From positions 1,240,001 to 1,304,000 of the forward strand of contig NZ_CP034593.1 in assembly GCF_003971195.1 (NCBI RefSeq): a DNA stretch of 64,000 nt, in the 5' to 3' direction. The stretch comes from Flaviflexus ciconiae. GTDB lineage: Bacteria; Actinomycetota; Actinomycetes; Actinomycetales; Actinomycetaceae. A model generated the notes under the pieces. It searched no databases, was not told where the DNA came from, and was given only the letters and a program-made list of their open reading frames with translations. A program made the translations under genes and the position numbers. Shown one piece after another: positions 1-64,000 of this stretch (position 1 is its first letter; each line of letters opens with the position of its first letter).

Positions 1-78
1 CGCCTGTCGGAAGATATTCCCCGCACCACCCAAGGTGTGGAAGCCTGGATGAAGTCGATCCTGGACAAGAGGAGCTAG
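1..78 (+). CDS. C-terminal end of an unrecognised protein (partial)
   Basis: A reading frame enters from the left edge in frame 1 and stops at TAG 76-78, giving 25 residues that end in WMKSILDKRS. The tail is too short to assign a family. It lies 3 nt before the next start, and the AGGAG in its last codons serves as that gene's ribosome binding site, so the two genes are probably cotranscribed. Confidence 0.55.
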   Translation, partial: RLSEDIPRTTQGVEAWMKSILDKRS

Positions 79-81
79 CCT

Positions 82-1347
82 ATGCAGCGTCGAAGCCGTG
101 TTTTCGTTGGTCGCCTAGCAGGAACCGAAGTTTTCGATCCCATCGGCGACAAGGTCGGCAAAGTCCACGACGTTGTCGTGCTCTTCCGTCTTGTGGGAGC
201 CCCACTCGCCGTTGGCCTCGTCATCGAGGTCACCGGGCGAAAACGCGTCTTCCTGCCGTTGTCCCGCGTCACGTCAATCGCCAACGGACAGGTCATCACG
301 ACCGGGCTCGTGAACATCAGGAAGTTCGCACAACGGTCCACCGAGACCCTCGCACTGTCCGAGATTCTCGACCGCAGGGTCTCCTTCAAGGACGGCTCCG
401 GCGACGCCACCGTCATTGACCTATCGATCGAGGAGCAGCGCCGGGCCGACTGGCGGGTCTCCGAAGTCTACGTAAAAACGGACAAAAACGGCCCTCACGG
501 CGGAGAATCCCTGATCGTCGGGGTCGGGGACCTCAACGGTCTTGCCACCGGCAAGGAAGGCCAGGCGGCCACCGCGCTCCTGGCACGCGTCGCCACCCTG
601 AAGCCCGCAGACGTTGCCGACGTGATCCGGGACCTGCCTGGGGAGCGCCGCATGGCGGTGGCATCGGGACTGAACGATGAACGGCTTGCCGAGGTACTGT
701 CCGAGCTGGGCGACGATGAACGAGTGGAGATCATGTCCGATCTCGACATCGAACGTGCCGCCGACGTCCTGGACGTCATGCAGCCCGACGACGCGGCCGA
801 CCTCGTGGCAGACCTGCCAGCAAACCACGCGGCTTTGCTGCTGGAACGCATGGACCCCGAAGAAGCCGACGACGTTCGCAGGCTACTCACCTACGACGAG
901 AGAACGGCCGGTGGTCTCATGACAACCGAACCGATCATTCTCTCCCCCGAGGCCACCGTCGCTCAGGCACTCGCCTCCGCGCGACGTAAAGACGTAACCC
1001 CGGCTCTTGCCGCCACGGTCTTTGTTGCTCGTCCCCCGCTGGAAACACCCACGGGCAGATTCATCGGGGTTGTTCACCTGCAACGCGCCCTACGGGAACC
1101 TCCCTCGACCCTCGTCGGTCGGATCGTGGACTCGGATCTTGAGCCGCTCTTGCCGGAAGACACCATCGGAACGGTTGCCAGGCGCCTGGCTACCTACAAC
1201 CTGACCGCGCTTCCGGTCGTTGACGAGTCCAGGCTGCTGCTCGGGGCCGTCTCAATTGATGACGTTCTCGACCATCTCCTCCCCGACGACTGGAGGACCA
1301 GCCCCGATGACGAATCCGACATGAGAGTGGGTGAATCGAATGCCTGA
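82..1347 (+). CDS. MgtE N-domain / CBS-domain protein without a membrane channel
   Basis: This 421-residue protein has the cytosolic half of a MgtE magnesium channel but no membrane segments. Residues about 5-160 look like a PRC-barrel-like region, starting with FVGRLAGTEVFDPIGDKVG. Residues about 165-270 are helical MgtE_N repeats (ADVADVIRDLPGERR, DDAADLVADLP, MDPEEADDVRRLL). Residues about 275-405 are a CBS pair, beginning at GGLMTTEPIILSP. In MgtE these domains sense Mg2+ or nucleotides, so a regulatory or sensing role is inferred rather than transport. AGGAG at 71-74 supports the ATG at 82. The stop overlaps the DUF1003 gene by 8 nt. The same pair occurs beside mrp in mycobacteria. Confidence 0.85.
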   Translation: MQRRSRVFVGRLAGTEVFDPIGDKVGKVHDVVVLFRLVGAPLAVGLVIEVTGRKRVFLPLSRVTSIANGQVITTGLVNIRKFAQRSTETLALSEILDRRVSFKDGSGDATVIDLSIEEQRRADWRVSEVYVKTDKNGPHGGESLIVGVGDLNGLATGKEGQAATALLARVATLKPADVADVIRDLPGERRMAVASGLNDERLAEVLSELGDDERVEIMSDLDIERAADVLDVMQPDDAADLVADLPANHAALLLERMDPEEADDVRRLLTYDERTAGGLMTTEPIILSPEATVAQALASARRKDVTPALAATVFVARPPLETPTGRFIGVVHLQRALREPPSTLVGRIVDSDLEPLLPEDTIGTVARRLATYNLTALPVVDESRLLLGAVSIDDVLDHLLPDDWRTSPDDESDMRVGESNA

Positions 1348-1906
1348 CCACTTCAGCGAACCACTCGATGCTCGCAGTAGAAAAGCCCGCAGGATCAAAG
1401 CGAACAGGGACACGGACCGGTTCGGGCAGGTTTCCGAAGCCATTGCCCGGTTCACCGGCACCCCGCGGTTCCTTGCCTACCTGACAGTCTTTGTCTCTGT
1501 CTGGCTCGCCTGGAACACGTGGGGCCCGGAAGCCCTCCGGTTCGACTCCGCTGCCCTCGGCTTCACGGCACTCACCCTCATGCTGTCCCTCCAGGCGTCC
1601 TACTCGTCCCCTCTCATCCTCCTCGCCCAAAACAGGCAGGACGATCGAAACAAGGTCGCGGCCGAGCAGGACAGGCAACGTGCGGAACGCAACCTGGCGG
1701 ACACCGAGTACCTGGCCCGTGAAATTGCGGGGATGCGGATGACTCTCGGCGACATGGCAACCCGTGACTTCGTTCGTTCCGAGCTACGCGACATGATCGA
1801 CGAGCTCGACCGCGAGCGCACCGACCGTCTCAAGGAACGCGAGGAACGCATCAAGCAACTCCAGGAAGAGATCGAGGAGCTACGCGGCGAACGCGGTGAA
1901 GAGTAA
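1340..1906 (+). CDS. DUF1003 membrane protein with C-terminal coiled coil
   Basis: This protein of about 188 residues belongs to DUF1003. It has a basic, soluble N-terminus and two hydrophobic segments: FLAYLTVFVSVWLAWNTW and FTALTLMLSLQASYSSPLIL, the second leading into the family motif ILLAQNRQDDR. A long charged tail with heptad character follows (about residues 120-188, rich in E, R and L). ATG 1340 is preferred because it overlaps the upstream stop as a coupled pair; GTG 1331 is an alternative. The gene is translationally coupled to the CBS protein and followed by a strong terminator. The function of DUF1003 is unknown. Confidence 0.85.
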   Translation: MPDHFSEPLDARSRKARRIKANRDTDRFGQVSEAIARFTGTPRFLAYLTVFVSVWLAWNTWGPEALRFDSAALGFTALTLMLSLQASYSSPLILLAQNRQDDRNKVAAEQDRQRAERNLADTEYLAREIAGMRMTLGDMATRDFVRSELRDMIDELDRERTDRLKEREERIKQLQEEIEELRGERGEE

Positions 1907-1940
1907 CCGAACACGAGGAATCACTTGATGATTCTCAGTG

Positions 1941-1975
1941 TGAGGAGCCCCGGCCCAAACGGCCGGGGCTCCTCA
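1941..1975 (+). terminator. Hairpin terminator after the DUF1003 gene
   Basis: A perfect 15-bp stem (1941-1955 with 1961-1975) closes a 5-nt loop. There is no T-tract, as is common in high-GC genomes. It separates the plus-strand pair from the convergent acyltransferase and may act in both directions. Confidence 0.8.
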
Positions 1976-2029
1976 CTTCATGCCTCCGTCAGCTGACCGG
2001 AGCTCTTTGCTTCATGCCTCCGTCAACTG
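1976..2029. repeat. Two direct copies of a 20-bp sequence
   Basis: CTTCATGCCTCCGTCAGCTG at 1976-1995 recurs at 2010-2029 with one mismatch, a period of 34 bp. It lies between the terminator and the convergent acyltransferase stop and looks like a small local duplication. Confidence 0.6.
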
Positions 2030-2071
2030 GACGGAATCATGCCGGTAGCTGGAATGGTGCCGGCCGCGGTT

Positions 2072-4081
2072 TTACGACGCGTTCGGGTCGAGGGTTCTTC
2101 GGACGGTTGCGGCGAATATGTCTGCACCCGCTGGTCCCGGATGTGTGGAATCCCCTGCGAGCAGTTCCGGGTGTTCCTCGATCGCGTCGTGCCAGTCGGC
2201 AACCCTGATGCGGTCGGGGTGCTTGCGTGCGCACTTGTGGATTGCCTCGTTCGCTTCGGGGATCCAGCTGGCGCGTGCCGGGCCAAATCCGGTGACGAGC
2301 ACAAGGGTGCGGTCCGGCCCAATTGCTTCAAGCAACCTAGTGATGTCCGATTCGTGGATTGTTCCGTTGGTTGCCAGGGACACAACGACGTAGTCTCCGA
2401 GCGTGCCGTTCGCCGCGTATTTGGAAATGATATCGGTGGCGACCTGGATGCTACGTGACTCGGCAGCATCCACGGTCACGCCCGGCATCTGCTCCTGTAG
2501 CTTGTACGCGGAGGCGAGGGTAACAGAATCACCGATGATGGTGACGCGGTCCCAACTGGCGGGGGTGCCTTCGTATTCCGGGGTTGGATCAAGCGTTGGT
2601 TCGACGGGAGCTTCGGTCGGTTCCTCGGGGGCGCTGGGAGCGGGTTCCCCGGGATCGTCGGTGGGAGTGGCCGGCTCCTCAGCGGGTACATCACCGGGTG
2701 CCTCACCGGTCGGATCCGCACTTGGGTCCGTGCCCTCGTTACTGTCACCGGTCTGATTGCCCGGTGGCGGGGTGTGGTCGCCAGCATCCGGTGGCGGTAT
2801 TGGCTGGGTATTCTTGCCTGCCTCGACGGCGGCCTGGCCGGATGAAACCGGCGGGGCGATAGCGATGCCGGTGACGGCGAAGCTGACGACAAGAAGGGGT
2901 ACACCAACGGCAGTGATGGCCTGGGCCGGGTTGAAGCCCGCAACCCTGTTGCGGACGTGGATCAGCCAGCCTTTCACTCCCATGGTGCGCACCGGGTTCT
3001 CCACGAAACGGTAGGAGAGGTCCGCGCAGATGATGGAGAGAGTCGCGATGATGATCGCGGCGACATAGGGGTTGAGGAACGGGAACTGGTAGTACCCGAG
3101 AACGTAGAGGGGCCAGTGCCACAGGTAGATACCGTAGGAGCGGACACCGAGCCACGTGAGCACCTTGGAACCCAGAACCTTCTGAAGCGCGTAGGCGGGG
3201 CCGGACTGGACGTCCGGGAGCATGGTTCGGATAACGAGGAGAGCCAGCACGGAGGCTCCGACCATCCCCCACGGGTACATGGGACCCGAGTCGGGAAGAA
3301 AAAGGCCGCCAAGAATGATGGCGATGATGGCGAACCAGCCGGCTCCTGCCCACGCGCGGGACAAGGGGTTGCGCTGGGGCTCATCCCGTCCGATGACAAC
3401 GTGCTGGAGGGCGAATGCGAGGCCCGCTCCCAGCATCAGTCCCCACAGGTGAGTGTCGGTTCCCATGTAGGCCCGCGTCGGATTGTCCGTGGCGAGAAGC
3501 CCATGCAGATAGATCGAGAAAGAGCCGATGAGGAGGGCGGCACCCACCCGCCATCTCGTCCCCAGGAACGCGAGGCCGGCCACGACGAGTGGCCACACAA
3601 CATAGAACTGCTGCTCGACCGCAAGCGACCACATGTTGGTGAGCAGAAGCGGGCTCGCTTCCTCAAAATAGGAGGAGTCATGAGCGATCTCAACCCAGTT
3701 GTAGGTGGCGGTGAGCGAACCGACGACTTGGCGTCCAAGCGCTACGAGGGCATCCCCACCGACAAAGAAGGCCAGGGCCGCGGAACCGAGGGTTGCGACC
3801 AGCACGGCCGGGAAGAGCCGCCTGAACCTGCGTGCCCAGAAGTCACCGAGGCGGATGCTGCCGTGACGCAGTGTGGAGACGAGAAGCAGGCTGGTGATGA
3901 GAAATCCGGAGAGCACGAAGAAAACATCGACACCCACATACCCAAGGGGCGCCCTGCCGGGGATGAGGTGGTAGACGAGGACGAGCCCGGCGGCAATGGC
4001 CCGCAAGCCATCCAGTCCGGGGATGCGCCGCATCGAATAGTGTGGCCGTTTTGATACCGGCGCCGTAATCATCGTGTTCAT
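2072..4081 (-). CDS. OafA/YrhL-type membrane acyltransferase with SGNH domain
   Basis: This 669-residue integral membrane enzyme probably O-acylates a surface polymer. The N-terminal Acyltransf_3 domain opens with RIPGLDGLRAIAAG and has about ten hydrophobic helices, with conserved stretches GVDVFFVLSGFLI and NMWSLAVEQQFY. A P/E/D/T/G-rich linker of about 100 residues leads to a C-terminal SGNH hydrolase-like domain with GDSV, ATNGT and DSTHPG, the Ser, Asn and Asp-His motifs. ATG 4081 is chosen; TTG 4120 would add 13 residues. A paralogue of the same architecture lies at 56978-59044. The acceptor polymer cannot be deduced. Confidence 0.85.
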   Translation of the reverse strand: MNTMITAPVSKRPHYSMRRIPGLDGLRAIAAGLVLVYHLIPGRAPLGYVGVDVFFVLSGFLITSLLLVSTLRHGSIRLGDFWARRFRRLFPAVLVATLGSAALAFFVGGDALVALGRQVVGSLTATYNWVEIAHDSSYFEEASPLLLTNMWSLAVEQQFYVVWPLVVAGLAFLGTRWRVGAALLIGSFSIYLHGLLATDNPTRAYMGTDTHLWGLMLGAGLAFALQHVVIGRDEPQRNPLSRAWAGAGWFAIIAIILGGLFLPDSGPMYPWGMVGASVLALLVIRTMLPDVQSGPAYALQKVLGSKVLTWLGVRSYGIYLWHWPLYVLGYYQFPFLNPYVAAIIIATLSIICADLSYRFVENPVRTMGVKGWLIHVRNRVAGFNPAQAITAVGVPLLVVSFAVTGIAIAPPVSSGQAAVEAGKNTQPIPPPDAGDHTPPPGNQTGDSNEGTDPSADPTGEAPGDVPAEEPATPTDDPGEPAPSAPEEPTEAPVEPTLDPTPEYEGTPASWDRVTIIGDSVTLASAYKLQEQMPGVTVDAAESRSIQVATDIISKYAANGTLGDYVVVSLATNGTIHESDITRLLEAIGPDRTLVLVTGFGPARASWIPEANEAIHKCARKHPDRIRVADWHDAIEEHPELLAGDSTHPGPAGADIFAATVRRTLDPNAS

Positions 4082-4226
4082 TTCACTATCGAATTTACGC
4101 CCGTCCTTCCTAACTGCCAACCGCTCACTATACCTTTAAGAAAACTGTGACGATCTCGTGACTCTCCCGAAACGTGAGCCTGCATACCTCCCACGTATCA
4201 CCCTGGAATACTTACGGGTCCATCGT

Positions 4227-4241
4227 TAGAATAAAGCCATG
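4227..4241 (+). promoter_or_regulatory. Candidate leaderless -10 element of mrp
   Basis: TAGAAT at 4227-4232 ends six bases before the mrp ATG, and there is no Shine-Dalgarno sequence between them. That geometry would place the transcript start at the initiation codon. The -35 region is weak. Confidence 0.4.
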
Positions 4242-5368
4242 ACAGTACCAAGCGAGGAGGCAGTACGGGAAGCCCTCGGCACCGTGCTTGATCCTGAAAT
4301 TCGTCGTCCAATCACCGATCTCGACATGGTGCGTTCTGTCGACATCGACAATGGCAATGTTGCCGTCGGCATCGATCTCACCACGCAGGGATGTCCGTTG
4401 CGTGACACGATCTCGTCTGACATCGAAGAGGCAGTCGGCAAGGTCGAAGGAACCCAGGCCGTGACCGTTGACTTCGGCGTTATGTCCGATGAACAGCGCA
4501 AGGCCCTGCAAACTAAGCTTCGCGGCGGAGCTCCCGAGGCGGTTATCCCGTTCTCGCAGCCCGGCTCGCTAACTCGCGTCTACGCAATCACGTCCGGTAA
4601 GGGTGGCGTCGGCAAGTCGTCAATGACCGCTAACCTCGCCGTTGCCCTCGCCAAGCAGGGACTGCGTGTGGGCGTTGTTGACGCCGACATTTACGGACAC
4701 TCGATCCCCGCCATGCTCGGCGTAACCCAGCCCCGACCCGCGTGGAAGACATGATCATGCCGCCCGTTTCACAGGGCATCAAGGTCATCTCCATTGGCAT
4801 GTTCACCCAGGGCAACACCCCCGTCGTGTGGCGCGGACCCATGATGCACAGGGCGCTCCAGCAGTTCCTTGCCGACGTCTACTGGGGCGACCTTGACGCC
4901 CTTCTCCTCGACCTTCCCCCGGGCACCGGCGACGTCGCCATCTCGGTCGCGCAGCTTCTGCCGAACTCCGAGATTGTCGTTGTCACCACCCCGCAGCTCG
5001 CAGCCTCGCAGGTTGCTGAGCGTGCTGGCGCAATGGCGGCGCAGACCAACCAGAAGGTCATCGGCGTTATCGAGAACATGTCCCACCTTGAGCTCCCGGA
5101 CGGAACAAAGATGGACCTGTTTGGTTCCGGCGGTGGCGAAAAAGTTGCCGCCGAGCTCACGAAGATCCTTGGCTACGAGATCCCTGTCCTCGCACAGATC
5201 CCCCTCGAGCAGGAACTCCGCGAGCAGGGCGACAATGGCACCCCGCTGGCCGGTACCGACTCCGAGTCCCCCGCATCGACCGCGATTCACGGCATTGCGG
5301 ACAAGCTCGCGCACCGTGCACGCGGCCTGGCAGGTCGCTCCCTCGGACTCAGCCCGATCAACAACTGA
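4239..5368 (+). pseudogene. mrp: Mrp/NBP35-family Fe-S cluster carrier ATPase, frameshifted as given
   Basis: Mrp proteins are cytosolic P-loop ATPases that carry and deliver Fe-S clusters. The N-terminal part (about 1-95) is a DUF59/MIP18 domain with TQGCPLRDTI. The ATPase part has the deviant Walker A SGKGGVGKSS near residue 118 and continues with GDVAISVAQLLP and IGVIENMSHLELP. The frame breaks in the C run 4731-4734: one further C reads through as QPPTRVEDMIMP and gives one 376-residue protein. Without it there are two pieces, 4239-4754 and from about 4742 onward. The defect is probably a sequencing or assembly error. Start ATG 4239 appears leaderless, and the gene is followed by a terminator. 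Confidence 0.85.
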
Positions 5369-5402
5369 TCGCGCGCCGATCAGCCTGATCAACCCGTGAC
5401 GC

Positions 5403-5430
5403 TGTGGGCCTCCCAAATGGGAGGCCCACA
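5403..5430 (+). terminator. Terminator between mrp and tatB
   Basis: A perfect 12-bp stem (5403-5414 with 5419-5430) has a 4-nt loop. It lies 34 bp after the mrp stop, in the 303-bp convergent gap before tatB. I see no other element or convincing gene in that gap. Confidence 0.8.
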
Positions 5431-5671
5431 CTCATGTCTGCATTATTCTCAGGAACTCATGTCCCCAAGAGCACGAGGGAAAGCCGACTTGCGAAGCGCG
5501 GCTGCCTGAGCAATGATGACCGGCCTATCGAACAGCGCGCGGCAACTCTTATCCGCTATGCCACTGATGTAGCGGGCGCCCGTTCACAATAATCGGATTA
5601 TTCTAGACGGGATCATTCCAGCCGGTTTGTCGCCGAATCCGTGTCCCGACGTGGCCTCCCGTGGCCCAGAA

Positions 5672-6169
5672 TCAGGTTGCCTGATCGTCGAACGGAACCG
5701 TATCCCGGACGGCGGTTGCAGTCCCAGCGGCGGTGCCGCTGGCAGCGGACGTAGCCGGCGCCGTTGCGGCGGGAGAGGTCGTTGCGGTTGCTGTTGCTGT
5801 GCCAGCCGCAGCCGTTCCAGCGGCGGCGGCCGTTGCGGTCGCCGCGGCGGCTGTGGGAACCGAACGAGGTGTTGAGACTGGACGGGAGGTTCGGGAGGGA
5901 ACACGTGCCGGAGGCTCGTCCTTGAGCGCTTCCTTGACGATCCTGCGCGGATCGTACTGGCGCGGGTCGAGATTCTTGAGCTCCTCAAAGTCGGGCCCGA
6001 GTTCTTCCTTGACCCTGGCTTTCGCACCGGTGGCGATGTTCTTGACCTCGCGAATGAGGCGGCCGAGCTGCGCTGCGAGCTCCGGGAGCTTCTCGGGACC
6101 AACAATAATGACAAGAATGAGCGCAAGGACGATGAACTCAGTCGTGTTGATTCCCATGCCGACCATCAT
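5672..6169 (-). CDS. tatB: Sec-independent translocase subunit TatB
   Basis: This 165-residue protein has the TatA/B architecture: a short N-terminal membrane helix (TEFIVLALILVIIVGPEKLP, with the Gly-Pro hinge), an amphipathic helix (ELAAQLGRLIREVKNIATGA) and a long soluble tail. It is called TatB for the ...VGPEKLPELAAQLGR pattern and for its position next to mrp, as in mycobacteria. The last 70 residues are an Ala/Thr/Pro low-complexity tail that is not conserved in the family. ATG 6169 follows GAAGG; ATG 6157 (MGINTTEF) is equally possible. With TatC it would form the receptor for folded twin-arginine substrates. Confidence 0.85.
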   Translation of the reverse strand: MMVGMGINTTEFIVLALILVIIVGPEKLPELAAQLGRLIREVKNIATGAKARVKEELGPDFEELKNLDPRQYDPRRIVKEALKDEPPARVPSRTSRPVSTPRSVPTAAAATATAAAAGTAAAGTATATATTSPAATAPATSAASGTAAGTATAVRDTVPFDDQAT

Positions 6170-6395
6170 ACCCGGCCTTCACATTTCGGACATGGTACTG
6201 AGGGACTAGACGAGAAGCGTTCTGGACCACATTTCCCGCCAAATATCCTTGGAAATCCCGAAGTGACAGAAATTCTTGTGACAGGTTAGTGGCTGGATGA
6301 GCATGCTCTGTCCCGAATGGTCAACGGCACGGCTTGAAACAGCGGAACGTGCCGGTTTCATGGGTAAGATGGTCCGCAGATACAAGGAGGACCGC

Positions 6396-7028
6396 ATGTC
6401 GAGTGACAAGGCCCAGCTGTGGGCGTTCGCCGAAGAGCAGACAACCGAGGACGAACTTCTCGCGGGGGCTCGGGCCGCCGCCGATGATCTTGGCATCGCG
6501 GCAACGAGTCCGGCCACGGGGGCGCTCCTCCGCCTCCTCGTTTCCACGTCCCGCGCACAGACGGCGGTGGAAGTGGGCACCGGCGCGGGAGTCTCCGGCC
6601 TCTACCTGCTCCAGGGCAATCCCACCCTCACTCTGACAACAATCGACGTTGAGAGCGAAGCACAGCGGTGTGCACGCGAGCTCTTTGCCCGCGCCGGAAT
6701 CCGAGCATCCCGCACCCGCCTGATCAAGGGCCGTTCCGCGGACATCCTCCCCCGCCTTGCAGATCGGTCCTACGACATGGTGCTCGTCGACGGGTCCGCC
6801 GAAGAGGCACCGGGCGATGTTGAGGAAGCCCTCCGTATCCTCCGTCCCGGCGGTCTCCTGATCGTGGCTCGTGCCCTTCTTGATGGTCGGGTCGCCGATC
6901 CCGCTCGCCGCGAACCGGACACCGTGGCGTTGCGCGGCCTCGTCCGCGACGTTCTCGAGCGCAGCCCCATGTCCTCTATCGTCCCGATCGGAGCGGGCCT
7001 GTTGCTCGCTCAGACACGGAGCGAATAA
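6396..7028 (+). CDS. SAM-dependent O-methyltransferase (Methyltransf_3)
   Basis: This 210-residue class I methyltransferase resembles the COMT-like proteins found beside sigE in mycobacteria. The SAM-binding motif I is VEVGTGAGVSGLYLL near residue 50. Motif II is MVLVDGSAEE, and the post-II stretch is LRILRPGGLLIVARALLDG. ATG 6396 is chosen because AAGGAGG lies five bases upstream; upstream in-frame codons lack support. It is divergent from tatB. The natural acceptor is unknown. The sigE, rseA and htrA genes that separate this family from tatB in M. tuberculosis are absent here. Confidence 0.85.
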   Translation: MSSDKAQLWAFAEEQTTEDELLAGARAAADDLGIAATSPATGALLRLLVSTSRAQTAVEVGTGAGVSGLYLLQGNPTLTLTTIDVESEAQRCARELFARAGIRASRTRLIKGRSADILPRLADRSYDMVLVDGSAEEAPGDVEEALRILRPGGLLIVARALLDGRVADPARREPDTVALRGLVRDVLERSPMSSIVPIGAGLLLAQTRSE

Positions 7029-7180
7029 ACCCACCCGCGGCAGGAGCTCCCCCACTTAAGTTTGGCGCTCCCCAACTCGCGGAAGTTCCCGTTCTTGGCA
7101 GCACCGGCTCCATGTCATAGCGACAGTGGCTCCTCGAGTCCAATCACGGTAGCTCCACTCGTTGAAGCGGGATGGATCCC

Positions 7181-7722
7181 ATGGTGACGTTTCGCAGACT
7201 TGCCGATACCGAGGAGGACCTGCTCGAGACTTTTCTCTATCTCGCTATTCATCAGGAAGATCCCACAAATCCGGTGTCTCGGTCGGTTCTTGAGCTTCCG
7301 GAGCTTGCTACATATATCAGTAACTGGGGTCGGCGCAGTGACCACTGCCTCGTTGCCGAGGTCGGCGGCGTCGTCATCGGTGCCGTCTGGTGCAGGATGT
7401 ACGCCGGCCAGGTAACCGGCTATGGCTTCGTGGATGATCAAATCCCCGAGCTCACCATGTCTCTTCTGCCCGAATATCGGGGACGGGGTATAGGAAGTGA
7501 GCTGCTGGGACGGCTTTTCGAGTTGTTGCAAGAAAAGGGCTTCGAGCGGGCTTCCCTGTCCTGCCAAGTATCAAATCCTGCTTATCGTCTCTACCAACGA
7601 ATGGGTTTCGAGACCCTCCGCCTTGGCGACGGGATGCGGTCATGGTCATTGAACTCGAAAAATCACAGCGAACCGGATCAAACAGGGGTGGGTCCGGGCC
7701 GGGAAACACGAGTAGGACATAG
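7181..7722 (+). pseudogene. GNAT-family N-acetyltransferase, frameshifted near the 3' end
   Basis: The GNAT core is clear, with the acetyl-CoA loop LLPEYRGRGIGSELLGRLFE and the C-terminal strand NPAYRLYQRMGFETLRLGDG. As given, the frame runs on to 7828 through a hairpin and into DUF3117 antisense, adding about 50 residues unlike the family. One extra G in the run 7631-7633 gives DGDAVMVIELEK, a normal GNAT ending, and a stop at TAG 7720-7722, just before the hairpin at 7726. The corrected protein has 180 residues. ATG 7181 has GGGATGG as its ribosome binding site; ATG 7172 is an alternative. The substrate is unknown. Confidence 0.75.
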
Positions 7723-7725
7723 GAA

Positions 7726-7759
7726 ATCCCGGGCCTTAGCGTTAGCCAAGACCCGGGAT
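7726..7759. terminator. Bidirectional terminator between the GNAT and DUF3117 genes
   Basis: ATCCCGGG (7726-7733) pairs with CCCGGGAT (7752-7759), and the stem continues inward through CTT/AAG and GC/GC with two mismatches to a GTTA loop. It lies in the gap between the corrected GNAT stop and the convergent DUF3117 stop and can serve both. Confidence 0.7.
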
Positions 7760-7771
7760 GTGAAGCTGGTT

Positions 7772-7939
7772 CTAGCTCACTACTGCATTGAGTGCCGCAC
7801 CAAGCTCTGCTGCTTCATCAGCGTTTAGCTCGATGACAAGGCGTCCACCGCCATCAACAGGAATTCTCATGACGATTCCGCGGCCTTCCTTTGCCACTTC
7901 AATCGGTCCATCACCCGAGCGGGGTTTCTGCGCTGCCAT
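7772..7939 (-). CDS. DUF3117 small conserved actinobacterial protein
   Basis: A 55-residue ORF starts at ATG 7939 (MAAQKPRSGDGPIEV) and ends at TAG 7774. It contains the family's conserved core MRIPVDGGGRLVIEL and the C-terminal DEAAELGAAL. An AAGGAGAT ribosome binding site lies upstream. DUF3117 proteins are small soluble proteins nearly universal in Actinobacteria, with no known function. The family lies in the same chromosomal neighbourhood in mycobacteria, between the LOG gene and the methyltransferase. Confidence 0.9.
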   Translation of the reverse strand: MAAQKPRSGDGPIEVAKEGRGIVMRIPVDGGGRLVIELNADEAAELGAALNAVVS

Positions 7940-8006
7940 GGTTTATCTCCTTAACTAAAGGTCGTCTCTAGTTTACGGCATCACGGCCCGGAGAGGGAGA
8001 AGTATG

Positions 8007-8783
8007 TCACGTACCGTTCGGTCTATTGCCGTCTTCGTCCTTGCCGTTGACCTTGTCAGCCACCGCGCTAATACCCTTGAGGATAGCTTCGAGGGCCTCC
8101 TCGGCCGTATCAACGACGGTAATGAGATCCATGTCTTCCGGGGAGATCATGCCTTCCCCGACCTGCTTGTCCTTGATCCAGTCAACGAGGCCTCCCCAGT
8201 ATCCGGAATCGACAAGGACGACGGGGAACGACATGACCTTGCGGGTCTGAACGAGAGTGAGGGCCTCGAAGAGCTCATCGAGGGTGCCGAAACCGCCGGG
8301 AAGAACAATGAAGCCCAGCGAGTACTTCACGAACATCATCTTGCGGATAAAGAAGTACCGGAAGTTGATGCCAAGATCGACGTAGTCGTTCATGCCCTGC
8401 TCGAACGGAAGCTCAATGCCAAGGCCAACGGAAATGCCCTTCGCGTCGACCGCGCCCTTGTTCGCGGCTTCCATGATTCCCGGCCCTCCGCCGGTGATGA
8501 CCGAGAAGTCATGCTCAACCAGTTTGGCGGCGATGTCGGTGGCGAGCTGGTAGTTGGCGTTCTCGGGCTTGGTCCGCGCGGAACCGAAGATCGACACGGC
8601 CGGGCCGAGGTCAGCCAATGCACCAAATCCTTCGACGAACTCCGCCTGGATTCTCATCACGCGCCACGGGTCAGCATGGAGCCAGTCGGAATCCTGGTTG
8701 GGTGCAAGCAGCCTCGCATCCGTTGTCGACTTCGGGATCTGGTCGCCCCGCAGGAGCACGGGGCCGCGTCGATATGACTTCAT
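8007..8783 (-). CDS. LOG-family protein (TIGR00730), putative nucleotide phosphoribohydrolase
   Basis: This 258-residue Rossmann-fold protein has the LOG signature PGGFGTLDE near residue 162, the nucleotide loop VITGGGPGIMEAANKGA, and FGSAR near residue 66. Bacterial and plant LOG enzymes release the base from cytokinin-type nucleoside 5'-monophosphates, and some members cleave AMP, so a nucleotide ribohydrolase activity is likely while the physiological substrate is uncertain. An N-terminal extension of about 45 residues is common in the actinobacterial clade. ATG 8783 follows AAAGGA at a normal distance. It is monocistronic between DUF3117 and lpdA. Confidence 0.88.
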   Translation of the reverse strand: MKSYRRGPVLLRGDQIPKSTTDARLLAPNQDSDWLHADPWRVMRIQAEFVEGFGALADLGPAVSIFGSARTKPENANYQLATDIAAKLVEHDFSVITGGGPGIMEAANKGAVDAKGISVGLGIELPFEQGMNDYVDLGINFRYFFIRKMMFVKYSLGFIVLPGGFGTLDELFEALTLVQTRKVMSFPVVLVDSGYWGGLVDWIKDKQVGEGMISPEDMDLITVVDTAEEALEAILKGISAVADKVNGKDEDGNRPNGT

Positions 8784-8920
8784 ATCATGTCCTTTCGTTC
8801 TTCGCCCACAGTACCGAATCGCTCGGTGAGCGCCGCTTCGCTATCTCGCCGGATGACCAGATTGATCGCAGGAACGAACCAAGTCGGCGGATTCACCCGC
8901 GATTTCCAGCGTTACAGCCG

Positions 8921-10441
8921 CTAGGCCTGGTCGGCAAAGAGTTCCCGGATGTGCTGAGCATCAACCGAGTGTCGGAGCTGCCGTGCCGCTTCGGTAATCG
9001 AGCCGGACAGGGACGGATACACCGTAAAGACGGAAGCCATGTCGTCAGCTGTCATACGGGAGGTGACCGCGAGCGCAATCGGCAAAATGTATTCGGAGGC
9101 CGCCGGGGCCACGACGACACCGCCAATAACGATGCGAGTTGAACTGTCAGCAATGAGCTTGACGAAGCCGTCGTTCATCCCCTGCATCTTCGCCCGCGGG
9201 TTCCGCATGAGAGGAACGATCGTCATGACGGCGTCGAGGCCTTCGTCGACATGCTTCTGGGTGACACCCACGGTCGCGATCTCGGGTGCCGTGAAGATGT
9301 TCGCGGCGACCTTCGACACGTCGAGAGGCTCGACGTAGTCGCCCAGCGAATGGTTCATGGCGATCCGCCCCTGCATGGCTGCCACGGAGGCCAGCGGATA
9401 GGAACCGGTGACATCACCGGCGGCGTAGACGCGGAAGGCGGTTGTGCGGGACACCTTGTCGACAAGGATGTGGCCGGATTCTTTGAGGGTCACTCCGGCT
9501 TCTTCAAGGCCAATGCCTGACGTGTTCGGGATGGAGCCCACCGCCATGAGGCAGTGCGAGGCCTCGATCTCCCGACCATCGGACAGCGTGACAATAACGC
9601 CGTCTTCGGTACGGCGCACCGACTGGGCGCGGCTCTTGTTGAGGATGGTCATGCCGCGGCGGGCGAAGACATTCTCGATGACCTTGGCGGCGTGCGGGTC
9701 CTCGTTGGGGAGGACCCGGTCACGAGACGACACGAGGGTGACTTGCACGCCGATCCCCATGTAGGCACCGGCGAACTCCGCACCCGTAACACCGGATCCG
9801 ACCACGACCAGGTGCTCAGGCAGTTCCGTCATGTTGTACATCTGGGTCCAGTTGAGAATCCGCTCCCCGTCCGGCTTCGCGTCGGGCAGCTCCCGGGGGG
9901 TCGCACCGGTGGCAACCAGAACCATTTCCGCTTCGAGAGTCTGCTCGGTTCCGTCCGCAAGCTTCGCCAAGACCAGCCGACACCCGTTATCGCCGATCCC
10001 GGTGAGGATCGTACCCTTACCGTTCAGTATTGTGACCCCTTCATCCGACAGGCGTTCGTGAATGTCGTCGGATTGGCGGGTGGCAAGGTCTCGGATTCGG
10101 GCGTTGATTGCCGGGAAGCTCACGGTCCACGGCTCGTCCGAGGCAACAATGCCGAGTTCGTCGGCAGATTCGACGTTGTGCAACCATTCGGCGGACGCAA
10201 TGAGGGTCTTGGAGGGCACCACGTCGGTGAGGACGGCGCTGCCTCCCATGCCTTTGTCTTCGATGATGGTGACGCGTGCACCGAGCTGGGTGGCGGTCAG
10301 GGCGGCCTCGTAGCCGCCCGGTCCACCCCCGATGATGACGACGCGGGATCCTTCGCGGACCCGGGACGCTCCCGGGATCTTAGATTTCGGTGCGCCCGAC
10401 GCGGTCGGACCTGTCGGCCTGGGATCAGTTACGTTCTCCAC
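8921..10441 (-). CDS. lpdA: NAD(P)H-quinone dehydrogenase LpdA
   Basis: This 506-residue flavoprotein belongs to the pyridine nucleotide-disulfide oxidoreductase family. FAD binds at VVIIGGGPGGYEAA and NAD(P) at LVVVGSGVTGAEFAGAYMG; the second FAD motif is VYAAGDVTGSYPLASVA. The active-site CxxxxC disulfide of lipoamide dehydrogenases is replaced by GGSAVLTDVVPSK, which is diagnostic of the LpdA quinone reductase group. The first 28 residues are a disordered extension; the start as drawn is GTG 10441 without a ribosome binding site. It is divergent from PNP with 86 bp between them, as in the lpdA-deoD region of mycobacteria. Confidence 0.88.
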   Translation of the reverse strand: MENVTDPRPTGPTASGAPKSKIPGASRVREGSRVVIIGGGPGGYEAALTATQLGARVTIIEDKGMGGSAVLTDVVPSKTLIASAEWLHNVESADELGIVASDEPWTVSFPAINARIRDLATRQSDDIHERLSDEGVTILNGKGTILTGIGDNGCRLVLAKLADGTEQTLEAEMVLVATGATPRELPDAKPDGERILNWTQMYNMTELPEHLVVVGSGVTGAEFAGAYMGIGVQVTLVSSRDRVLPNEDPHAAKVIENVFARRGMTILNKSRAQSVRRTEDGVIVTLSDGREIEASHCLMAVGSIPNTSGIGLEEAGVTLKESGHILVDKVSRTTAFRVYAAGDVTGSYPLASVAAMQGRIAMNHSLGDYVEPLDVSKVAANIFTAPEIATVGVTQKHVDEGLDAVMTIVPLMRNPRAKMQGMNDGFVKLIADSSTRIVIGGVVVAPAASEYILPIALAVTSRMTADDMASVFTVYPSLSGSITEAARQLRHSVDAQHIRELFADQA

Positions 10442-10515
10442 GTGAACATTGTGTCAAAGAACGCACGCGGTGGGGCACTCTTCAGAATGGGTCATGCAAA
10501 TCGGTCACGAGAATG

Positions 10516-10530
10516 TACCGTAGTGCTATG
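10516..10530 (+). promoter_or_regulatory. Candidate leaderless -10 element of the PNP gene
   Basis: TACCGT at 10516-10521 is followed by six bases and the ATG at 10528, and no Shine-Dalgarno sequence is present. The spacing matches mrp, pfk and the DUF3017 gene in this window. Confidence 0.35.
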
Positions 10531-11337
10531 ACCACACAGGACCCCTACACGCTCGCTTCGAGCGCGGCCGAATACATTGCAGCCGCCGCTGGAATCGAAG
10601 CTATCGACATTGCCCTTGTCCTCGGATCCGGATGGAAGGGCGCGGAAGACCTCCTCGGTGACGCCGTTGTCACCCTCCCGGCCGAAGACGTTCCCGGTTT
10701 TACTGCCTCCGCTGTTGTGGGGCATGGCGGGACCCTCACCGTACGCAAGCTTGCCTCGGGCGCCCACGCACTGATTTTGGGCGCCCGCACGCACCTCTAC
10801 GAGGGACTTGGCGTCGCGGCCGTCGCCCACGGTGTACGCACCTCCGCGAAGCTCGGAGCGAAGGCCCTGATCTTGACCAACGGATGTGGCTCCACCGTTC
10901 CCGAATGGGGACCGGGCACCGCGGTCCTCTTGAAGGACCATCTCAACCTCACCGGCACCTCCCCCATTGTCGGCGCAAACTTTGTGGACCTGACGGATGC
11001 CTACAGTCCCCGGCTCAGGGAGATCGCCCACCGGGTTGATCCGAACCTGCCCGAGGGGGTCTACGCACAGTTCCCCGGCCCTCACTACGAGACCCCGGCC
11101 GAGGTCAAGATGGCGCGCCTGCTCGGCGCCGATCTCGTCGGCATGTCCACCACTCTCGAAACGATTGCGGCCCGCGAAGCCGGTCTTGAGGTTCTCGGGA
11201 TCTCGCTGGTCACAAACCAGGCCGCGGGCTTTGCTCCCGCCCCGCTGTCCCACGAGGAAGTTCTCCAGGCAGGCGCCGAGGCCGGACCTCGCCTCGCTAC
11301 CCTGCTTGCCGACATCGTTAAGGAAATGAGCGCATGA
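10528..11337 (+). CDS. punA: Purine nucleoside phosphorylase (trimeric class)
   Basis: This 269-residue cytosolic enzyme cleaves inosine, guanosine and their deoxy forms with phosphate to base plus (deoxy)ribose-1-phosphate. Family motifs are ILTNGCG, KDHLNLTG, AQFPGPHYETPAEVKM (purine and phosphate contacts) and GADLVGMSTTLETIAARE followed by SLVTNQAAG. Its length matches trimeric PNPs. The ATG at 10528 lies just after a -10-like hexamer. The stop overlaps the mutase start as ATGA, so the two are translationally coupled, which links phosphorolysis to use of the sugar-1-phosphate. Confidence 0.92.
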   Translation: MTTQDPYTLASSAAEYIAAAAGIEAIDIALVLGSGWKGAEDLLGDAVVTLPAEDVPGFTASAVVGHGGTLTVRKLASGAHALILGARTHLYEGLGVAAVAHGVRTSAKLGAKALILTNGCGSTVPEWGPGTAVLLKDHLNLTGTSPIVGANFVDLTDAYSPRLREIAHRVDPNLPEGVYAQFPGPHYETPAEVKMARLLGADLVGMSTTLETIAAREAGLEVLGISLVTNQAAGFAPAPLSHEEVLQAGAEAGPRLATLLADIVKEMSA

Positions 11338-13001
11338 TGATCGATATCGACTCCTGGATCGCCCACGACCCCGATCCCAAAACCCGGGCCGAGCTCACCC
11401 AGCTCAAGGAACAGGCCGCCAACGGTGACGCGGGCGCTCAGGCCGAACTGGATGATCGCTTCTCCGGCCCCCTCGAATTCGGCACCGCGGGCCTGCGGGG
11501 CGAGATGGCGGGGGGACCCCACCGCATGAACCGTGCGGTGGTTCGCAAGGCCGCCGCCGGTCTCGTCGACTTCCTCCAGGAAGAAGTGGGCCGCGACGCT
11601 CTCCTCGTTATCGGCTACGATGCTCGCCACAACTCGAAGGACTTCGCGCTCGACACCGCCGCCGTTGCCACGGCCGCGGGCGCCCGCGCCATGATCTACC
11701 CGCACCACGTTCCCACACCCCTGCTGGCGTGGGCCGTCCGCCACCTGAACGCCGATGCTGGCGTCATGGTCACCGCCTCCCACAACCCGCCCAGGGACAA
11801 CGGCTACAAGGTGTACCTCGGTGGCCGAGCAGTGTCCGAGGGTGCTCAGGGCGTTCAGATCGTCCCACCCTACGACGCGAAAATCGCCGAGAAGATCGCA
11901 GCCACCTCCGATGCTGACGAGATCCCCCTGGCCACGACGGGGTGGACGGAGATCGGCGAGGACGTTATCGAGGCCTACCTCGAGCGCGCCGCCTCGCTGG
12001 TCCCCCACCAGAACTTCTCGGACCTCAAGATCGTGCTGACTTCCATGCACGGCGTTGGTGGCGAGACGATGAAGGAAGTTCTGGCCCGCGCGGGCTTCAC
12101 GAACGTCACCGAGGTTGCGGAGCAGGCCCAGCCCGATCCGGGCTTCCCCACCGTGGCCTTCCCCAACCCGGAAGAGCCCGGAGCTCTCGATCTTGCACTC
12201 AGCAAGGCAGCATCCCTCAAGGCTGATCTCGTGATCGCAAACGACCCGGACGCCGATCGATGCTCGGCGGCGATCCCCACCCCGAACGGATGGCGGCAGC
12301 TCAACGGTGACGAGATCGGTTCCATTCTCGGTGACCAGATCGCAAAGATCGGTGCCATCACCGGCGGCACCCTCGCCTCCTCAATCGTTTCCTCGCGTCT
12401 TCTCAAGGAGATCGCGGGCCGTCACGGCCTCACCCACGTCTCCACCCTCACGGGCTTCAAGTGGATTGCACGCGTTCCCCAGCTAATTTTCGGTTACGAG
12501 GAAGCGATCGGCTTCTGTGTCGACCCGGACGGTGTACGCGACAAGGACGGCATCACCGCCGGCCTTCTCCTGGCACACGTGGCCGCTCAGCTCCGCTCGA
12601 AGAACAAGACGATCGGCGAGCAGCTCGACCACCTGGCGGAAACCCACGGCGTCTACCTCACGGCACCGGTAACGATCCGCGTGGACGACCTGTCGCTTAT
12701 GCCGGCCACGATGGCGCACCTGAGGGCCAATCCGCCCACCCAACTCGCTGGCTCCCCCGTGGCAAGCGTCGAGGACCTTTCGGAGGGCTCGCAGGCCCTC
12801 CCACCGACCGACGCAATCGTGATCCTCAACGAGTTGGGCGACCGCGCGGTCGTCCGTCCCTCGGGCACCGAGCCGAAGGTCAAGTGCTATCTCGAGGTTA
12901 TCGAGCCCGTCACCCAGAGCCTCGACTCCTCCCGAGCAGCCGCCTCCTCACGCATGGCCCAACTCCAGGCGGACATGAGCAAGGCCCTCACCCTGCCGTA
13001 A
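11334..13001 (+). CDS. Phosphosugar mutase (PmmB / phosphoglucomutase-2-like)
   Basis: This 555-residue alpha-D-phosphohexomutase superfamily protein shows all four signatures: TASHNPPRDNGYKVYLGG (catalytic phosphoserine), NDPDADRC (Mg2+ loop), FGYEEAIGFCVDPDG (sugar specificity) and VRPSGTEPKVKCYLE (phosphate). The long form with the GYEEAIG loop resembles PGM2-type enzymes that act on pentose as well as hexose phosphates. Its 4-nt overlap with PNP suggests it converts (deoxy)ribose-1-phosphate to the 5-phosphate, although phosphoglucomutase or phosphomannomutase activity is not excluded. A terminator follows. Confidence 0.85.
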   Translation: MMIDIDSWIAHDPDPKTRAELTQLKEQAANGDAGAQAELDDRFSGPLEFGTAGLRGEMAGGPHRMNRAVVRKAAAGLVDFLQEEVGRDALLVIGYDARHNSKDFALDTAAVATAAGARAMIYPHHVPTPLLAWAVRHLNADAGVMVTASHNPPRDNGYKVYLGGRAVSEGAQGVQIVPPYDAKIAEKIAATSDADEIPLATTGWTEIGEDVIEAYLERAASLVPHQNFSDLKIVLTSMHGVGGETMKEVLARAGFTNVTEVAEQAQPDPGFPTVAFPNPEEPGALDLALSKAASLKADLVIANDPDADRCSAAIPTPNGWRQLNGDEIGSILGDQIAKIGAITGGTLASSIVSSRLLKEIAGRHGLTHVSTLTGFKWIARVPQLIFGYEEAIGFCVDPDGVRDKDGITAGLLLAHVAAQLRSKNKTIGEQLDHLAETHGVYLTAPVTIRVDDLSLMPATMAHLRANPPTQLAGSPVASVEDLSEGSQALPPTDAIVILNELGDRAVVRPSGTEPKVKCYLEVIEPVTQSLDSSRAAASSRMAQLQADMSKALTLP

Positions 13002-13021
13002 GGGCTGGCAAGACTAGCTAA

Positions 13022-13056
13022 ACACATGACCCGGCCAATCTGGCCGGGTCATGTGT
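13022..13056 (+). terminator. Terminator after the phosphosugar mutase gene
   Basis: A perfect 16-bp stem (13022-13037 with 13041-13056) has a 3-nt loop, flanked by a further AGCTAA / TTAGCT pair. It ends the PNP-mutase operon and faces the convergent nucleoside operon. Confidence 0.85.
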
Positions 13057-13166
13057 CTGCTTAGCTAAGTTCTCATGACGGCTACCGAACTCACGTTCAG
13101 CGTGGGTCAACCTTGATCTGGTGTGTTACTTCTACCGGAAGCCAGGGTTGCCTTCAGGCGTTTCGC

Positions 13167-13859
13167 TTACTCCGTGCCGGTAGGCTCGGGCAGGACCGCC
13201 CACACGACGTGCGTCCAGTTGCCGAGGGCACGGTGCTTGGTTTTGCGGTTGAGAAGATCCTCGAAAGGCACGTCGTAGAGCATGCCGGAGGACGGCTCGT
13301 AGATCCTCATGTTGCTCGTGCGAGTCTGCTTTGCTGGCGGCACCGCGAGAACCACGTGGCGCGGGATTGCGGTATCCAGGCCCAGCCGGGAGTTGCCACC
13401 CGTGTACAGCGGCACGGGGATGCCTGTAGCGTTCGCATTCCAGACGGACTGGAGGATGGCACGACCCTGCTCCGTGCTGTCGTCGAGCGCGTGAGCCTTG
13501 TAGGTGACGCCGGGGAATCGGGCTTCCCGTGCCAATGTCCACGGAGGGCTTCCGAAACGCTTCGGCCAGTCAATGGGACCCACCGCATCCTTCGTGATCC
13601 GCTCGTGGATCTCCAGCTGGTAGGAACGAATCCGGTCCGGGTCTTCTTCCAGGGTGCGTGCGAGTGCCGGGTCTCCCGTTGCTTCCAGCATGAGGAGAAC
13701 CGCGGCACCGCACGTCGTTTCATTGACCTGGGTGACCAGTGTGGAGCCCAGGACCACGGGAACCGGGTCGATCGGATCAGCAGGCGGGTGCGGGCTCATC
13801 CGAGTGTGGATCGGCCGCTGGAGTTTAGCGACGATCCTGCCCACATGAAGCCCGGCCAT
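13167..13859 (-). CDS. Uncharacterised protein with C39/papain-like cysteine peptidase signature
   Basis: This 230-residue protein has no signal peptide or membrane helix. Residues about 37-56 read LVTQVNETTCGAAVLLML, which matches the Gln...Cys-Gly-Ala nucleophile motif of C39-type papain-fold peptidases. IPRHVVLAV near residue 166 would supply the His, and a downstream RIYEPSSG could hold the third residue. ATG 13859 lies 3 nt after the deoA stop with GGATCGG as ribosome binding site, so it is the last gene of the nucleoside import and salvage operon. Peptidase activity is inferred from motif only; I know no role for such a protein in nucleoside metabolism. Confidence 0.6.
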   Translation of the reverse strand: MAGLHVGRIVAKLQRPIHTRMSPHPPADPIDPVPVVLGSTLVTQVNETTCGAAVLLMLEATGDPALARTLEEDPDRIRSYQLEIHERITKDAVGPIDWPKRFGSPPWTLAREARFPGVTYKAHALDDSTEQGRAILQSVWNANATGIPVPLYTGGNSRLGLDTAIPRHVVLAVPPAKQTRTSNMRIYEPSSGMLYDVPFEDLLNRKTKHRALGNWTHVVWAVLPEPTGTE

Positions 13860-13862
13860 GGA

Positions 13863-15143
13863 TCAGCCGATCCTATCGAGCAGCACGGACTCCCGGGTCG
13901 GAGCAACGGTACTGATCTTGATGCCACCCTCGAGGGCCTCGCGTGCCTTCTCGAAACGCGGCTCATCGTCCGTGTGGAAGGTAAGGATCGGATCGCCAGC
14001 CTTGACGGCTTCGCCGAGATGGGCGTGGATCGTGATGCCGGCGCCGGCCTGCACCTGGTCCTCCTTGCGGGCACGGCCCGCGCCGAGCTTCCAGGAGGCC
14101 ACCCCAACCTTGAGAGCGTCGAGTTCGGAAATGACGCCGTCGGATTCGGCAACTACCGTTTCCGTGTGCTTGGAGGTGGGGAGCTCAGCATCCGGGTCGC
14201 CGTGCTGTGCCCGAATGAGCTCCTTCCAGGAATCCATTGCCTTGCCGTTCTCCAGGTTCTCGGACGGGTCGGTATCGATGCCGGTGGCGAGAAGCATTTC
14301 GCGAGCGAGTGCCACGGTCAGCTCCACGACATCATCGGGGCCGCCGCCTGCCAGTACCTCGACGGACTCCTCCACCTCGAGGGCGTTGCCGATCTTCCGT
14401 CCCAGCGGGACGGACATGTCGGTCAGGAGAGCCACCGTGTGGGTGCCCGCGGCCTTGCCGATCCGCACCATCGTGCGAGCCAGTTCGCGGGCCTGCTCAA
14501 GGTCCTTCATGAAGGCACCGGAGCCGACCTTGACGTCAAGGATGAGGGAGTCGGTTCCTTCTGCGATCTTCTTTGACATGATCGACGACGCAATAAGCGG
14601 GATGGCTTCGACGGTGGAGGTGATGTCGCGCAGGGCGTAGAGCTTCTTATCGGCCGGTGCAAGCCCGCTTCCCGCGGCGCAGATCACTGCGCCAACGGTG
14701 TCGAGCTGGCGAAGGATCTCGTCGTTCGTCAGGTTCGCCCGCCATCCGGGGATGGCTTCGAGCTTGTCGAGGGTGCCTCCGGTGTGGCCGAGGCCGCGGC
14801 CGGAGAGCTGCGGGACGGCTACGCCGTACGAAGCGACGAGCGGTGCAAGCGGCAGGGTGATCTTGTCTCCCACTCCCCCGGTCGAGTGCTTGTCGGTCGT
14901 GGGTTTGGACAGCGAGGAGAAGTCCATAGTTTCACCCGAGTTGATCATCGCCTGGGTCCAGGTGGAGATCTCATCTTGGTTCATGCCGTTGAGGAAGATC
15001 GCCATGGCAAGTGCCGACATCTGCTCCTCTGCAACAACGCCGCGGGTGTAGGCGTCGATCACCCAGTTGATCTGGTCCGTGGAGAGGACCTCGCGGTCCC
15101 GCTTCGTCCGGATAATGTCGACGGCGTCGAATGCTTCAGTCAT
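13863..15143 (-). CDS. deoA: Thymidine phosphorylase
   Basis: This 426-residue cytosolic dimeric enzyme of the nucleoside phosphorylase II family converts thymidine (or uridine) plus phosphate to base plus (deoxy)ribose-1-phosphate. The signature SGRGLGHTGGTLDKLEAIPG spans residues about 113-132. The phosphate-binding HSTGGVGDK lies near 85, and KVGSGAFMKDL lies near 190. The C-terminal domain contains the biotin-like fold region GDPILTFHTDDE. Length is typical. It overlaps cdd by 8 nt upstream and has a 3-nt gap to the C39-like gene downstream. Confidence 0.95.
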   Translation of the reverse strand: MTEAFDAVDIIRTKRDREVLSTDQINWVIDAYTRGVVAEEQMSALAMAIFLNGMNQDEISTWTQAMINSGETMDFSSLSKPTTDKHSTGGVGDKITLPLAPLVASYGVAVPQLSGRGLGHTGGTLDKLEAIPGWRANLTNDEILRQLDTVGAVICAAGSGLAPADKKLYALRDITSTVEAIPLIASSIMSKKIAEGTDSLILDVKVGSGAFMKDLEQARELARTMVRIGKAAGTHTVALLTDMSVPLGRKIGNALEVEESVEVLAGGGPDDVVELTVALAREMLLATGIDTDPSENLENGKAMDSWKELIRAQHGDPDAELPTSKHTETVVAESDGVISELDALKVGVASWKLGAGRARKEDQVQAGAGITIHAHLGEAVKAGDPILTFHTDDEPRFEKAREALEGGIKISTVAPTRESVLLDRIG

Positions 15144-15543
15144 TCGTTTTCCTCTCTACCTTGTCGAGGTCGTTTGGCCCAAAGCCGTAGGGCAAGACCT
15201 CTGATAGGGGCATAATGCCCCGGGGCAGGTTAACCTCGGTGTCCGGGGTGCCGTGCTCCCAGAGGAGCTGTCGGCAGCGTCCGCACGGGATCGTGAGATC
15301 ACCATTGCCGTTCACGCACAGAAAGGCGGTGATCTTACCGCCGCCCTCGCGCACGAGGTCGGAGACCATTCCGCATTCGGCGCAGAGGGTCACCCCATAT
15401 CCGGCGTTCTCGACGTTACATCCGGAGAAGATGCGTCCGTCGGTGGACAGGCATGCGGCTCCAACCGGGAACCCGGAATAGGGCACGTAGGCCATGTTCA
15501 TGGCGTCGATAGCGGCCTGACGCAGGGCGTTCCAATCCGTCAT
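15136..15543 (-). CDS. cdd: Cytidine deaminase
   Basis: This 135-residue homotetrameric-type cytidine deaminase converts cytidine and deoxycytidine to uridine forms. The zinc site is complete: CAEC with the catalytic Glu (LCAECGMVS) and PCGRCRQ. The substrate motif is GCNVENAGYG, and YVPYSGFPVGAA lies at the N-terminus. It overlaps the upstream permease by 4 nt (ATGA) and deoA by 8 nt, so it is embedded in the transport-salvage operon and feeds uridine or deoxyuridine to the phosphorylase. Confidence 0.95.
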   Translation of the reverse strand: MTDWNALRQAAIDAMNMAYVPYSGFPVGAACLSTDGRIFSGCNVENAGYGVTLCAECGMVSDLVREGGGKITAFLCVNGNGDLTIPCGRCRQLLWEHGTPDTEVNLPRGIMPLSEVLPYGFGPNDLDKVERKTND

Positions 15544-16832
15544 GACTTGATGTACGGAATGTTCTCTGCGGCGGGTGCACGCGACTTACCGACGAAGCCG
15601 GCGACCGCGAGGATCGTGACAATGTACGGGATCATGGCGAGCAGGTTCGGGTCGATCGGGTTCGTGGCGACGAGCGGCAGGAAGTCGACGATCGCGGAAG
15701 CGAAACCGAACATGAGAGCCGCTCCCATGGCGCCGATCGGATGCCACTTGCCAAGGATCATGGCGGCAAGGGCAATGTAGCCGTTGCCAGCCGACATGTT
15801 CTCCGTGAACACGGCGTTCGCGCCAATCGTGAAGGCGGCGCCACCGAGACCGGCGAGCGACGATCCGAGGATCGTGTTGAGCGTCCTCGTGCGGTTGACG
15901 TTAATGCCCACCGTGTCCGCTGCCTTCGGGTGCTCACCAACGGACCTCATGCGCAGGCCCCAGCGGGACCGGAACAGCATCATGGTGAGGAAGATGAGGA
16001 GGAAGTAGAGGACGTACACGATGATCGTGTGGCGGAAGAAGACGGGTCCGATGAACGGAATGTCTGCCAGCAACGGGATCTCGTAGACGGGAAGCGAGTA
16101 CGAGATCGAGTTCCACTCCGGCGTATCCTTCACAACCGTTCCGAGAAGGAAGGACGTAATGCCGAGGCAGAGCACGTTCAGGACGACGCCAACAATGATC
16201 TGGTCCACGGCGTACTTCACGGAGAAGAGCGCGAGGAGAAGTCCGACAAATGCTCCGGCAAGCGGTGCTCCGAGCAGGCCCCACCAGGAGCTTCCGAACA
16301 TGGAAGCGAAGACAATGCCGGTGAAGGCACCGACGAGGAGCTGACCCTCGATCGCAATGTTGACAACACCAACGCGCTCACACACAACGCCCGCCATCGA
16401 TCCGTAGATCAACGGTACCGCTGCGGTGATCGTGGCGGCGAACAGGCCGGCGATCGTGATGAATCTGCCGGATCCGCCACCGGAGAAGGTGAGGAAGGCA
16501 AGAATCAGGGGCAGGAGGACAAGCAGGCCCAGCCACAGCGGCTGCTTCTTTCGCTGGACGGCACGAACAACCGAGTAGATTGTTGCCGCGGCCACGATTC
16601 CCGTAAGAATCCAGCAGGTCTGTCCCGCGTACACAAGCAGGTTTCCGCTGTCCCTCGAGGGGCGGATGTCTTTCCACACGAACTCGGCAACGCCGTGAGC
16701 GTTCATAGCGAAATAGACGCCCAGCAGTGTCGCGAGGACATAGAGAATCGGGAGCTTCCAGGAGATGGGAGCCTGAACGCTATGTTCATTTTCCGCGGGC
16801 AGTGCCTCTTGGCGGTCGACGTCGATGGTCAC
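15540..16832 (-). CDS. Nucleoside ABC transporter permease (second permease)
   Basis: This 430-residue BPD_transp_2-family (branched-chain/ribose/nucleoside) permease has about ten hydrophobic segments and a cytosolic N-terminus of about 25 residues. The family core GVVNIAIEGQLLVGAF and the cytoplasmic EAA-like RSVGEHPKAADTVGINV are typical of the YufQ/BmpC class. It overlaps the first permease gene and cdd by 4 nt each. With the neighbouring permease, ATPase and BMP lipoprotein it forms a complete nucleoside importer. Confidence 0.92.
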   Translation of the reverse strand: MTIDVDRQEALPAENEHSVQAPISWKLPILYVLATLLGVYFAMNAHGVAEFVWKDIRPSRDSGNLLVYAGQTCWILTGIVAAATIYSVVRAVQRKKQPLWLGLLVLLPLILAFLTFSGGGSGRFITIAGLFAATITAAVPLIYGSMAGVVCERVGVVNIAIEGQLLVGAFTGIVFASMFGSSWWGLLGAPLAGAFVGLLLALFSVKYAVDQIIVGVVLNVLCLGITSFLLGTVVKDTPEWNSISYSLPVYEIPLLADIPFIGPVFFRHTIIVYVLYFLLIFLTMMLFRSRWGLRMRSVGEHPKAADTVGINVNRTRTLNTILGSSLAGLGGAAFTIGANAVFTENMSAGNGYIALAAMILGKWHPIGAMGAALMFGFASAIVDFLPLVATNPIDPNLLAMIPYIVTILAVAGFVGKSRAPAAENIPYIKS

Positions 16833-17989
16833 TTTGCCTCCTGCTGAAGAGTAATGAACTCGCGGTAGCCGACGCCGTCAGGCTTCGGGAAACGGAAAAT
16901 CCAGCGGATCAGCGGAGGAGCTGCGATCAGCAGGACAATAACGGACTGAAGGATCAGGATCATGTCGACGGGAACACCCGCGCCCTGCATGCGGGGCGAG
17001 CCCGCCTTAAACGCACCGAAGAGCAGACCGGCGCCGAAGATACCCACGGGCTTGTTGCGACCAAGGAGAGCCACGGTGATGGCGTCAAAGCCGATCGAAC
17101 CCGCCGCGCCCTGCGTGAGGCTACCGAGGGTGCCGAGGACCTGGTTCGCACCCGCCAAGCCACAAAGGGCCGCGGAGGTAAACATGGTCATCGTGATGAC
17201 CTTCGCGGTCGACATGCCAGCAGTTTCGGAGGCGTGGGCGTTCGCGCCAACGGCGCGCAGCTCGAAGCCGAACTTCGAACGCTCCAGAAGCCACCAGACG
17301 AACCACGTTGCCAGGATCGCGAGGATAATGCCCGCGTGGAGCGAGAAGTCGCCCGGCAGAATCATCGGCAGGCGTGACTCATCGGCAACCGCCTGCGACT
17401 TCGGCTGGTTGTTGTTCGGGCCCTGGAACACGTCCTGGTTCAAGACGTAGAGCATGAGGAAACCGGCGATCGAGTTCAGCATGATCGTCACGATCACCTC
17501 GTTCGCACCCGTTTTTGCCTTGAGCAGACCAACGAAGCCACCCCAGATACCGGCGACGATAACCGCGCCAACGACAGCGACGAGAAGGTGGGCGCCGTAG
17601 GGCAGGTCCAGGGTGAAGCCCAGGTAGGTGGCGGCAATAGCGCCCAGAATGATCTGGCCCTGACCACCGATGTTGAACAGGCCGGCCCGGAAGCCCAGGC
17701 CCAGGCCGAGGCCCGCGAGGATCAGCGGCGCGGCGTCCTTAAACGTGTTCGTCAGGGGCCGGATCTGCCTGGCAAAGGTGTCCTGATCGGGGTCGAAGAT
17801 CGAGCCCTTGAACAGCCTCCAGTACGTGTCGATAATCGACGCATCGGCGATCCAGATAAAGAACGCACCGACAATAAAGGCAATGATGACCGCGACAACC
17901 GAAATGATCCAGTTGGAACGGACGGCTACGTGAAGAGCCGCTCTCACCTTGAGCGACAGGGGCGTCGACGTGTCTGTCGATGTGCTCAC
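16829..17989 (-). CDS. Nucleoside ABC transporter permease (first permease)
   Basis: This 386-residue permease belongs to the YufP/BmpB class. It is predicted to cross the membrane about nine times, beginning at WIISVVAVIIAFIVGAFFIW. The conserved LFNIGGQGQIILGAIAATYLG loop region and FELRAVGANAHASETAGM, which contacts the ATPase, are present. The start overlaps the ATPase stop and the end overlaps the second permease, each by 4 nt. It pairs with the next permease as a heterodimer. Confidence 0.92.
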   Translation of the reverse strand: MSTSTDTSTPLSLKVRAALHVAVRSNWIISVVAVIIAFIVGAFFIWIADASIIDTYWRLFKGSIFDPDQDTFARQIRPLTNTFKDAAPLILAGLGLGLGFRAGLFNIGGQGQIILGAIAATYLGFTLDLPYGAHLLVAVVGAVIVAGIWGGFVGLLKAKTGANEVIVTIMLNSIAGFLMLYVLNQDVFQGPNNNQPKSQAVADESRLPMILPGDFSLHAGIILAILATWFVWWLLERSKFGFELRAVGANAHASETAGMSTAKVITMTMFTSAALCGLAGANQVLGTLGSLTQGAAGSIGFDAITVALLGRNKPVGIFGAGLLFGAFKAGSPRMQGAGVPVDMILILQSVIVLLIAAPPLIRWIFRFPKPDGVGYREFITLQQEAK

Positions 17990-19515
17990 CGGTCCTCCTT
18001 CTGCATGGCTTCCTCCATGGGAACTCCGGCCATCATGAGGCCGAGGACAGCGTTGGGCGTGTGTGCGGGAACGATGCCGACGACCCGGCCTCGGTACATG
18101 ACCGCGATGCGGTCGGACAGGGACTGAATCTCGTCCAGCTCCGAGGAGATGAGAACAACGGCGGTTCCGGTGTCTCGTTCCTGGACGATGCGGTTGTGAA
18201 TGAACTCGATGGAGCCAACATCGACACCGCGGGTCGGCTGGGATGCGACAAGAAGCGTGAGCTTGCGCGACATTTCGCGCGCCACGATGACCTTCTGCTG
18301 GTTACCGCCCGACAGTGTCGTGATCGGGTCGGAAACGTTCGTCAGTCGAATATCAAACTCGTCGCGGAGCGTCTCCGCGTTCTCGTGGATTTCCTTGAGC
18401 TTCAGAGATGGGCCGCGGGAGAACCGTTCGGAACGGTACTGGTTGAGGACCAGGTTCTCGGCAACCGAGAAAGGCTGGACCATTCCGTCCCTCATGCGGT
18501 CCTCCGGGATGTACCCCAGTCCCTCGTCGACCCGCTTGCGGACAGGGTGCTTCACGATCGATTTACCGTCGAGCAGGATGTCGCCCCTCGTGGGGGCACG
18601 CAGCCCGAGGAGGATCTCGGCGAGCTCGGTTTGACCGTTTCCTTGAACGCCGGCGATGCCGAGGATTTCGCCCTTCTGGATGTCGAGATTGACGCGGTCA
18701 ACCACTGTCACGAGGTCATCGTTGACGTACGACAGGTTCTTGACCGAAACAACGTTGGGAGCCGGCTCGGGCTCGGTCTTGTCCACCTTGAGCATGACGG
18801 AGCGGCCCACCATCATGTTCGCCAGCTCTGCCTCGGAGGAATCGGGAGATGCTTCGCCAACAACCTTGCCACGGCGAATCACCGTGATCTTGTCGGCCAC
18901 GGCGCGGACCTCGCGAAGCTTGTGGGTGATGAAAACGATTGACGTGCCGGCTGCCGCGAGTTCCTTCATGATCTCCATGAGCTCATCGGTTTCGGCGGGT
19001 GTGAGCACGGCGGTGGGCTCATCGAGGATCAGGATCTGGGCCTTGCGGGACAGAGCCTTGACGATTTCAACGCGCTGCTGGGCACCAACAGGCAGATCCT
19101 CGATCTTGGCTTTCGGGTCAAGGTCGAAGCCGAAGCGCTTCGATACGTCCTTGACGATCTGGTGGGCTTCCTTCGTCTTGATGAGCCCAATGCCGGGGAC
19201 GGTTGGTTCGTAGCCGAGTGCGACGGACTCGGCAACGGTAAACACGGGGACGAGCATGAAGTGCTGGTGGACCATGCCAATGCCGGCCGCGACGGCGTCA
19301 CCCGGGCCTTTAAAGGTCACGGGCTTCCCGTCGATACGGATCTCCCCTTCATCGGGGTCGTACAGCCCGTACAAAACGTTCATAAGAGTCGACTTGCCCG
19401 CACCATTCTCTCCGAGGAGCGCATGGATCTGTCCGGGTTCAACGACAAGGTCGATATGGTCATTGGCGATAAGGGATCCAAACTTCTTTGTGATCCCGAC
19501 AAGCTCAAGCTTCAC
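17986..19515 (-). CDS. Nucleoside ABC transporter ATP-binding protein (two ABC domains)
   Basis: This 509-residue ATPase carries two fused nucleotide-binding domains, as in YufO, BmpA-linked and RbsA-type transporters. Domain 1 has Walker A GENGAGKST, signature VGAQQRVEI and Walker B ILILDEPTAVL. Domain 2 has a degenerate Walker A (GVQGNGQTEL), signature LSGGNQQKVIVAREMS and TLLVASQPTRGVD. The substituted sites in domain 2 are normal for this subfamily, where one site is non-hydrolytic. It is separated from the lipoprotein gene by a hairpin and overlaps the first permease. Confidence 0.93.
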   Translation of the reverse strand: MKLELVGITKKFGSLIANDHIDLVVEPGQIHALLGENGAGKSTLMNVLYGLYDPDEGEIRIDGKPVTFKGPGDAVAAGIGMVHQHFMLVPVFTVAESVALGYEPTVPGIGLIKTKEAHQIVKDVSKRFGFDLDPKAKIEDLPVGAQQRVEIVKALSRKAQILILDEPTAVLTPAETDELMEIMKELAAAGTSIVFITHKLREVRAVADKITVIRRGKVVGEASPDSSEAELANMMVGRSVMLKVDKTEPEPAPNVVSVKNLSYVNDDLVTVVDRVNLDIQKGEILGIAGVQGNGQTELAEILLGLRAPTRGDILLDGKSIVKHPVRKRVDEGLGYIPEDRMRDGMVQPFSVAENLVLNQYRSERFSRGPSLKLKEIHENAETLRDEFDIRLTNVSDPITTLSGGNQQKVIVAREMSRKLTLLVASQPTRGVDVGSIEFIHNRIVQERDTGTAVVLISSELDEIQSLSDRIAVMYRGRVVGIVPAHTPNAVLGLMMAGVPMEEAMQKEDR

Positions 19516-19587
19516 CTTGGCTGTTGCCTTTCTCTGTGTTCCAGCGGCCGATTGATGATAACGGATTTGCTGGACGTGGCGAAAAAG

Positions 19588-19628
19588 GGCGGGCCTAGAA
19601 CCATGTGGGGCATGATCCTAGGCCCGCC
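19588..19628 (-). terminator. Intra-operon hairpin between lipoprotein and ATPase genes
   Basis: An 11-bp perfect stem (19588-19598 with 19618-19628) encloses a 19-nt loop and lies just after the lipoprotein stop, with 72 bp from there to the ATPase start. Such hairpins usually terminate part of the transcripts or protect the upstream message, so that the binding protein is made in excess of the membrane parts. Confidence 0.7.
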
Positions 19629-19641
19629 GGATGACCGAATA

Positions 19642-20859
19642 TTACGGTGCGTTCGGGGTCTCTACAACGAGTTCACCCGAGATGATCTGCTCGCGGAGCG
19701 CATCAATTTCGGATACGAGCTCGGCGGGAACGTCGGACTCGAAGTCGTGGAACGGAGCGATGTTCACGCCGCCGTTCTCAAGCGTGCCAACGTAGGCTTC
19801 GCTGTCGAACTCGTCGGTTGCCACATCGGCAATTGCGTCGAGGACCGAAACGTCGATGTCCTTGAGGACCGAGGTCAGGATGATCGACGAGAACTCGGGA
19901 GCGGACTCGTACCAGTCGGAGTCAACACCGATGATGTAGACGTCGCCAGCGGTCTGAGCGGCAGCGGCAGCGCCGAGGCCAACCGGACCGGCGACCGGCA
20001 TGATGATGTCGGCACCCTGGTTGATGAAGTTGTTGGCGAGCTGCTGACCCTGTGCCTGATCATCGAACGAGTTCGAGAAGGAACCGGTCTGGGACTCCTT
20101 GTCCCAGCCCAGAACCTGAACGTTAGCGTCCGGGTATGCCTCGTTGTAGGCGGCGACGCCGTCAACGAAACCGTCCATGAAGATTTGGACGGACGGGATC
20201 GGCAGACCACCGAAGGTGGCGACAACGCCGGTCTCGGTCATGCCTGCAGCCGCGTAGCCTGCGAGGTAAGCAGCCTCGGCGGTGTTGAAGAGAAGCGCAC
20301 GAGCGTTGTCGGACGGGGTCTCGAAGGGGGAGTCAACGAGAGCGAACGAAACGTCCGGGTTCTCCTGAGCAGCGCCGCTCGTTGCCTCTTCCAGAAGGAA
20401 GCCAACACCGATGACGAGGTCACAGCCCTCGGCAACCATGGCGTTCACGTTCGGAGCGAAGTCAGTGTCGGACGACGACTCGGCGGTCGAGGTCTGGACA
20501 CCCATGAGCTCCTCAGCTTCCATGAGGCCGTTGAATGCCGACTCGTTGAAGGACTTGTCGTCCCAGCCGCCTGCGTCAGAGACGATGCAAGCGGTGTATT
20601 CGGAAGCGTCGATGGAGGCGTAGTCACGGCCGGCGCCGTCGCCGTCCTCGGTGCCCTCACCATCGGTGTCTTCGGTATCCGTATCCTCGGTGTCGGTATC
20701 CTCGGTATCGGTATCGGTGTCCTCGGTGTCCTCCGAGTCAGTGGTCTCTACCGTGTCCTCGGTCGAATCCGTCGTCTCATCGGCGGCATCGTCGGCACAG
20801 CCGGCAAGGACAAGAGCAGCGACACCAGCAAGTGCCATAAATGACGTGGATTTCTTCAC
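19642..20859 (-). CDS. BMP-family nucleoside-binding lipoprotein
   Basis: This 405-residue lipoprotein is the substrate receptor of the downstream importer. The signal peptide ends in the lipobox LAGC (Cys 21). Residues about 22-76 form a Thr/Asp/Glu-rich linker of DTED-type repeats, much longer and more acidic than usual. The Bmp domain starts at ACIVSDAGGWDDKSFN and includes CDLVIGVGFLLEEA and DIIMPVAGPVGLGAA. Start GTG 20859 has AGGAGT six bases upstream. It is the first gene of the nucleoside operon and ends before a hairpin. Confidence 0.92.
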   Translation of the reverse strand: MKKSTSFMALAGVAALVLAGCADDAADETTDSTEDTVETTDSEDTEDTDTDTEDTDTEDTDTEDTDGEGTEDGDGAGRDYASIDASEYTACIVSDAGGWDDKSFNESAFNGLMEAEELMGVQTSTAESSSDTDFAPNVNAMVAEGCDLVIGVGFLLEEATSGAAQENPDVSFALVDSPFETPSDNARALLFNTAEAAYLAGYAAAGMTETGVVATFGGLPIPSVQIFMDGFVDGVAAYNEAYPDANVQVLGWDKESQTGSFSNSFDDQAQGQQLANNFINQGADIIMPVAGPVGLGAAAAAQTAGDVYIIGVDSDWYESAPEFSSIILTSVLKDIDVSVLDAIADVATDEFDSEAYVGTLENGGVNIAPFHDFESDVPAELVSEIDALREQIISGELVVETPNAP

Positions 20860-20919
20860 GCGTTACTCCTATTTCATAGGTCCGCGCCCGTGCGGCACGG
20901 ATTTCACCAATAGCATACT

Positions 20920-20939
20920 CGTTAACGTGCCGTTAACGT
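20920..20939. promoter_or_regulatory. Tandem GTTAAC palindromes, candidate operator of the nucleoside operon
   Basis: CGTTAACGT occurs at 20920-20928 and again at 20931-20939, 11 bp apart (one helical turn), and each copy contains the palindrome CGTTAACG. It lies about 60-80 bp upstream of the lipoprotein start, between the candidate promoter and the ribosome binding site, where a repressor would act. No regulator gene is adjacent. Confidence 0.4.
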
Positions 20940-20977
20940 ACACAGAAGGGCAAAATAGTCATCAAAGTTTGATAACG

Positions 20978-21006
20978 GGTTTAAATAGTCCCACACTTTT
21001 CGTCAA
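20978..21006 (-). promoter_or_regulatory. Candidate promoter of the nucleoside operon
   Basis: On the minus strand TTGACG (21006-21001) and TAAACC (20983-20978) are separated by 17 bases. The -35 is good and the -10 is weak. It would start transcription upstream of the tandem GTTAAC palindromes. Confidence 0.35.
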
Positions 21007-21128
21007 TACGGCAGTGTTTTGACAGATTAGTTTGCGCGGTGTTCACCGGCTTCGAATTTTTGTCACACCGCGTGGCCCCACCCTCCCAGCAGTCCGGGCA
21101 TGTTTTTTGGTGGTGACCGCGGTCGAAT

Positions 21129-22202
21129 TTATCGAAGTCTGTTCAGGTCGTCACCAAGGGAGGCAACCACGCCCCCAAGTCCCGCCGACTGTTCCTTGGT
21201 TGTCACGAGCAGAACATCACCAGTATCGACCACAACAGCCTCGGGGATCCCGTGGATCACAATCGGCCGGTCATGAGAGTAAACGACGGCACCGTCGGAT
21301 CCCGATAGGACAACGGGCTGGGCGGAGCCGCCGGAGGACACCTGCTCGGCAGAGTTATCCAGGTGTTCGGACAGCGAGGCATAACCGCCGATATCGGACC
21401 AGCCCATCGAGACCGGCACCGTCGTCACTCCCCCAATTTCTGCCAGGGGCTCGGCAATGGCGCGGTCGATAACCGAGTCTTCCAGGTCATCCCATCCGGT
21501 GAGGGCCTCGGCCCGTCCCGGGCCGTCCCACTCGGCTGCGATGGCTCGCAGGCCGGCGGCAAGCTCCGGCTTGAACTGCGCAAGAGAATCGAGCAGAACA
21601 CCCACCCTGGAGACAAACATGCCGGCGTTCCAGAGGAAGGTACCGGATTCGACATATTCGACGGCGCGCGGAAGGTCCGGCTTCTCCATGAACTCGGCAA
21701 CGGCGTACGCGCCCTTGACAGTCGTTTCCTCGCCGACGTGAATGTAGCCGAAGCCCGTGTCGGGCGAGGTGGGGGTGATGCCGATGGTGACGACCTTGCC
21801 GGTCTTTGCGGAGTCGATGGCCGTGCGCACCGCCTGTTGGAATGCTCCGGTGTCGGAGATCAGGTGGTCGGCGGCGAAGGAGCCAACCACGGCATCGGGG
21901 CCGTACCGCTTTTCAACGATGGCGGCAACCAGGCCAATGGCCGGCATGGTGCCCCGCGGCGAGGGTTCGATGACGAGGGCGTCTTCGGAGAGATCCAGTT
22001 GCTCGGCAACCGCCTTCGCATGGTCTTTGCCGGTCACGACAATGAGGTCATCCGCGAGGCCTTCCAGCCGGTCGGAGGTGGCTTGGATGAGGGTGCGTCC
22101 CACACCCGTCATGTCAATGAGGAACTTCGGGTGGCTGCGCCTCGACAGGGGCCACAGCCTCGTTCCGGCACCGCCTGCGGGAACAATCGCAACAAACGTC
22201 AT
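21129..22202 (-). CDS. manC: Mannose-1-phosphate guanylyltransferase
   Basis: This 357-residue nucleotidyltransferase makes GDP-mannose from GTP and mannose-1-phosphate. The signature IVPAGGAGTRLWPLSRRSHP is at the N-terminus; PKFLIDMTG and GFGYIHVGEE (product site), FMEKPD and WNAGMFV follow in the normal order. The C-terminal isomerase domain of bifunctional AlgA/XanB proteins is absent, as usual in Actinobacteria. It overlaps the YihY gene by 4 nt. GDP-mannose would feed mannolipid or glycan synthesis. Confidence 0.9.
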   Translation of the reverse strand: MTFVAIVPAGGAGTRLWPLSRRSHPKFLIDMTGVGRTLIQATSDRLEGLADDLIVVTGKDHAKAVAEQLDLSEDALVIEPSPRGTMPAIGLVAAIVEKRYGPDAVVGSFAADHLISDTGAFQQAVRTAIDSAKTGKVVTIGITPTSPDTGFGYIHVGEETTVKGAYAVAEFMEKPDLPRAVEYVESGTFLWNAGMFVSRVGVLLDSLAQFKPELAAGLRAIAAEWDGPGRAEALTGWDDLEDSVIDRAIAEPLAEIGGVTTVPVSMGWSDIGGYASLSEHLDNSAEQVSSGGSAQPVVLSGSDGAVVYSHDRPIVIHGIPEAVVVDTGDVLLVTTKEQSAGLGGVVASLGDDLNRLR

Positions 22203-23404
22203 CTCTTTGCCTTTTCGCTCTCAAGCCGGTGATCCATTTTCGCCTGGGCAAGCTTCAGCTCGAGCTTCTCGATCTTCTTCGAACTCTTCTTACCCTTGCG
22301 ACCGTCCCATTCTGGCAGGTTCTTTCGCAGCCGGTCGGAGAACTCGGGGTCCTTCGTCATATCAGGAACGACAACGCCGGTGAACGGCTCATGGGTCCAC
22401 CTCGTTGTCTCCGGAACGGACAGGGTCACGAAGTTCGGGGTGTCATGTGCGTGGATGGATTCGGGAACCGTGATCTTCATGGGTGCCGGCGGGTTGGCGG
22501 TGAACGCCGCGGCGATGAGAACGATACGGGTAACGAAGTTGATCCACAGGAGGAGCGTTGCGATCGCAGCAAACGGGGCAAGCACCGGATTGTCTGAGAC
22601 GGAGCCAATAACGGATGTACCGAGGAAGCGAACAACGGATGTGCCGAGCGCACCGAGGGCCGCTCCCATGAACAGGTCCTTCCGGGGCGGCCGGGCACCG
22701 GCCGTGAAGCGGAAGAGCAGCATGATGACAACAAGGTCAACGAGGAAAGCGACGAAAAGCGAACCGATCCTGATCGCCCACTGGGCAAAGCTTCCTTCGA
22801 TGCCAATGAAGTCGAGGATGGTGTCCGCCAGGGTGCCCGCCACGGATGTCAGAACGGAACCGAGAAGAACGCCGAGAGCAAGACCGAGGAAGGCGAGCAG
22901 GTCGCGGGCCTTCAGGACAATGAAGTTCTCGGGTAGCTTCGAGATGCCGAACATGGCCCGGATCGAGACCTTGAGGGCGTTCATGACCGACAGCGCGGTC
23001 CAGAGCAGGACACCCATGGCGATGATCGAGGCCGGATTCAGGGCAGTTTCCATCACCAGCGAATCGGGGGATATGAGTCCGCTGGGATCGTCTTCGGTCT
23101 GGAGGATTCCCGGCATGGCGTCGTTGATGCCGTTAAAGACGGTGTTCCGTAGCTCCTCATTGGAACCCAGCACGGCCATGAAAGCCGTGATGGAGATCGT
23201 GAGGGCGGCCGCGATGGAGAAGATAGCCGAGTAGGCAATACCACCGGATAGGAGCGCACCCTTGGCCACCCCGTACCGCTGGAATGCTCTCAGCAGCCGG
23301 ATGTGCTGGATCTTGTGCAGGAAAGGCTCCGGCTCCACGGTGATCGGCCTAGTCGATGGCACCGTGGAGGGAGCGTCATAGTAAATGTCGTTGTCATTTG
23401 CCAC
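22199..23404 (-). CDS. YihY/BrkB-family inner membrane protein
   Basis: This 401-residue protein has about six membrane helices after a cytosolic N-terminus of about 55 residues. The family region begins at AFQRYGVAKGALLSGGIAYS, and GAALGALGTSVVRFLGTSVIG lies near residue 270. The basic C-terminal tail (KKSSKKIEKLELKLAQAK) is probably a short coiled coil. YihY proteins were once called ribonuclease BN but are membrane proteins of unknown function. It lies first in a pair with manC, overlapping by 4 nt. Confidence 0.85.
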   Translation of the reverse strand: MANDNDIYYDAPSTVPSTRPITVEPEPFLHKIQHIRLLRAFQRYGVAKGALLSGGIAYSAIFSIAAALTISITAFMAVLGSNEELRNTVFNGINDAMPGILQTEDDPSGLISPDSLVMETALNPASIIAMGVLLWTALSVMNALKVSIRAMFGISKLPENFIVLKARDLLAFLGLALGVLLGSVLTSVAGTLADTILDFIGIEGSFAQWAIRIGSLFVAFLVDLVVIMLLFRFTAGARPPRKDLFMGAALGALGTSVVRFLGTSVIGSVSDNPVLAPFAAIATLLLWINFVTRIVLIAAAFTANPPAPMKITVPESIHAHDTPNFVTLSVPETTRWTHEPFTGVVVPDMTKDPEFSDRLRKNLPEWDGRKGKKSSKKIEKLELKLAQAKMDHRLESEKAKR

Positions 23405-23464
23405 GCGTCCAGCCTAAACGAAACAGGGCCGACGCGTGTGCTGAGATGCAGTTTTACGCGTGAA

Positions 23465-23502
23465 ACGGAGGAGGGACAGCCGAGTGACTGCCCCTCCTCC
23501 GT
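23465..23502 (-). terminator. Terminator after the exonuclease III gene
   Basis: ACGGAGGAGGG (23465-23475) pairs with CCCTCCTCCGT (23492-23502) around a 16-nt loop. It lies between the exonuclease stop and the yihY start on the minus strand. Confidence 0.7.
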
Positions 23503-23547
23503 CATGCTGTTCAGTCTGGAACCGAGTCCCGCAACCCGTTGGAATCC

Positions 23548-24342
23548 CTAGAAGTCCGTCACGTCGTAGTCGATTGTCAGCGGTGCGTGGTCGGACCACC
23601 GGCTCGCATAGTCGCCTGCTCGGCCGACTTCCGCGGAGACCGCGGTGTCCGCGAGCGCCTTCGTGGCCATCTGGTAGTCGATGCGCCACCCGGCATCGTT
23701 ATCGAATGCCTTGCCGCGCTGGGACCACCAGGTGTAGGGGCCCTGGACGTCGCCGACGAGGTTGCGGTGCACGTCCTCGTAGGTATCGAACCACCGCTCG
23801 AGGTAGGCCATTTCCTGGTCAAGAACGCCGGACGTCTTGTTGTGGTTCGGCTTGAAGTTCTTGATGTCCTTCGGTCCGCGAACGACGTTGAAGTCGCCCG
23901 CCATGAGCAGTTCGTTCTCGATCTGGCCAAGACGGTCCTCCGCCATGTCCAGGTGACGGTACTTGGCTGCCATGACCTCCGGCTTTGTTGCCGTACCCGA
24001 GTAGAGGTAGGCGGAGACGAAGGTGACGGTGCGGGATCCGACGGTGACGTCGGCTTCGACCCAGCGTCCCGAGTCCACGTCGTTGTCCCCTTCGAGCCCA
24101 ATCCGGGCTGCGGTGACATCGAGGTGGGGGCGGACGGCGATGGCGACGCCGCTGCGCCCCTTCGCACGGGAGGCCTGCTGGACGACGCTCCAGTCTCCGG
24201 GGAGGAGTCCTTCCACGAGTTCTTCAGGTGCGCGAACTTCCTGGAGGAGGAGCACATCGGGGTTGTTCTCGGTGACCCACTCCTGCATGCCCTTTTTGAC
24301 GGCGGCACGGATTCCATTGACGTTTACGGTTGTTACCCTCAA
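23548..24342 (-). CDS. Exodeoxyribonuclease III / AP endonuclease (ExoA-type)
   Basis: This 264-residue member of the EEP nuclease superfamily acts in base-excision repair at abasic sites. Motifs are [18 protein letters not shown] (metal Glu), [24 protein letters not shown] and the final [13 protein letters not shown] (catalytic Asp-His). Start TTG 24342 is chosen: it overlaps the folD stop as TTGA and begins exactly at the conserved N-terminus. The upstream 29 codons of the open frame do not fit the family. It is the last gene of the glyA-folD-exo operon. Confidence 0.88.
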
Positions 24343-25214
24343 AGCTTGCTTTCTGCCATTGTGACAACGTTTTCGAGGAGCATTGCCCGGGTCATCGGGC
24401 CCACTCCCCCTGGGTTCGGCGAGAGCCATCCCGCCACTTCCTTTGCCTGCGGATCGACGTCTCCGACGATCCGGGCCTTTCCATCCTCCCCGACAACGCG
24501 GGAAACTCCAACATCGAGGACGACGGCACCGGGTTTGAGCCAGTTGGCACGGACCAGGCCGGGCGAGCCGGCCGCGGCAACGACCACGTCCGCCATCGCC
24601 ACCTTCTCCGCCATGCCAACCGTGCCGGTGTGCATGAGGGTGACGGTGGCGTTAATGGAACGGCGGGTCAGCAGGAGCCCGATAGAACGGCCGACGGTGG
24701 TGCCGCGGCCGATCACCGCGACATCTTTACCGTCGAGGTCGATCTCGTAGCGGCGGAGCAGTTCGATCACGGCGGTGGGCGTGCAGGGAAGCGGCGACGT
24801 GATCGGCTCCTTAGCGCGCAGTGCGAGCCTGCCGAGGTTTGTCGGGTGCAGGCCGTCCGCGTCCTTGTCGGGGTCGACGGACTCGAGGACAAGATTCGTG
24901 TCGATGCCGTCCGGGAGCGGAAGCTGGACGATGTAGCCGGTGCAGGCCGGATCCTCGTTAAGGCGCTCGATAGCGCCGAGGATCTCCTCCTGGGAGGCGG
25001 AAGCCGGGAGGTCTTCGCGGATCGAGTTGATTCCGACTTCCTGGCAGTCCTTGTGCTTACCGGCAACGTACTTCTGGGAGCCGGGATCATCCCCGACGAG
25101 AACCGTGCCGAGGCCCGGAACGATTCCCTTCTCCTTGAGTGCGGCGACGCGCGCGGCTAGCTCGTCCTTAATGGTCTGTGCGGTGGCCTTGCCATCCAGT
25201 ACTTCGGCTACCAA
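24339..25214 (-). CDS. folD: Methylenetetrahydrofolate dehydrogenase / methenyltetrahydrofolate cyclohydrolase
   Basis: This 291-residue bifunctional cytosolic enzyme interconverts 5,10-methylene- and 10-formyl-tetrahydrofolate using NADP. It shows the substrate motif [17 protein letters not shown] with catalytic Tyr and Lys, [20 protein letters not shown], and the NADP-binding [15 protein letters not shown], ending with [13 protein letters not shown]. Start TTG 25214 lies one base after the glyA stop. glyA and folD together supply and convert one-carbon units. Confidence 0.95.
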
Positions 25215-25215
25215 C

Positions 25216-26484
25216 TCAGAGCCCCGGGTACAGCGGGAAGGCGTCGGTCAGTGCCTTGACGCGTGCCGACAGGGCGGCAACGTCAGCGGCCTTACCTGCG
25301 ATCAGGGTCTCGGCGATAATGTCGGCAACCTCTTCGAACTCGGCCTTGCCGAATCCGCGGGTGGCGAGAGCCGGGGTGCCGATGCGAAGACCGGAGGTGA
25401 CCCTTGGCGGACGGGGATCGAACGGAACCGAGTTACGGTTGACGGTAATGCCGACCTCGTGGAGGAGGTCCTCCGCCTGCTGACCGTCGAGCGCGCAGTC
25501 GCGCAGGTCAACGAGAACGAGGTGGACGTCGGTGCCACCGGACACGAGGGCAATTCCAGCGTCCGCAACGTCCTGCTGGAGCAGGCGCTCGGCCAGGATG
25601 CGTGCACCGTCCAGGGTGTTCTGCTGGCGTTCCTTGAACTCGGGCGACTGAGCGACCTTCATGGCAACAGCCTTCGCGGCAATGACATGCATGAGAGGCC
25701 CGCCCTGCTGGCCCGGGAACACGGCCGAGTTCAGCTTCTTTTCCAGCTCGGTCGTCTGGGCGAGGATCATGCCGGAGCGGGGACCGCCGATCGTCTTGTG
25801 GATCGTGGTCGTCACAACATCGGCGTGCGGGATCGGATTCGGGTGCAGGCCCGCTGCAACGAGGCCGGCGAAGTGAGCCATGTCAACCCACAGGTAGGCG
25901 CCAACGGCGTCGGCGATCTCGCGGAAGCGAGCGAAGTCCAGGTGGCGGGGGTAGGCGGACCAGCCGGCCACGATCAGCTTCGGCTGCTCGCGGCGCGCAA
26001 TCTCCTCCACCTCTTCCATGTCGATCAGGCCGGTTTCCTTCTGAACCCCGTAGGAAACGATGCGGTAGTTCTTACCGGAGAAGTTGATCTTCATGCCGTG
26101 GGTCAGGTGACCGCCGTGGCTGAGTTCAAGGCCCATGACCGTGTCACCGGGGGTGACGAGCGCATGGTAAATAGCGGCGTTCGCCTGGGCACCGGAGTGC
26201 GGCTGAACGTTCACGTATTCGCATCCGAACACGGCCTTGGCTCGCTCAATCGCGAGGTTCTCCGCAACATCGACGTGTTCGCAACCACCGTAGTAGCGGC
26301 GACCCGGGTAACCCTCCGCGTACTTGTTGGTCAGCACCGAGCCCTGCGCCTCCAGGACGGCACGGGGAACGAAGTTCTCCGACGCAATCATTTCAAGGGT
26401 GTCGCGCTGACGGCCCAGTTCGTTCTCGAGAACTGCGGCGATTTCGGGGTCGACCTCTGCGATCGATGAGTTGAGCAGATCCAT
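25216..26484 (-). CDS. glyA: Serine hydroxymethyltransferase
   Basis: This 422-residue PLP enzyme converts serine and tetrahydrofolate to glycine and 5,10-methylene-tetrahydrofolate. The PLP lysine lies in [17 protein letters not shown]. Other family blocks are [50 protein letters not shown] and [12 protein letters not shown] 26484 starts at the conserved N-terminus ([14 protein letters not shown]); the open frame continues further upstream without homology. It is the first gene of the folD-containing operon and is divergent from purU. Confidence 0.95.
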
Positions 26485-26524
26485 TAGTTTCTCCAGGGTC
26501 TTGGACAGGTGGCACCATCGTATC

Positions 26525-26539
26525 CCGTCAATCTGACGG
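26525..26539. promoter_or_regulatory. Perfect inverted repeat between glyA and purU
   Basis: CCGTCA-ATC-TGACGG is a perfect 6-3-6 palindrome midway in the 93-bp divergent gap. Its position suits a shared operator of the two one-carbon genes. No regulator is known to me for this exact site. Confidence 0.35.
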
Positions 26540-26577
26540 AAGCCTGTCCGGCACGTGAAAAATCCACCGGCTGAAAC

Positions 26578-27444
26578 ATGGAAGGCGATACCCTTGCAAC
26601 CATGCCTGCAATCGTTCTTTCGCTCTCCTGCCCGGACCGCCCCGGGATCGTCCACTCCGTCACCGGGGTCCTTGCCTCCGCTGGCGGCAACATCCTGGAA
26701 TCCCAGCAGTACGGCGACATTGACACCGGTCAGTTCTTCCTCCGCATCGAAGCCGAGATCCCCGGCACCATCGGCGACCTGAGGGAGCCCGTTGACGAGC
26801 TCGCGGACCGGTTCCAGGGACGAATTGAGCTCGCCGAGAAGGACCGTCCCCTGAAGACCATCATCATGGCGTCCACCACATCGCATTGCTTGACCGACCT
26901 GCTTTACGAGCAGCGCATGGGGCGCCTCCCTATCGAGGTCGCTCGGGTTGTCTCCAACCACGACAAGCTCCGCCCCATTGCCGACTTCTACGAGGCCCCC
27001 TACACCCACATTCCGTTCGTGAAGGAACGCCGCGAGGAAGCCGAAGCCCAGCTCATGGAGATCGTGGACGAAACCGGTGCCGAGCTGATCGTCCTAGCGA
27101 GGTACATGCAGGTGTTGTCACCGCAGCTGTGCAAGCGCATGGCGGGATCGATCATCAACATCCACCACTCCTTCCTGCCCTCCTTCAAGGGCGCCCGCCC
27201 CTACCAGCAGGCCCACGACCGCGGCGTCAAGCTCATCGGCGCAACCGCCCACTACGTGACCGAGGATCTGGATGAAGGGCCGATCATCGAGCAGGACGTC
27301 GAGCGCGTTTCCCACGCCCTGTCGGCCCCCGACCTCCAAGCCATCGGCGAAGACGTCGAACGCCGTGTCCTCGCCCGCGCCGTCCGGTGGCACGCCGAAG
27401 ACCGCGTGCTACGCAATGGACAGCGCACCGTCGTATTCCCGTAA
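26578..27444 (+). CDS. purU: Formyltetrahydrofolate deformylase
   Basis: This 288-residue enzyme hydrolyses 10-formyl-tetrahydrofolate to formate and tetrahydrofolate, balancing one-carbon pools. The N-terminal ACT domain ([19 protein letters not shown]) is followed by a formyl transferase domain with the catalytic Asn-His ([16 protein letters not shown]) and the Asp loop [16 protein letters not shown] 26578 is drawn; ATG 26602 (MPAIVLSL) fits the family start better but has a distant ribosome binding site. It is divergent from glyA and shares regulatory DNA with it. Confidence 0.93.
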
Positions 27445-27746
27445 AGGTCCGTGACGCACCAGACCGAAATGGGAAGCCGGCGAGATACCCACCACTGGCA
27501 GTGCCTGGACAACATGGCGGGGCCACCACATTTCCAGTGGACTGCAAGAGGAGTGAGTGCCGCTCTTCAAACATCGGCGAGGTAACCCACACGGCCATAC
27601 CAAAACCAAAAGGGCTAGCCCCGTGTGCGCGCCGACTTCCACCGGGGGCGCGGTCGCGACGTTGTTGTCCTCGCTGACCGAAAAATGACCGGCTGCACCC
27701 GGTATAGATTCAACTGACGTATTGCGTGCATCGAGAGGGAATTAGC
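27445..27746. other. 302-bp intergenic region between purU and a solitary ABC ATPase
   Basis: I see no gene here. CCACTGG (27492-27498) can pair with CCAGTGG (27534-27540) as a weak hairpin that might end purU. TATAGA at 27703-27708 could be a -10 element for the downstream gene. Nothing else stands out. Confidence 0.4.
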
Positions 27747-28544
27747 GTGATCGATCGGAGCAATGGTGGGCAAGCCGTTCTTGCCTTGAACGCGGTGACG
27801 TTCCGCCGCAACGGGATTCAGATCCTCGATGGAGTCGATTTCACGGTCCGAACGGGGGAACGATGGGCGCTGCTCGGTGAGAACGGCGCCGGTAAGTCCA
27901 CCATCCTGTCGCTCTGCGGAGGGCTCGCGCACCCGTCGAGCGGGACAGTCGACATTCTTGGGCACCGAGTTGGCAGAGTCGACCTTCGCGAAATTCGGTG
28001 CCTCATTGGCCACGTCAATCCCAGGCATCCGCTCCGCGGTGCACCGTCGGTCACCGAGGTCGTCCTGACGGGAATCACCGGTACCATCGAGCTTCCAATG
28101 AGATGGGAGCCAACCGACACCGATCTTAAAAAAGCCCACTCGCTCATTACCGACATTGGGCTCGATAGCCACCGCGAGGCACCATGGCCCACCCTTTCTC
28201 AGGGTGAGCGTGGCCGGGCTCTTATTGCTCGTGCTCTTGCCGGCGATCCCCAGCTCCTCCTGCTTGACGAGCCAACGACGGGATTGGATTTAGCGGCGCG
28301 GGAACGACTGCTTGAAACACTCGATGGTCTTGCCGAATCGAACGTCACTTCTCTGCTTGTCACTCATCACCTGGAGGAGCTTCCCGCAACGACAACGCAT
28401 GCGGCCCTGATCCGGCAGGGTACGTTGACAGCCGCTGGTCCTGTCAAGCAAGTCGTGACGAGCGAGAATATTTCGAAGGCCTTCGACTATCCGATCAGGG
28501 TAACGCGGGATGAGGGGCGCTGGGGAGCTCGCCGATCCCGCTAA
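27747..28544 (+). CDS. Solitary ABC transporter ATP-binding protein (YlmA-like)
   Basis: This 265-residue single ABC domain has Walker A GENGAGKST, signature LSQGERGRALIARAL, Walker B LLLLDEPTTGLD and a final H-loop (LLVTHHLEEL). It resembles the YlmA-type ATPases, whose transport partners are often not adjacent. GTG 27747 is chosen for GAGAGGGA seven bases upstream; an in-frame GTG lies at 27726. No permease or binding protein is next to it on the plus strand. The nearest candidate partner, the FecCD system, already has its own ATPase. The substrate is unknown. Confidence 0.8.
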   Translation: MIDRSNGGQAVLALNAVTFRRNGIQILDGVDFTVRTGERWALLGENGAGKSTILSLCGGLAHPSSGTVDILGHRVGRVDLREIRCLIGHVNPRHPLRGAPSVTEVVLTGITGTIELPMRWEPTDTDLKKAHSLITDIGLDSHREAPWPTLSQGERGRALIARALAGDPQLLLLDEPTTGLDLAARERLLETLDGLAESNVTSLLVTHHLEELPATTTHAALIRQGTLTAAGPVKQVVTSENISKAFDYPIRVTRDEGRWGARRSR

Positions 28545-28663
28545 GGGAAACGAAGGTCTGACTGAAGATGCTGGGTGCCCGCGGGAATGGCAGGAGACTG
28601 AATGGGGCTGCTGCCACCGGCCCCGCGGGACAGTCAGGGTCGCCAAGGATTCGGCGTTAGGCA

Positions 28664-29743
28664 CTATTCGTTCAGGGCATCAACGATCGTGCGGTAGCCA
28701 GCGGCGGTATTGAGCCCCGACGTTCCCGACGCCTCGGACATGGGAACGAGGTAGACGCGATCGTTCGCGACCGCGGGAACATCCGCGAGCGCCGGGTTGC
28801 TCAGGGTCTCTTCAAACGGTTCGAGGCCCATCCCCTGAAAGTCCTCCACAAAGATGACATCAGGGTTGGCAACGGCAATCATTTCGGCATCGATCGGGCG
28901 TGTCTGCGTCAGGCCAATGGTCTCCTCCGCATTCACCGCCCCTGCCCGCACGGCCATGCCCGGGAGCATGATCGAATCATCCATTGCCATGATCGAATCT
29001 CCGCGCGCCATGAGCGCGAGGAAGCGCGTCCCGGAGTTGGTTGCCTCGGCGTCAATCTCTTCGATGTCGGCAAGGAACTGAGCCGAGAGTTCGGCAGCGA
29101 GGTCTTCTTCCCCGAGGGCTTCGCCAAGGAGAACGAGAGTCTCGGCAATGTCTTCCGGTGTCGAGAACGATGATGGGTCGAGGTTGAGCACGGGCACTCC
29201 CGTCTGTTCGAGCTGGTCTCCCGCCGTCTCTTCGCCTCCGTGACGAGTCGTGTTGAGAACGAGGTCCGGTCCCATGGCAAGGATCTGCTCCGGATCCGGA
29301 TCCGTTCCGGGAGGGAGAACCTGCTCCACCTGGGACGCTAGGTCGGGAACCGTACTTGCCTCGGATTGGCTGGATGCTGGAACGGCAATCACCCGCTCCG
29401 GGCCGGCGAGCCGCAGTGCCATATCGGCAGTTTCTGCGGAAACCGCAATGATCCTCGCAGGCTCCTCGGCAATCTCGATCTGCTGATCGCCGAGGTCCAC
29501 TGTGCGCGGCCACGTACCCGGCGATGCATCAACCTGAGCATCCGACGAAGAATCGTCACTCCCCGATACGGCATCGTCATTGCCGCTCGACACATCACCG
29601 CCCGGCTCCTCTGTTTGTACCTGGATGGTGCTTGGGCCTGCACCGCTGTCTTCTTGCTCGGTGTCTGCCCCACATGCCGCGAGCGCAAGCGCTGAGACGG
29701 CAGCGAGGCTGATGATTTTGGGCGCGGTGATCCGTACTTTCAT
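28664..29743 (-). CDS. Iron-siderophore/heme-type ABC substrate-binding lipoprotein
   Basis: This 359-residue lipoprotein has lipobox LAAC (Cys 24), then a Ser/Asp/Gly-rich linker to about residue 75, then a Peripla_BP_2 (FecB/BtuF) domain. That domain includes PARIIAVSAETADMALRLAG, PDLVLNTTRHGG and NPDVIFVEDFQGMG. The fold binds ferric siderophores, heme or cobalamin; the ligand cannot be read from sequence. It is the last gene behind the FecCD permease and ATPase on the minus strand, separated from the ATPase by 75 bp containing a hairpin, and converges with the solitary ATPase. Confidence 0.85.
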   Translation of the reverse strand: MKVRITAPKIISLAAVSALALAACGADTEQEDSGAGPSTIQVQTEEPGGDVSSGNDDAVSGSDDSSSDAQVDASPGTWPRTVDLGDQQIEIAEEPARIIAVSAETADMALRLAGPERVIAVPASSQSEASTVPDLASQVEQVLPPGTDPDPEQILAMGPDLVLNTTRHGGEETAGDQLEQTGVPVLNLDPSSFSTPEDIAETLVLLGEALGEEDLAAELSAQFLADIEEIDAEATNSGTRFLALMARGDSIMAMDDSIMLPGMAVRAGAVNAEETIGLTQTRPIDAEMIAVANPDVIFVEDFQGMGLEPFEETLSNPALADVPAVANDRVYLVPMSEASGTSGLNTAAGYRTIVDALNE

Positions 29744-29794
29744 GGTACTCCTTCTTAAGCCCGCCTAGCGCGGGGCGTTGTTTGTCAATGTTCT

Positions 29795-29815
29795 GCGGCG
29801 CCGACGTGGCGCCGC
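29795..29815 (-). terminator. Hairpin between importer ATPase and binding-protein genes
   Basis: GCGGCGCC (29795-29802) pairs perfectly with GGCGCCGC (29808-29815) around a 5-nt loop, three bases after the ATPase stop. It may attenuate or stabilise the polycistronic message. Confidence 0.5.
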
Positions 29816-29818
29816 CCG

Positions 29819-30658
29819 TTAGACCGCGGTGACCGTGAGGTACCCCGTCGCTTCGCTACGGCGAACGTCGACCGTCACGCCGTAAGCATCGTTCAGCAGG
29901 TCGGGAACGAGGATCTCCGCGGGCGGTCCTGATGCCTTGACGCGGCCGCCGTCTACGAGGGTGAGCCGGTCGCAGAACCTCGCTGCAATATCGAGGTCGT
30001 GTAGCACCGCGATGATCGTGCGGCTACTCGATTCTTTGATCCACGGCTTAAACAGTCGGAAGACGTCGATCTCATGTCCCATGTCCAGGGCCGAACTCGG
30101 CTCATCGACGATAAGGATCTGTGGATCCTGTGCAATGGCGCGAGCAAGGGCTGTGAGTTGGCGTTCACCACCAGACGTGCTTCTCATTGGGCGGTCCCGC
30201 CATGCACTAGCACCTGTCATGCGAAGTGCCTCATCAACGGCCTCCTCATCCTCGGCCGTTGGGGACGAGAATCTCCCAAGCCGCGCATACCTGCTCATCT
30301 GCACGTATTGCTCGCCCGTGAAGTCAACGGGAGGAGTGTCTTGGGGAAGATAGCTCATGAGGCGGGCACGCTCCTTTGATGAAAGAGATGCCAGCCTCTC
30401 CCCCGCGATTCTGATGTCGCCAGACGATGGCACAAGCCCAAGGGCGGCCTTCACGAGGGTGGACTTGCCTGCCCCGTTAGGTCCGATGATCCCGTGAATA
30501 AGGCCGGGCGCAAAAGAGGCGTTAACGGAGTCAAGGACGTTCTTGCGTCGATAGCCGGCGCTGACCTCGGTCATCTCCACGGCGCTTGGCGCCTCCGTCC
30601 GCGCTTCTCTTGACGCCGTATTCGGCGCCGTCTGCTGTTCGGGCATAAGGCCGGTCAT
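29819..30658 (-). CDS. FepC/BtuD-type ABC transporter ATP-binding protein
   Basis: This 279-residue ATPase has Walker A GPNGAGKST, Q-loop MSYLPQDTPP, signature STSGGERQLTALARAI, Walker B ILIVDEPSSALD and the H-loop AVLHDLDIAARF. These features place it in the iron-chelate/cobalamin importer class. A linker of about 28 residues precedes the domain. It overlaps the permease stop by 4 nt and is followed by the binding lipoprotein, giving a complete permease-ATPase-receptor unit. Confidence 0.9.
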   Translation of the reverse strand: MTGLMPEQQTAPNTASREARTEAPSAVEMTEVSAGYRRKNVLDSVNASFAPGLIHGIIGPNGAGKSTLVKAALGLVPSSGDIRIAGERLASLSSKERARLMSYLPQDTPPVDFTGEQYVQMSRYARLGRFSSPTAEDEEAVDEALRMTGASAWRDRPMRSTSGGERQLTALARAIAQDPQILIVDEPSSALDMGHEIDVFRLFKPWIKESSSRTIIAVLHDLDIAARFCDRLTLVDGGRVKASGPPAEILVPDLLNDAYGVTVDVRRSEATGYLTVTAV

Positions 30659-31674
30659 GATTGTCTCCTTGCCTGGGCGAGAACGAGACAGAGCAGGAAG
30701 GGCGCACCGATGATAGCCGTCACTGTTCCCGTTTGAAGGACGATGGGGTTGAAGATCATGCGGGCGGCAGTGTCCGCAACGAGGAGGAATATTGCTCCTA
30801 TCAGGGCGCTAGCCGGGAGAAGGAAACGGTGGTCCGATCCCCAAATGAGCCGCACCACGTGGGGCACGACGAGGCCAACGAAGGAGATCACTCCGGTGAT
30901 AGCGACACCCGCACCGGTCGCGAGGGCTGCACCGGCAAGAATGATGTGCTTCGTCCTTCCCACATTCATCCCCGAGGTTGCCGCCGTTGCCTCCCCGAGG
31001 CTCAGCAGGTTGAGATCCCGGGAGCACAGGAGAACGATGGCGACACCGATAAGCAGAGGCGCAAGGCTCATTCCCACGTCCTGCATGGTCCGTCCGGTCA
31101 GGTTGCCATTCAGCCAGAACATGGCAGACCGAGCATCCTCAGCGTCCTCCGCATTCGCGACCGTGGCCGAAATTATCGCCCCGAGGAACGCGTTCAGAGC
31201 GATGCCGACCAGGAGGAGCGAAGACGTAGAGCCGGACACGACGCCAACCGCCTGGACGATCGCGACCGCGCCAAGGGATCCGAGGAACGCACCGAGCGGA
31301 AGAATGTGCGAACCGGTGCCGGTGACGATAAGTAGAACGGCGACGGTTGCTGCCCCTGCGGATACTCCAGTAATTCCCGGCTCCGCTAGCGGATTGCGGA
31401 ACACCCCCTGCATCGCAGCGCCAGCGACGCCAAGTCCAGCTCCCACGAGCACGGCAACCAGAACGCGGGGGACGCGCACCGCAGAGACCACCGCATCGGC
31501 ACCCTGCGCCCCTCCGGGATCCGCGATCATGCCCCAGAGCGCACGCAGAGTTTCACCGAATGGCAGAGAAAGTGGGCCGATCATGACGGCGGCCATGACG
31601 GCCGCCGCAAGAAGAATCAGCATCAGTGCGAGCGTTACCGCACGCGAAGAGGTAAGAGTCTGAGGCACACCCAC
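30655..31674 (-). CDS. FecCD-family ABC transporter permease
   Basis: This permease of about 339 residues is predicted to have ten helices, beginning at AVTLALMLILLAAAVMAAVM. It contains the FecCD landmarks VRVPRVLVAVLVGAGLGVAG, QGVFRNPLAEPGITGVSAGA and GLVVPHVVRLIWGSDHR. The open frame extends upstream to 31824, but the family begins at the GTG codons 31674/31668. A Fur-type palindrome covers 31688-31702, so the promoter must be there. It is first in the importer operon and overlaps the ATPase by 4 nt. Confidence 0.87.
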   Translation of the reverse strand: MGVPQTLTSSRAVTLALMLILLAAAVMAAVMIGPLSLPFGETLRALWGMIADPGGAQGADAVVSAVRVPRVLVAVLVGAGLGVAGAAMQGVFRNPLAEPGITGVSAGAATVAVLLIVTGTGSHILPLGAFLGSLGAVAIVQAVGVVSGSTSSLLLVGIALNAFLGAIISATVANAEDAEDARSAMFWLNGNLTGRTMQDVGMSLAPLLIGVAIVLLCSRDLNLLSLGEATAATSGMNVGRTKHIILAGAALATGAGVAITGVISFVGLVVPHVVRLIWGSDHRFLLPASALIGAIFLLVADTAARMIFNPIVLQTGTVTAIIGAPFLLCLVLAQARRQS

Positions 31675-31687
31675 ACAGTACCGATAA

Positions 31688-31702
31688 TGAGAATCGTTCG
31701 CA
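31688..31702 (-). promoter_or_regulatory. Fur/Zur-like operator at the importer promoter
   Basis: TGAGAA-TCG-TTCGCA is a 6-3-6 inverted repeat with one mismatch, matching the TGAnAA-N3-TTnTCA shape of actinobacterial Zur/Fur boxes. It lies 13 bp upstream of the preferred permease start, so repression by a metal-loaded Fur-family protein is likely. A DtxR-type site was not seen. Confidence 0.5.
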
Positions 31703-32151
31703 ATATTAGCGATTGGGGATTGGGAAGTTTGCGGGAAAGAACTCGTTTGGGACAGGGACGAAAGCCGAAGCGGTGGATGCTGGTGCGGGTTCTCGACGGG
31801 AGGTGTTCCGCGCCCCACGGGCATCGAGACTTAAAATCGAATCGTCATTCATCCCGCAGACAAGGGTCCCCCAGGGGTCTCCGCGGGAAAGGGGGGGGAA
31901 ACTAGTCGAGCAGCTCACCCTGTCCACGAGGACGATGCATGAACGAGCCGGGCAGACATTGTCGCCAGGAACTTCTCAAGAGTGAGGGCCCGCCGCGCGG
32001 CAGGTCGGCTGGCTGGCAGCTTCAGTTCCCATCACTCGTGCATGCCACCATCCAAAACAACCAATTCAAGCAATGGCTTCGGGTTTCGCATGGTCTAGAC
32101 GGCCGATTCAGCAATAATTACCACGGGACTCGGTGAGCGCGAGGGAAAAGT
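31703..32151. other. 449-bp intergenic region with hairpin and G8 tract
   Basis: No convincing gene is present. CCCGCAGAC (31853-31861) pairs with GTCT and GCGGG (31877-31887) across a 2-nt bulge. A run of eight G follows at 31891-31898. The region lies between the 3' end of a small membrane-protein gene and the importer promoter, so some of it may be trailer of the former. Confidence 0.45.
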
Positions 32152-32400
32152 TTACTCGCCGGCATCTTCTCCGAGAGAAGTGTTATCCGCTCTTTTCCGC
32201 ATACCGAAAGACCTGCCCAGGAACACGAGGCCGGCGAGACCGAAAGCAACAATGATTGCACCGCTGCCGGCAACGACTTTTCCCTCGAAGACAAAAGAGA
32301 AAACGGTGGCAAAGAGCGCTATCGATACAAGTAGCAGACCGATGTCTCGATTCTTCCTCCACGCGAGATCGCGGTGCTTATTCTCCAGATTTCGCTCCAT
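32152..32400 (-). CDS. Small two-helix membrane protein, unrecognised
   Basis: This 82-residue protein has a charged N-terminus (MERNLENKHRDLAWRKNRD), two hydrophobic helices (IGLLLVSIALFATVFSFVF and IIVAFGLAGLVFLGRSFGM) and an acidic tail. ATG 32400 has AGGATCC as a plausible ribosome binding site. Codon use is normal for the window. I do not recognise the family. It is monocistronic, with over 200 bp to mdh upstream. Confidence 0.6.
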   Translation of the reverse strand: MERNLENKHRDLAWRKNRDIGLLLVSIALFATVFSFVFEGKVVAGSGAIIVAFGLAGLVFLGRSFGMRKRADNTSLGEDAGE

Positions 32401-32551
32401 AGCCGGATCCTATTGCCGTGGTTATGAATAGTTTTGTTTCTTGTTGCGCCGAATGTACCCGGGTGAGCCCCACGCCTCACGCTGCCTTGCAGTCGACCAT
32501 CGTCGTCAATACGTGCACTGGTACAGCAGTGGCCGCGTTCAAGAATGACCG

Positions 32552-33648
<1,097 letters not shown>

Positions 33649-33659
33649 CTAGAACCAAT

Positions 33660-35333
33660 CTAATTGTCTTCTGCGGGCCTTGCGTCCCGATGTTCACGGT
33701 AGTAGGCGATAAGCGAACGGGTGGACGGATCCTGATCCGCAAGTGCCGCTTCGTCACCTGCGATCGCGGGACCAAGATCGTTCGCCATCTGCTTGCCGAG
33801 CTCAACTCCCCACTGGTCGAAGGAGTCGATGCCCCACACGATGCCCTGGACGAACGTGATGTGCTCGTAGAGGGCGATCAGCTGACCGAGAACCGAGGGG
33901 CTCAGGTAGGGGGCCATGATCGACGCCGTCGGCTTATTGCCTTCGAAGACGCGGGCCGGGACGATGGCCTCGGCGGTGCCTTCCGCGCGGACTTCGTCCG
34001 CGGTCTTACCGAATGCAAGTGCCTTTGTCTGCGCGAAGAAGTTACCGAGGAACAGCTCGTGCTGGTCCTGACCATCCGTCGCAAACGGATATGTCGGATT
34101 GGCGAAGGCAATGAAGTCGGCGGGAATCAGCTGGGTACCCTGGTGGATGAGCTGGTAGAAGGCATGCTGACCGTTCGTGCCGGGCTCACCCCAGAACACT
34201 TCACCGGTCGTGGTTGTGACGGGCGTGCCATCCCAGCGCACCGACTTGCCGTTCGACTCCATCGTGAGCTGCTGGAGATAGGCCGCAAAGCGATGCAGGT
34301 ACTGGGAGTACGGGAGCACGGCGTGCGTGCCAGCATTCATGAAGTTCGTGTAGAAGATGTTGAGCATGCCCATGAGGAGCGGGACGTTCTCTTCCGCGGG
34401 TGCATTCGCGAAATGCTCATCCATGGCCCTGAAGCCTGCGAGGAAGTCCGCGAAGTTTTCGGGGCCAATTGCGATTGCGAGGCTCGTGCCAACGGCGGAG
34501 TCGACCGAGTAGCGGCCGCCGACCCAGGACCAGAAGCCGAACGCGTTATTGGGGTCGATGCCGAACTCGGCGACCTTGTCGAGAGCGGTCGACACGGCAA
34601 CGAAGTGCTTGGCAACGGCCTCATCGCCCGTTCCCTCGGGCAGGTTGTCGAGAAGCCAGGCGCGGGCCACCTTGGCGTTCGTCAGGGTCTCGAGAGTCGT
34701 GAAGGTCTTGGACGCAATGATGAAGAGCGTCGTCTCGGGGTCGAGGCCGGACAGCTCCTCCCCCGCGTCCGTCGGATCGATGTTCGAAATAAACCGAACC
34801 TCGAGGTCTTCCTGCAGGTAGGGCTTCAGGGCCTCGTATGCCATGACCGGGCCCAGGTCGGAACCACCGATGCCGATGTTAACCACGGTTTCGATGGGGC
34901 GGCCGGTGATCCCCGTCCATTCGCCCGAGCGGACCTTCGTTGCGAACTCGTAGACGCGGTCGAGGACCTCGTGGACCTGGTCGACCACGTTCTCACCATC
35001 CACGGTGATGGTGCTGCCGCGCGGGGCGCGGAGCGCCGTGTGGAGCACGGCGCGGTCCTCGGTCACGTTGATCTTCTCTCCGCTCAGCATCGCGTCCCTG
35101 CGTTCTTCAACGTTGGTTTGGCGAGCAAGGTCAACGAGTGCGGCGCGTACCTCGTCGGTGAGGAACGACTTGGACAGGTCGACGTGGAGATCTGCGGCCT
35201 GGAACGAGAACTGTTCGGCACGGTTCGGGTTCTGGGCGAACCATTCGCGGAAGTTCGGCGCTAGTTCGCGTGCAATCGTCTCGAGATTCTTCCAGGCCGC
35301 TGTTCCTGCGGGGTCAATGGGCGATGCAGTCAT
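33660..35333 (-). CDS. pgi: Glucose-6-phosphate isomerase
   Basis: This 557-residue cytosolic enzyme interconverts glucose-6-phosphate and fructose-6-phosphate. Signatures are [35 protein letters not shown] (PGI signature 1), the catalytic [11 protein letters not shown] and [14 protein letters not shown] [16 protein letters not shown], and [14 protein letters not shown] (signature 2). ATG 35333 follows GAAGGA at seven bases; the in-frame codons upstream are not needed. It lies 65 bp upstream of mdh on the same strand, so the two may be cotranscribed. Confidence 0.95.
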
Positions 35334-35388
35334 GATGGTCCTTCTCAAGTGTGGATGGCGTCACTCAATTCTCACACAAGTTAGGAAA

Positions 35389-35416
35389 CGGTGGGGCGCC
35401 TTGAGACGCCCCACCG
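35389..35416 (-). terminator. Terminator between the repeat-rich membrane protein gene and pgi
   Basis: CGGTGGGGCG (35389-35398) pairs perfectly with CGCCCCACCG (35407-35416) around an 8-nt loop, about 100 bp after the upstream gene's stop on the minus strand. Confidence 0.75.
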
Positions 35417-35513
35417 CAGTTATGGTCACAGCTAACGATCTGGTATCTGATTCGGCGCGAAACTCCATGGAAGAGGCCGCGCACCGCTCAGTTCCAAACT
35501 CGGTCGGTGAACC

Positions 35514-37238
35514 CTAGAATGCCGTGCACTCGGCAACTTCGTCGAGGAGAAGCTGGTATTTATAGACGTTCTCAGCGTTCGATGACACGGCGCCAACAAA
35601 GTTGAAGAACGTACCAACGAGGGAGACATTCCATCCGGAACCGTCTTCCACAAGGGCAAAGGCCAGTGCCGGGTGGTCCTCATCGTAGAGAAGCGAGATA
35701 TCTACGGGTTCACATGTGCCAACCGTGAGCTGTTCGTTCTCAATCTGGATCTGCATGCTCGTTCCGGACACTGCAGGATTGAGGGAGAGGAACAGGGAGT
35801 TGATGATCGTGAGTGCGGAATGATCCGAGACTTCGATGCTCGTGGTTGTCAGATTCGACAGGGCAACGAGCTCACCGAAGCTCACTTCTTGGATTTCCGG
35901 GATTTCCGACAGGTAGATCGCAAGCCCCAGGAGGCGCTGCTCTGCGAGCGGGAGATATCCCAGCGAATCTGTGATGGAACCGTCCGACAGGGAGTCGACG
36001 AACCGTTCGGTGGCTTCCTCCGGTGATGAAGAGGGCTCCGGGGTTGCCATCGTGAACTCACCGTTGCGCTGAATGAATGACTCCCGGTAGTCGCTGTCGG
36101 TGAAGTAGTCCCTGTTGAGGTAGGCAATGAAGGACGACACGGGCGAAACGTACCAGCCCTTCTCTTCCTCAACCATGACGAGAATCAGCGGGCCCTCCTC
36201 CGAGAAGTCAGCCGAGTAACTGTCGAGCCCCTCCTGCTGGAGACCAACCTTGATCATCGCGGTCAGTTGGTCAGCGTCCTCGACTCCAAAGTTCTGCTGA
36301 ATCTGCTCATCGGAGTACATTTGCGAAATCAGGTCGCCCGTAATTTCCGCGAACTCATCCTCATCGGTGATCTCCAATGACAGAGTTCCATCGGTGACCG
36401 TCACCGCGGTCATTCCGTGCGCAATCTCGACTTCCTCCGACTGGTCAATCTCCAGCGAGAAGTCAACGACCTCCGAGTAGCGGCCCAGGGCCTCGGTGAT
36501 GTCTTCCTGAGCATCCTCGTTATCGATCGGTTCATCGGTGGAGATAGCCTCCCACGAGTAGCGCATAAGGATCGACGTCATTGCCGAGGCGTACTGCTTC
36601 TCAGATGGGGAGATCGAGTCGTAAACAGACGTCAGGTCGCCGCTGTTGACCCGTTCCACGAGCGTCGTCGTGGCATCCGTGGCGCTGTCAGCGCCGTCCG
36701 CCGCCTCGGCTTCGGAGGACCGGCCAACCCACCACCAGATTCCAAGGCCCACAAGAACCAGGATGAGCACGACAAGGACCGCGATGATTGCGGTCGAGCG
36801 GGACCTCTTCGGCGGGTAGCCGCCCTGCTGGGGCTGGCCGGGAGGATAACCCGGACCGCCCGGGCCACCTGGGCCGCCCTGCTGGGGCCAGTGACCGGAC
36901 TGTTCGTACTGGCCGGTCTGCGGCGAGTTACCGGACCACTGCAGGTTTTGCTCGTTTGGTGCCTGACCGCCCTGCGGGTGCTGGCCGCCTTGCGGGTGCT
37001 GGCCGGTGTGCGGGTGCTGGCCGGTGTGCGGGGTATTGCCGGTCCACTGCAGATTCTGCTGGTTCGGGTACTGACCGCTGTGCGGGGTCTGCCCCGAGTA
37101 GGGTGTCTGGCCGGACCACTGCTGGGACTCGTCCTGCGCAGACGCACCCGGTTGCTGGCCACCGCGGGGATCTCCCCCGGCGCCCTCCTTGTGCGGCTGC
37201 TGGTTGCCATCTGGTCGGAAACGGTCGTCGCTACTCAT
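35514..37238 (-). CDS. Single-pass membrane protein with Gln/Gly/Pro repeats, function unknown
   Basis: This 574-residue protein has a cytosolic N-terminus of about 145 residues made of repeats such as HTGQHPHTGQHPQGGQHPQ and two copies of QNLQW(T/S)GN, ending in GGPGGPGGPGYPPGQ. One membrane helix follows (about 149-171, IIAVLVVLILVLVGLGIWWW). The extracellular acidic part of about 400 residues may hold two NTF2/DUF4878-like folds: KGWYVSPVSSFIAYLN and SGWNVSLVGTFFNFVG look like equivalent strands. MSSDDRF at ATG 37238 is chosen; ATG 37247 is an alternative. It resembles actinobacterial envelope proteins of unknown role. Confidence 0.7.
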   Translation of the reverse strand: MSSDDRFRPDGNQQPHKEGAGGDPRGGQQPGASAQDESQQWSGQTPYSGQTPHSGQYPNQQNLQWTGNTPHTGQHPHTGQHPQGGQHPQGGQAPNEQNLQWSGNSPQTGQYEQSGHWPQQGGPGGPGGPGYPPGQPQQGGYPPKRSRSTAIIAVLVVLILVLVGLGIWWWVGRSSEAEAADGADSATDATTTLVERVNSGDLTSVYDSISPSEKQYASAMTSILMRYSWEAISTDEPIDNEDAQEDITEALGRYSEVVDFSLEIDQSEEVEIAHGMTAVTVTDGTLSLEITDEDEFAEITGDLISQMYSDEQIQQNFGVEDADQLTAMIKVGLQQEGLDSYSADFSEEGPLILVMVEEEKGWYVSPVSSFIAYLNRDYFTDSDYRESFIQRNGEFTMATPEPSSSPEEATERFVDSLSDGSITDSLGYLPLAEQRLLGLAIYLSEIPEIQEVSFGELVALSNLTTTSIEVSDHSALTIINSLFLSLNPAVSGTSMQIQIENEQLTVGTCEPVDISLLYDEDHPALAFALVEDGSGWNVSLVGTFFNFVGAVSSNAENVYKYQLLLDEVAECTAF

Positions 37239-37706
37239 GTTCTGCATTATGTCGCACTTGATGGGCCCGTAGGGAGGCCAGAGCGGTATTGGGAGGTGGA
37301 GGACTCCCCACTCACGCTGTGCACGGCCCTCCCGCACCGCGGGATGCATCAGCATTTTCGTCCGGCAGCTTGCCTTTCGACCCGGGTTGCTCCAGCCTCC
37401 CAGTGTGATCCCGTGTGCGTGAGCCCGGCAGCGGGTTTGCCGCCGACCAGATGGTGAGACTTCCTCCGATGTTGATCAGGAATGCATGCGATCGTGTCCC
37501 GGACCTCTTCTCATCACCGCCCGGCTCGTATCGAAGCCCCGGGTATAGGTCTCTCAGCCCTGCGCCTTAGCAACCCAGGGTTGCGTCCCAGAATATGGGC
37601 GGAGCGTTGACATTGTTGCACGGCTTTCAGCAAGGATGTTCATAACACTGAGAGATTCGCTGGATTTGTGGAGGGCAGAGCATATACCACGATCGTTTGC
37701 CGTTTC
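37239..37706. other. Divergent intergenic region upstream of the phosphofructokinase gene
   Basis: About 470 bp separate two divergent genes. I see no conserved gene or riboswitch. CTGAGA near 37651 recalls a TPP element, but the other conserved boxes are missing. Promoters for both flanking genes must lie here. Confidence 0.4.
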
Positions 37707-37757
37707 TTGCCCCTAAGTCACGTCCCACTTATCTTTTTCATCGGGGACAATAGAGAC
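37707..37757 (+). promoter_or_regulatory. Candidate phosphofructokinase promoter
   Basis: TTGCCC (37707-37712) and TATCTT (37730-37735) are 17 bases apart. Alternatively GACAAT (37746-37751) ends six bases before the ATG, which would make a leaderless message. No strong ribosome binding site is present. Confidence 0.4.
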
Positions 37758-40007
37758 ATGGAACCAGTGAAGATTGCCGTCTTAACCTCGGGTGGCGACG
37801 CCCAGGGAATGAATGCCATTGTCCGCTCCGTGATTCGCACAGCCCTGCACGTCGGCGCTAAACCGTTCGCGGTGCGGGAAGGCTGGAAGGGAGCCGTTGA
37901 GGGCGGCGATCTGATCCAGGAAATGTCCTGGTCGGATGTTTCCGATATTCTCCACCGGGGCGGCACGATCATCGGCACGGCTCGTTCGGATCGTTTCCGC
38001 GAGCGCGAGGGCATGAGGGACGCGGTGAAGAACTTCGTGACCCGCGGTATCGACCGTCTTGTCTCAATCGGTGGTGACGGAACCCAGACGGGCACAAACG
38101 AGTTGCGGGAGGAGTGGTCGTCGCTGCTCGAGGAGCTCGTTGATCGTGGTGAGATCACTCGGGAGCAGGCCGATGCTCATCCGAAGCTTTACATTGCCGG
38201 CGTTGTTGGCTCGATTGATAACGATCTGGTGGGAACTGACATGACGGTCGGTGCCGACTCGGCACTGCACCGCATCATCGACGCGATTGACGCGATCTCT
38301 TCCACCGCCGAATCTCACCGCCGGTCTTTCATCATTGAGGTCATGGGCAGGCACTGCGGCTACCTGGCTCTCATGAGCGCCATTGCCGGCGGCTGTGACT
38401 ACGTCTTTGTTCCCGAACATCCCCCGGCCGATGGCTGGGAGGATGACATGAGCCGGGTCCTCAAGGAGGGCCGCGACGCGGGCCGCCGCGACTCCATCAT
38501 CATTGTTGCCGAGGGCGCGATGGACCGGCACGGTGAGAAGATCACATCGGAGCGCGTGAAGAACGCTCTTGAGGAGCGGCTCGGTGAGGCCGCCCGGGTC
38601 ACGATGCTCGGTCACGTGCAGCGCGGTGGCATGCCGTCCGCCTACGACAGGTGGATGCCGACCCTGCTCGGTTACACGGCAACCCTGGAGCTCATCAACT
38701 CCGACGGGGATGCCTACATTATTGGCACTCGCCGCAATCGCCTGGTCAAGCTTCCTCTCATGAAGGCTGTGCAGGATACTCGTGCGGTTAAGACCTACAC
38801 GGCAGAAGGCGACTATGAGGCCGCAATCGGTGCCCGCGGCACCTCCTACGGCGAGATGGTCAAGACCTTCGATGTTCTTTCCGCTCCGGTTCCGCCGAAC
38901 GGTCACGCGAAGCCCAAGGGCCGGATTGCTCTGGTCCACGTGGGTGGGCTCGCACCGGGCATGAATACTGCGGCTCGTACAGCCGTGCGTCTTGGTATTG
39001 ATCGTGGCTACGAGATGGTGGGCATCAAGGGCGGTTTGCCGGGCCTGGTTGACGGCAAGCTGGTTCCCCTGTCCTGGTGGGACGTGGAGTCCTGGTCCAG
39101 CACGGGCGGTGCCGCTCTTGGCACCCGCCGCCGCATCCCGTCCATTGACGAGTTCTACGCGATGGGGCGGACCATCGAGGACGCGAAGATCGACGGCATC
39201 ATGATCATTGGCGGGCTCAACGGCTTCGAGGCCGCGCTGAAGATGAAGGAGGAACGCCAGCGTTTTTCGGCGTTCAAGATCCCGATCATCTGCGTGCCTG
39301 CCTCGATCGATAACAATCTGCCGCTCACCGAACTGTCAATTGGAACCGATACGGCGCTGAACACGAACGTTCGGGTTCTCAATCAGATCAAACAGTCCGC
39401 CTCCGCTTCCCGCCGCTGCTTCGTCACGGAAACAATGGGCCGCAACAGCGGCTACCTGGCTCTCATGAGCGCCATTGCCTCCGGTGCAGAACAGGTGTAC
39501 CTGGCAGAAACGGGGATAACCCTGGCACAGCTGGCCGACGATACTGCAAAAATGGTCGAGGCATTTGAGAGGGGCCGGAGCCTCTACCTGGTTGTGCGAA
39601 ACGAATATGCTTCCGAGCATTACACGACGGACTTCCTCACCCGCGTATTCGAGGAGGAGGGTGCCGGACTATTCGATGTCCGCCAGTCCGTGATCGGCCA
39701 CCAGCAGCAGGGAGGTAACCCCTCCCCCTTCGACCGGCTCCTCGCCGTCCGCCTCGTTAACAAGGCGATCAGCGCGCTCGACGGTTACCTATCGGAGGGT
39801 AAGGATGACTGCACCTATGTCGGCATGACCGAGGGCGAGATCAAGGTCCACCGGCTCTCGCACATGGAAGAGCACTGGGATCCGGAAACGCGCCTGCCGC
39901 GTGACCAGTGGTGGCTTGGCCTCAAGGACGTTGCCTACATCGTGTCCGACCCGAACTTCGACAAGCCCGCCCAGGTTCTCCCGATCCTTTCAACGAACAT
40001 CGGCTAA
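37758..40007 (+). CDS. 6-phosphofructokinase with two tandem PFK domains
   Basis: This 749-residue protein is a head-to-tail duplication of the PFK domain, as in eukaryotic-type enzymes. The N half keeps GGDGT (105-109) and GSIDND (151-156) plus MGRHCGY; the Gly residues at the two discriminating sites indicate ATP rather than pyrophosphate as donor. The C half, from about residue 390, has GGLNG at 485-489 instead of GGDGT and SIDNN at 516-520, so its Mg-ATP site has lost the key Asp. It is probably regulatory, as in animal PFK. ATG 37758 follows no clear ribosome binding site. A terminator follows. Confidence 0.88.
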   Translation: MEPVKIAVLTSGGDAQGMNAIVRSVIRTALHVGAKPFAVREGWKGAVEGGDLIQEMSWSDVSDILHRGGTIIGTARSDRFREREGMRDAVKNFVTRGIDRLVSIGGDGTQTGTNELREEWSSLLEELVDRGEITREQADAHPKLYIAGVVGSIDNDLVGTDMTVGADSALHRIIDAIDAISSTAESHRRSFIIEVMGRHCGYLALMSAIAGGCDYVFVPEHPPADGWEDDMSRVLKEGRDAGRRDSIIIVAEGAMDRHGEKITSERVKNALEERLGEAARVTMLGHVQRGGMPSAYDRWMPTLLGYTATLELINSDGDAYIIGTRRNRLVKLPLMKAVQDTRAVKTYTAEGDYEAAIGARGTSYGEMVKTFDVLSAPVPPNGHAKPKGRIALVHVGGLAPGMNTAARTAVRLGIDRGYEMVGIKGGLPGLVDGKLVPLSWWDVESWSSTGGAALGTRRRIPSIDEFYAMGRTIEDAKIDGIMIIGGLNGFEAALKMKEERQRFSAFKIPIICVPASIDNNLPLTELSIGTDTALNTNVRVLNQIKQSASASRRCFVTETMGRNSGYLALMSAIASGAEQVYLAETGITLAQLADDTAKMVEAFERGRSLYLVVRNEYASEHYTTDFLTRVFEEEGAGLFDVRQSVIGHQQQGGNPSPFDRLLAVRLVNKAISALDGYLSEGKDDCTYVGMTEGEIKVHRLSHMEEHWDPETRLPRDQWWLGLKDVAYIVSDPNFDKPAQVLPILSTNIG

Positions 40008-40057
40008 CAAGCGTCGGCTCGTCAGGAGAACAGCGGCTGAGCATGTCGCTCGAGGGA

Positions 40058-40084
40058 CCGGGTGCACGTCTTGTGTGCGCCCGG
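40058..40084. terminator. Bidirectional terminator between pfk and the response regulator
   Basis: CCGGGTGCAC (40058-40067) pairs with GTGCGCCCGG (40075-40084), one pair being G-U, around a 7-nt loop. It lies in the convergent gap. Confidence 0.65.
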
Positions 40085-40133
40085 CTTCTCCGCGCAAGCA
40101 GTGCTCGAACCTCCGGATGGTGCGAAGTCCAGC

Positions 40134-40787
40134 TCAGACGATACGGCGGGCCGCCGCCCACCGGGCCAGCTCGTGCCGGTTGGAGAGCTGGAGCTTGCGA
40201 AGCACAGCGGACACGTGGGTTTCAACGGTCTTGATCGAAATGTAGAGGTCGCTCGCCACTTCCTTGTAGGACATGCCTCGGGCGATGAGCCGCATGACTT
40301 CCTGCTCTCGTCCCGTCAGGCGATCGAGCTCATCGTCGCGGTCGGCAATATCTCCCGCTCCCGTGCCAAAGGCATCGAGAACAAAGCCTGCGAGGCGGGC
40401 CGAGAAGGCAGCATCGCCGTCGTGGACCTTGCGGATTGCGTCCCCGAGCCTCTCCCCCGTCACGTCCTTGGTGACGTAGCCGCGTGCGCCCGCTCGAACG
40501 ACTGCGACAACATCTCTTGCAGCGTCGGACACGGAGATAGCGAGGAACTTCGTGCCGGGATACATATCAACGCATTCCCGGACGACTTCAGCTCCACCGC
40601 CGCCACTTCCCCCTGGCATGTGAACATCGAGGAGAACAACGTTGGGGCGGAGCGCCCGGACGGTATCGATAGCGGAGTCGACATCGTGGGCTTCGCCGAC
40701 AATCTCGAAGCCCCCAACCCGGTTGAGTTCTCCCAACATTCCGGCCCTCGCGAGCGGGTGATCATCGACGATGACGATGCTGATCAT
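40134..40787 (-). CDS. NarL/LuxR-family response regulator
   Basis: This 217-residue protein has a receiver domain with DD at 8-9, phosphoacceptor Asp 54 (VLLDVHMPG) and the conserved Lys in GYVTKDV. A C-terminal LuxR helix-turn-helix follows (LTGREQEVMRLIARGMSYKE ... VETHVSAVLRKLQLSNR). The loop SGGGGAEV after the Asp is slightly enlarged. It overlaps the kinase gene upstream by 4 nt, so the two form one two-component system. It probably controls the divergent PspC genes, a role known for MacRS-type pairs in Actinobacteria. Confidence 0.9.
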   Translation of the reverse strand: MISIVIVDDHPLARAGMLGELNRVGGFEIVGEAHDVDSAIDTVRALRPNVVLLDVHMPGGSGGGGAEVVRECVDMYPGTKFLAISVSDAARDVVAVVRAGARGYVTKDVTGERLGDAIRKVHDGDAAFSARLAGFVLDAFGTGAGDIADRDDELDRLTGREQEVMRLIARGMSYKEVASDLYISIKTVETHVSAVLRKLQLSNRHELARWAAARRIV

Positions 40788-41926
40788 GATTCTCCTCGTG
40801 GAATAAGGATATGAACTTCGGTTCCGGGATCTCTTGTCTTGATCGTAGCTGTGCCACCGTGCCTGACGGTGCGGGCCAGGATCGAGTCTTTAACACCGTG
40901 CCGATCATCGGGGATCTCACCAAGCTCGAAACCGGTTCCGTGGTCGCGAACGAACAGCTCCAATGCGTCCTTTGAAAACTCGGCATACACGCTGACCGGT
41001 GGCTCGCCGTGCCGCACAGCATTAACGACCGCCTCGCGTCCCGCCGCGAGGAAAGCTGCGGTGTGCTCACCGGCCGCGTCTTCGCCGACGGAAACGAAGT
41101 CGATCTCGACGCCGTACAGGTCCTCGACCTCGCCCACCATGACCCGCAGGGATTCCGACAAAGATTCCTCTTCGTTCTTCTGACCGTAAAGCCAGGTGCG
41201 CAGCTGGCGTTCCTGAACCCTGGCCAAGCGAGTAACGGTTGCCGGATCGCTCGCGCTGTTACGGATCAGGGTGAGGGTTTGCAGAACGGAGTCGTGCAGG
41301 TGGGCGGCGATATCGGCGCGGGCGGCTTCTGCAGCGCTCTCCTGACGCGCCACATTGAGTTCTTTAATGATCTGGGCGGCAGCGGGCCACATTCCAACGA
41401 GGGCAAGCAGAAGGACCGCGAGACCAACAACGACTGAGGTAAGCATCGTCCGCGGGTCCTCGTTGCGGACCGCGAAGATCAGGACACCAATAACGAGGAG
41501 GGCAATACCGGAGATGATCCTGATGGCCTGGACCCGGATCGAGCTGCCACCGATCCTGCTCCAGGCGAGGGCCGCGCCAACGCCGACGCACAGAATGGAA
41601 AGAAGTATCCCGAGATTGATCTCAATAATGCTCTGAGTGGCCCATATGACGATCGCGGCAATGGCAATGACGAGGGCAAGGAACAGGAGCCGCACCTGAC
41701 GGGACGGGCTGAACCGCTTTTCGGTGCGGTCGGGGATTTCCGTGGACGACGCAATGGCAAACACCAGCCACAGGTAAATGAACGCTCCGGCGAACCGGAA
41801 GAATCCGAGCGCCACAAAGACGATGCGTACGAGCCAGACGTTGACGCCCAGGTGATCGGCAATGCCCTGGCAGACGCCAAGGATGAGCCGGCCCGACTCG
41901 GGTCTTCGCAGCGGATACCTTTCCAT
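40784..41926 (-). CDS. Sensor histidine kinase with N-terminal PspC domain
   Basis: This 380-residue kinase starts with a PspC domain (LILGVCQGIADHLGVNVWLVR), followed by about five membrane helices to residue 180. A HisKA_3-type dimerisation helix carries His 211 in AAHLHDSVLQTLTL, and the HATPase domain has REAVVNAVRHG and VRDHGTGFELGEI. The small external loops suggest it senses membrane state rather than a ligand. It is divergent from a PspC-toastrack gene. The architecture matches the MacS-like kinases known in Actinobacteria. Confidence 0.9.
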   Translation of the reverse strand: MERYPLRRPESGRLILGVCQGIADHLGVNVWLVRIVFVALGFFRFAGAFIYLWLVFAIASSTEIPDRTEKRFSPSRQVRLLFLALVIAIAAIVIWATQSIIEINLGILLSILCVGVGAALAWSRIGGSSIRVQAIRIISGIALLVIGVLIFAVRNEDPRTMLTSVVVGLAVLLLALVGMWPAAAQIIKELNVARQESAAEAARADIAAHLHDSVLQTLTLIRNSASDPATVTRLARVQERQLRTWLYGQKNEEESLSESLRVMVGEVEDLYGVEIDFVSVGEDAAGEHTAAFLAAGREAVVNAVRHGEPPVSVYAEFSKDALELFVRDHGTGFELGEIPDDRHGVKDSILARTVRHGGTATIKTRDPGTEVHILIPRGES

Positions 41927-42040
41927 ACATTGATCTTCGCACGTTAGGAGACCCCGAGGTCACCCTTGCTCGGGTTATCAGGGGAAGATCAGGGCTTCCC
42001 CCAATATCGGCAGGCCATCTCCCCGGCAGAGAATATAGAC

Positions 42041-43507
42041 ATGGCTGGAGATAGTTTTTTTGATTCAATAAGAGCGTTCGGCGTGACCCGCGCCAGCGAC
42101 ACCCCGTTGGCCGGTGTCTCTGCGGGTCTCGCCAAGCGCTGGAACGTCGACACCCTCGTTGTTCGCGCGATCTTCGTGGCGCTGACTGTCATGGGAGGCG
42201 CCGGCATCACCCTCTACGCACTCGGATGGCTCTTCCTCCCGGATGAAACTGACCGCATTCACGGGCAGGAACCCTTCTACGGTCAGGTCACAGCAAGCTT
42301 CGTCTTCGGTGTCCTCATCGTCTTCGCTTCTCTCGGTGGCACCGGCTGGGGCTGGGGATGGGGTAATGGATGGCCGGGGCCCTTCGCCCTCCTCATCACC
42401 ATCGTCGTTGTCGCCGTCGTCATCGTCACTTTGAACGCGCAGCGCGACAAGCAACCCCCGCACGGCACCGGACCAGCAACTGGCCCTGGCACCGCTACCG
42501 GCTACGGCTCCCCCTCGGGTCACGGTAGCTCCTCATTCGGCACCGCCACCGGCCCAGCTACTTCAGGCCCCGCTACTTCTGGCTCGGCGAGCTACGGCTC
42601 GTCCACCGGTGACGGTGCCACAGCATCATCCACGACCGGTGGCGACGCTACCGACTATTCGTACGATTCCTTTTCGTCATCCACGACCGGTGGCGACGCA
42701 ACATCGGAGTACACCATGGAACCCCCGACTGACCGTTATGCAACATCCGGCGCAGCCGGCAGCACCCCGCCCGGACCATCGGATACGTCCGGCGCAGCCG
42801 GTGCGCCCGGCACTCCACCGGATCGGAGCGAGCTCTACTCGACGACACCCGTGAAGACCGAGACGCCCGATAATCGCCCTGTGGCGGGAACCCGCACGGT
42901 TCTCCTTGCACTCGCTTTTATCCTCATCGTTATCGCAGCCTTCACCTACATGAGCTACCAGGACATCGAGTTCTTTAACGATTCGACGATCATGCTTGGC
43001 GGATTCGCTATCGTCTCCCTCGTCCTTGGGCTTATCGTCATTGGCTACGGAATAAGCGGCCGCCGCGGCGGCGGGCTCTCGGCCCTCGCCATCATCGCAG
43101 CAATCCTTACCTTTCCCGCGGGTGCTCTCATGGCCTTCCCCCAGGCCGAACACCACGTCCTCATGGGTCAAGGATCCTGGTCCCCGACCACGGTCAGCCA
43201 GGTCGAGGGCGGGTTCTCCGTCCTCATGGGTGAGATCGAAATCGACGTGACCGATCTGGAAGATTCAGAATTCGATGTGCGAGGCACGATGGGCGACATC
43301 AACCTCGTTGTCGACAACGACCAGAAGATCGCGGTCGTCACGGACTTCACGATGGCAGACCTGGAAAACGCGACAGGTAACTACCAAACCGACGCCGGTT
43401 TCACCGGCGACACCGTCTACTACGTCGGCGGAATCGACGACATAGAGGACGCAGACATCATCATCCATGTGGACATGATTATGTCCTCCCTGACCATCGA
43501 GAGGTAG
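42041..43507 (+). CDS. PspC-domain membrane protein with C-terminal toastrack-like domain
   Basis: This 488-residue protein opens with a PspC domain (LAGVSAGLAKRWNVDTLVVR), two or three helices, then a Ser/Thr/Gly/Ala-rich linker of about 130 residues with repeats such as SSTTGGDATSEY. Four more helices follow (LLALAFILIVIAAF onward). The final 110 residues are beta-rich (SQVEGGFSVLMGEIEIDVTD ... GDINLVVD) and resemble the LiaF/toastrack fold. GAGAAT ends six bases before the ATG, a possible leaderless start. It is divergent from its likely regulators and 2 nt from the next gene. Confidence 0.83.
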   Translation: MAGDSFFDSIRAFGVTRASDTPLAGVSAGLAKRWNVDTLVVRAIFVALTVMGGAGITLYALGWLFLPDETDRIHGQEPFYGQVTASFVFGVLIVFASLGGTGWGWGWGNGWPGPFALLITIVVVAVVIVTLNAQRDKQPPHGTGPATGPGTATGYGSPSGHGSSSFGTATGPATSGPATSGSASYGSSTGDGATASSTTGGDATDYSYDSFSSSTTGGDATSEYTMEPPTDRYATSGAAGSTPPGPSDTSGAAGAPGTPPDRSELYSTTPVKTETPDNRPVAGTRTVLLALAFILIVIAAFTYMSYQDIEFFNDSTIMLGGFAIVSLVLGLIVIGYGISGRRGGGLSALAIIAAILTFPAGALMAFPQAEHHVLMGQGSWSPTTVSQVEGGFSVLMGEIEIDVTDLEDSEFDVRGTMGDINLVVDNDQKIAVVTDFTMADLENATGNYQTDAGFTGDTVYYVGGIDDIEDADIIIHVDMIMSSLTIER

Positions 43508-43509
43508 CC

Positions 43510-44046
43510 ATGACTAAGCAACCCGTTATCGGAACCATCATCATCGGCGTCCTCGTCGTCCTCCAGGCCCTGTGGGCACTCGCCGTGGCGTTCGAGATAC
43601 CGATCATCAATCGGTTCGACTCCACGCAGATTCTGATCGTCACCCTCCTCGCCATCGCACTCCTTCTCATCATCATTGCCCTCTGGCCGAAATCAGCGAA
43701 GAAGGAGGAGCCCCTCCAATACGCTCCCGTCAGCGAAGCAGATGCTGCTGCCGGCATCACTTCCCGCAGGGAAGATATCGTTGCCGACCTACGCTGGATC
43801 GACCCCTCCTCCGCACTGACCGTCCCCATCACCACCGGTGGTCAAGCTACCGTCCTCGTCAATCCGCAGAGCCTTGCAATCCGCACGGCGGCCACCAACG
43901 TCGACATCGGAACCGATCTCGGTCTCACCTGGCTTCGCCAGTACGGCGGCGAGAACATCTACGTCAGCCAGGGCCTCACCGACCCCGCCCAGGCACTCCT
44001 CACCGTCAACGCATCCACCACCAGCCTCACGGTCCGCTCCCGGTAA
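43510..44046 (+). CDS. Two-helix membrane protein downstream of PspC, unrecognised
   Basis: This 178-residue protein has two N-terminal helices (VIGTIIIGVLVVLQALWALA and ILIVTLLAIALLLIIIALW) and a soluble C-terminal part of about 110 residues. That part includes TVPITTGGQATVLVNPQ and ends ASTTSLTVRSR, a beta-rich segment recalling the toastrack end of the preceding protein (MIMSSLTIER). The 2-nt gap to the PspC gene indicates one transcript. Function is unknown; an envelope-stress role is inferred from context. Confidence 0.7.
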   Translation: MTKQPVIGTIIIGVLVVLQALWALAVAFEIPIINRFDSTQILIVTLLAIALLLIIIALWPKSAKKEEPLQYAPVSEADAAAGITSRREDIVADLRWIDPSSALTVPITTGGQATVLVNPQSLAIRTAATNVDIGTDLGLTWLRQYGGENIYVSQGLTDPAQALLTVNASTTSLTVRSR

Positions 44047-44114
44047 ATTGGACCACGTCCGGTAACGAGGCCCGGTCCCGGTAACGAACGCCAGTCCCGA
44101 ATCAAGAAAACAAC

Positions 44115-44156
44115 AAAGCTGTTCCCCGCTTGCATGTGCGAGCGGGGAACAGCTTT
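44115..44156. terminator. Bidirectional terminator after the PspC operon
   Basis: A perfect 16-bp stem (44115-44130 with 44141-44156) has a 10-nt loop, with AAA/TTT at its base. It lies between the plus-strand PspC operon and the convergent putA. Confidence 0.88.
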
Positions 44157-44256
44157 ATCTACACCCTGTGGTGTTACCTTCTGGCTTTCCTTTCGGCAGA
44201 ACCTTCGCCTACTGACGGAAACCTTCTCGTCCCTACCGAGGAAAGCACTCACCGGT

Positions 44257-47200
44257 TCACGTCAGCACGCCCTCAAGGAGCGAGGTGCGGTTGCCGAACC
44301 GATGGTTGGTTGCCGAGATTGCCTGCTCCTGAATGTAGGGAAGGAGCTCGATGTGGCCCGCGGGGGTCAGCGGATCGGAGTAGATCCCAACATCAATGGA
44401 TCCATCGATTGCTTCGGCAAGTGCCACCGGGTCTTCGCCGAGGACACGGAAACGGACGCCGTCGGCGGAGACCGACATGCCCTTGGCGCGGCGGTGCCAA
44501 TCCTCGGTCGACTCGACCGTGAGGAGCACGGCGTTATTCGTAAGGAACTCGGAGACGGATACCGGTAGCGGTTCGGCTGCCGAGACTTCGACACCGGCAC
44601 CGAGTGCAATGGCACCCGCGGCGCTTGCCAGCACGTCACCGACGGGCTGGCCTGCTCCGAGCCTGATGACGACTCGCGGGAAGCCCAGGTAGCGGAGGAT
44701 GTTGAGCTCCACGCCAAGCTGCGATGGATCGTGCTCGGCAAGGAATTCTTCAGTGAGCGCCTTGTCCATGCCGGCCAGGGTTTCCTTTGTCCGGGCTAGG
44801 TCGGGTAGTTGCTTAGCGATGCTGGCCGCGTCCTGCAGAACAGGATGCGAAACATTGCCGTCGGCAACGCCCCTGAAGTCCGGCTCAACATGTCCAAGTC
44901 CGTACAGGTAGCTCGGTCCGCCCGCCTTCGTACCTGTTCCGACGGAGGAACGCTTCCAGCCACCAAAAGGTTGCCTGCGAACAATGGCACCCGTGATCGT
45001 GCGGTTGACGTACACGTTTCCGGCGTGGACGTGGTCCAGCCAGTAGGCGATCTCCGCAGAATCGAGCGAGTGAATTCCTGCGGTCAAGCCGAACTCGACC
45101 GCGTTCTGCCATTCAATCGCCTCCTGGAGGGAATCGGCTCTCATGACGCCGAGGATCGGACCAAAGTACTCGGTCAGGTGATACTCGGAGCCCGGTTGCA
45201 CGCCGGAGCGAACACCGGGGGTCCACAGTTTGTCACCGAGCTGACGGGGCTTCACAACCCAAGACTGGCCGGGCTCAAGCTGGGTGAGACCCCGCAGGAG
45301 CTTGCCCTTGGCCTCTTCGGTTACCGGCCCCATTTCCGATGATAGGTCGTGCGGGTAACCAATCTTGAGTGACTTCACCGCATCGACCAGCTGGTTGCGG
45401 AATCTCTTCGAGAAGCCGATGGAGCCCACGAGAATCACGAGCGATGCTGCCGAACACTTCTGTCCCGCGTGACCGAAGGCGGAGACAACAACGTCCTTGA
45501 CCGCCAAGTCAATATCGGCGTGCGGGGTGACGATGATGGCATTCTTACCCGACGTCTCTGCAAAGACTCGCAGGTCCGGACGCCAGGAGCGGAACATGCG
45601 GGCGGTGTCGATTGAGCCGGTGAGAATCACCTGATCAACCGCCTCAACAAGATGCTTACCCAAGCCCTTGTCAGCACCCGGTACCGACTCGTCGAGGTTA
45701 ACGAGTTGGAGAACGTCGCGGGACACTCCCGCCTCCCACATGAGCTCGGCAATGAGGGAGCCGATGCGGCGGGTGACCCGGGCTGGCTTGAACAGGACGC
45801 TGGAGCCCGTTGCAAGGGCCGCAAGAACGCCGCCTGCCGGGATGGCGATTGGGAAGTTCCAGGGCGGGGTGATGAGTGTGGTCTCGACCGGCTTGAACAC
45901 GGCGCCATCGACATTCTCGAGCGCGGGTGCCAGCGAGGCGTAGTACCGGGTGAAGTCGATGGCTTCGGAAACCTCAACATCGGCCTGGTCGATGGCCTTG
46001 CCTGCCTCCGAGCCGGCGGCCTCGATGAGCCTGCCGCGGTTAGCTTCGAAGACATCTGCGATCTTGAGAAGGACCGCTGCCCTTTCGGTGGCGGGCGTCG
46101 CCGCCCACTCCTTGCTGGCATCGATAGCGGTCTCCACCATCTCGTCGAGCTCGGCGAAGGTTGACTGGGTGTGCGTTGTTGCCGTCTGGGTTCCCTCGAT
46201 TGAGTTCGGGATCCGCTCCGCAATATCCCGCGCCCACGCAAGGTTGGCGGGCAGGGACGGATCAGTGTCCGGGGTATTGGAGAACTCTTCAGCGAAGGGC
46301 TCCGGCGCCTTGTTCCGGTCCTGGCGCCGGCGGGGGCCGTGCGGGACGGTGTCCTTGCGAGCGGCGGCCTTCACGAAACGGTCCGCTTCGAGCTCGAATA
46401 CGGAGCTGTCTTCGAGGGCGAACACGTTCGACATAAAGTTCTCGGGGTGGCGTTCTCCTCGAGCCTGCGCACCAGGTAGGAGATGGCGACGTCGTACTCT
46501 TCCGGTTTGACGACCGGCACGTAGTAAAGGAGGGGGCCAACATCATCGCGTACGGCGTTCGCTTGCGGGGTGGCCATACCGGCCAGCATCTCCACATCGA
46601 CCTCGGTGCCGATCTCGAGGCCATTATCTCGGGCTAGGAGCACACCGTAAGCGAGAGTGAAGAGATTCTGTCCGGCAATGCCGATGCGAACGGCATCGAC
46701 ATTCTCCTTCGTGAGGGAGTCTTCAAGCATAACAAGGTAGTTGGCGTCCGTGTCCTCCTTCGTGGGTTGGACCGTAAGCTCCCACCCCCTCATGGCAGCA
46801 TCGACTCGCTCCATTGACAGGTTCGCGCCCTTCACGACTCGGACCTTGATCGGTGCCCCGCCCCGGGCGCGGCGTTCCTTCGCCCATACCGTCAGGTCGG
46901 CAAGAGCCTCCCTGCCGTCGGGCAGGTACGACTGGAGAACAATTCCCGAGTGATAGGTCAGGAACTCATCCCGATCGAGGATGTTCTTGAACACCGCGAT
47001 CGTCAGGTGCAGGTCCTTGTACTCCTCCATGTCCAAGTTGATGAAGGTGTTGTTTTCACGGGCTACCCGGAAAACGGGAAGCAACTGGTTGACAGCATGC
47101 TCAACGGCCTCGTTGAAGCCGTAGGCGGCGTGGGGGCCAATCACCGAGGAGACCTTGAGCGACACGTAGTCGACATCGTCCCGGCGAATAAGCTCGGTGG

Positions 47201-47668
47201 TGGCGGCGAGCCTCCGGCTCGCTTCTTCGTCCCGAGGACGGCTTCACCAAGCAGGTTCAGGTTGAGCCTCGATCCGTCGGCCCGGAGCTTGGCAATGGTC
47301 GGGCCAAGCTTCGATGGCGTGACATCTGCGACCAGGTCGCCGACGAGGGCAGCAAACAGCTGGGTGGCGACGGTGCGGGCCAGCCCGGGTGCGACGGGCG
47401 CAATCCTGCCGCCGCCCTTCGCGAGTACCGACAGATACCCGGGTAGGAAGGAAGCGTCCTTGCGGGACATTTCATCGAGCTTCTCCGCAACAACATGCTC
47501 ATCCTCGGGGCGAATCACACCATCGACGAAGGACACCGTGTAGTCGAGGCCACCCGGATGGTCCAGCACCTGCGACAGAAGTTTCGACGCATACGGAGTG
47601 GAATACTGTCGGGCATTATCCGACCACTCCTGCGCCTTGGCTATTGATCGCGTTACGAGATCCATCAT
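44257..47668 (-). pseudogene. putA: Bifunctional proline dehydrogenase / P5C dehydrogenase PutA, two frameshifts as given
   Basis: PutA oxidises proline to glutamate. The N-terminal FAD proline dehydrogenase domain includes FVDGVIRPEDEHVVAEKLDE, LEEYK-type NLDMEEYKDLHLTI, VRVVKGANLSMERVDAAMRG and YLVRRLEENATPENF. The C-terminal aldehyde dehydrogenase domain has ETSGKNAIIV and the catalytic Cys in GHAGQKCSAASLV. The gene reads in three pieces. One base added in the run 47231-47233 joins GEAVLG to DEEASRRLAATTELIRRDD, and one in 46444-46447 joins ENATP to ENFMSNVFALED. This gives about 1137 residues, normal for PutA. The gene follows DUF3017 by 9 nt. I think sequencing error is likelier than a real break. 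Confidence 0.88.
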
Positions 47669-47677
47669 TCAACCTTT

Positions 47678-47950
47678 CTAATCCACCCGAATCATGGCAG
47701 CCCAGCTCGACAGTGAGGCGAGGGCAATGCCAAAAGCGGCGAGAGTAAACGAGTCCCACCAGCGACCGCGAATATCGGGAACAATTCCGGGTGGTAGGCA
47801 CATGCGTAAGAGTGCGAGGCCAATCATGCTGGCCGCGAGCGCGCGCGTTGCTAGGACCGGCCCTGCGGTGAATGCCAGTACGACAACGATGCCGATCCAC
47901 ACCGACATCACGCCATAGAGGGCCGGTGCCGGTACGCGCTTTTCTCCCAT
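47678..47950 (-). CDS. DUF3017 small membrane protein
   Basis: This protein of about 90 residues starts at MGEKRVPAPALYG with three hydrophobic helices (VWIGIVVVLAFTAGPVLATR, SMIGLALLRMCLPP, FTLAAFGIALASLSSWAAMI). The segment RMCLPPGIVPDIRGRWWDS is the DUF3017 core. The function is unknown; in other Actinobacteria the family lies near folD, purH and mdh. ATG 47950 is chosen because TACAGT ends six bases upstream (leaderless). putA follows by 9 nt, so the two are probably cotranscribed. Confidence 0.78.
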   Translation of the reverse strand: MGEKRVPAPALYGVMSVWIGIVVVLAFTAGPVLATRALAASMIGLALLRMCLPPGIVPDIRGRWWDSFTLAAFGIALASLSSWAAMIRVD

Positions 47951-47956
47951 ACGATT

Positions 47957-47962
47957 ACTGTA
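47957..47962 (-). promoter_or_regulatory. Candidate leaderless -10 element of DUF3017-putA
   Basis: TACAGT on the minus strand ends exactly six bases before the DUF3017 ATG. The whole divergent gap to the flavoprotein start is only 28 bp, so the upstream promoter parts must lie inside the neighbouring gene. Confidence 0.4.
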
Positions 47963-47978
47963 TCGGTTGGAGGAAAAC

Positions 47979-49028
47979 TTGATCACAATTTGCGGCACCG
48001 GACTGGCGGGCCTACGAATCGCGGCAGAACTGCGAGAACGTGGATATGACGGGCTTTTGAGGGCTATCGAGAGGGAGGGCATTCCACCCTACGATCGGCC
48101 ACCCCTGACCAAAGTCCTATTTGGGGAGTATAGAAAACCGCTTTCCGCCGAAGGTCTCGGTGAGCTCTCCCAGCTCTGCGATGAGGTCATTACCGCCAAT
48201 GTTGAATCGCTCGACGGCACCGCGGTGGTCGCAAACGGCACCCGCTACGAATCGGACATAACGGTCCTTGCGCTGGGGGCCGATGCTCGCAACGCTATCG
48301 GCGGCGCACTGACCATCAGGACCCGCGACGACGCGGCAAAGCTTCGCGCTGTCGAAGGTCAGGTCACGATTGTGGGTGGCGGCTGGCTCGGAAGCGAACT
48401 GGCTTCGTCCTACGCGGAAGCAGGCAGGCAGGTGAACCTCGTTGAGATCGCGGAAGACATCCTGCCCGTCCTCGGCCCGGGGGCAAGAAAGGTCCGTGTG
48501 GCACTCGAGGACCTGGGAGTAAAGATTCTCCGTCAGATTCCCGACAATCCCGGGACTCTCGTCGAGGCAACCGGCGCTATCCCCAACACGCTCGGACTGG
48601 ACCTCACAACAGACGGATGGGGCCGCACCAACATGCCGGGTGTCTACGCGGTTGGCGACTGCGCCGAGATCTCCATCGGCCCCTCCTCCGGCCATTGGAA
48701 CACTGCCCTGCACCAGGCAACCAGGGTCGCCGAGGCAATCATGACCGACCCGCATGCCGACCCCGTTCCGTTAACCCCCGATGTGTTCTCAACCATTGCG
48801 GGACTGGAGCTTCTCTTCATCGGGCATGCGGCAGGCACTCCCGTGGTCCTCGAGGACGGCTCCCGTACCCTCTGGATCAAGGACGGCAGGCTGTCTGGCG
48901 GGCTGACCATTGACCGTCCCGCCGACGGCGTTGCCTTGCGCAAGAACATCGGCGCATCCCTCTCCGAAGAAGCCGCCGCCGATCCCCTACCGCTGAAGAA
49001 GATTCTTCGCGCCCAGCAAACCGTATAG
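47979..49028 (+). CDS. FAD-dependent pyridine nucleotide oxidoreductase (ferredoxin-reductase-like)
   Basis: This 349-residue flavoprotein has an N-terminal FAD fold (ITICGTGLAGLRIAAELRERG), the family motif PPYDRPPLTKVLFGE, a second dinucleotide fold (VTIVGGGWLGSELASSYAEAG) and the FAD-contacting NMPGVYAVGDCAE. It resembles ferredoxin and rubredoxin reductases but is about 50 residues shorter in the NAD-domain region. Start TTG 47979 is chosen because GGAGG lies five bases upstream; TTG 47967 overlaps that site. The electron partner is unknown. A terminator follows. Confidence 0.82.
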   Translation: MITICGTGLAGLRIAAELRERGYDGLLRAIEREGIPPYDRPPLTKVLFGEYRKPLSAEGLGELSQLCDEVITANVESLDGTAVVANGTRYESDITVLALGADARNAIGGALTIRTRDDAAKLRAVEGQVTIVGGGWLGSELASSYAEAGRQVNLVEIAEDILPVLGPGARKVRVALEDLGVKILRQIPDNPGTLVEATGAIPNTLGLDLTTDGWGRTNMPGVYAVGDCAEISIGPSSGHWNTALHQATRVAEAIMTDPHADPVPLTPDVFSTIAGLELLFIGHAAGTPVVLEDGSRTLWIKDGRLSGGLTIDRPADGVALRKNIGASLSEEAAADPLPLKKILRAQQTV

Positions 49029-49064
49029 AAACCGCAGAACGGCGGCGCGATAGCAACACGGAGA

Positions 49065-49106
49065 AGCGCCCGGGAGAGATGCCTTGTGGCTCCCTTCCCG
49101 GGCGCT
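49065..49106 (+). terminator. Terminator after the flavoprotein gene
   Basis: AGCGCCCGGG (49065-49074) pairs perfectly with CCCGGGCGCT (49097-49106) around a 22-nt loop that itself contains a GGGAG/CTCCC alternative. It is in the convergent gap before purH. Confidence 0.7.
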
Positions 49107-49188
49107 ATCTACGACGTCTGAGCGAGCTTCCTTCGTGAACCTGTGGATGCATTCTCGACGTGAGGTTCACTCCTCAAGGCGGCCCTAA

Positions 49189-50769
49189 TTAGTGGGCGAA
49201 GTGTCTGGTTCCGGTGAAGTACATGGGGACCCCGGCCTCGTTGGCGGCCGCGATCACTTCTTCATCGCGGATGGATCCGCCGGGCTGGACAACGGCCTGC
49301 ACGCCAGCATCAAGAAGAACTTCGAGACCATCAGCAAAGGGGAAGAAGGCGTCGGAAGCGGCGACGGAACCGCGTGCCCGCTCCTCGCTCCCGCCGGTGC
49401 CGGACTGGGCGCCGCCCGCCGAATCGACGTCGGATTCCACGGCCACACCCAGCGTGTTGGCGCGCTCGACTGCGAGGCGGCAGGAATCAACGCGATTGAC
49501 CTGACCCATACCAACACCAACCGACGCTCCGTCCTTGACGAGAAGAACGGCGTTGGAGCGGACGGAACGAACCGTGCGCCACGCGAACTCAAGATCCGCG
49601 AGGGTAAGCCCATCCGCTTCCGGGCCAGCAACGTGCGACCATCCCTCAACCCTGTCGCCCGGCTGGTCGACGAGATCGCGGGACTGGACCAGGTAGCCGC
49701 CCGAAATCTGGGTGATATCCTGGGTTTCATCGTTCTGCGTGAGCTTGAGGATCCGCAGGTTCTTCTTCGTTTGAAGAAGCTCAAGAGCATCGTCGTCGTA
49801 GTCGGGTGCAGCAATGACCTCGGTGAAGATCGGCTTCACCTGCTCAGCCATCGCCTTCGTCACGGTGCGGTTCGCGGCAATGACACCGCCGTAGGCGGAG
49901 ACGGGATCGCAGGCGTGCGCGGTTGCGTGAGCAACCGCAATGTCGTCGGCGGTCGCGATACCGCAGGGGTTGGTGTGCTTGATGATCGCAACGGCAGGGC
50001 CCTCGTGATCGTAGGCGGCTCGGACTGCCGCGTCGGTGTCGCGATAGTTGTTGTAGCTCATCTCCTTGCCACCAAGCTGCTCAGCGTTGGCGACACCGCC
50101 CTTGCCGGTGGCGGAGATCCAGGCGGACTGGTGCGGGTTTTCGCCGTAGCGGAGCGTCGCCGTCTTGGGCAGGGCAACGCCGACGTAGTCGTCGGTGGTC
50201 AGTTCCGACATCCAGTTCGCAACCGCAGCATCATATGCCGCGGTGTGGGCGAAGGCCTTGGCTGCCAGCACCCGGCGCTCCTCGGGAGTGAAGCCGCCGC
50301 GATCGAGTGCGGCAATCGCATCGGCGTACTGATTGGGGGACGTCAGGACAGCGACGGAGGCGTGGTTCTTGGCTGCGGCGCGGACCATGGCGGGGCCGCC
50401 GATGTCGATCTGTTCGATGCATTCCTCGGTGGTGGCACCGGAGGCCAAGGTTTCTTCGAAGGGGTACAGGTTGGCTACGACGATATCGATCGGCTCAATG
50501 GAAAGCTCCGACATCTGTTCCACATGTTCGGGCTTGGTGCGATCGGCCAGGATGCCGCCGTGAATGATCGGGTGCAGGGTTTTGACCCGGCCCTCGAAGC
50601 ATTCGGGGAAGCCCGTCACGTCACTAGCTTCGGAGACGGCGATGCCGGCCTCTCGGATCACGCGGGCGGTGGCGCCGGTGGAAACGATGTCGATGCCGGC
50701 GCTACTGATTGCTTTGGCCAGGTCGACGATGCCGGCCTTGTCGAAAACGGAAATGAGTGCGCGAGTCAT
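49189..50769 (-). CDS. purH: Bifunctional AICAR formyltransferase / IMP cyclohydrolase
   Basis: This 526-residue enzyme performs the last two steps of IMP synthesis. The N-terminal IMP cyclohydrolase (MGS-like) domain shows [31 protein letters not shown] and [14 protein letters not shown]. The AICAR transformylase domain shows [25 protein letters not shown] (catalytic Lys-His) and a C-terminal [19 protein letters not shown] 50769 has GAGGAG five bases upstream. A ZTP riboswitch occupies its leader, so the gene is expected to respond to its own substrate AICAR (ZMP) or ZTP. Confidence 0.95.
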
Positions 50770-50784
50770 GGTTCTCCTCATGGA

Positions 50785-50870
50785 CGTTCTACCGCTATGC
50801 CCAGGCGTGCGACGCGGTAGTCGCGGCTACTCCCCGATGGTCATCCATCTTTCTCGCCAGTTGCAGCCGA
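50785..50870 (-). promoter_or_regulatory. ZTP riboswitch (pfl motif) in the purH leader
   Basis: Read on the minus strand, the leader has the conserved pfl elements in order. GGCTGC and ACTGGCG are followed by the hairpin GATGG-ATGA-CCATC, then CGGGGAGTAGCC closing the first helix. After a short linker comes GCCTGGGCA inside a second hairpin closed by CTACCGC and GCGGTAG. The known class binds ZTP/ZMP (AICAR) and turns on purine and one-carbon genes. It ends about 16 bp before the purH start, next to the ribosome binding site. Confidence 0.9.
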
Positions 50871-50877
50871 GACGAGT

Positions 50878-51816
50878 CTAGCGGATCGACTTCCTCCGTG
50901 AAGCGAGGATTAGGCCCGTCCCACTTGCCAGAAGGATCGCGGAGATACCAAACAGGTACTCGGTTTCAATACCCGTGTAGGGAAGCTCCTCGGCACCATC
51001 ATCGGCGTCGGTTTCCGTGTCGAAGATACCGCGATCAATAAGGTCGTTCGTGGCCCTGGAAATCAGGGAGCTCAGATTGCTGGTCGGCTTGCCCGTGATG
51101 ATGATATCGCGCGCAGCATCATCGAAGTTCCCGTGCGAGTCAAAGACGGTGTAGACGATCCGGTAGGTGCACGGATATCCGTGCGGACATTCGACCGGGT
51201 TGAACCAGTCGCCCCAGCCGGTGATTTCGGCAACCAGGTCGAAATCGACGTCGTCAACGATCTGTAGGCCACGGAGCAGGTCCGCTTCCGTCAGATCATC
51301 ACGGGATACCGCGGTGATCGGTGCAATTGGGGAAATCACGGGCGACTGCTGCACCGGAGGCGTCGTCGGGAAAATCGGGCCCGGGTCAACCGGGGTTGTC
51401 GGATCCACGGTCGGCTCTTCGGTCGGTTCATCCGTGGGATCATCCGTGGGCTCGTCCGTGGGGTCATCCGTGGGTTCCTCGGTGGGATCATCCGTGGGCT
51501 CGTCCGTCGGTTCCTCGGTCGGTTCATCCGTGGGATCATCCGTCGGTTCCTCGGTGGGATCATCCGTGGGCTCGTCCGTCGGTTCCTCGGTCGGTTCATC
51601 CGTGGGAGTCACCGTGGGTTCATCGGTCGGCGCGGTCGTCACATCATCGGACGGAGCCTTCGTCGGATCCTCGGTGGGTTCCTCTGTGACATTGACAGTC
51701 GGACTGATGGTCTCAGGATAAGAGGGTATGTCAGCGGCAACAGCCGTCGCGCCGACGAAAAGTCCAGAGGTCACGAGAGCCGCTCCACACGCGGTTCCCC
51801 TTACCCAATGACGCAT
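50878..51816 (-). CDS. LPXTG-anchored surface protein with Pro-Thr-Asp/Glu repeats
   Basis: This 312-residue protein has a signal peptide (cleavage near VAA-D28). A stalk of about 110 residues is built from the tetrapeptides DEPT, EEPT and DDPT. A globular part (about 165-270, with a CPHGYPCTYRIVYTVFD segment holding two Cys) follows. It ends in the sortase signal LPYTG, a hydrophobic helix (YLFGISAILLASGTGLILA) and a SRRKSIR tail. It should be exported and linked to peptidoglycan. GGAGAT precedes ATG 51816. It lies between purN and the purH riboswitch on the same strand. Confidence 0.88.
   Translation of the reverse strand: MRHWVRGTACGAALVTSGLFVGATAVAADIPSYPETISPTVNVTEEPTEDPTKAPSDDVTTAPTDEPTVTPTDEPTEEPTDEPTDDPTEEPTDDPTDEPTEEPTDEPTDDPTEEPTDDPTDEPTDDPTDEPTEEPTVDPTTPVDPGPIFPTTPPVQQSPVISPIAPITAVSRDDLTEADLLRGLQIVDDVDFDLVAEITGWGDWFNPVECPHGYPCTYRIVYTVFDSHGNFDDAARDIIITGKPTSNLSSLISRATNDLIDRGIFDTETDADDGAEELPYTGIETEYLFGISAILLASGTGLILASRRKSIR
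51475..51607. repeat. Direct 72-bp-period repeat inside the LPXTG stalk
   Basis: The 61 bases 51475-51535 recur exactly at 51547-51607. This is a 72-bp period (24 residues) built on 12-bp units encoding the acidic Pro-Thr stalk. Such exact copies favour length variation. Confidence 0.8.
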
Positions 51817-51899
51817 CAGATCTCCATCCGTTGAGGCTATGGCTATTTAAGCACGAGGTTTTGCGGCATGACCAAAGTCATAACGTATTGCACATTCTT

Positions 51900-52571
51900 C
51901 TATTCGACAGGAATCGAGAGCCCAGGCTGTCCGTTTAACGTACCGGGATCATCTGCGGGGCTGTTAAGGATCGCTCGGCGACCCGAGATCCGCCAACCGT
52001 CCCGCACCATCGCACCAACCGTTTGAACAAGCTGAGCACGCTCGGCAACCTTGATCCGTTCGAGAAGGGTCTCTTCCGTGTCACCGTCGAGTACGGGAAC
52101 TGCGCACTGGGCAAGGATCTGGCCGGTGTCCATGCCGTCATCAACAATGAACAGTGTCGCCCCGGCAATCTTCACTCCGTAGGCCAAAGCGTCGGCCGGA
52201 CCGTGAATACCGGGAAAAGCGGGAAGGAGCGAGTTGTGGGTGTTAATGATCCGCCCGGGGAAGGCCGCCAGCGTCGCGCTTCCCAGCATCTTCAAGAATC
52301 CTGCAGAGACAACCAGATCCGGCTGCGCTTCCGAAAGTCTGGCGGCCAGGGCCCGGTCCCATTCGTTCCGCTCAGCGTAGTCGGAGACCTTCAGAACGGC
52401 GGTGTCGATCCCCACGTCCTTTGCGATCTCCACTCCCCCGCAACCATCCCGGTCGGCGACAACGAGAACAACATTGGCCCCGTAGGCAGGGTCCTCGCAC
52501 GCCTCCATGAGCGCCGCAAGATTCGACCCGCCGCCCGAGATTAGAACGGCAAGGCGCGCCCGGTTAGTCAT
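51900..52571 (-). CDS. purN: Phosphoribosylglycinamide formyltransferase
   Basis: This 223-residue enzyme transfers a formyl group from 10-formyl-tetrahydrofolate to GAR in purine synthesis. It shows LISGGGSNLAALMEA (phosphate loop), the catalytic INTHNSLLPAFPGIHG and the Asp loop IVDDGMDTGQILAQ. The start ATG 52571 overlaps the DUF6350 stop by 8 nt; the further upstream open frame has no homology. purN and purH are adjacent in related genomes, but here the LPXTG gene lies between them. Confidence 0.93.
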   Translation of the reverse strand: MTNRARLAVLISGGGSNLAALMEACEDPAYGANVVLVVADRDGCGGVEIAKDVGIDTAVLKVSDYAERNEWDRALAARLSEAQPDLVVSAGFLKMLGSATLAAFPGRIINTHNSLLPAFPGIHGPADALAYGVKIAGATLFIVDDGMDTGQILAQCAVPVLDGDTEETLLERIKVAERAQLVQTVGAMVRDGWRISGRRAILNSPADDPGTLNGQPGLSIPVE

Positions 52572-54018
52572 TCTTCTTTCCTTCAGCATCCGGGGCCGTA
52601 CGAGCGGTGATCGCAGTGATTGCGGTCGACGTGTCATCGACCGTCACCGACGGGCTCTCTCCCCCATTGTCTTCCATGGTGTCCCCCTCGTCGGTCACCA
52701 CCAGCTTTGTCTCACTACCCGTCTCATCGTGATGATTGCCCTGACCATTGCCACGAGTGACCGGCGCACTCACGCTGCCACCGTTTTGCACATCGTCGGT
52801 GTCATGAGCATTCTGAGCAACAACGGACTGCTTAGAGTCAGCGGCCTTGGCGCGGATCGTGCTGGCCTTGTCTTTCGCCATCCCCAAAACCTCGCGATAC
52901 TTCGCGACCGAGGTGCGGTGAGCCAGGATCATGCCGAGAAGGAACGGCACGCCGAGGATCAGGGCTCCCATGCCAGCGGCGATTGCCGGCTCGGCACCCG
53001 TTTCGCTCATGCGTTCCGGGCCGATGGAACCCCGGGAGGCCAGGGCAAGGAAGGAGCACCCAAGCGCCACAATACCCACCTGGATTGCGCCCGTCAGGGC
53101 GGCTTCTCCAAGGGCCGGGAAGGCCCTCGCCTGCCGCATGCCCACAAAAAGTAAAACGAGTACGACGATCGCAAGGATGAACGGGGCACCATCCCCCGGC
53201 TGCGGCAGGGCGCCAAAGAGCGGGATCGCTGGAAGCGGTGCCGACTCAACGCCTAGTACAGAGAATGAGCTCCCGGTGCCAATGGAGAAGCCTGCGCCAA
53301 CAAGGTAGGCCAGTGTCCAGAGAATAAAGGTCGGTAGGTATGAGAGCTGGAAGACCCAGAGCATGACGTTCGAGTGCCATTCCAGGATGTAGTAGCTGTT
53401 GATCGTGACGATCTGCGACCACCCGGCGATAACTGCGGCAACGAAGACGAGCGTGGCAAGAATGAGTCCGACGGCAAGGGCGCGCCGCCCGAGCATGAGT
53501 CCGTCGTATATGGCTCTGCCGGCCGGTGTTGTGAAGAAGCCGGTCCCGAGCCAGTCGGTGCGGTTCTTGGACGTGAGGACGGCAAGGAAAGCCATCGTCG
53601 CGGCGCCAATGCAGGCCTGCCACCAGCTTGTTCCGGTCGGGGTGATTTGCCCAAGAACCGCGGGGACCGCGGCGGAGGCTGCTATAAGAACCAGAATGTC
53701 GATCCAGTCGCGCACCGGCAACTTCCTGACAAACCCCACGAAAGCTACGAAAGTGAGAAGAGTGATGAGGAGCGGCGGCAGGGAGATTGCGACGCCGTCA
53801 AAGTGCAGGGAGCCGCCGAAGGCCGTAAGCCACCAGCCGGTTGTGATTCCCGCGACGTCCTGCCAGGACGTGGTACCGAGCGCCGGTGAATCCGCCATAA
53901 CCGTGTATGCGAAGATGCCAAGCACGACAACGATGGCCCACCCGTAGAGGATGGGCTGAATCGCTGCGAACGCGAGGCGAATCGGGCTAGTACGAGCATC
54001 GGCTTTCATCGCTTCCAT
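52564..54018 (-). CDS. DUF6350 (PerM-like) multi-pass membrane protein
   Basis: This 484-residue protein has about ten hydrophobic helices up to residue 370 and a disordered acidic/Ser/Asn-rich C-terminal tail. The N-terminus FAAIQPILYGWAIVVVLGIF and the WLTAFGGSLHFDGVAISLPP loop are family features of actinobacterial DUF6350. The M. tuberculosis relative PerM, also directly upstream of purN, has been linked to cell division. ATG 54018 is drawn; ATG 54009 is possible. It overlaps purN by 8 nt. Confidence 0.8.
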   Translation of the reverse strand: MEAMKADARTSPIRLAFAAIQPILYGWAIVVVLGIFAYTVMADSPALGTTSWQDVAGITTGWWLTAFGGSLHFDGVAISLPPLLITLLTFVAFVGFVRKLPVRDWIDILVLIAASAAVPAVLGQITPTGTSWWQACIGAATMAFLAVLTSKNRTDWLGTGFFTTPAGRAIYDGLMLGRRALAVGLILATLVFVAAVIAGWSQIVTINSYYILEWHSNVMLWVFQLSYLPTFILWTLAYLVGAGFSIGTGSSFSVLGVESAPLPAIPLFGALPQPGDGAPFILAIVVLVLLFVGMRQARAFPALGEAALTGAIQVGIVALGCSFLALASRGSIGPERMSETGAEPAIAAGMGALILGVPFLLGMILAHRTSVAKYREVLGMAKDKASTIRAKAADSKQSVVAQNAHDTDDVQNGGSVSAPVTRGNGQGNHHDETGSETKLVVTDEGDTMEDNGGESPSVTVDDTSTAITAITARTAPDAEGKKND

Positions 54019-54152
54019 AATTCCAGTGATTGCGCGCCGCTTCGATTAACAACTCACCATCTCATTCATGAGAGGACTCTCATCAACCCTTCCTCCCCTC
54101 CTCATTCACACCCCCTTTAATGGATAATAGAAAACGAGTTAAAGGAGAAACC

Positions 54153-54587
54153 GTGTCACGAAAGCTGTGGATCGCCACCGGAACCCTCGGTGCGATTGGG
54201 GTCGTCGCCGCCACCAATATGGTGGGCGCAGATGCGACGGTCGTGGAAACACCCGCGGTATACATCGCCCCGGAGAAGGCGGCCGACGCCGAAGCGAACA
54301 CCTCAGCTGATCACACGGCGGAAGCCACGTCCGACAGCGCCGACATCGACACGATCTCGGTCACGGCGGTCTCCGCGACCACGCCCGAGCCCGCACCGGC
54401 ACCGGCGACCTCCGGCTCGACCGCCACGAAGTCCGCTCCAGCACCGGTCCAGCAGGCACCCGCCCAGCCCGCTCCGGTCGCTAACGCACCCGTCCAGCAG
54501 GTTGCTCCGTCCACCCAGTACTCGGCCGACTCCGGCTACTCCGCCGTCAGCGCATACTCGGCAGTATCCGCTGAATCAGCCGACTAA
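54153..54587 (+). CDS. Small exported Ala/Pro/Ser-rich protein, unrecognised
   Basis: This 144-residue protein starts at GTG 54153 with AAAGGAG five bases upstream. It has an N-terminal signal or anchor helix (LWIATGTLGAIGVVAATNMV), an acidic Ala-rich section, a Pro/Ala/Gln linker (PAPVQQAPAQPAPVANAPVQ) and a Tyr-Ser-Ala tail with repeated YSAVSA. GATAAT at 54123-54128 may be its -10. It is probably exported and low in structure. I know no family for it. A good terminator follows. Confidence 0.65.
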   Translation: MSRKLWIATGTLGAIGVVAATNMVGADATVVETPAVYIAPEKAADAEANTSADHTAEATSDSADIDTISVTAVSATTPEPAPAPATSGSTATKSAPAPVQQAPAQPAPVANAPVQQVAPSTQYSADSGYSAVSAYSAVSAESAD

Positions 54588-54603
54588 GGTCCGCCTAGCT
54601 CAG

Positions 54604-54630
54604 TGCCCGGAAGCGTTTCGCCTCCGGGCA
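54604..54630 (+). terminator. Intrinsic terminator after the small exported protein gene
   Basis: TGCCCGGA (54604-54611) pairs with TCCGGGCA (54623-54630), and GCG/CGC continues inside around a TTT loop. It is followed by TTTGCTTT, a classic intrinsic terminator. Confidence 0.85.
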
Positions 54631-54787
54631 TTTGCTTTCCCCACGAGAAGTACCTTGCAGGCGGTGCGTAACTCCCGGTTCTCGTGGTAGGCCGAAGGCG
54701 GTGCAGAGTTGGTCTCCGCACCGCCCTCGATAGCGTTATCTGGTGAGTGCCCGATTCTCGGTAAAACCGATCGGTCACTCCCGCCGG

Positions 54788-55705
54788 CTACGTGCCCTGG
54801 AGGATGCTCCTCGCGAGGTTAGCTGTCTCGGTCGGGGTCTTGCCGACGGAGACGCCGACGGCCTCGAGGGCTTCCTTCTTGGCCTGCGCGGTTCCGGCAG
54901 AGCCGGAAACGATGGCACCCGCGTGGCCCATCGTCTTACCCTCGGGAGCGGTGAAGCCTGCCACGTAGCCGACGACGGGCTTCGTCACGTTTGCCTTGAT
55001 GAACTCGGCTGCGCGCTCTTCGGCGTCGCCACCGATCTCACCGATCATGACGATCAGCTCGGTCTCGGGGTCAGCCTCGAATGCTTCGAGAGCATCGATG
55101 TGGGTCGTGCCGACGATCGGGTCGCCACCGATGCCGATGCAGGTAGAGAACCCAACATCGGAAAGCTCGTACATCATCTGGTAGGTGAGGGTGCCCGACT
55201 TGGAGACGAGGCCGATCTTGCCGGTGCCGGTGATGTTCGCCGGGGTAATACCAACGTTGGACTGGCCGGGGGTGATAATGCCAGGGCAGTTCGGGCCAAT
55301 CAGCTGAACGCCCTTCTGCTCCGCGTAGGCGCGGAACTCGGCAGTGTCGGCGACGGGGACGCCCTCGGTGATGATGACAACGAGTCGCATCCCAGCATCG
55401 ATGGCCTCGATGACTGCGGACTTCGTGAATGCCGGGGGCACGAAGATGACGGAGACATCGGCTCCGGTCGTCTCCTTCGCGTCGGCAACGGTTCCGAAAA
55501 CCGGGACCGAAACCTGGCCCGCTACCGCGCCGCCGGGGCCTACGGGAACAACATCGAAATCGACCGTCTGGCCGGCCTTCCTCGGGTTCGTTCCACCAAC
55601 GATCTGGGTGCCTGAACCCAGCATGCGAGCGGTGTGCTTGCGTCCTTCAGAGCCAGTGATGCCCTGGACGATGACCTTGGAGTTCTTGTCGAGAAAAATA
55701 GACAT
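54788..55705 (-). CDS. sucD: Succinyl-CoA synthetase alpha subunit
   Basis: This 305-residue subunit binds CoA and carries the phosphohistidine of the TCA enzyme that makes ATP (or GTP) from succinyl-CoA. It has the CoA-binding [16 protein letters not shown], the [12 protein letters not shown] loop and the active His in [15 protein letters not shown] 55705 is preceded by TAAGGAAG that overlaps the sucC stop. The tail ARSILQGT is normal. It is the second gene of sucCD. Confidence 0.95.
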
Positions 55706-55717
55706 GCCTTAACTTCC

Positions 55718-56881
55718 TTACGCCGCGAGCTCCGCAGCCTTCGCGGCTGCTCCGTCCATCGTGTCCATGATCGTCACGAGGGGGTGTGCCGCCTCTTCGA
55801 GGATCCGGCGTCCTTCCTCAACGTTGTTGCCGTCCAGGCGCACAACGATCGGCTTCGTAGCCGTGTCACCGAGGATTGCGAGAGCCTGGACGATGCCGTT
55901 GGCAACCTCGTCGCAGGCCGTGATTCCGCCGAAGACGTTGACGAACACGGAACGGACCTCGGGATCGCCAAGGATGACGTCGAGGCCGTTGGACATGACC
56001 TCGGCGGAGGCGCCGCCACCGATGTCGAGGAAGTTAGCGGGGCCAACCCGGTACTGCTCGCCCGCGTAGGCGACAACGTCAAGGGTCGACATGACGAGTC
56101 CGGCACCGTTACCGATGATGCCGACCTGACCTCCTTCAAGCTTCACGTAGTTGAGGCCCTTTTCCTTGGCCTTGGCCTCGAGGGGATTCTCTGCCGACTT
56201 GTCGACAAGCTCTTCGTGATCGGGGTGACGGAAGCCCGCGTTGTCGTCGAGGGAAACCTTGCCGTCAAGAGCAATGATCTTGCCATCGGGCGACTTGACA
56301 AGGGGGTTCACCTCGACGAGCGTGGCATCCTCTTCGACGTAGACCTTCCAGAGGTCGAGGATCACGGGAACGATCTTCTCAGCGTCCTCAGCATCAAAGC
56401 CAGCCTGGTTCACGATGTCGCGGGCGACCTCTTCGGTGATGCCAACGGTCGGGTCAACGGGCACCTTGGCGAGTGCATCGGGACGCTCGACAGCCAGCTG
56501 CTCGATCTCCATGCCGCCTTCCTTCGAGCACATAGCAAGGTAGCGGCGCTCGGAACGGTCGAGGAGAACGGAGAAATAGTATTCCTCAGCAATATCGGCG
56601 CCCTCGGCGATCATGACGCGATGCACGGTGTGGCCCTTGATGTCCATGCCGAGGATCTGGGAGCCGGCTTCTTCCACCTCCTCCGGTGTGCGTGCCAGTT
56701 TGACGCCGCCGGCCTTACCTCGGCCGCCGGTCTTCACCTGCGCCTTCACGACGAACAGGCTGCTGTTGAGTTCTTCTGCTGCTTGACGAGCTTCCAGAGG
56801 AGTTGTAGCTACACGACCAGCAAGCACGGGCACCCCGTGCTTGGCAAAGAGGTCGCGAGCCTGGTACTCGAAGAGGTCCAC
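55718..56881 (-). CDS. sucC: Succinyl-CoA synthetase beta subunit
   Basis: This 387-residue ATP-grasp subunit includes [36 protein letters not shown] (nucleotide loop), [20 protein letters not shown] (Mg2+ site) and [17 protein letters not shown] 56881 is chosen because the family starts at DLFEYQ and GGAAGG lies nine bases upstream; ATG 56899 would add six residues without a ribosome binding site. It is cotranscribed with sucD (12-nt gap). Confidence 0.94.
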
Positions 56882-56909
56882 GGAGGAGGTCCTTCCCATT
56901 GTGTCACGG

Positions 56910-56927
56910 TGTCTCGACTTCGAGACA
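56910..56927 (-). terminator. Small hairpin upstream of sucC
   Basis: TGTCTCG (56910-56916) pairs with CGAGACA (56921-56927) around a 4-nt loop, between the acyltransferase stop and sucC. It may end the acyltransferase message or form part of the sucC leader. Confidence 0.45.
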
Positions 56928-56977
56928 TCAGCTCAAGGATAGCAAGGGACCGGCCTTTCTGTGACCTGATTCCCAGT

Positions 56978-59044
56978 TTATTCCACGAACGAACGGAAAG
57001 CTCCGTCAACCGTCTCCGCGAAGAGGTACATTCCCTCAATATTTGGGTGCGTCTGGTCCGCCTGAAGCATCTGCGGCTGGGCCGAAACTGCGGCGTGCCA
57101 GTCGGCAACCGCAACGTTCGGGTACTCGCTCGCAATCTCACGAATATAGTCGTTCGACGCATCGATAAACGTGGACAGTCCGTAGATCGTCACGATGACA
57201 ATCATCCGGTCCGGCCCAAGCAGCTCGATGGTTTGACGAACAACATCCGGGTCGGGGATGCCGGCATTCGTACCGAAGTCCAGGATGACAGCACGGCGGA
57301 TCGTGCCATCGGCGAGGCCCTGCTCAACGAGAGCGGGAGCCTGATGCCACTGCCGGTTGGACTTCGCAATGAAGTTGATTCCGGGGAACTGGACCTCGAG
57401 ACCATCGGCAGAGGTCACGATCAGGGAATCACCAATCGCGGTGATCTCATCACCGGTCGGCATGGTCCAATCCCCCTCGGGAGTCTGGCCGCCATTTCCG
57501 TTATCGGGATCTTCCGAGCCTTCGGATTCACCCGGGTTCTCGGAACCGTCAGGATCCTCGGATCCATCCGGATTGTCCGTGCCATCCGGGCTCTGCGAAG
57601 CATCCGGGTTCTCAGATCTCTCGGGTTATCGGAGCCTGGGTTATCGGTGCCGGGAGCATCGGGGTTGTTGACGTTTTCGGAGCCCTCTCCCCCGTTTGCA
57701 TCTTCGGGTCCCGCCGGGTCTCCGGACGGATCGGGGGCGGTGTTGTTTTGCTCCTCGAAGCGCTTCTCGTTCTCCTCGATCTCGAGCTGGACGGAGGACT
57801 TCTCGGGGCGCTGGCGACGGCGATTCCGGTTCCCGCGACCATGATGGCGCCGGCAACGGTTAGGCCCACGGCGGCCGGGCTCCTCGTGGCGATGTGGTTG
57901 ACGGCGATCGAGATGGTTTCCTTGAAGCCGTTCTTGCGGATCGGGGTTTCGATGTAGTGGTAGGAGAACTCGCAGATACCGAAGGTCACAGCAACGGCGA
58001 GAGCGGAGCGAATCCAGAACTCGGTCGTGCCGGGGGCGGCGGGCCATAGCAGAGAAGCCATGACGAGGATCGGCCAGTGCCACAGGTAGATCGCGTAAGA
58101 ACGCGTGCCGACCCACCGCGATACTCGGTTGTCGGAGATCTTGGCAAGCCGTGAGCCGGGGGCGAGCATGGCGGCGATAAGTGCGACGGTGCAGATCGAG
58201 GCGAGGAGGATGCCGCCGCGGTAGGCGATCATCGACTGGTCTTCGAGCACGAGGAGCAAAGTCATGAGGCCCACGAAGCCGGCGATGCCGACGATCTGGC
58301 TGTAGCGCTGCCATGTTCCCACCATCCACGTGCCGCTCGGTGGTGCCCACGAGAAGGCGAGGGCAATGCCGAGCGTCAGGCCAAAGAGGTGGGTGTCGGT
58401 GCCGTAGTAGACGCGCGTGAGGTTCATCGGGTCCGCCATGATCGCCATGAGCAGTGCCGAAACTCCCGCCAGGCCAAGGGCTAGCCCCACGCGGGTCTGC
58501 CAGGTGCGGATCATCATGATGATGAGGATGAAGAGCGGTGGCCACAGCAGATAGAACTGTTCTTCAACGGCAAGCGACCAGAAGTTCTTAAACAGCAGCG
58601 GCGATGTTTGGTCGAAGTAGGACGAGCCGTGGGCAATCTCCAGCCAGTTGGAGGAGAACGTGAGGGCACCGAGAACCTGCCTGCCGATCCCCACCAGCAA
58701 GTCCCGGTTGATCAGGGCGGCCGCGGGTACAACGGTGACGACAAGGAAGATCAGGGCGGGTAAGAGCCGCCGGGCTCGGCGGGTCCAGAATCCCTTGAGA
58801 TCAACTTTCTTGGTTTTCCTGACCTCGCGGAGCAGGAGCGTGGTGATGAGGAAGCCGGAGACAACGAAGAACACGTCGACACCGAGGAAACCACCGGGCA
58901 GGGCTCCGGGGGTGATGTGGTAGATGACGACGGCGATAACAGCGAGTGCTCGCAGGCCGTCAAGGCCGCCGATAATGCCCCCGGGTCGGCCATCGGGTGG
59001 CGGCCTCGCCGCCTCCTTGGTGCAGATGTTTCTGCGGTGCTCAT
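56978..59044 (-). pseudogene. Second OafA-type acyltransferase with SGNH domain, three frameshifts as given
   Basis: With three bases restored this is a 689-residue paralogue of the 2072-4081 gene. It has MSTAETSAPRRRRGRHPMAD, then GGLDGLRALAVIAVV, ten helices (GVDVFFVVSGFLITTLLLRE, WSLAVEEQFYLLWP), an Asp/Glu/Asn/Pro/Gly-rich linker, and a C-terminal SGNH domain with AIGDSL, DFGTNAG and ADQTHPN. The breaks are in the runs 58978-58982, 57805-57808 and 57623-57625; each needs one more base of the same kind. ATG 59044 follows AAAGAGGTG. A surface polymer O-acyltransferase role is inferred. Three breaks in one gene could mean decay, but all match the pattern seen in housekeeping genes here. Confidence 0.82.
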
Positions 59045-59260
59045 GATCACCTCTTTCCGGATTCTGTCCGCCACTTTAGTAGCGAACTGCCAGCGCGTCG
59101 CACTGTACTCGCCGAACCTCATGAAGTACCAGACCGGCGGCGATGTGCAGGATTAACGCCAACTGCTATCAACGGAAAACAAGGAAGATCATGCAGGCAG
59201 GATGTCTGATGGTCCCTGGGATAGCGCATGTCCTGCGACGCGCTGAACCGCGATGGGACC

Positions 59261-59293
59261 GGTGGGACGAGAGGACCCCGGGGCTCGTCCACC
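59261..59293 (-). terminator. Terminator after the UvrD/PcrA helicase gene
   Basis: GGTGGGACGAG (59261-59271) pairs with CTCGTCCACC (59284-59293) with one bulged G. It lies about 40 bp past the helicase stop on the minus strand. Confidence 0.5.
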
Positions 59294-59332
59294 TTTCGGT
59301 GTCATAGCTCCCGGGGCCATCACGCGTGTGGG

Positions 59333-61954
59333 CTATTCCGGCAGGGTAAGCGGCGCCATGGAAAGCATGAGTCGCTTTGTTTTCTTTCCGTCGAAGTCGA
59401 CCTTGGCGACGCGGTTGGAGCCGGTGCCTTCCAGACCGACAACCGTGCCGGGGCCGAAGGAGCGGTGGATCACGGTGTCGCCGATCTTGAGGGAAGCGAG
59501 GGCGCCGAGGCTCTCCTCTTCCTTCTGGGCACGTTCGGCGCGGGCCTTCTTGGCCTCTTCCGCGGCGGCCGCGCGTTCAGCTTCCAGTTCGGCCTTGCGC
59601 GCCTCGAACTTTGCGAGATCTTCCGGCGTCAGGGAATCCTGGGGCCGGGTCGATGGCTTCTTGCGTTTCGGTCCACCATCGAGCCGCCCGGGCTTGACCT
59701 TGCCGATGGGGGCGGGAGCGTAGGAGGACGATCCGAAGTCGGGATCCGAGTAGCGGGAGCCACCGGAGTAGCTGGACGACGTGGATCGGCGAAGCACGTC
59801 ACCCGCGGAGTGCTCTCTGCGCCAATCGACGAGTTCATCGGGGATTTCGTCGAGGAACCGGGACGGCGGCAACTCCTGGGGCGCACCCCACTGGCTGCGG
59901 ACTGCGGCGCGCGTGATGTAAAGGGTTTCGCGGGCACGGGTCAGCGCCACGTACGCGAGACGCCTCTCTTCGGATAGTTCGAAGGGATCGGCAAGCGATC
60001 TCATGTGGGGGAAGGTGCCGTCCTCGAGGCCGGTGACGAACACGGTCGGGAATTCAAGACCCTTGGCGGTGTGCACGGTCATGAGGGTCACTTCGCCGTC
60101 GTTTTGCGCATCTTCATCGGGTAGCTGGTCCGAGTCGGAGACGAGAGCAACGTGTTCGAGGAAGTCGCCGAGCGTGGCCTCGGGATTCGTCGTGCGGAAC
60201 TCGGCTGCGACCGAATGGAGTTCGGCCAGGTTATCGACCCTTGCCTCGTCCTGCGGGTCATCGGAGTTGCGTAGCTCCTCCATGTATCCCGTCTTCGCCA
60301 TAAGCTCGTCGAGGGTATCAGCGGGCGCCGCTCCCTCTTCCGAAGCGGCGCGTGCCTCTTCCAGGACGGTGCGGAAATCGACAATCGTCTTCTCGGCACG
60401 TGGCGTGAGGCCGGGGACTGCACCGCGCGGGGATTCGGGGTTGCCGACGTCGGCAATTGCGCCGCCGAACGACATCCCATGCATTTGGGCGTGTGCCGCA
60501 ACAGCATCTTCGGCCTTGGCTCCGAGCCCGCGGCGCGGGGTGTTAAAGATCCTTCGCATCGCCACCGTGTCATCGGGGTTGGCGATGACCTGAAGGTAGG
60601 CGAGGGCGTCCTTGATTTCCTTGCGTTCGTAGAAGCGGGTGCCGCCGATCAGCTTGTACGGGATCCCCGCGCGGATCAGCATCTCTTCCAGGGCACGGGA
60701 CTGTGCATTGGCGCGGTAGAAGACCGCAATATCGGACCACTTGCGCTTGCCGGACTTGTGCATGGCCTCGAGCTCTTCAATGAGGAAGCGTGCCTCGTCG
60801 TGCTCCGAGTCGGCAACGTAGCCGATGACCTTGTCGCCCTCCCCCTGGTCCGTCCACAGCCTCTTGGCCCGGCGGTTCGGGTTGTTGGAAATAACGGCGT
60901 TCGCGGCGGTCAGGATGTTCTGGGTAGACCGATAGTTCTGTTCAAGCAGAATCGAGGTGGCTGCCGGATAGTCCTCTTCGAAGGACTCGATGTTACGAAT
61001 CGTGGCGCCACGGAACGCATAGATCGACTGGTCGGCGTCACCCACGACGGTAAGTTCGCCAGCATCCGGCCCGGTACCGGTAAGGATCTTGATGAGAACG
61101 TACTGGGCGTGGTTCGTGTCCTGGTACTCGTCAACGAGAATGTGGCGGAACCTGCGCTGGTAGTGCTCGGTAATGGCGGGATGGGCCTGGAGCAGGTTGA
61201 CGGTCGTCATGATGATGTCGTCGAAGTCCAGAGCGTTCGCCGACTTCAACCGGCTCTGGTAGCCCCGATACGCCGCGGCAACCGTCACGTCCGCCTCGTC
61301 GTTCAGGCTCCGTGCGAAGTCATCCGGGTCGACAAGTTCGTTCTTCAGGTCCGAGATCCTGCGTAGCAGGCTCTTCGGGGTGGCCACGCGGGAGTCGATG
61401 CCCTCTTCTCGGCAGACCTGGTTCATGAGACGCAGGGAGTCGGCCGAGTCGTAGATCGTGAACGTCGACCTCATGTCCAGAGCTTCGTGCTCGGCACGAA
61501 GAATGCGCACGCAGGCCGAGTGGAAGGTCGAGATCCACATGCGGTGCGCAACCGGGCCGAGGAGAGATTGGAGCCGCTCCTTCATTTCCTTCGCGGCCTT
61601 GTTCGTGAACGTGATGGCGAGAATCTCACCGGGGCGAGCCCGGCCCGTTTCCACGAGGTGCGCGATGCGGTGCGTGAGCACCCGCGTCTTACCGGAACCG
61701 GCACCGGCGATCACCAGGAGCGGACCGCCGGAGTGAATGACGGCGGCCTTCTGCTGCGGATTGAGGCCCTCAATGAGGCGATCCGCCGCGTCTGCGGATC
61801 CTGATGGCGCAGGAGCGTACCCGCCAGGAGCTCCACCTGCCCGAGCAGGCGCCCCACCCGCGGGAGCGGTGGGGGTAGCTGGTTTTTGTGCGGCGGCTTG
61901 GGCCGCTACCTTTTGGCGGAGCCGTTCAAGGGCGGAAATCGGTTCGGGAGTCAT
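59333..61954 (-). CDS. pcrA: ATP-dependent DNA helicase PcrA/UvrD
   Basis: This 873-residue SF1A helicase acts in nucleotide excision and mismatch-type repair and in clearing proteins from DNA. A disordered Ala/Pro-rich N-terminus of about 60 residues precedes LNPQQKAAV and Walker A GAGSGKT (84-90). Motif II is ILVDEYQDTN, motif III VGDADQSIYAFRGA, motif IV LEQNYRST, and motifs V-VI are LMTVHTAKGLEFPTVFVTGL and RRLAYVALTRAR. The C-terminal Tudor-like domain (GDTVIHRSFGPGTVVGLEG) binds RNA polymerase in PcrA. ATG 61954 starts it. sucC and sucD lie downstream on the same strand, as in mycobacteria. Confidence 0.95.
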   Translation of the reverse strand: MTPEPISALERLRQKVAAQAAAQKPATPTAPAGGAPARAGGAPGGYAPAPSGSADAADRLIEGLNPQQKAAVIHSGGPLLVIAGAGSGKTRVLTHRIAHLVETGRARPGEILAITFTNKAAKEMKERLQSLLGPVAHRMWISTFHSACVRILRAEHEALDMRSTFTIYDSADSLRLMNQVCREEGIDSRVATPKSLLRRISDLKNELVDPDDFARSLNDEADVTVAAAYRGYQSRLKSANALDFDDIIMTTVNLLQAHPAITEHYQRRFRHILVDEYQDTNHAQYVLIKILTGTGPDAGELTVVGDADQSIYAFRGATIRNIESFEEDYPAATSILLEQNYRSTQNILTAANAVISNNPNRRAKRLWTDQGEGDKVIGYVADSEHDEARFLIEELEAMHKSGKRKWSDIAVFYRANAQSRALEEMLIRAGIPYKLIGGTRFYERKEIKDALAYLQVIANPDDTVAMRRIFNTPRRGLGAKAEDAVAAHAQMHGMSFGGAIADVGNPESPRGAVPGLTPRAEKTIVDFRTVLEEARAASEEGAAPADTLDELMAKTGYMEELRNSDDPQDEARVDNLAELHSVAAEFRTTNPEATLGDFLEHVALVSDSDQLPDEDAQNDGEVTLMTVHTAKGLEFPTVFVTGLEDGTFPHMRSLADPFELSEERRLAYVALTRARETLYITRAAVRSQWGAPQELPPSRFLDEIPDELVDWRREHSAGDVLRRSTSSSYSGGSRYSDPDFGSSSYAPAPIGKVKPGRLDGGPKRKKPSTRPQDSLTPEDLAKFEARKAELEAERAAAAEEAKKARAERAQKEEESLGALASLKIGDTVIHRSFGPGTVVGLEGTGSNRVAKVDFDGKKTKRLMLSMAPLTLPE

Positions 61955-62011
61955 AGATCTTTCGGGTTATCGCAAACGGGTTCGGACTACCTCGGGCGAG
62001 GACTGGTTACC

Positions 62012-62350
62012 TCAGACGAGGACGGCAATGGCTACGTTAACGACAACGAGCCCGGCAATGCCGCCAAAGAAGCCAGCGGACAGCTTCTCGTCGCGGCGCT
62101 CACCCCAAATAGCGAGGCCGGAGACGACGAGGGCCACAACTAGCTTAATGCCGATCTTCATGTGGTTGACGTCGCCGTCACCCATCTCGATCACACCAAC
62201 AAGCAGGAGGCCGGAAAGAAGTGCACCGAGTGCGCCGTGGAGCAGGCCCTTCGGCATTTCCTTCGTTTTAAGAGCGGACAGGGCGTAACCGAAAACGAGT
62301 GCCCAGGAAAGCAGGTGAACGATGAGAAGAAGTGAACGCACGATATCCAT
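62012..62350 (-). CDS. Small four-helix membrane protein, unrecognised
   Basis: This protein of about 112 residues has a first helix IVRSLLLIVHLLSWALVFGY, then LLHGALGALLSGLLLVGVIE, IGIKLVVALVVSGLAIW and FGGIAGLVVVNVAIAVLV. A conserved-looking MKIGIKL after GDVNHM precedes the third helix. ATG 62350 fits the topology; the open frame continues upstream with no such pattern. It lies 57 bp upstream of the helicase on the same strand. The family is unknown to me. Confidence 0.65.
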   Translation of the reverse strand: MDIVRSLLLIVHLLSWALVFGYALSALKTKEMPKGLLHGALGALLSGLLLVGVIEMGDGDVNHMKIGIKLVVALVVSGLAIWGERRDEKLSAGFFGGIAGLVVVNVAIAVLV

Positions 62351-62441
62351 GCCTGCCAGCCTAACGCCTGCCCCGGACCTCCTCGACCTCCGCTCCAGTG
62401 CTTCGCCGGAGAGAATACCCACACCGAAGGGTGGACTGAGT

Positions 62442-62573
62442 TCAGGTAAAGCGTGGGCCGAGTCCGCACCATGCAAGAACCAAGCTCAGGCCAAGCAAGA
62501 ACCGCGTTCAGACCAAGTGGGAACAGAGTGTGGCCCAAGCCGGAACAGAGTGCAGGCCAGGCGAGAACAGAGT
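62442..62573. repeat. 22-bp tandem repeat, six copies
   Basis: Six imperfect units with an exact 22-bp period fill 62442-62573. The consensus is TCAGGCCAAGC, one variable base, then GGAACAGAGT... written in two parts; the CCAAG core recurs at 62491, 62513, 62535 and (as CCAGG) 62557. The period is not a multiple of three, so it is not coding. There are no spacers, so it is not a CRISPR. Confidence 0.8.
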
Positions 62574-62578
62574 TCAGC

Positions 62579-62647
62579 TGGGGAGACGACCGCATACCGG
62601 TCAGTGAAAACCGGGTCGTCGCCGGGCGCGAGTTGATCGTCTCCCCA
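62579..62647. repeat. Long inverted repeat enclosing a smaller hairpin
   Basis: TGGGGAGACGA (62579-62589) is matched exactly by TCGTCTCCCCA (62637-62647). Inside is the smaller hairpin CCGGT / ACCGG. It directly follows the 22-bp tandem repeats. It could be a structured RNA, a terminator or a small element remnant. Confidence 0.6.
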
Positions 62648-62732
62648 ATTAACTGGGCGTGAGCCAATGCCGCTCCCAGAGACACATGCGAGGGCTCCAA
62701 AGCCGGAAAGTACGTGGCTCGCTAGAGACGAA

Positions 62733-62758
62733 AGACGCGCGGCCGAAGCCGCGCGTCT
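62733..62758 (-). terminator. Terminator after the 62796-63272 gene
   Basis: AGACGCGCGGC (62733-62743) pairs perfectly with GCCGCGCGTCT (62748-62758) around a CGAA loop. On the minus strand it is followed by TTCGTCTC. It lies 37 bp after the stop. Confidence 0.8.
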
Positions 62759-62795
62759 CAGTCAGTTTTGGTGCCTTGTCGGCTAGCCGTGGGTC

Positions 62796-63272
62796 TTAGA
62801 CCCGGGCTCCATTGTTCCGGCGTCCTTCGGCCATGATGGTCGAGCCCATGAGGAGCATCCAGACACCGACGCCGATCGCGAACAGCGCGACGCCGTATGC
62901 GAGGACGGAGGTGAAGAGCGAGGAGCGGAGGAACGAGGCGTTCATGAGCGTGGTGCGCTGAGCACTGTACGCATCGGCAGCTTCCTGATCGCCAGCCTCC
63001 TCAGCCTCGGAGGCGAGGGTGCCAAGCGTGGCGTAGGTTTCGCCGTCGGAGATGGCGAGGGCGTGCTTCTTGATGACCTCTGCCTGCGCGAATGCGGAGA
63101 TCGGGCCGGAGACCTGGTTGCCAGCAGCGAACGATGCGTCAGACGAGACCGTGATGTTCTCTTCCTTCAGCTGGCTCGTAACCATGAACCATGCGGTTGC
63201 ACCAGTGGCAACGAAAAGGATGCCGAAGACCAGAGTGACGATTCCGGTGATCTTCCCAAGCTTAGTTGTCAT
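62796..63272 (-). CDS. Conserved actinobacterial membrane protein (often misnamed LigA)
   Basis: This 158-residue protein has an N-terminal helix (ITGIVTLVFGILFVATGATAWF), an exposed middle region (about 35-110) with QLKEENITVSSDASFAAG, GPISAFAQAEVIKKHAL and GETYATLG, and a final helix (YGVALFAIGVGVWMLLMG). Such proteins recur in Actinobacteria and are often labelled aromatic ring-opening dioxygenase LigA, a name with no support in these motifs. ATG 63272 has AGGAGG upstream. The function is unknown. Confidence 0.75.
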   Translation of the reverse strand: MTTKLGKITGIVTLVFGILFVATGATAWFMVTSQLKEENITVSSDASFAAGNQVSGPISAFAQAEVIKKHALAISDGETYATLGTLASEAEEAGDQEAADAYSAQRTTLMNASFLRSSLFTSVLAYGVALFAIGVGVWMLLMGSTIMAEGRRNNGARV

Positions 63273-63695
63273 TACTTCCTCCTTTGGGCAACTGTTGCGC
63301 TACCCGCCTGTCGAGCTGGCCGTTGCCTGCCCTGTTGACTACAAATTTATGGCCCGCGAAAAATTCGGACAAGTATACATTTGTTACCTCACGCCAGCGT
63401 TGCGGAAAACTGGCGGGATCTCGGTAACAATTCGTAACCCCTCGTGTCCGTCATCACCCTTTTGACCCAATTGTCATAAATATTTATTCGCTGAACTGGG
63501 ACAATCTGGGCATGAATCTTTATATTTTTCGAATATATACAGCCGAAGCCGGGCGGACAAAAGTCCTAAAAAATGGAGTAGTTTTGAGCGAATCAGGGGA
63601 AAAGAGCCATTCCACAGTCTGGAATGGCTCTAAACGGGGAACTCCGATCGGACTCTCACTCGAGGGCGGCGCTCTCCAAGGACGGCGCCGCTCCT
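63273..63695. other. Intergenic region with a 12-bp-stem hairpin at 63603-63631
   Basis: About 420 bp lie upstream of the minus-strand membrane-protein gene and include its promoter. The stretch near 63470-63545 is unusually A+T-rich. AGAGCCATTCCA (63603-63614) pairs perfectly with TGGAATGGCTCT (63620-63631), a terminator-like hairpin with no gene beside it. I see no convincing coding sequence. Confidence 0.5.
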
Positions 63696-63752
63696 CACGT
63701 GCGAGAGTGTTTCCCACGTGCGAGAGGGTTTCCCACGTGCGGGAGTGCTTCT
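63696..63752. repeat. 19-bp tandem repeat, three copies with CACGTG
   Basis: Units start at 63696, 63715 and 63734. The first two are CACGTGCGAGAGTGTTTCC with one difference, and the third is more diverged. Each begins with the palindrome CACGTG. It lies just past the guaA terminator. Confidence 0.7.
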
Positions 63753-63767
63753 CGCACAGTTAAAGCG

Positions 63768-63794
63768 GTGAGGCCCGCTATCCGCGGGCCTCAC
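63768..63794 (-). terminator. Terminator after guaA
   Basis: GTGAGGCCCGC (63768-63778) pairs perfectly with GCGGGCCTCAC (63784-63794) around a 5-nt loop, 8 bp after the guaA stop on the minus strand. Confidence 0.85.
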
Positions 63795-63801
63795 TGGCTA
63801 A

Positions 63802-64000
63802 CTACTCCCACTCGATGGTGCCCGGGGGCTTCGAGGTCACGTCGACAACAACGCGGTTGATCTCCTCCACGCTGTTGGTGATTCGGTTCGAGATCTTTGC
63901 GATCACGTCGTAGGGCAACCTGGACCAGTCCGCGGTCATGGCATCCTCGGACGTGACGGGGCGGAGCACGATCGGGTGACCGTACGTGCGACCATCACCC
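63802..64000 (-). CDS. guaA: GMP synthase (glutamine-hydrolysing), C-terminal part
   Basis: The minus strand reads from the window edge to TAG 63804-63802, giving about 65 residues: [20 protein letters not shown], then [34 protein letters not shown] and the invariant end TIEWE. This is the C-terminal dimerisation domain of GuaA, which aminates XMP to GMP. The rest of the gene lies outside the window. The next gene on the minus strand, after the repeats, is the LigA-like protein. Confidence 0.95.

Follow-up and report, generated by a model that had tools for sequence, protein, structure and literature searches.

The closest described systems are the deletion errors that long reads leave in homopolymers. 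As excerpted, one report on a high-G+C bacterium finds that its PacBio-derived assemblies have G/C homopolymers of 4-10 bp short by 1 bp, with 3, 5 and 8 differences per genome (PMC11649196). An excerpted nanopore report places deletion errors most frequently after four to five identical bases, with A/T errors exceeding G/C errors (PMC12007338), and excerpts of the Modpolish study describe modification-mediated nanopore errors that are mainly mismatches, indels not being their source (PMC10687267). Like long-read homopolymer deletion errors, the lesions that we describe here in the chromosome of Flaviflexus ciconiae are one-base deficits that fragment genes and occur for the most part in runs of four to six G or C bases. 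However, they are far more numerous than the differences given in the excerpts of PMC11649196, they fall mainly in G/C runs, unlike the case excerpted from PMC12007338, and, unlike the published homopolymer cases, C runs followed by GAG are short about ten times more often. As in the excerpted part of the Modpolish study (PMC10687267), sequence context adds to the error rate over and above run length, but the signal here consists of deletions and not mismatches. A limited search of the Flaviflexus literature found nothing on how the assembly was made.

The window is the whole 64,000-nucleotide stretch of the chromosome that was analysed. A sequence-only reading had claimed nine one-base losses in five of its genes, every one the loss of a G or C. 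Those genes and two further features are as follows, with G000 denoting this genome.

4239..5368, forward strand: mrp/ApbC iron-sulfur carrier gene in two frames, with a break at the C run 4731-4734
7172..7828, forward strand: GNAT acetyltransferase ORF, with a claimed loss at 7631-7633 that is common to near-identical sequences
32610..33594, reverse strand: malate dehydrogenase gene (mdh) in three frames, with breaks at 32822-32825 and 32769-32771
44257..47668, reverse strand: putA (proline dehydrogenase/aldehyde dehydrogenase), with breaks at 47231-47233 and 46444-46447
47681..48088, reverse strand: 136-aa ORF, with a probable extra deficit near 47956-47958, at an A/T dinucleotide
56978..58994, reverse strand: acyltransferase with a C-terminal extension, with breaks at 58978-58982, 57805-57808 and 57623-57625
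63805..64000, reverse strand: piece of guaA (GMP synthase), with a break at G000:1304939

We compared the window genes with those of congeners using MAFFT DNA alignments and frame changes in tblastn, and searched the ORF pieces against Pfam. The tblastn queries were called genes; a first scan with all ORFs was swamped by antisense ORFs, controls included. The genes mrp and putA were compared with congeners only, mdh and the acyltransferase also with near-identical proteins, and P0001, P0121, P0122, P0123 and P0139 are among the matches listed in protein searches for relatives. In mrp, the Pfam domains FeS_assembly_P and ParA fall one on each of the two pieces, the window alone is one base short, at 4732, when aligned with four congeners, and tblastn detects the frame change in three genomes, with a fourth from the all-ORF scan. 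Similarly, Pro_dh and Aldedh fall on separate pieces of putA, where each break is a lone one-base gap against all four aligned congeners and a frame change with four genomes. The pieces of mdh match Ldh_1_N/C, and both of its breaks are again lone one-base gaps against four of four aligned congeners, with frame changes seen in four genomes. In addition, 327 of the 328 residues of an intact, near-identical mdh protein (P0001) are encoded by the window, spread over three frames. The longest contig in the source of P0001 is 124,055 bases, and the protein therefore does not come from this 2,830,639-base contig. The losses claimed for mrp, mdh and putA are thus borne out.

The acyltransferase matches Acyl_transf_3; its C-terminal part had been called as an ORF of its own at 56981-57625 but is no separate gene. 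Position 57805-57808 is a lone one-base gap against five of five aligned sequences, and 58978-58982 against four of five, the fifth being a paralogue in G005; tblastn shows a frame change at 57804 with one genome. The congener comparison did not settle 57623-57625, which is confirmed by P0139, an intact 672-aa protein that matches three window frames and of which 662 of 669 scored residues are encoded by the window. Its source has a longest contig of 385,103 bases, and so P0139 also originates elsewhere than this contig. All three acyltransferase losses therefore hold, two by alignment and one by the near-identical protein.

The ninth claimed loss, in the GNAT gene, does not survive as a private event. 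Pfam places the end of the GNAT domain at about residue 146-149 of 218, P0121, of 215 aa and 98% identity, stays in the frame of the window past 7631-7633 and up to its last residue, and for P0122 one window frame reads straight through 7631. The family C-terminus, represented by P0123, lies in another frame in the window, so a frame change does exist here, yet it is common to others. Because two near-identical sequences have the same frame, we place this gene outside the artefact set, leaving eight of the nine losses. The site at 47956-47958, probably a further one-base deficit although with lower confidence, is in A/T. A Pfam search with the 136-aa ORF that contains it gave no match.

The defect extends beyond the window. 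Within 588 kb of aligned coding sequence (587,509 bases), this genome has 42 one-base deletions versus five one-base and three two-base insertions. The count is restricted to uncompensated gaps of one or two bases that stand outside the 30 columns next to either alignment end and have at least 17 of 30 flank positions identical. In the control pair G002/G004, the corresponding figures are four one-base deletions and no insertions in 272,908 bases, and one deletion and three insertions in 271,639 bases. A three-way test, quoted for events with flank identity of at least 10 of 20, gave 21 private one-base deletions for this genome, three for G004, and one, together with two insertions, for G002. 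At a flank identity of 9 of 20, this genome gains two further one-base deletions, a single 4-base deletion and two insertions. The coding deficit amounts to one per 14 kb for all 42 deletions, or one per 17 kb for the 34 at G/C runs. Housekeeping genes with deficits, each against both G002 and G004, include guaA, trmD, ftsX, pntA, pntB, cydD, pta and cimA; the guaA break is 939 bases past the window end. Loss is uneven by region, with 23 of the 42 deletions within 155 of the 588 kb (1.12-1.36 Mb; p=1.3e-4, for an interval picked after the data had been seen). Reduced copy number close to the terminus of replication was considered as the cause of this local excess, and was rejected because dnaA (2.18 Mb) and the skew turn (0.66-0.72 Mb) are both away from the window.

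The chance of loss depends on run length and on base. For C runs in coding sequence, losses rise from 4 of 13,707 at C3 (0.03%) to 10 of 2,926 at C4 (0.3%), 22 of 702 at C5 (3%) and 2 of 18 at C6 (11%). Runs of at least four bases before loss account for 34 of the 42 deletions when G/C runs are considered, the other eight being elsewhere; 34 such G/C runs are lost with 3,617 present, as against one A/T run, a run of four, lost with 869 present (p=0.009). At five bases or more, 24 G/C runs are lost with 696 present and no A/T run is lost with 130 present. A 22.7-kb stretch common to G004 at 94% identity allows run-by-run comparison of those runs that have matching flanks, 21 of the 29 C5/G5 runs in G004's stretch. 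Seven of these 21 are C4/G4 in this genome, five of them inside G004 called genes, and conversely no C5/G5 run of this genome is shorter in G004. When all one-base gaps in the first matched piece are counted, 16 are shorter here and 19 shorter in G004; one-sidedness is limited to the C5/G5 class, at 7 to 0. Where this genome and G002 share an IS-like match of 98%, no run change was seen, among only 10 runs. That the lost base is the run base is an assumption except in the 94% stretch and at the 23S sites, because congeners often have another third-codon base at the deficient site.

Two of the three rRNA operons are also affected, each lacking one C inside its 23S gene. The 1486-kb operon misses a C at CCCCGAGG, and the 910-kb operon misses one from a C6 run; in both cases the other two copies and the three G002 copies have it. 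In the rRNA spacers, long A runs also vary between operons, and the effect therefore need not be confined to G/C.

We are highly confident that the shortened runs are errors of the deposited consensus and not mutations, because one-base deficits are in excess and depend on length and base, because they sit in single 23S copies, and because intact, near-identical mdh and acyltransferase sequences exist on other contigs. The same evidence gives good support to consensus error in single-molecule reads, which had been named as the likeliest cause. As with long-read homopolymer artefacts, loss is one-sided and rises with run length, near-identical sequences are intact on other contigs (P0001, P0139), and strongly constrained sequences (single 23S copies, guaA, trmD and ftsX) are affected without biological pattern. 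The single-base deficits at G/C runs are thus most likely a sequencing artefact rather than biology, and their pattern points to long-read consensus undercalling; as biology, the locus is ordinary, with no real feature. The 2.83-Mb chromosome, a single contig, would most likely have been assembled from single-molecule long reads with too little accurate short-read correction. A run of four to six G/C bases would then be at risk of being recorded one base short, a risk that increases with run length and is greater where GAG follows a C run, and a shortened run in a gene would shift the frame and falsely show the gene as broken. Genes of this kind would include mrp, mdh, putA and the acyltransferase in the window, and guaA, trmD, pntA, pntB, ftsX, cydD, pta and cimA among others beyond it. 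We infer both the sequencing platform and the intactness of the strain's own DNA.

Homopolymers are natural slippage sites, and none of mrp, mdh and putA is essential in every case. Real mutation, by deletion slippage in G/C runs of a mutator strain or during decay into pseudogenes, is also in keeping with deficits that stand in the sole sequence of the strain, with the balance of one-base gaps of all kinds in the 22.7-kb stretch, and with the GNAT frame change, which is common to others and indicates that some real indels exist. Nevertheless, we regard it as very improbable. A slippage mutator should gain bases as well as lose them, and do so in runs of A/T no less than of G/C, yet there are 42 one-base deletions to five one-base insertions and no lost A/T runs of at least five bases. 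In addition, guaA, trmD and ftsX would all be broken at once, two 23S copies each miss a base at a different place while other copies are intact, and nearly all residues of P0001 and P0139 are still encoded around the breaks. The genome has a NucS-type mismatch endonuclease whose frame is open, and a search for a NucS defect found none. Runs of identical bases are also typical slippery or contingency sites, but programmed frameshifting or phase variation has almost no probability here: at the places in question, congeners and near-identical sequences read through in a single open frame, the runs are short and scattered across housekeeping genes unrelated to one another, with as many as three in one gene, and rRNA contains two of them. 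The short run is not conserved in relatives, as congeners have the extra base at the mrp and mdh sites, the putA sites and two of the acyltransferase sites.

A narrower question within the consensus-error reading is whether a sequence motif contributes. The sequence-only reading had linked seven of its nine losses to CYCGRG-like contexts, mostly CCCGAG, with base modification at such a motif as a possible aggravating factor. Loss affects 8 of 41 C5 runs with GAG directly after them, versus 14 of 661 others (p=1e-5), and the excess is present beyond the window too, where GAG follows 5 of 18 lost and 31 of 605 retained C5 runs (one-sided p=0.002); over C4 and C5 with the window included, the Mantel-Haenszel odds ratio for GAG is about 10. 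However, if CYCGRG as a whole (an AvaI-type palindrome) were responsible, all its forms should be affected, and GGG after a C5 run does not raise loss (1 of 22 runs, p=0.51). CTCGAG, which has no run, is outside the scoring. The link is also partial, as had been stated, with 147 CYCGRG sites in the window and nearly all without detected loss. Run length comes first, with an effect of CCCGAG on top of it.

One version of the same artefact, a sub-case that does not exclude the general reading, makes a modified base at CCCGAG (or the wider CYCGRG) the reason that the sequencer drops a base, with run length secondary. We consider this unlikely, although the GAG excess favours it, as does the 23S loss in the 1486-kb operon, also at CCCCGAGG. 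GAG follows none of the seven shortened C5 runs in the 94% stretch, for C4 runs beyond the window the effect falls short of significance (1 of 8 lost, p=0.32), C5 before GGG shows no enrichment, and the same pattern would arise from a plain k-mer effect in the base caller. Methylase searches of the genome gave matches to PF00145, PF02384 and PF07669 and none to PF01555, and among these four families no methylase assignable to CCCGAG was found. One match is a cytosine-5 methylase adjoining a NaeI-type nuclease, a neighbour that presumably indicates a GCCGGC site. Nanopore errors driven by modification are published, in the excerpted part of the Modpolish study (PMC10687267). Somewhat more doubtful still is that an unlisted CCCGAG modification disturbs the read-out at adjoining C runs, in which case a methyltransferase of undescribed specificity would have left its mark in the pattern of false frameshifts. 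Anyone who has the raw reads will find a small lead in the CCCGAG bias.

For genome users, the false frameshifts are a useful warning. The assembly is the sole genome for its species. If the coding rate is assumed to hold over ~2.4 Mb of coding DNA, some 140-170 sites would be deficient, and annotation would then show false pseudogenes in large number, mdh, putA, guaA and trmD among them. The estimated completeness of this genome is 96.1%, versus 97-100% in five congeners.

Nine one-base losses in short G/C runs, breaking five genes (mrp, a GNAT gene, mdh, putA and an acyltransferase gene), had been read from the sequence alone, and comparison with four congener genomes (G002-G005; nucleotide identity to the window about 76-77%) and with database proteins bears out eight of them, the GNAT site being the one that falls away. 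In DNA alignments with the congeners, the window has an isolated gap of one base at each of mrp 4732, mdh 32825 and 32772, putA 47232 and 46447, and acyltransferase 58980 and 57809. Matching frame changes in mrp, mdh and putA were found by tblastn with called congener genes as queries, and one congener gave an acyltransferase frame change at 57804. Confirmation of the remaining acyltransferase site, 57623-57625, came not from the congeners but from P0139, a 672-aa acyltransferase from a Flaviflexus MAG (longest contig 385,103 bases), whose match to the window passes through three frames in turn, with junctions at 57807 and 57622-57625; 662 of its 669 scored residues are encoded in the window, and its first three residues lie in yet another frame. 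The ORF at 56981-57625 encodes the C-terminal part of the acyltransferase protein. Similarly, 327 of the 328 residues of the malate dehydrogenase P0001 are encoded by the window, split over three frames; the longest contig of its source is 124,055 bases, and therefore P0001 does not come from the 2.83-Mb contig of the genome under study (G000). For mrp and putA the comparison was limited to congeners. Separately, a 136-aa ORF at 47681-48088 with no Pfam match is one base short of four congeners near 47956-47958, in an A/T dinucleotide.

The GNAT gene (7172-7828) has a complete domain within the window's own frame. A 98% identical protein, P0121, keeps the same frame as the window up to its final residue, and the more distant relative P0123 ends in the other frame. 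P0122, likewise near-identical to the window, follows another window frame unbroken over 7631 and has its own, different frame change further upstream. The frame change is thus common to other sequences and is no private error of the G000 assembly; the gene, with a C-terminal tail outside the family frame that P0121 has too, is possibly decaying in the species.

G000 is a single contig with completeness of 96.1%, of which the window is G000:C1:1240001-1304000; to look beyond it we sampled 1.2 Mb of the 2.83 Mb, 960 kb of this contiguous, plus stretches from two congeners. A three-way comparison covering 245 kb of aligned coding sequence, in which we counted one-base deletions that are private to one genome and have good flanks, gave 21 in G000, 3 in G004 and 1 in G002, the last with 2 insertions besides. 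Pairwise tests over 588 kb gave G000 42 one-base deletions (a merged set of 35 against G002 over 559 kb and 28 against G004 over 292 kb), with five one-base and three two-base insertions. As controls, G004 against G002 genes (273 kb) showed four one-base and one two-base deletions, and G002 against G004 genes (272 kb) one deletion and four insertions. Thirty-four of the 42 lie at G/C runs of at least four before the loss; some of the other eight may reflect true differences or noise in the alignments. Outside the window the broken genes include guaA, pntA, pntB, trmD, ftsX, cydD, pta and cimA, named by NCBIfam on the congener orthologue. Twenty-three of the 42 fall at 1.12-1.36 Mb (G000:C1:1120001-1360000, 155 of the 588 kb; the interval was picked post hoc, p=1.3e-4). 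Deletion density there is about three times that of the rest of the 960 kb; the terminus was rejected as the cause, as the interval is not near it.

Losses in coding sequence, by length of C run, were 4 of 13,707 (C3), 10 of 2,926 (C4), 22 of 702 (C5) and 2 of 18 (C6), counts that assume the lost base to be that of the run; since congeners often differ at the site, a direct reading is possible only at high identity. Among A/T runs of at least five, none was lost and 130 were present, and one of 736 runs of four was lost.

High identity is found outside the window at G000:C1:1197046-1219683, a 22.7-kb stretch with 94% identity to G004 where the background is about 77%; recent sharing of an element is the probable cause. 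Of the 21 C5/G5 runs that could be scored here, G000 has 7 in a form shorter by one base and none in a longer form. In two other runs of the stretch G000 has the longer form: a C4 that G004 has as C3, and an A run with one base more. One-base gaps of every kind are balanced (16 in G000, 19 in G004), and therefore only the C5/G5 class stands out. Within the genome itself, two of the three rRNA operons have each lost one C inside 23S, at CCCCGAGG in the operon at 1486 kb and from a C6 run in that at 910 kb, both kept in the other copies and in three G002 operons. Remaining differences between the operons are substitutions or spacer A-run changes: six- or seven-A runs in the spacers at 910, 1486 and 1493 kb vary by one base, either as true variation or through an error like that behind the G/C losses.

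Were the deficits real slippage in runs, gains would be expected too and A/T runs should be touched, whereas joint breakage of guaA, trmD, ftsX and single 23S copies would not be expected. The finding is most probably an artefact, and consensus error, the main cause proposed by the sequence-only reading, is very likely the main cause of the short runs, as the losses are one-sided, touch few A/T runs and hit single 23S copies. A long-read consensus that under-calls homopolymers would leave G/C runs one base short in G000, an effect already known from other assemblies. PMC11649196 describes a bacterium with high G+C content whose PacBio-derived assemblies lack one base in G/C homopolymers 4-10 bp long, although at just 3-8 places per genome; in PMC12007338, nanopore deletions peak after four to five identical bases, but are more frequent in A/T.

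The proposed link to CYCGRG-like contexts held in part. C5 runs in coding sequence were lost in 8 of 41 cases before GAG versus 14 of 661 otherwise (p=1e-5). The window had already been seen when the motif was proposed, so a fair test omits it: GAG then follows 5 of 18 lost versus 31 of 605 retained C5 runs (one-sided p=0.002), a stronger association than for any other neighbour of one to three bases that was tried. GGG after C5 runs in coding sequence showed no enrichment of loss, GAG followed none of the seven shortened C5/G5 runs of the 22.7-kb stretch, and the effect for C4 with GAG outside the window was not significant (1/8, p=0.32). CCCGAG, on top of run length, is therefore a lead, and the idea of base modification may apply to this narrower motif. 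None of the methylase matches found in G000 could be assigned to CCCGAG; they comprise several N6-type matches and, in the following region, two cytosine-5 methylases:

G000:C1:1563092-1575987 (L279:3092-15987), NaeI-type nuclease with adjoining cytosine-5 methylase, second cytosine-5 methylase, and genes like the anti-phage genes MzaC/MzaD (scores under NCBIfam cut-offs)

The second cytosine-5 methylase, beside the MZA-like defence genes, is itself seemingly frame-shifted near its C-terminus.
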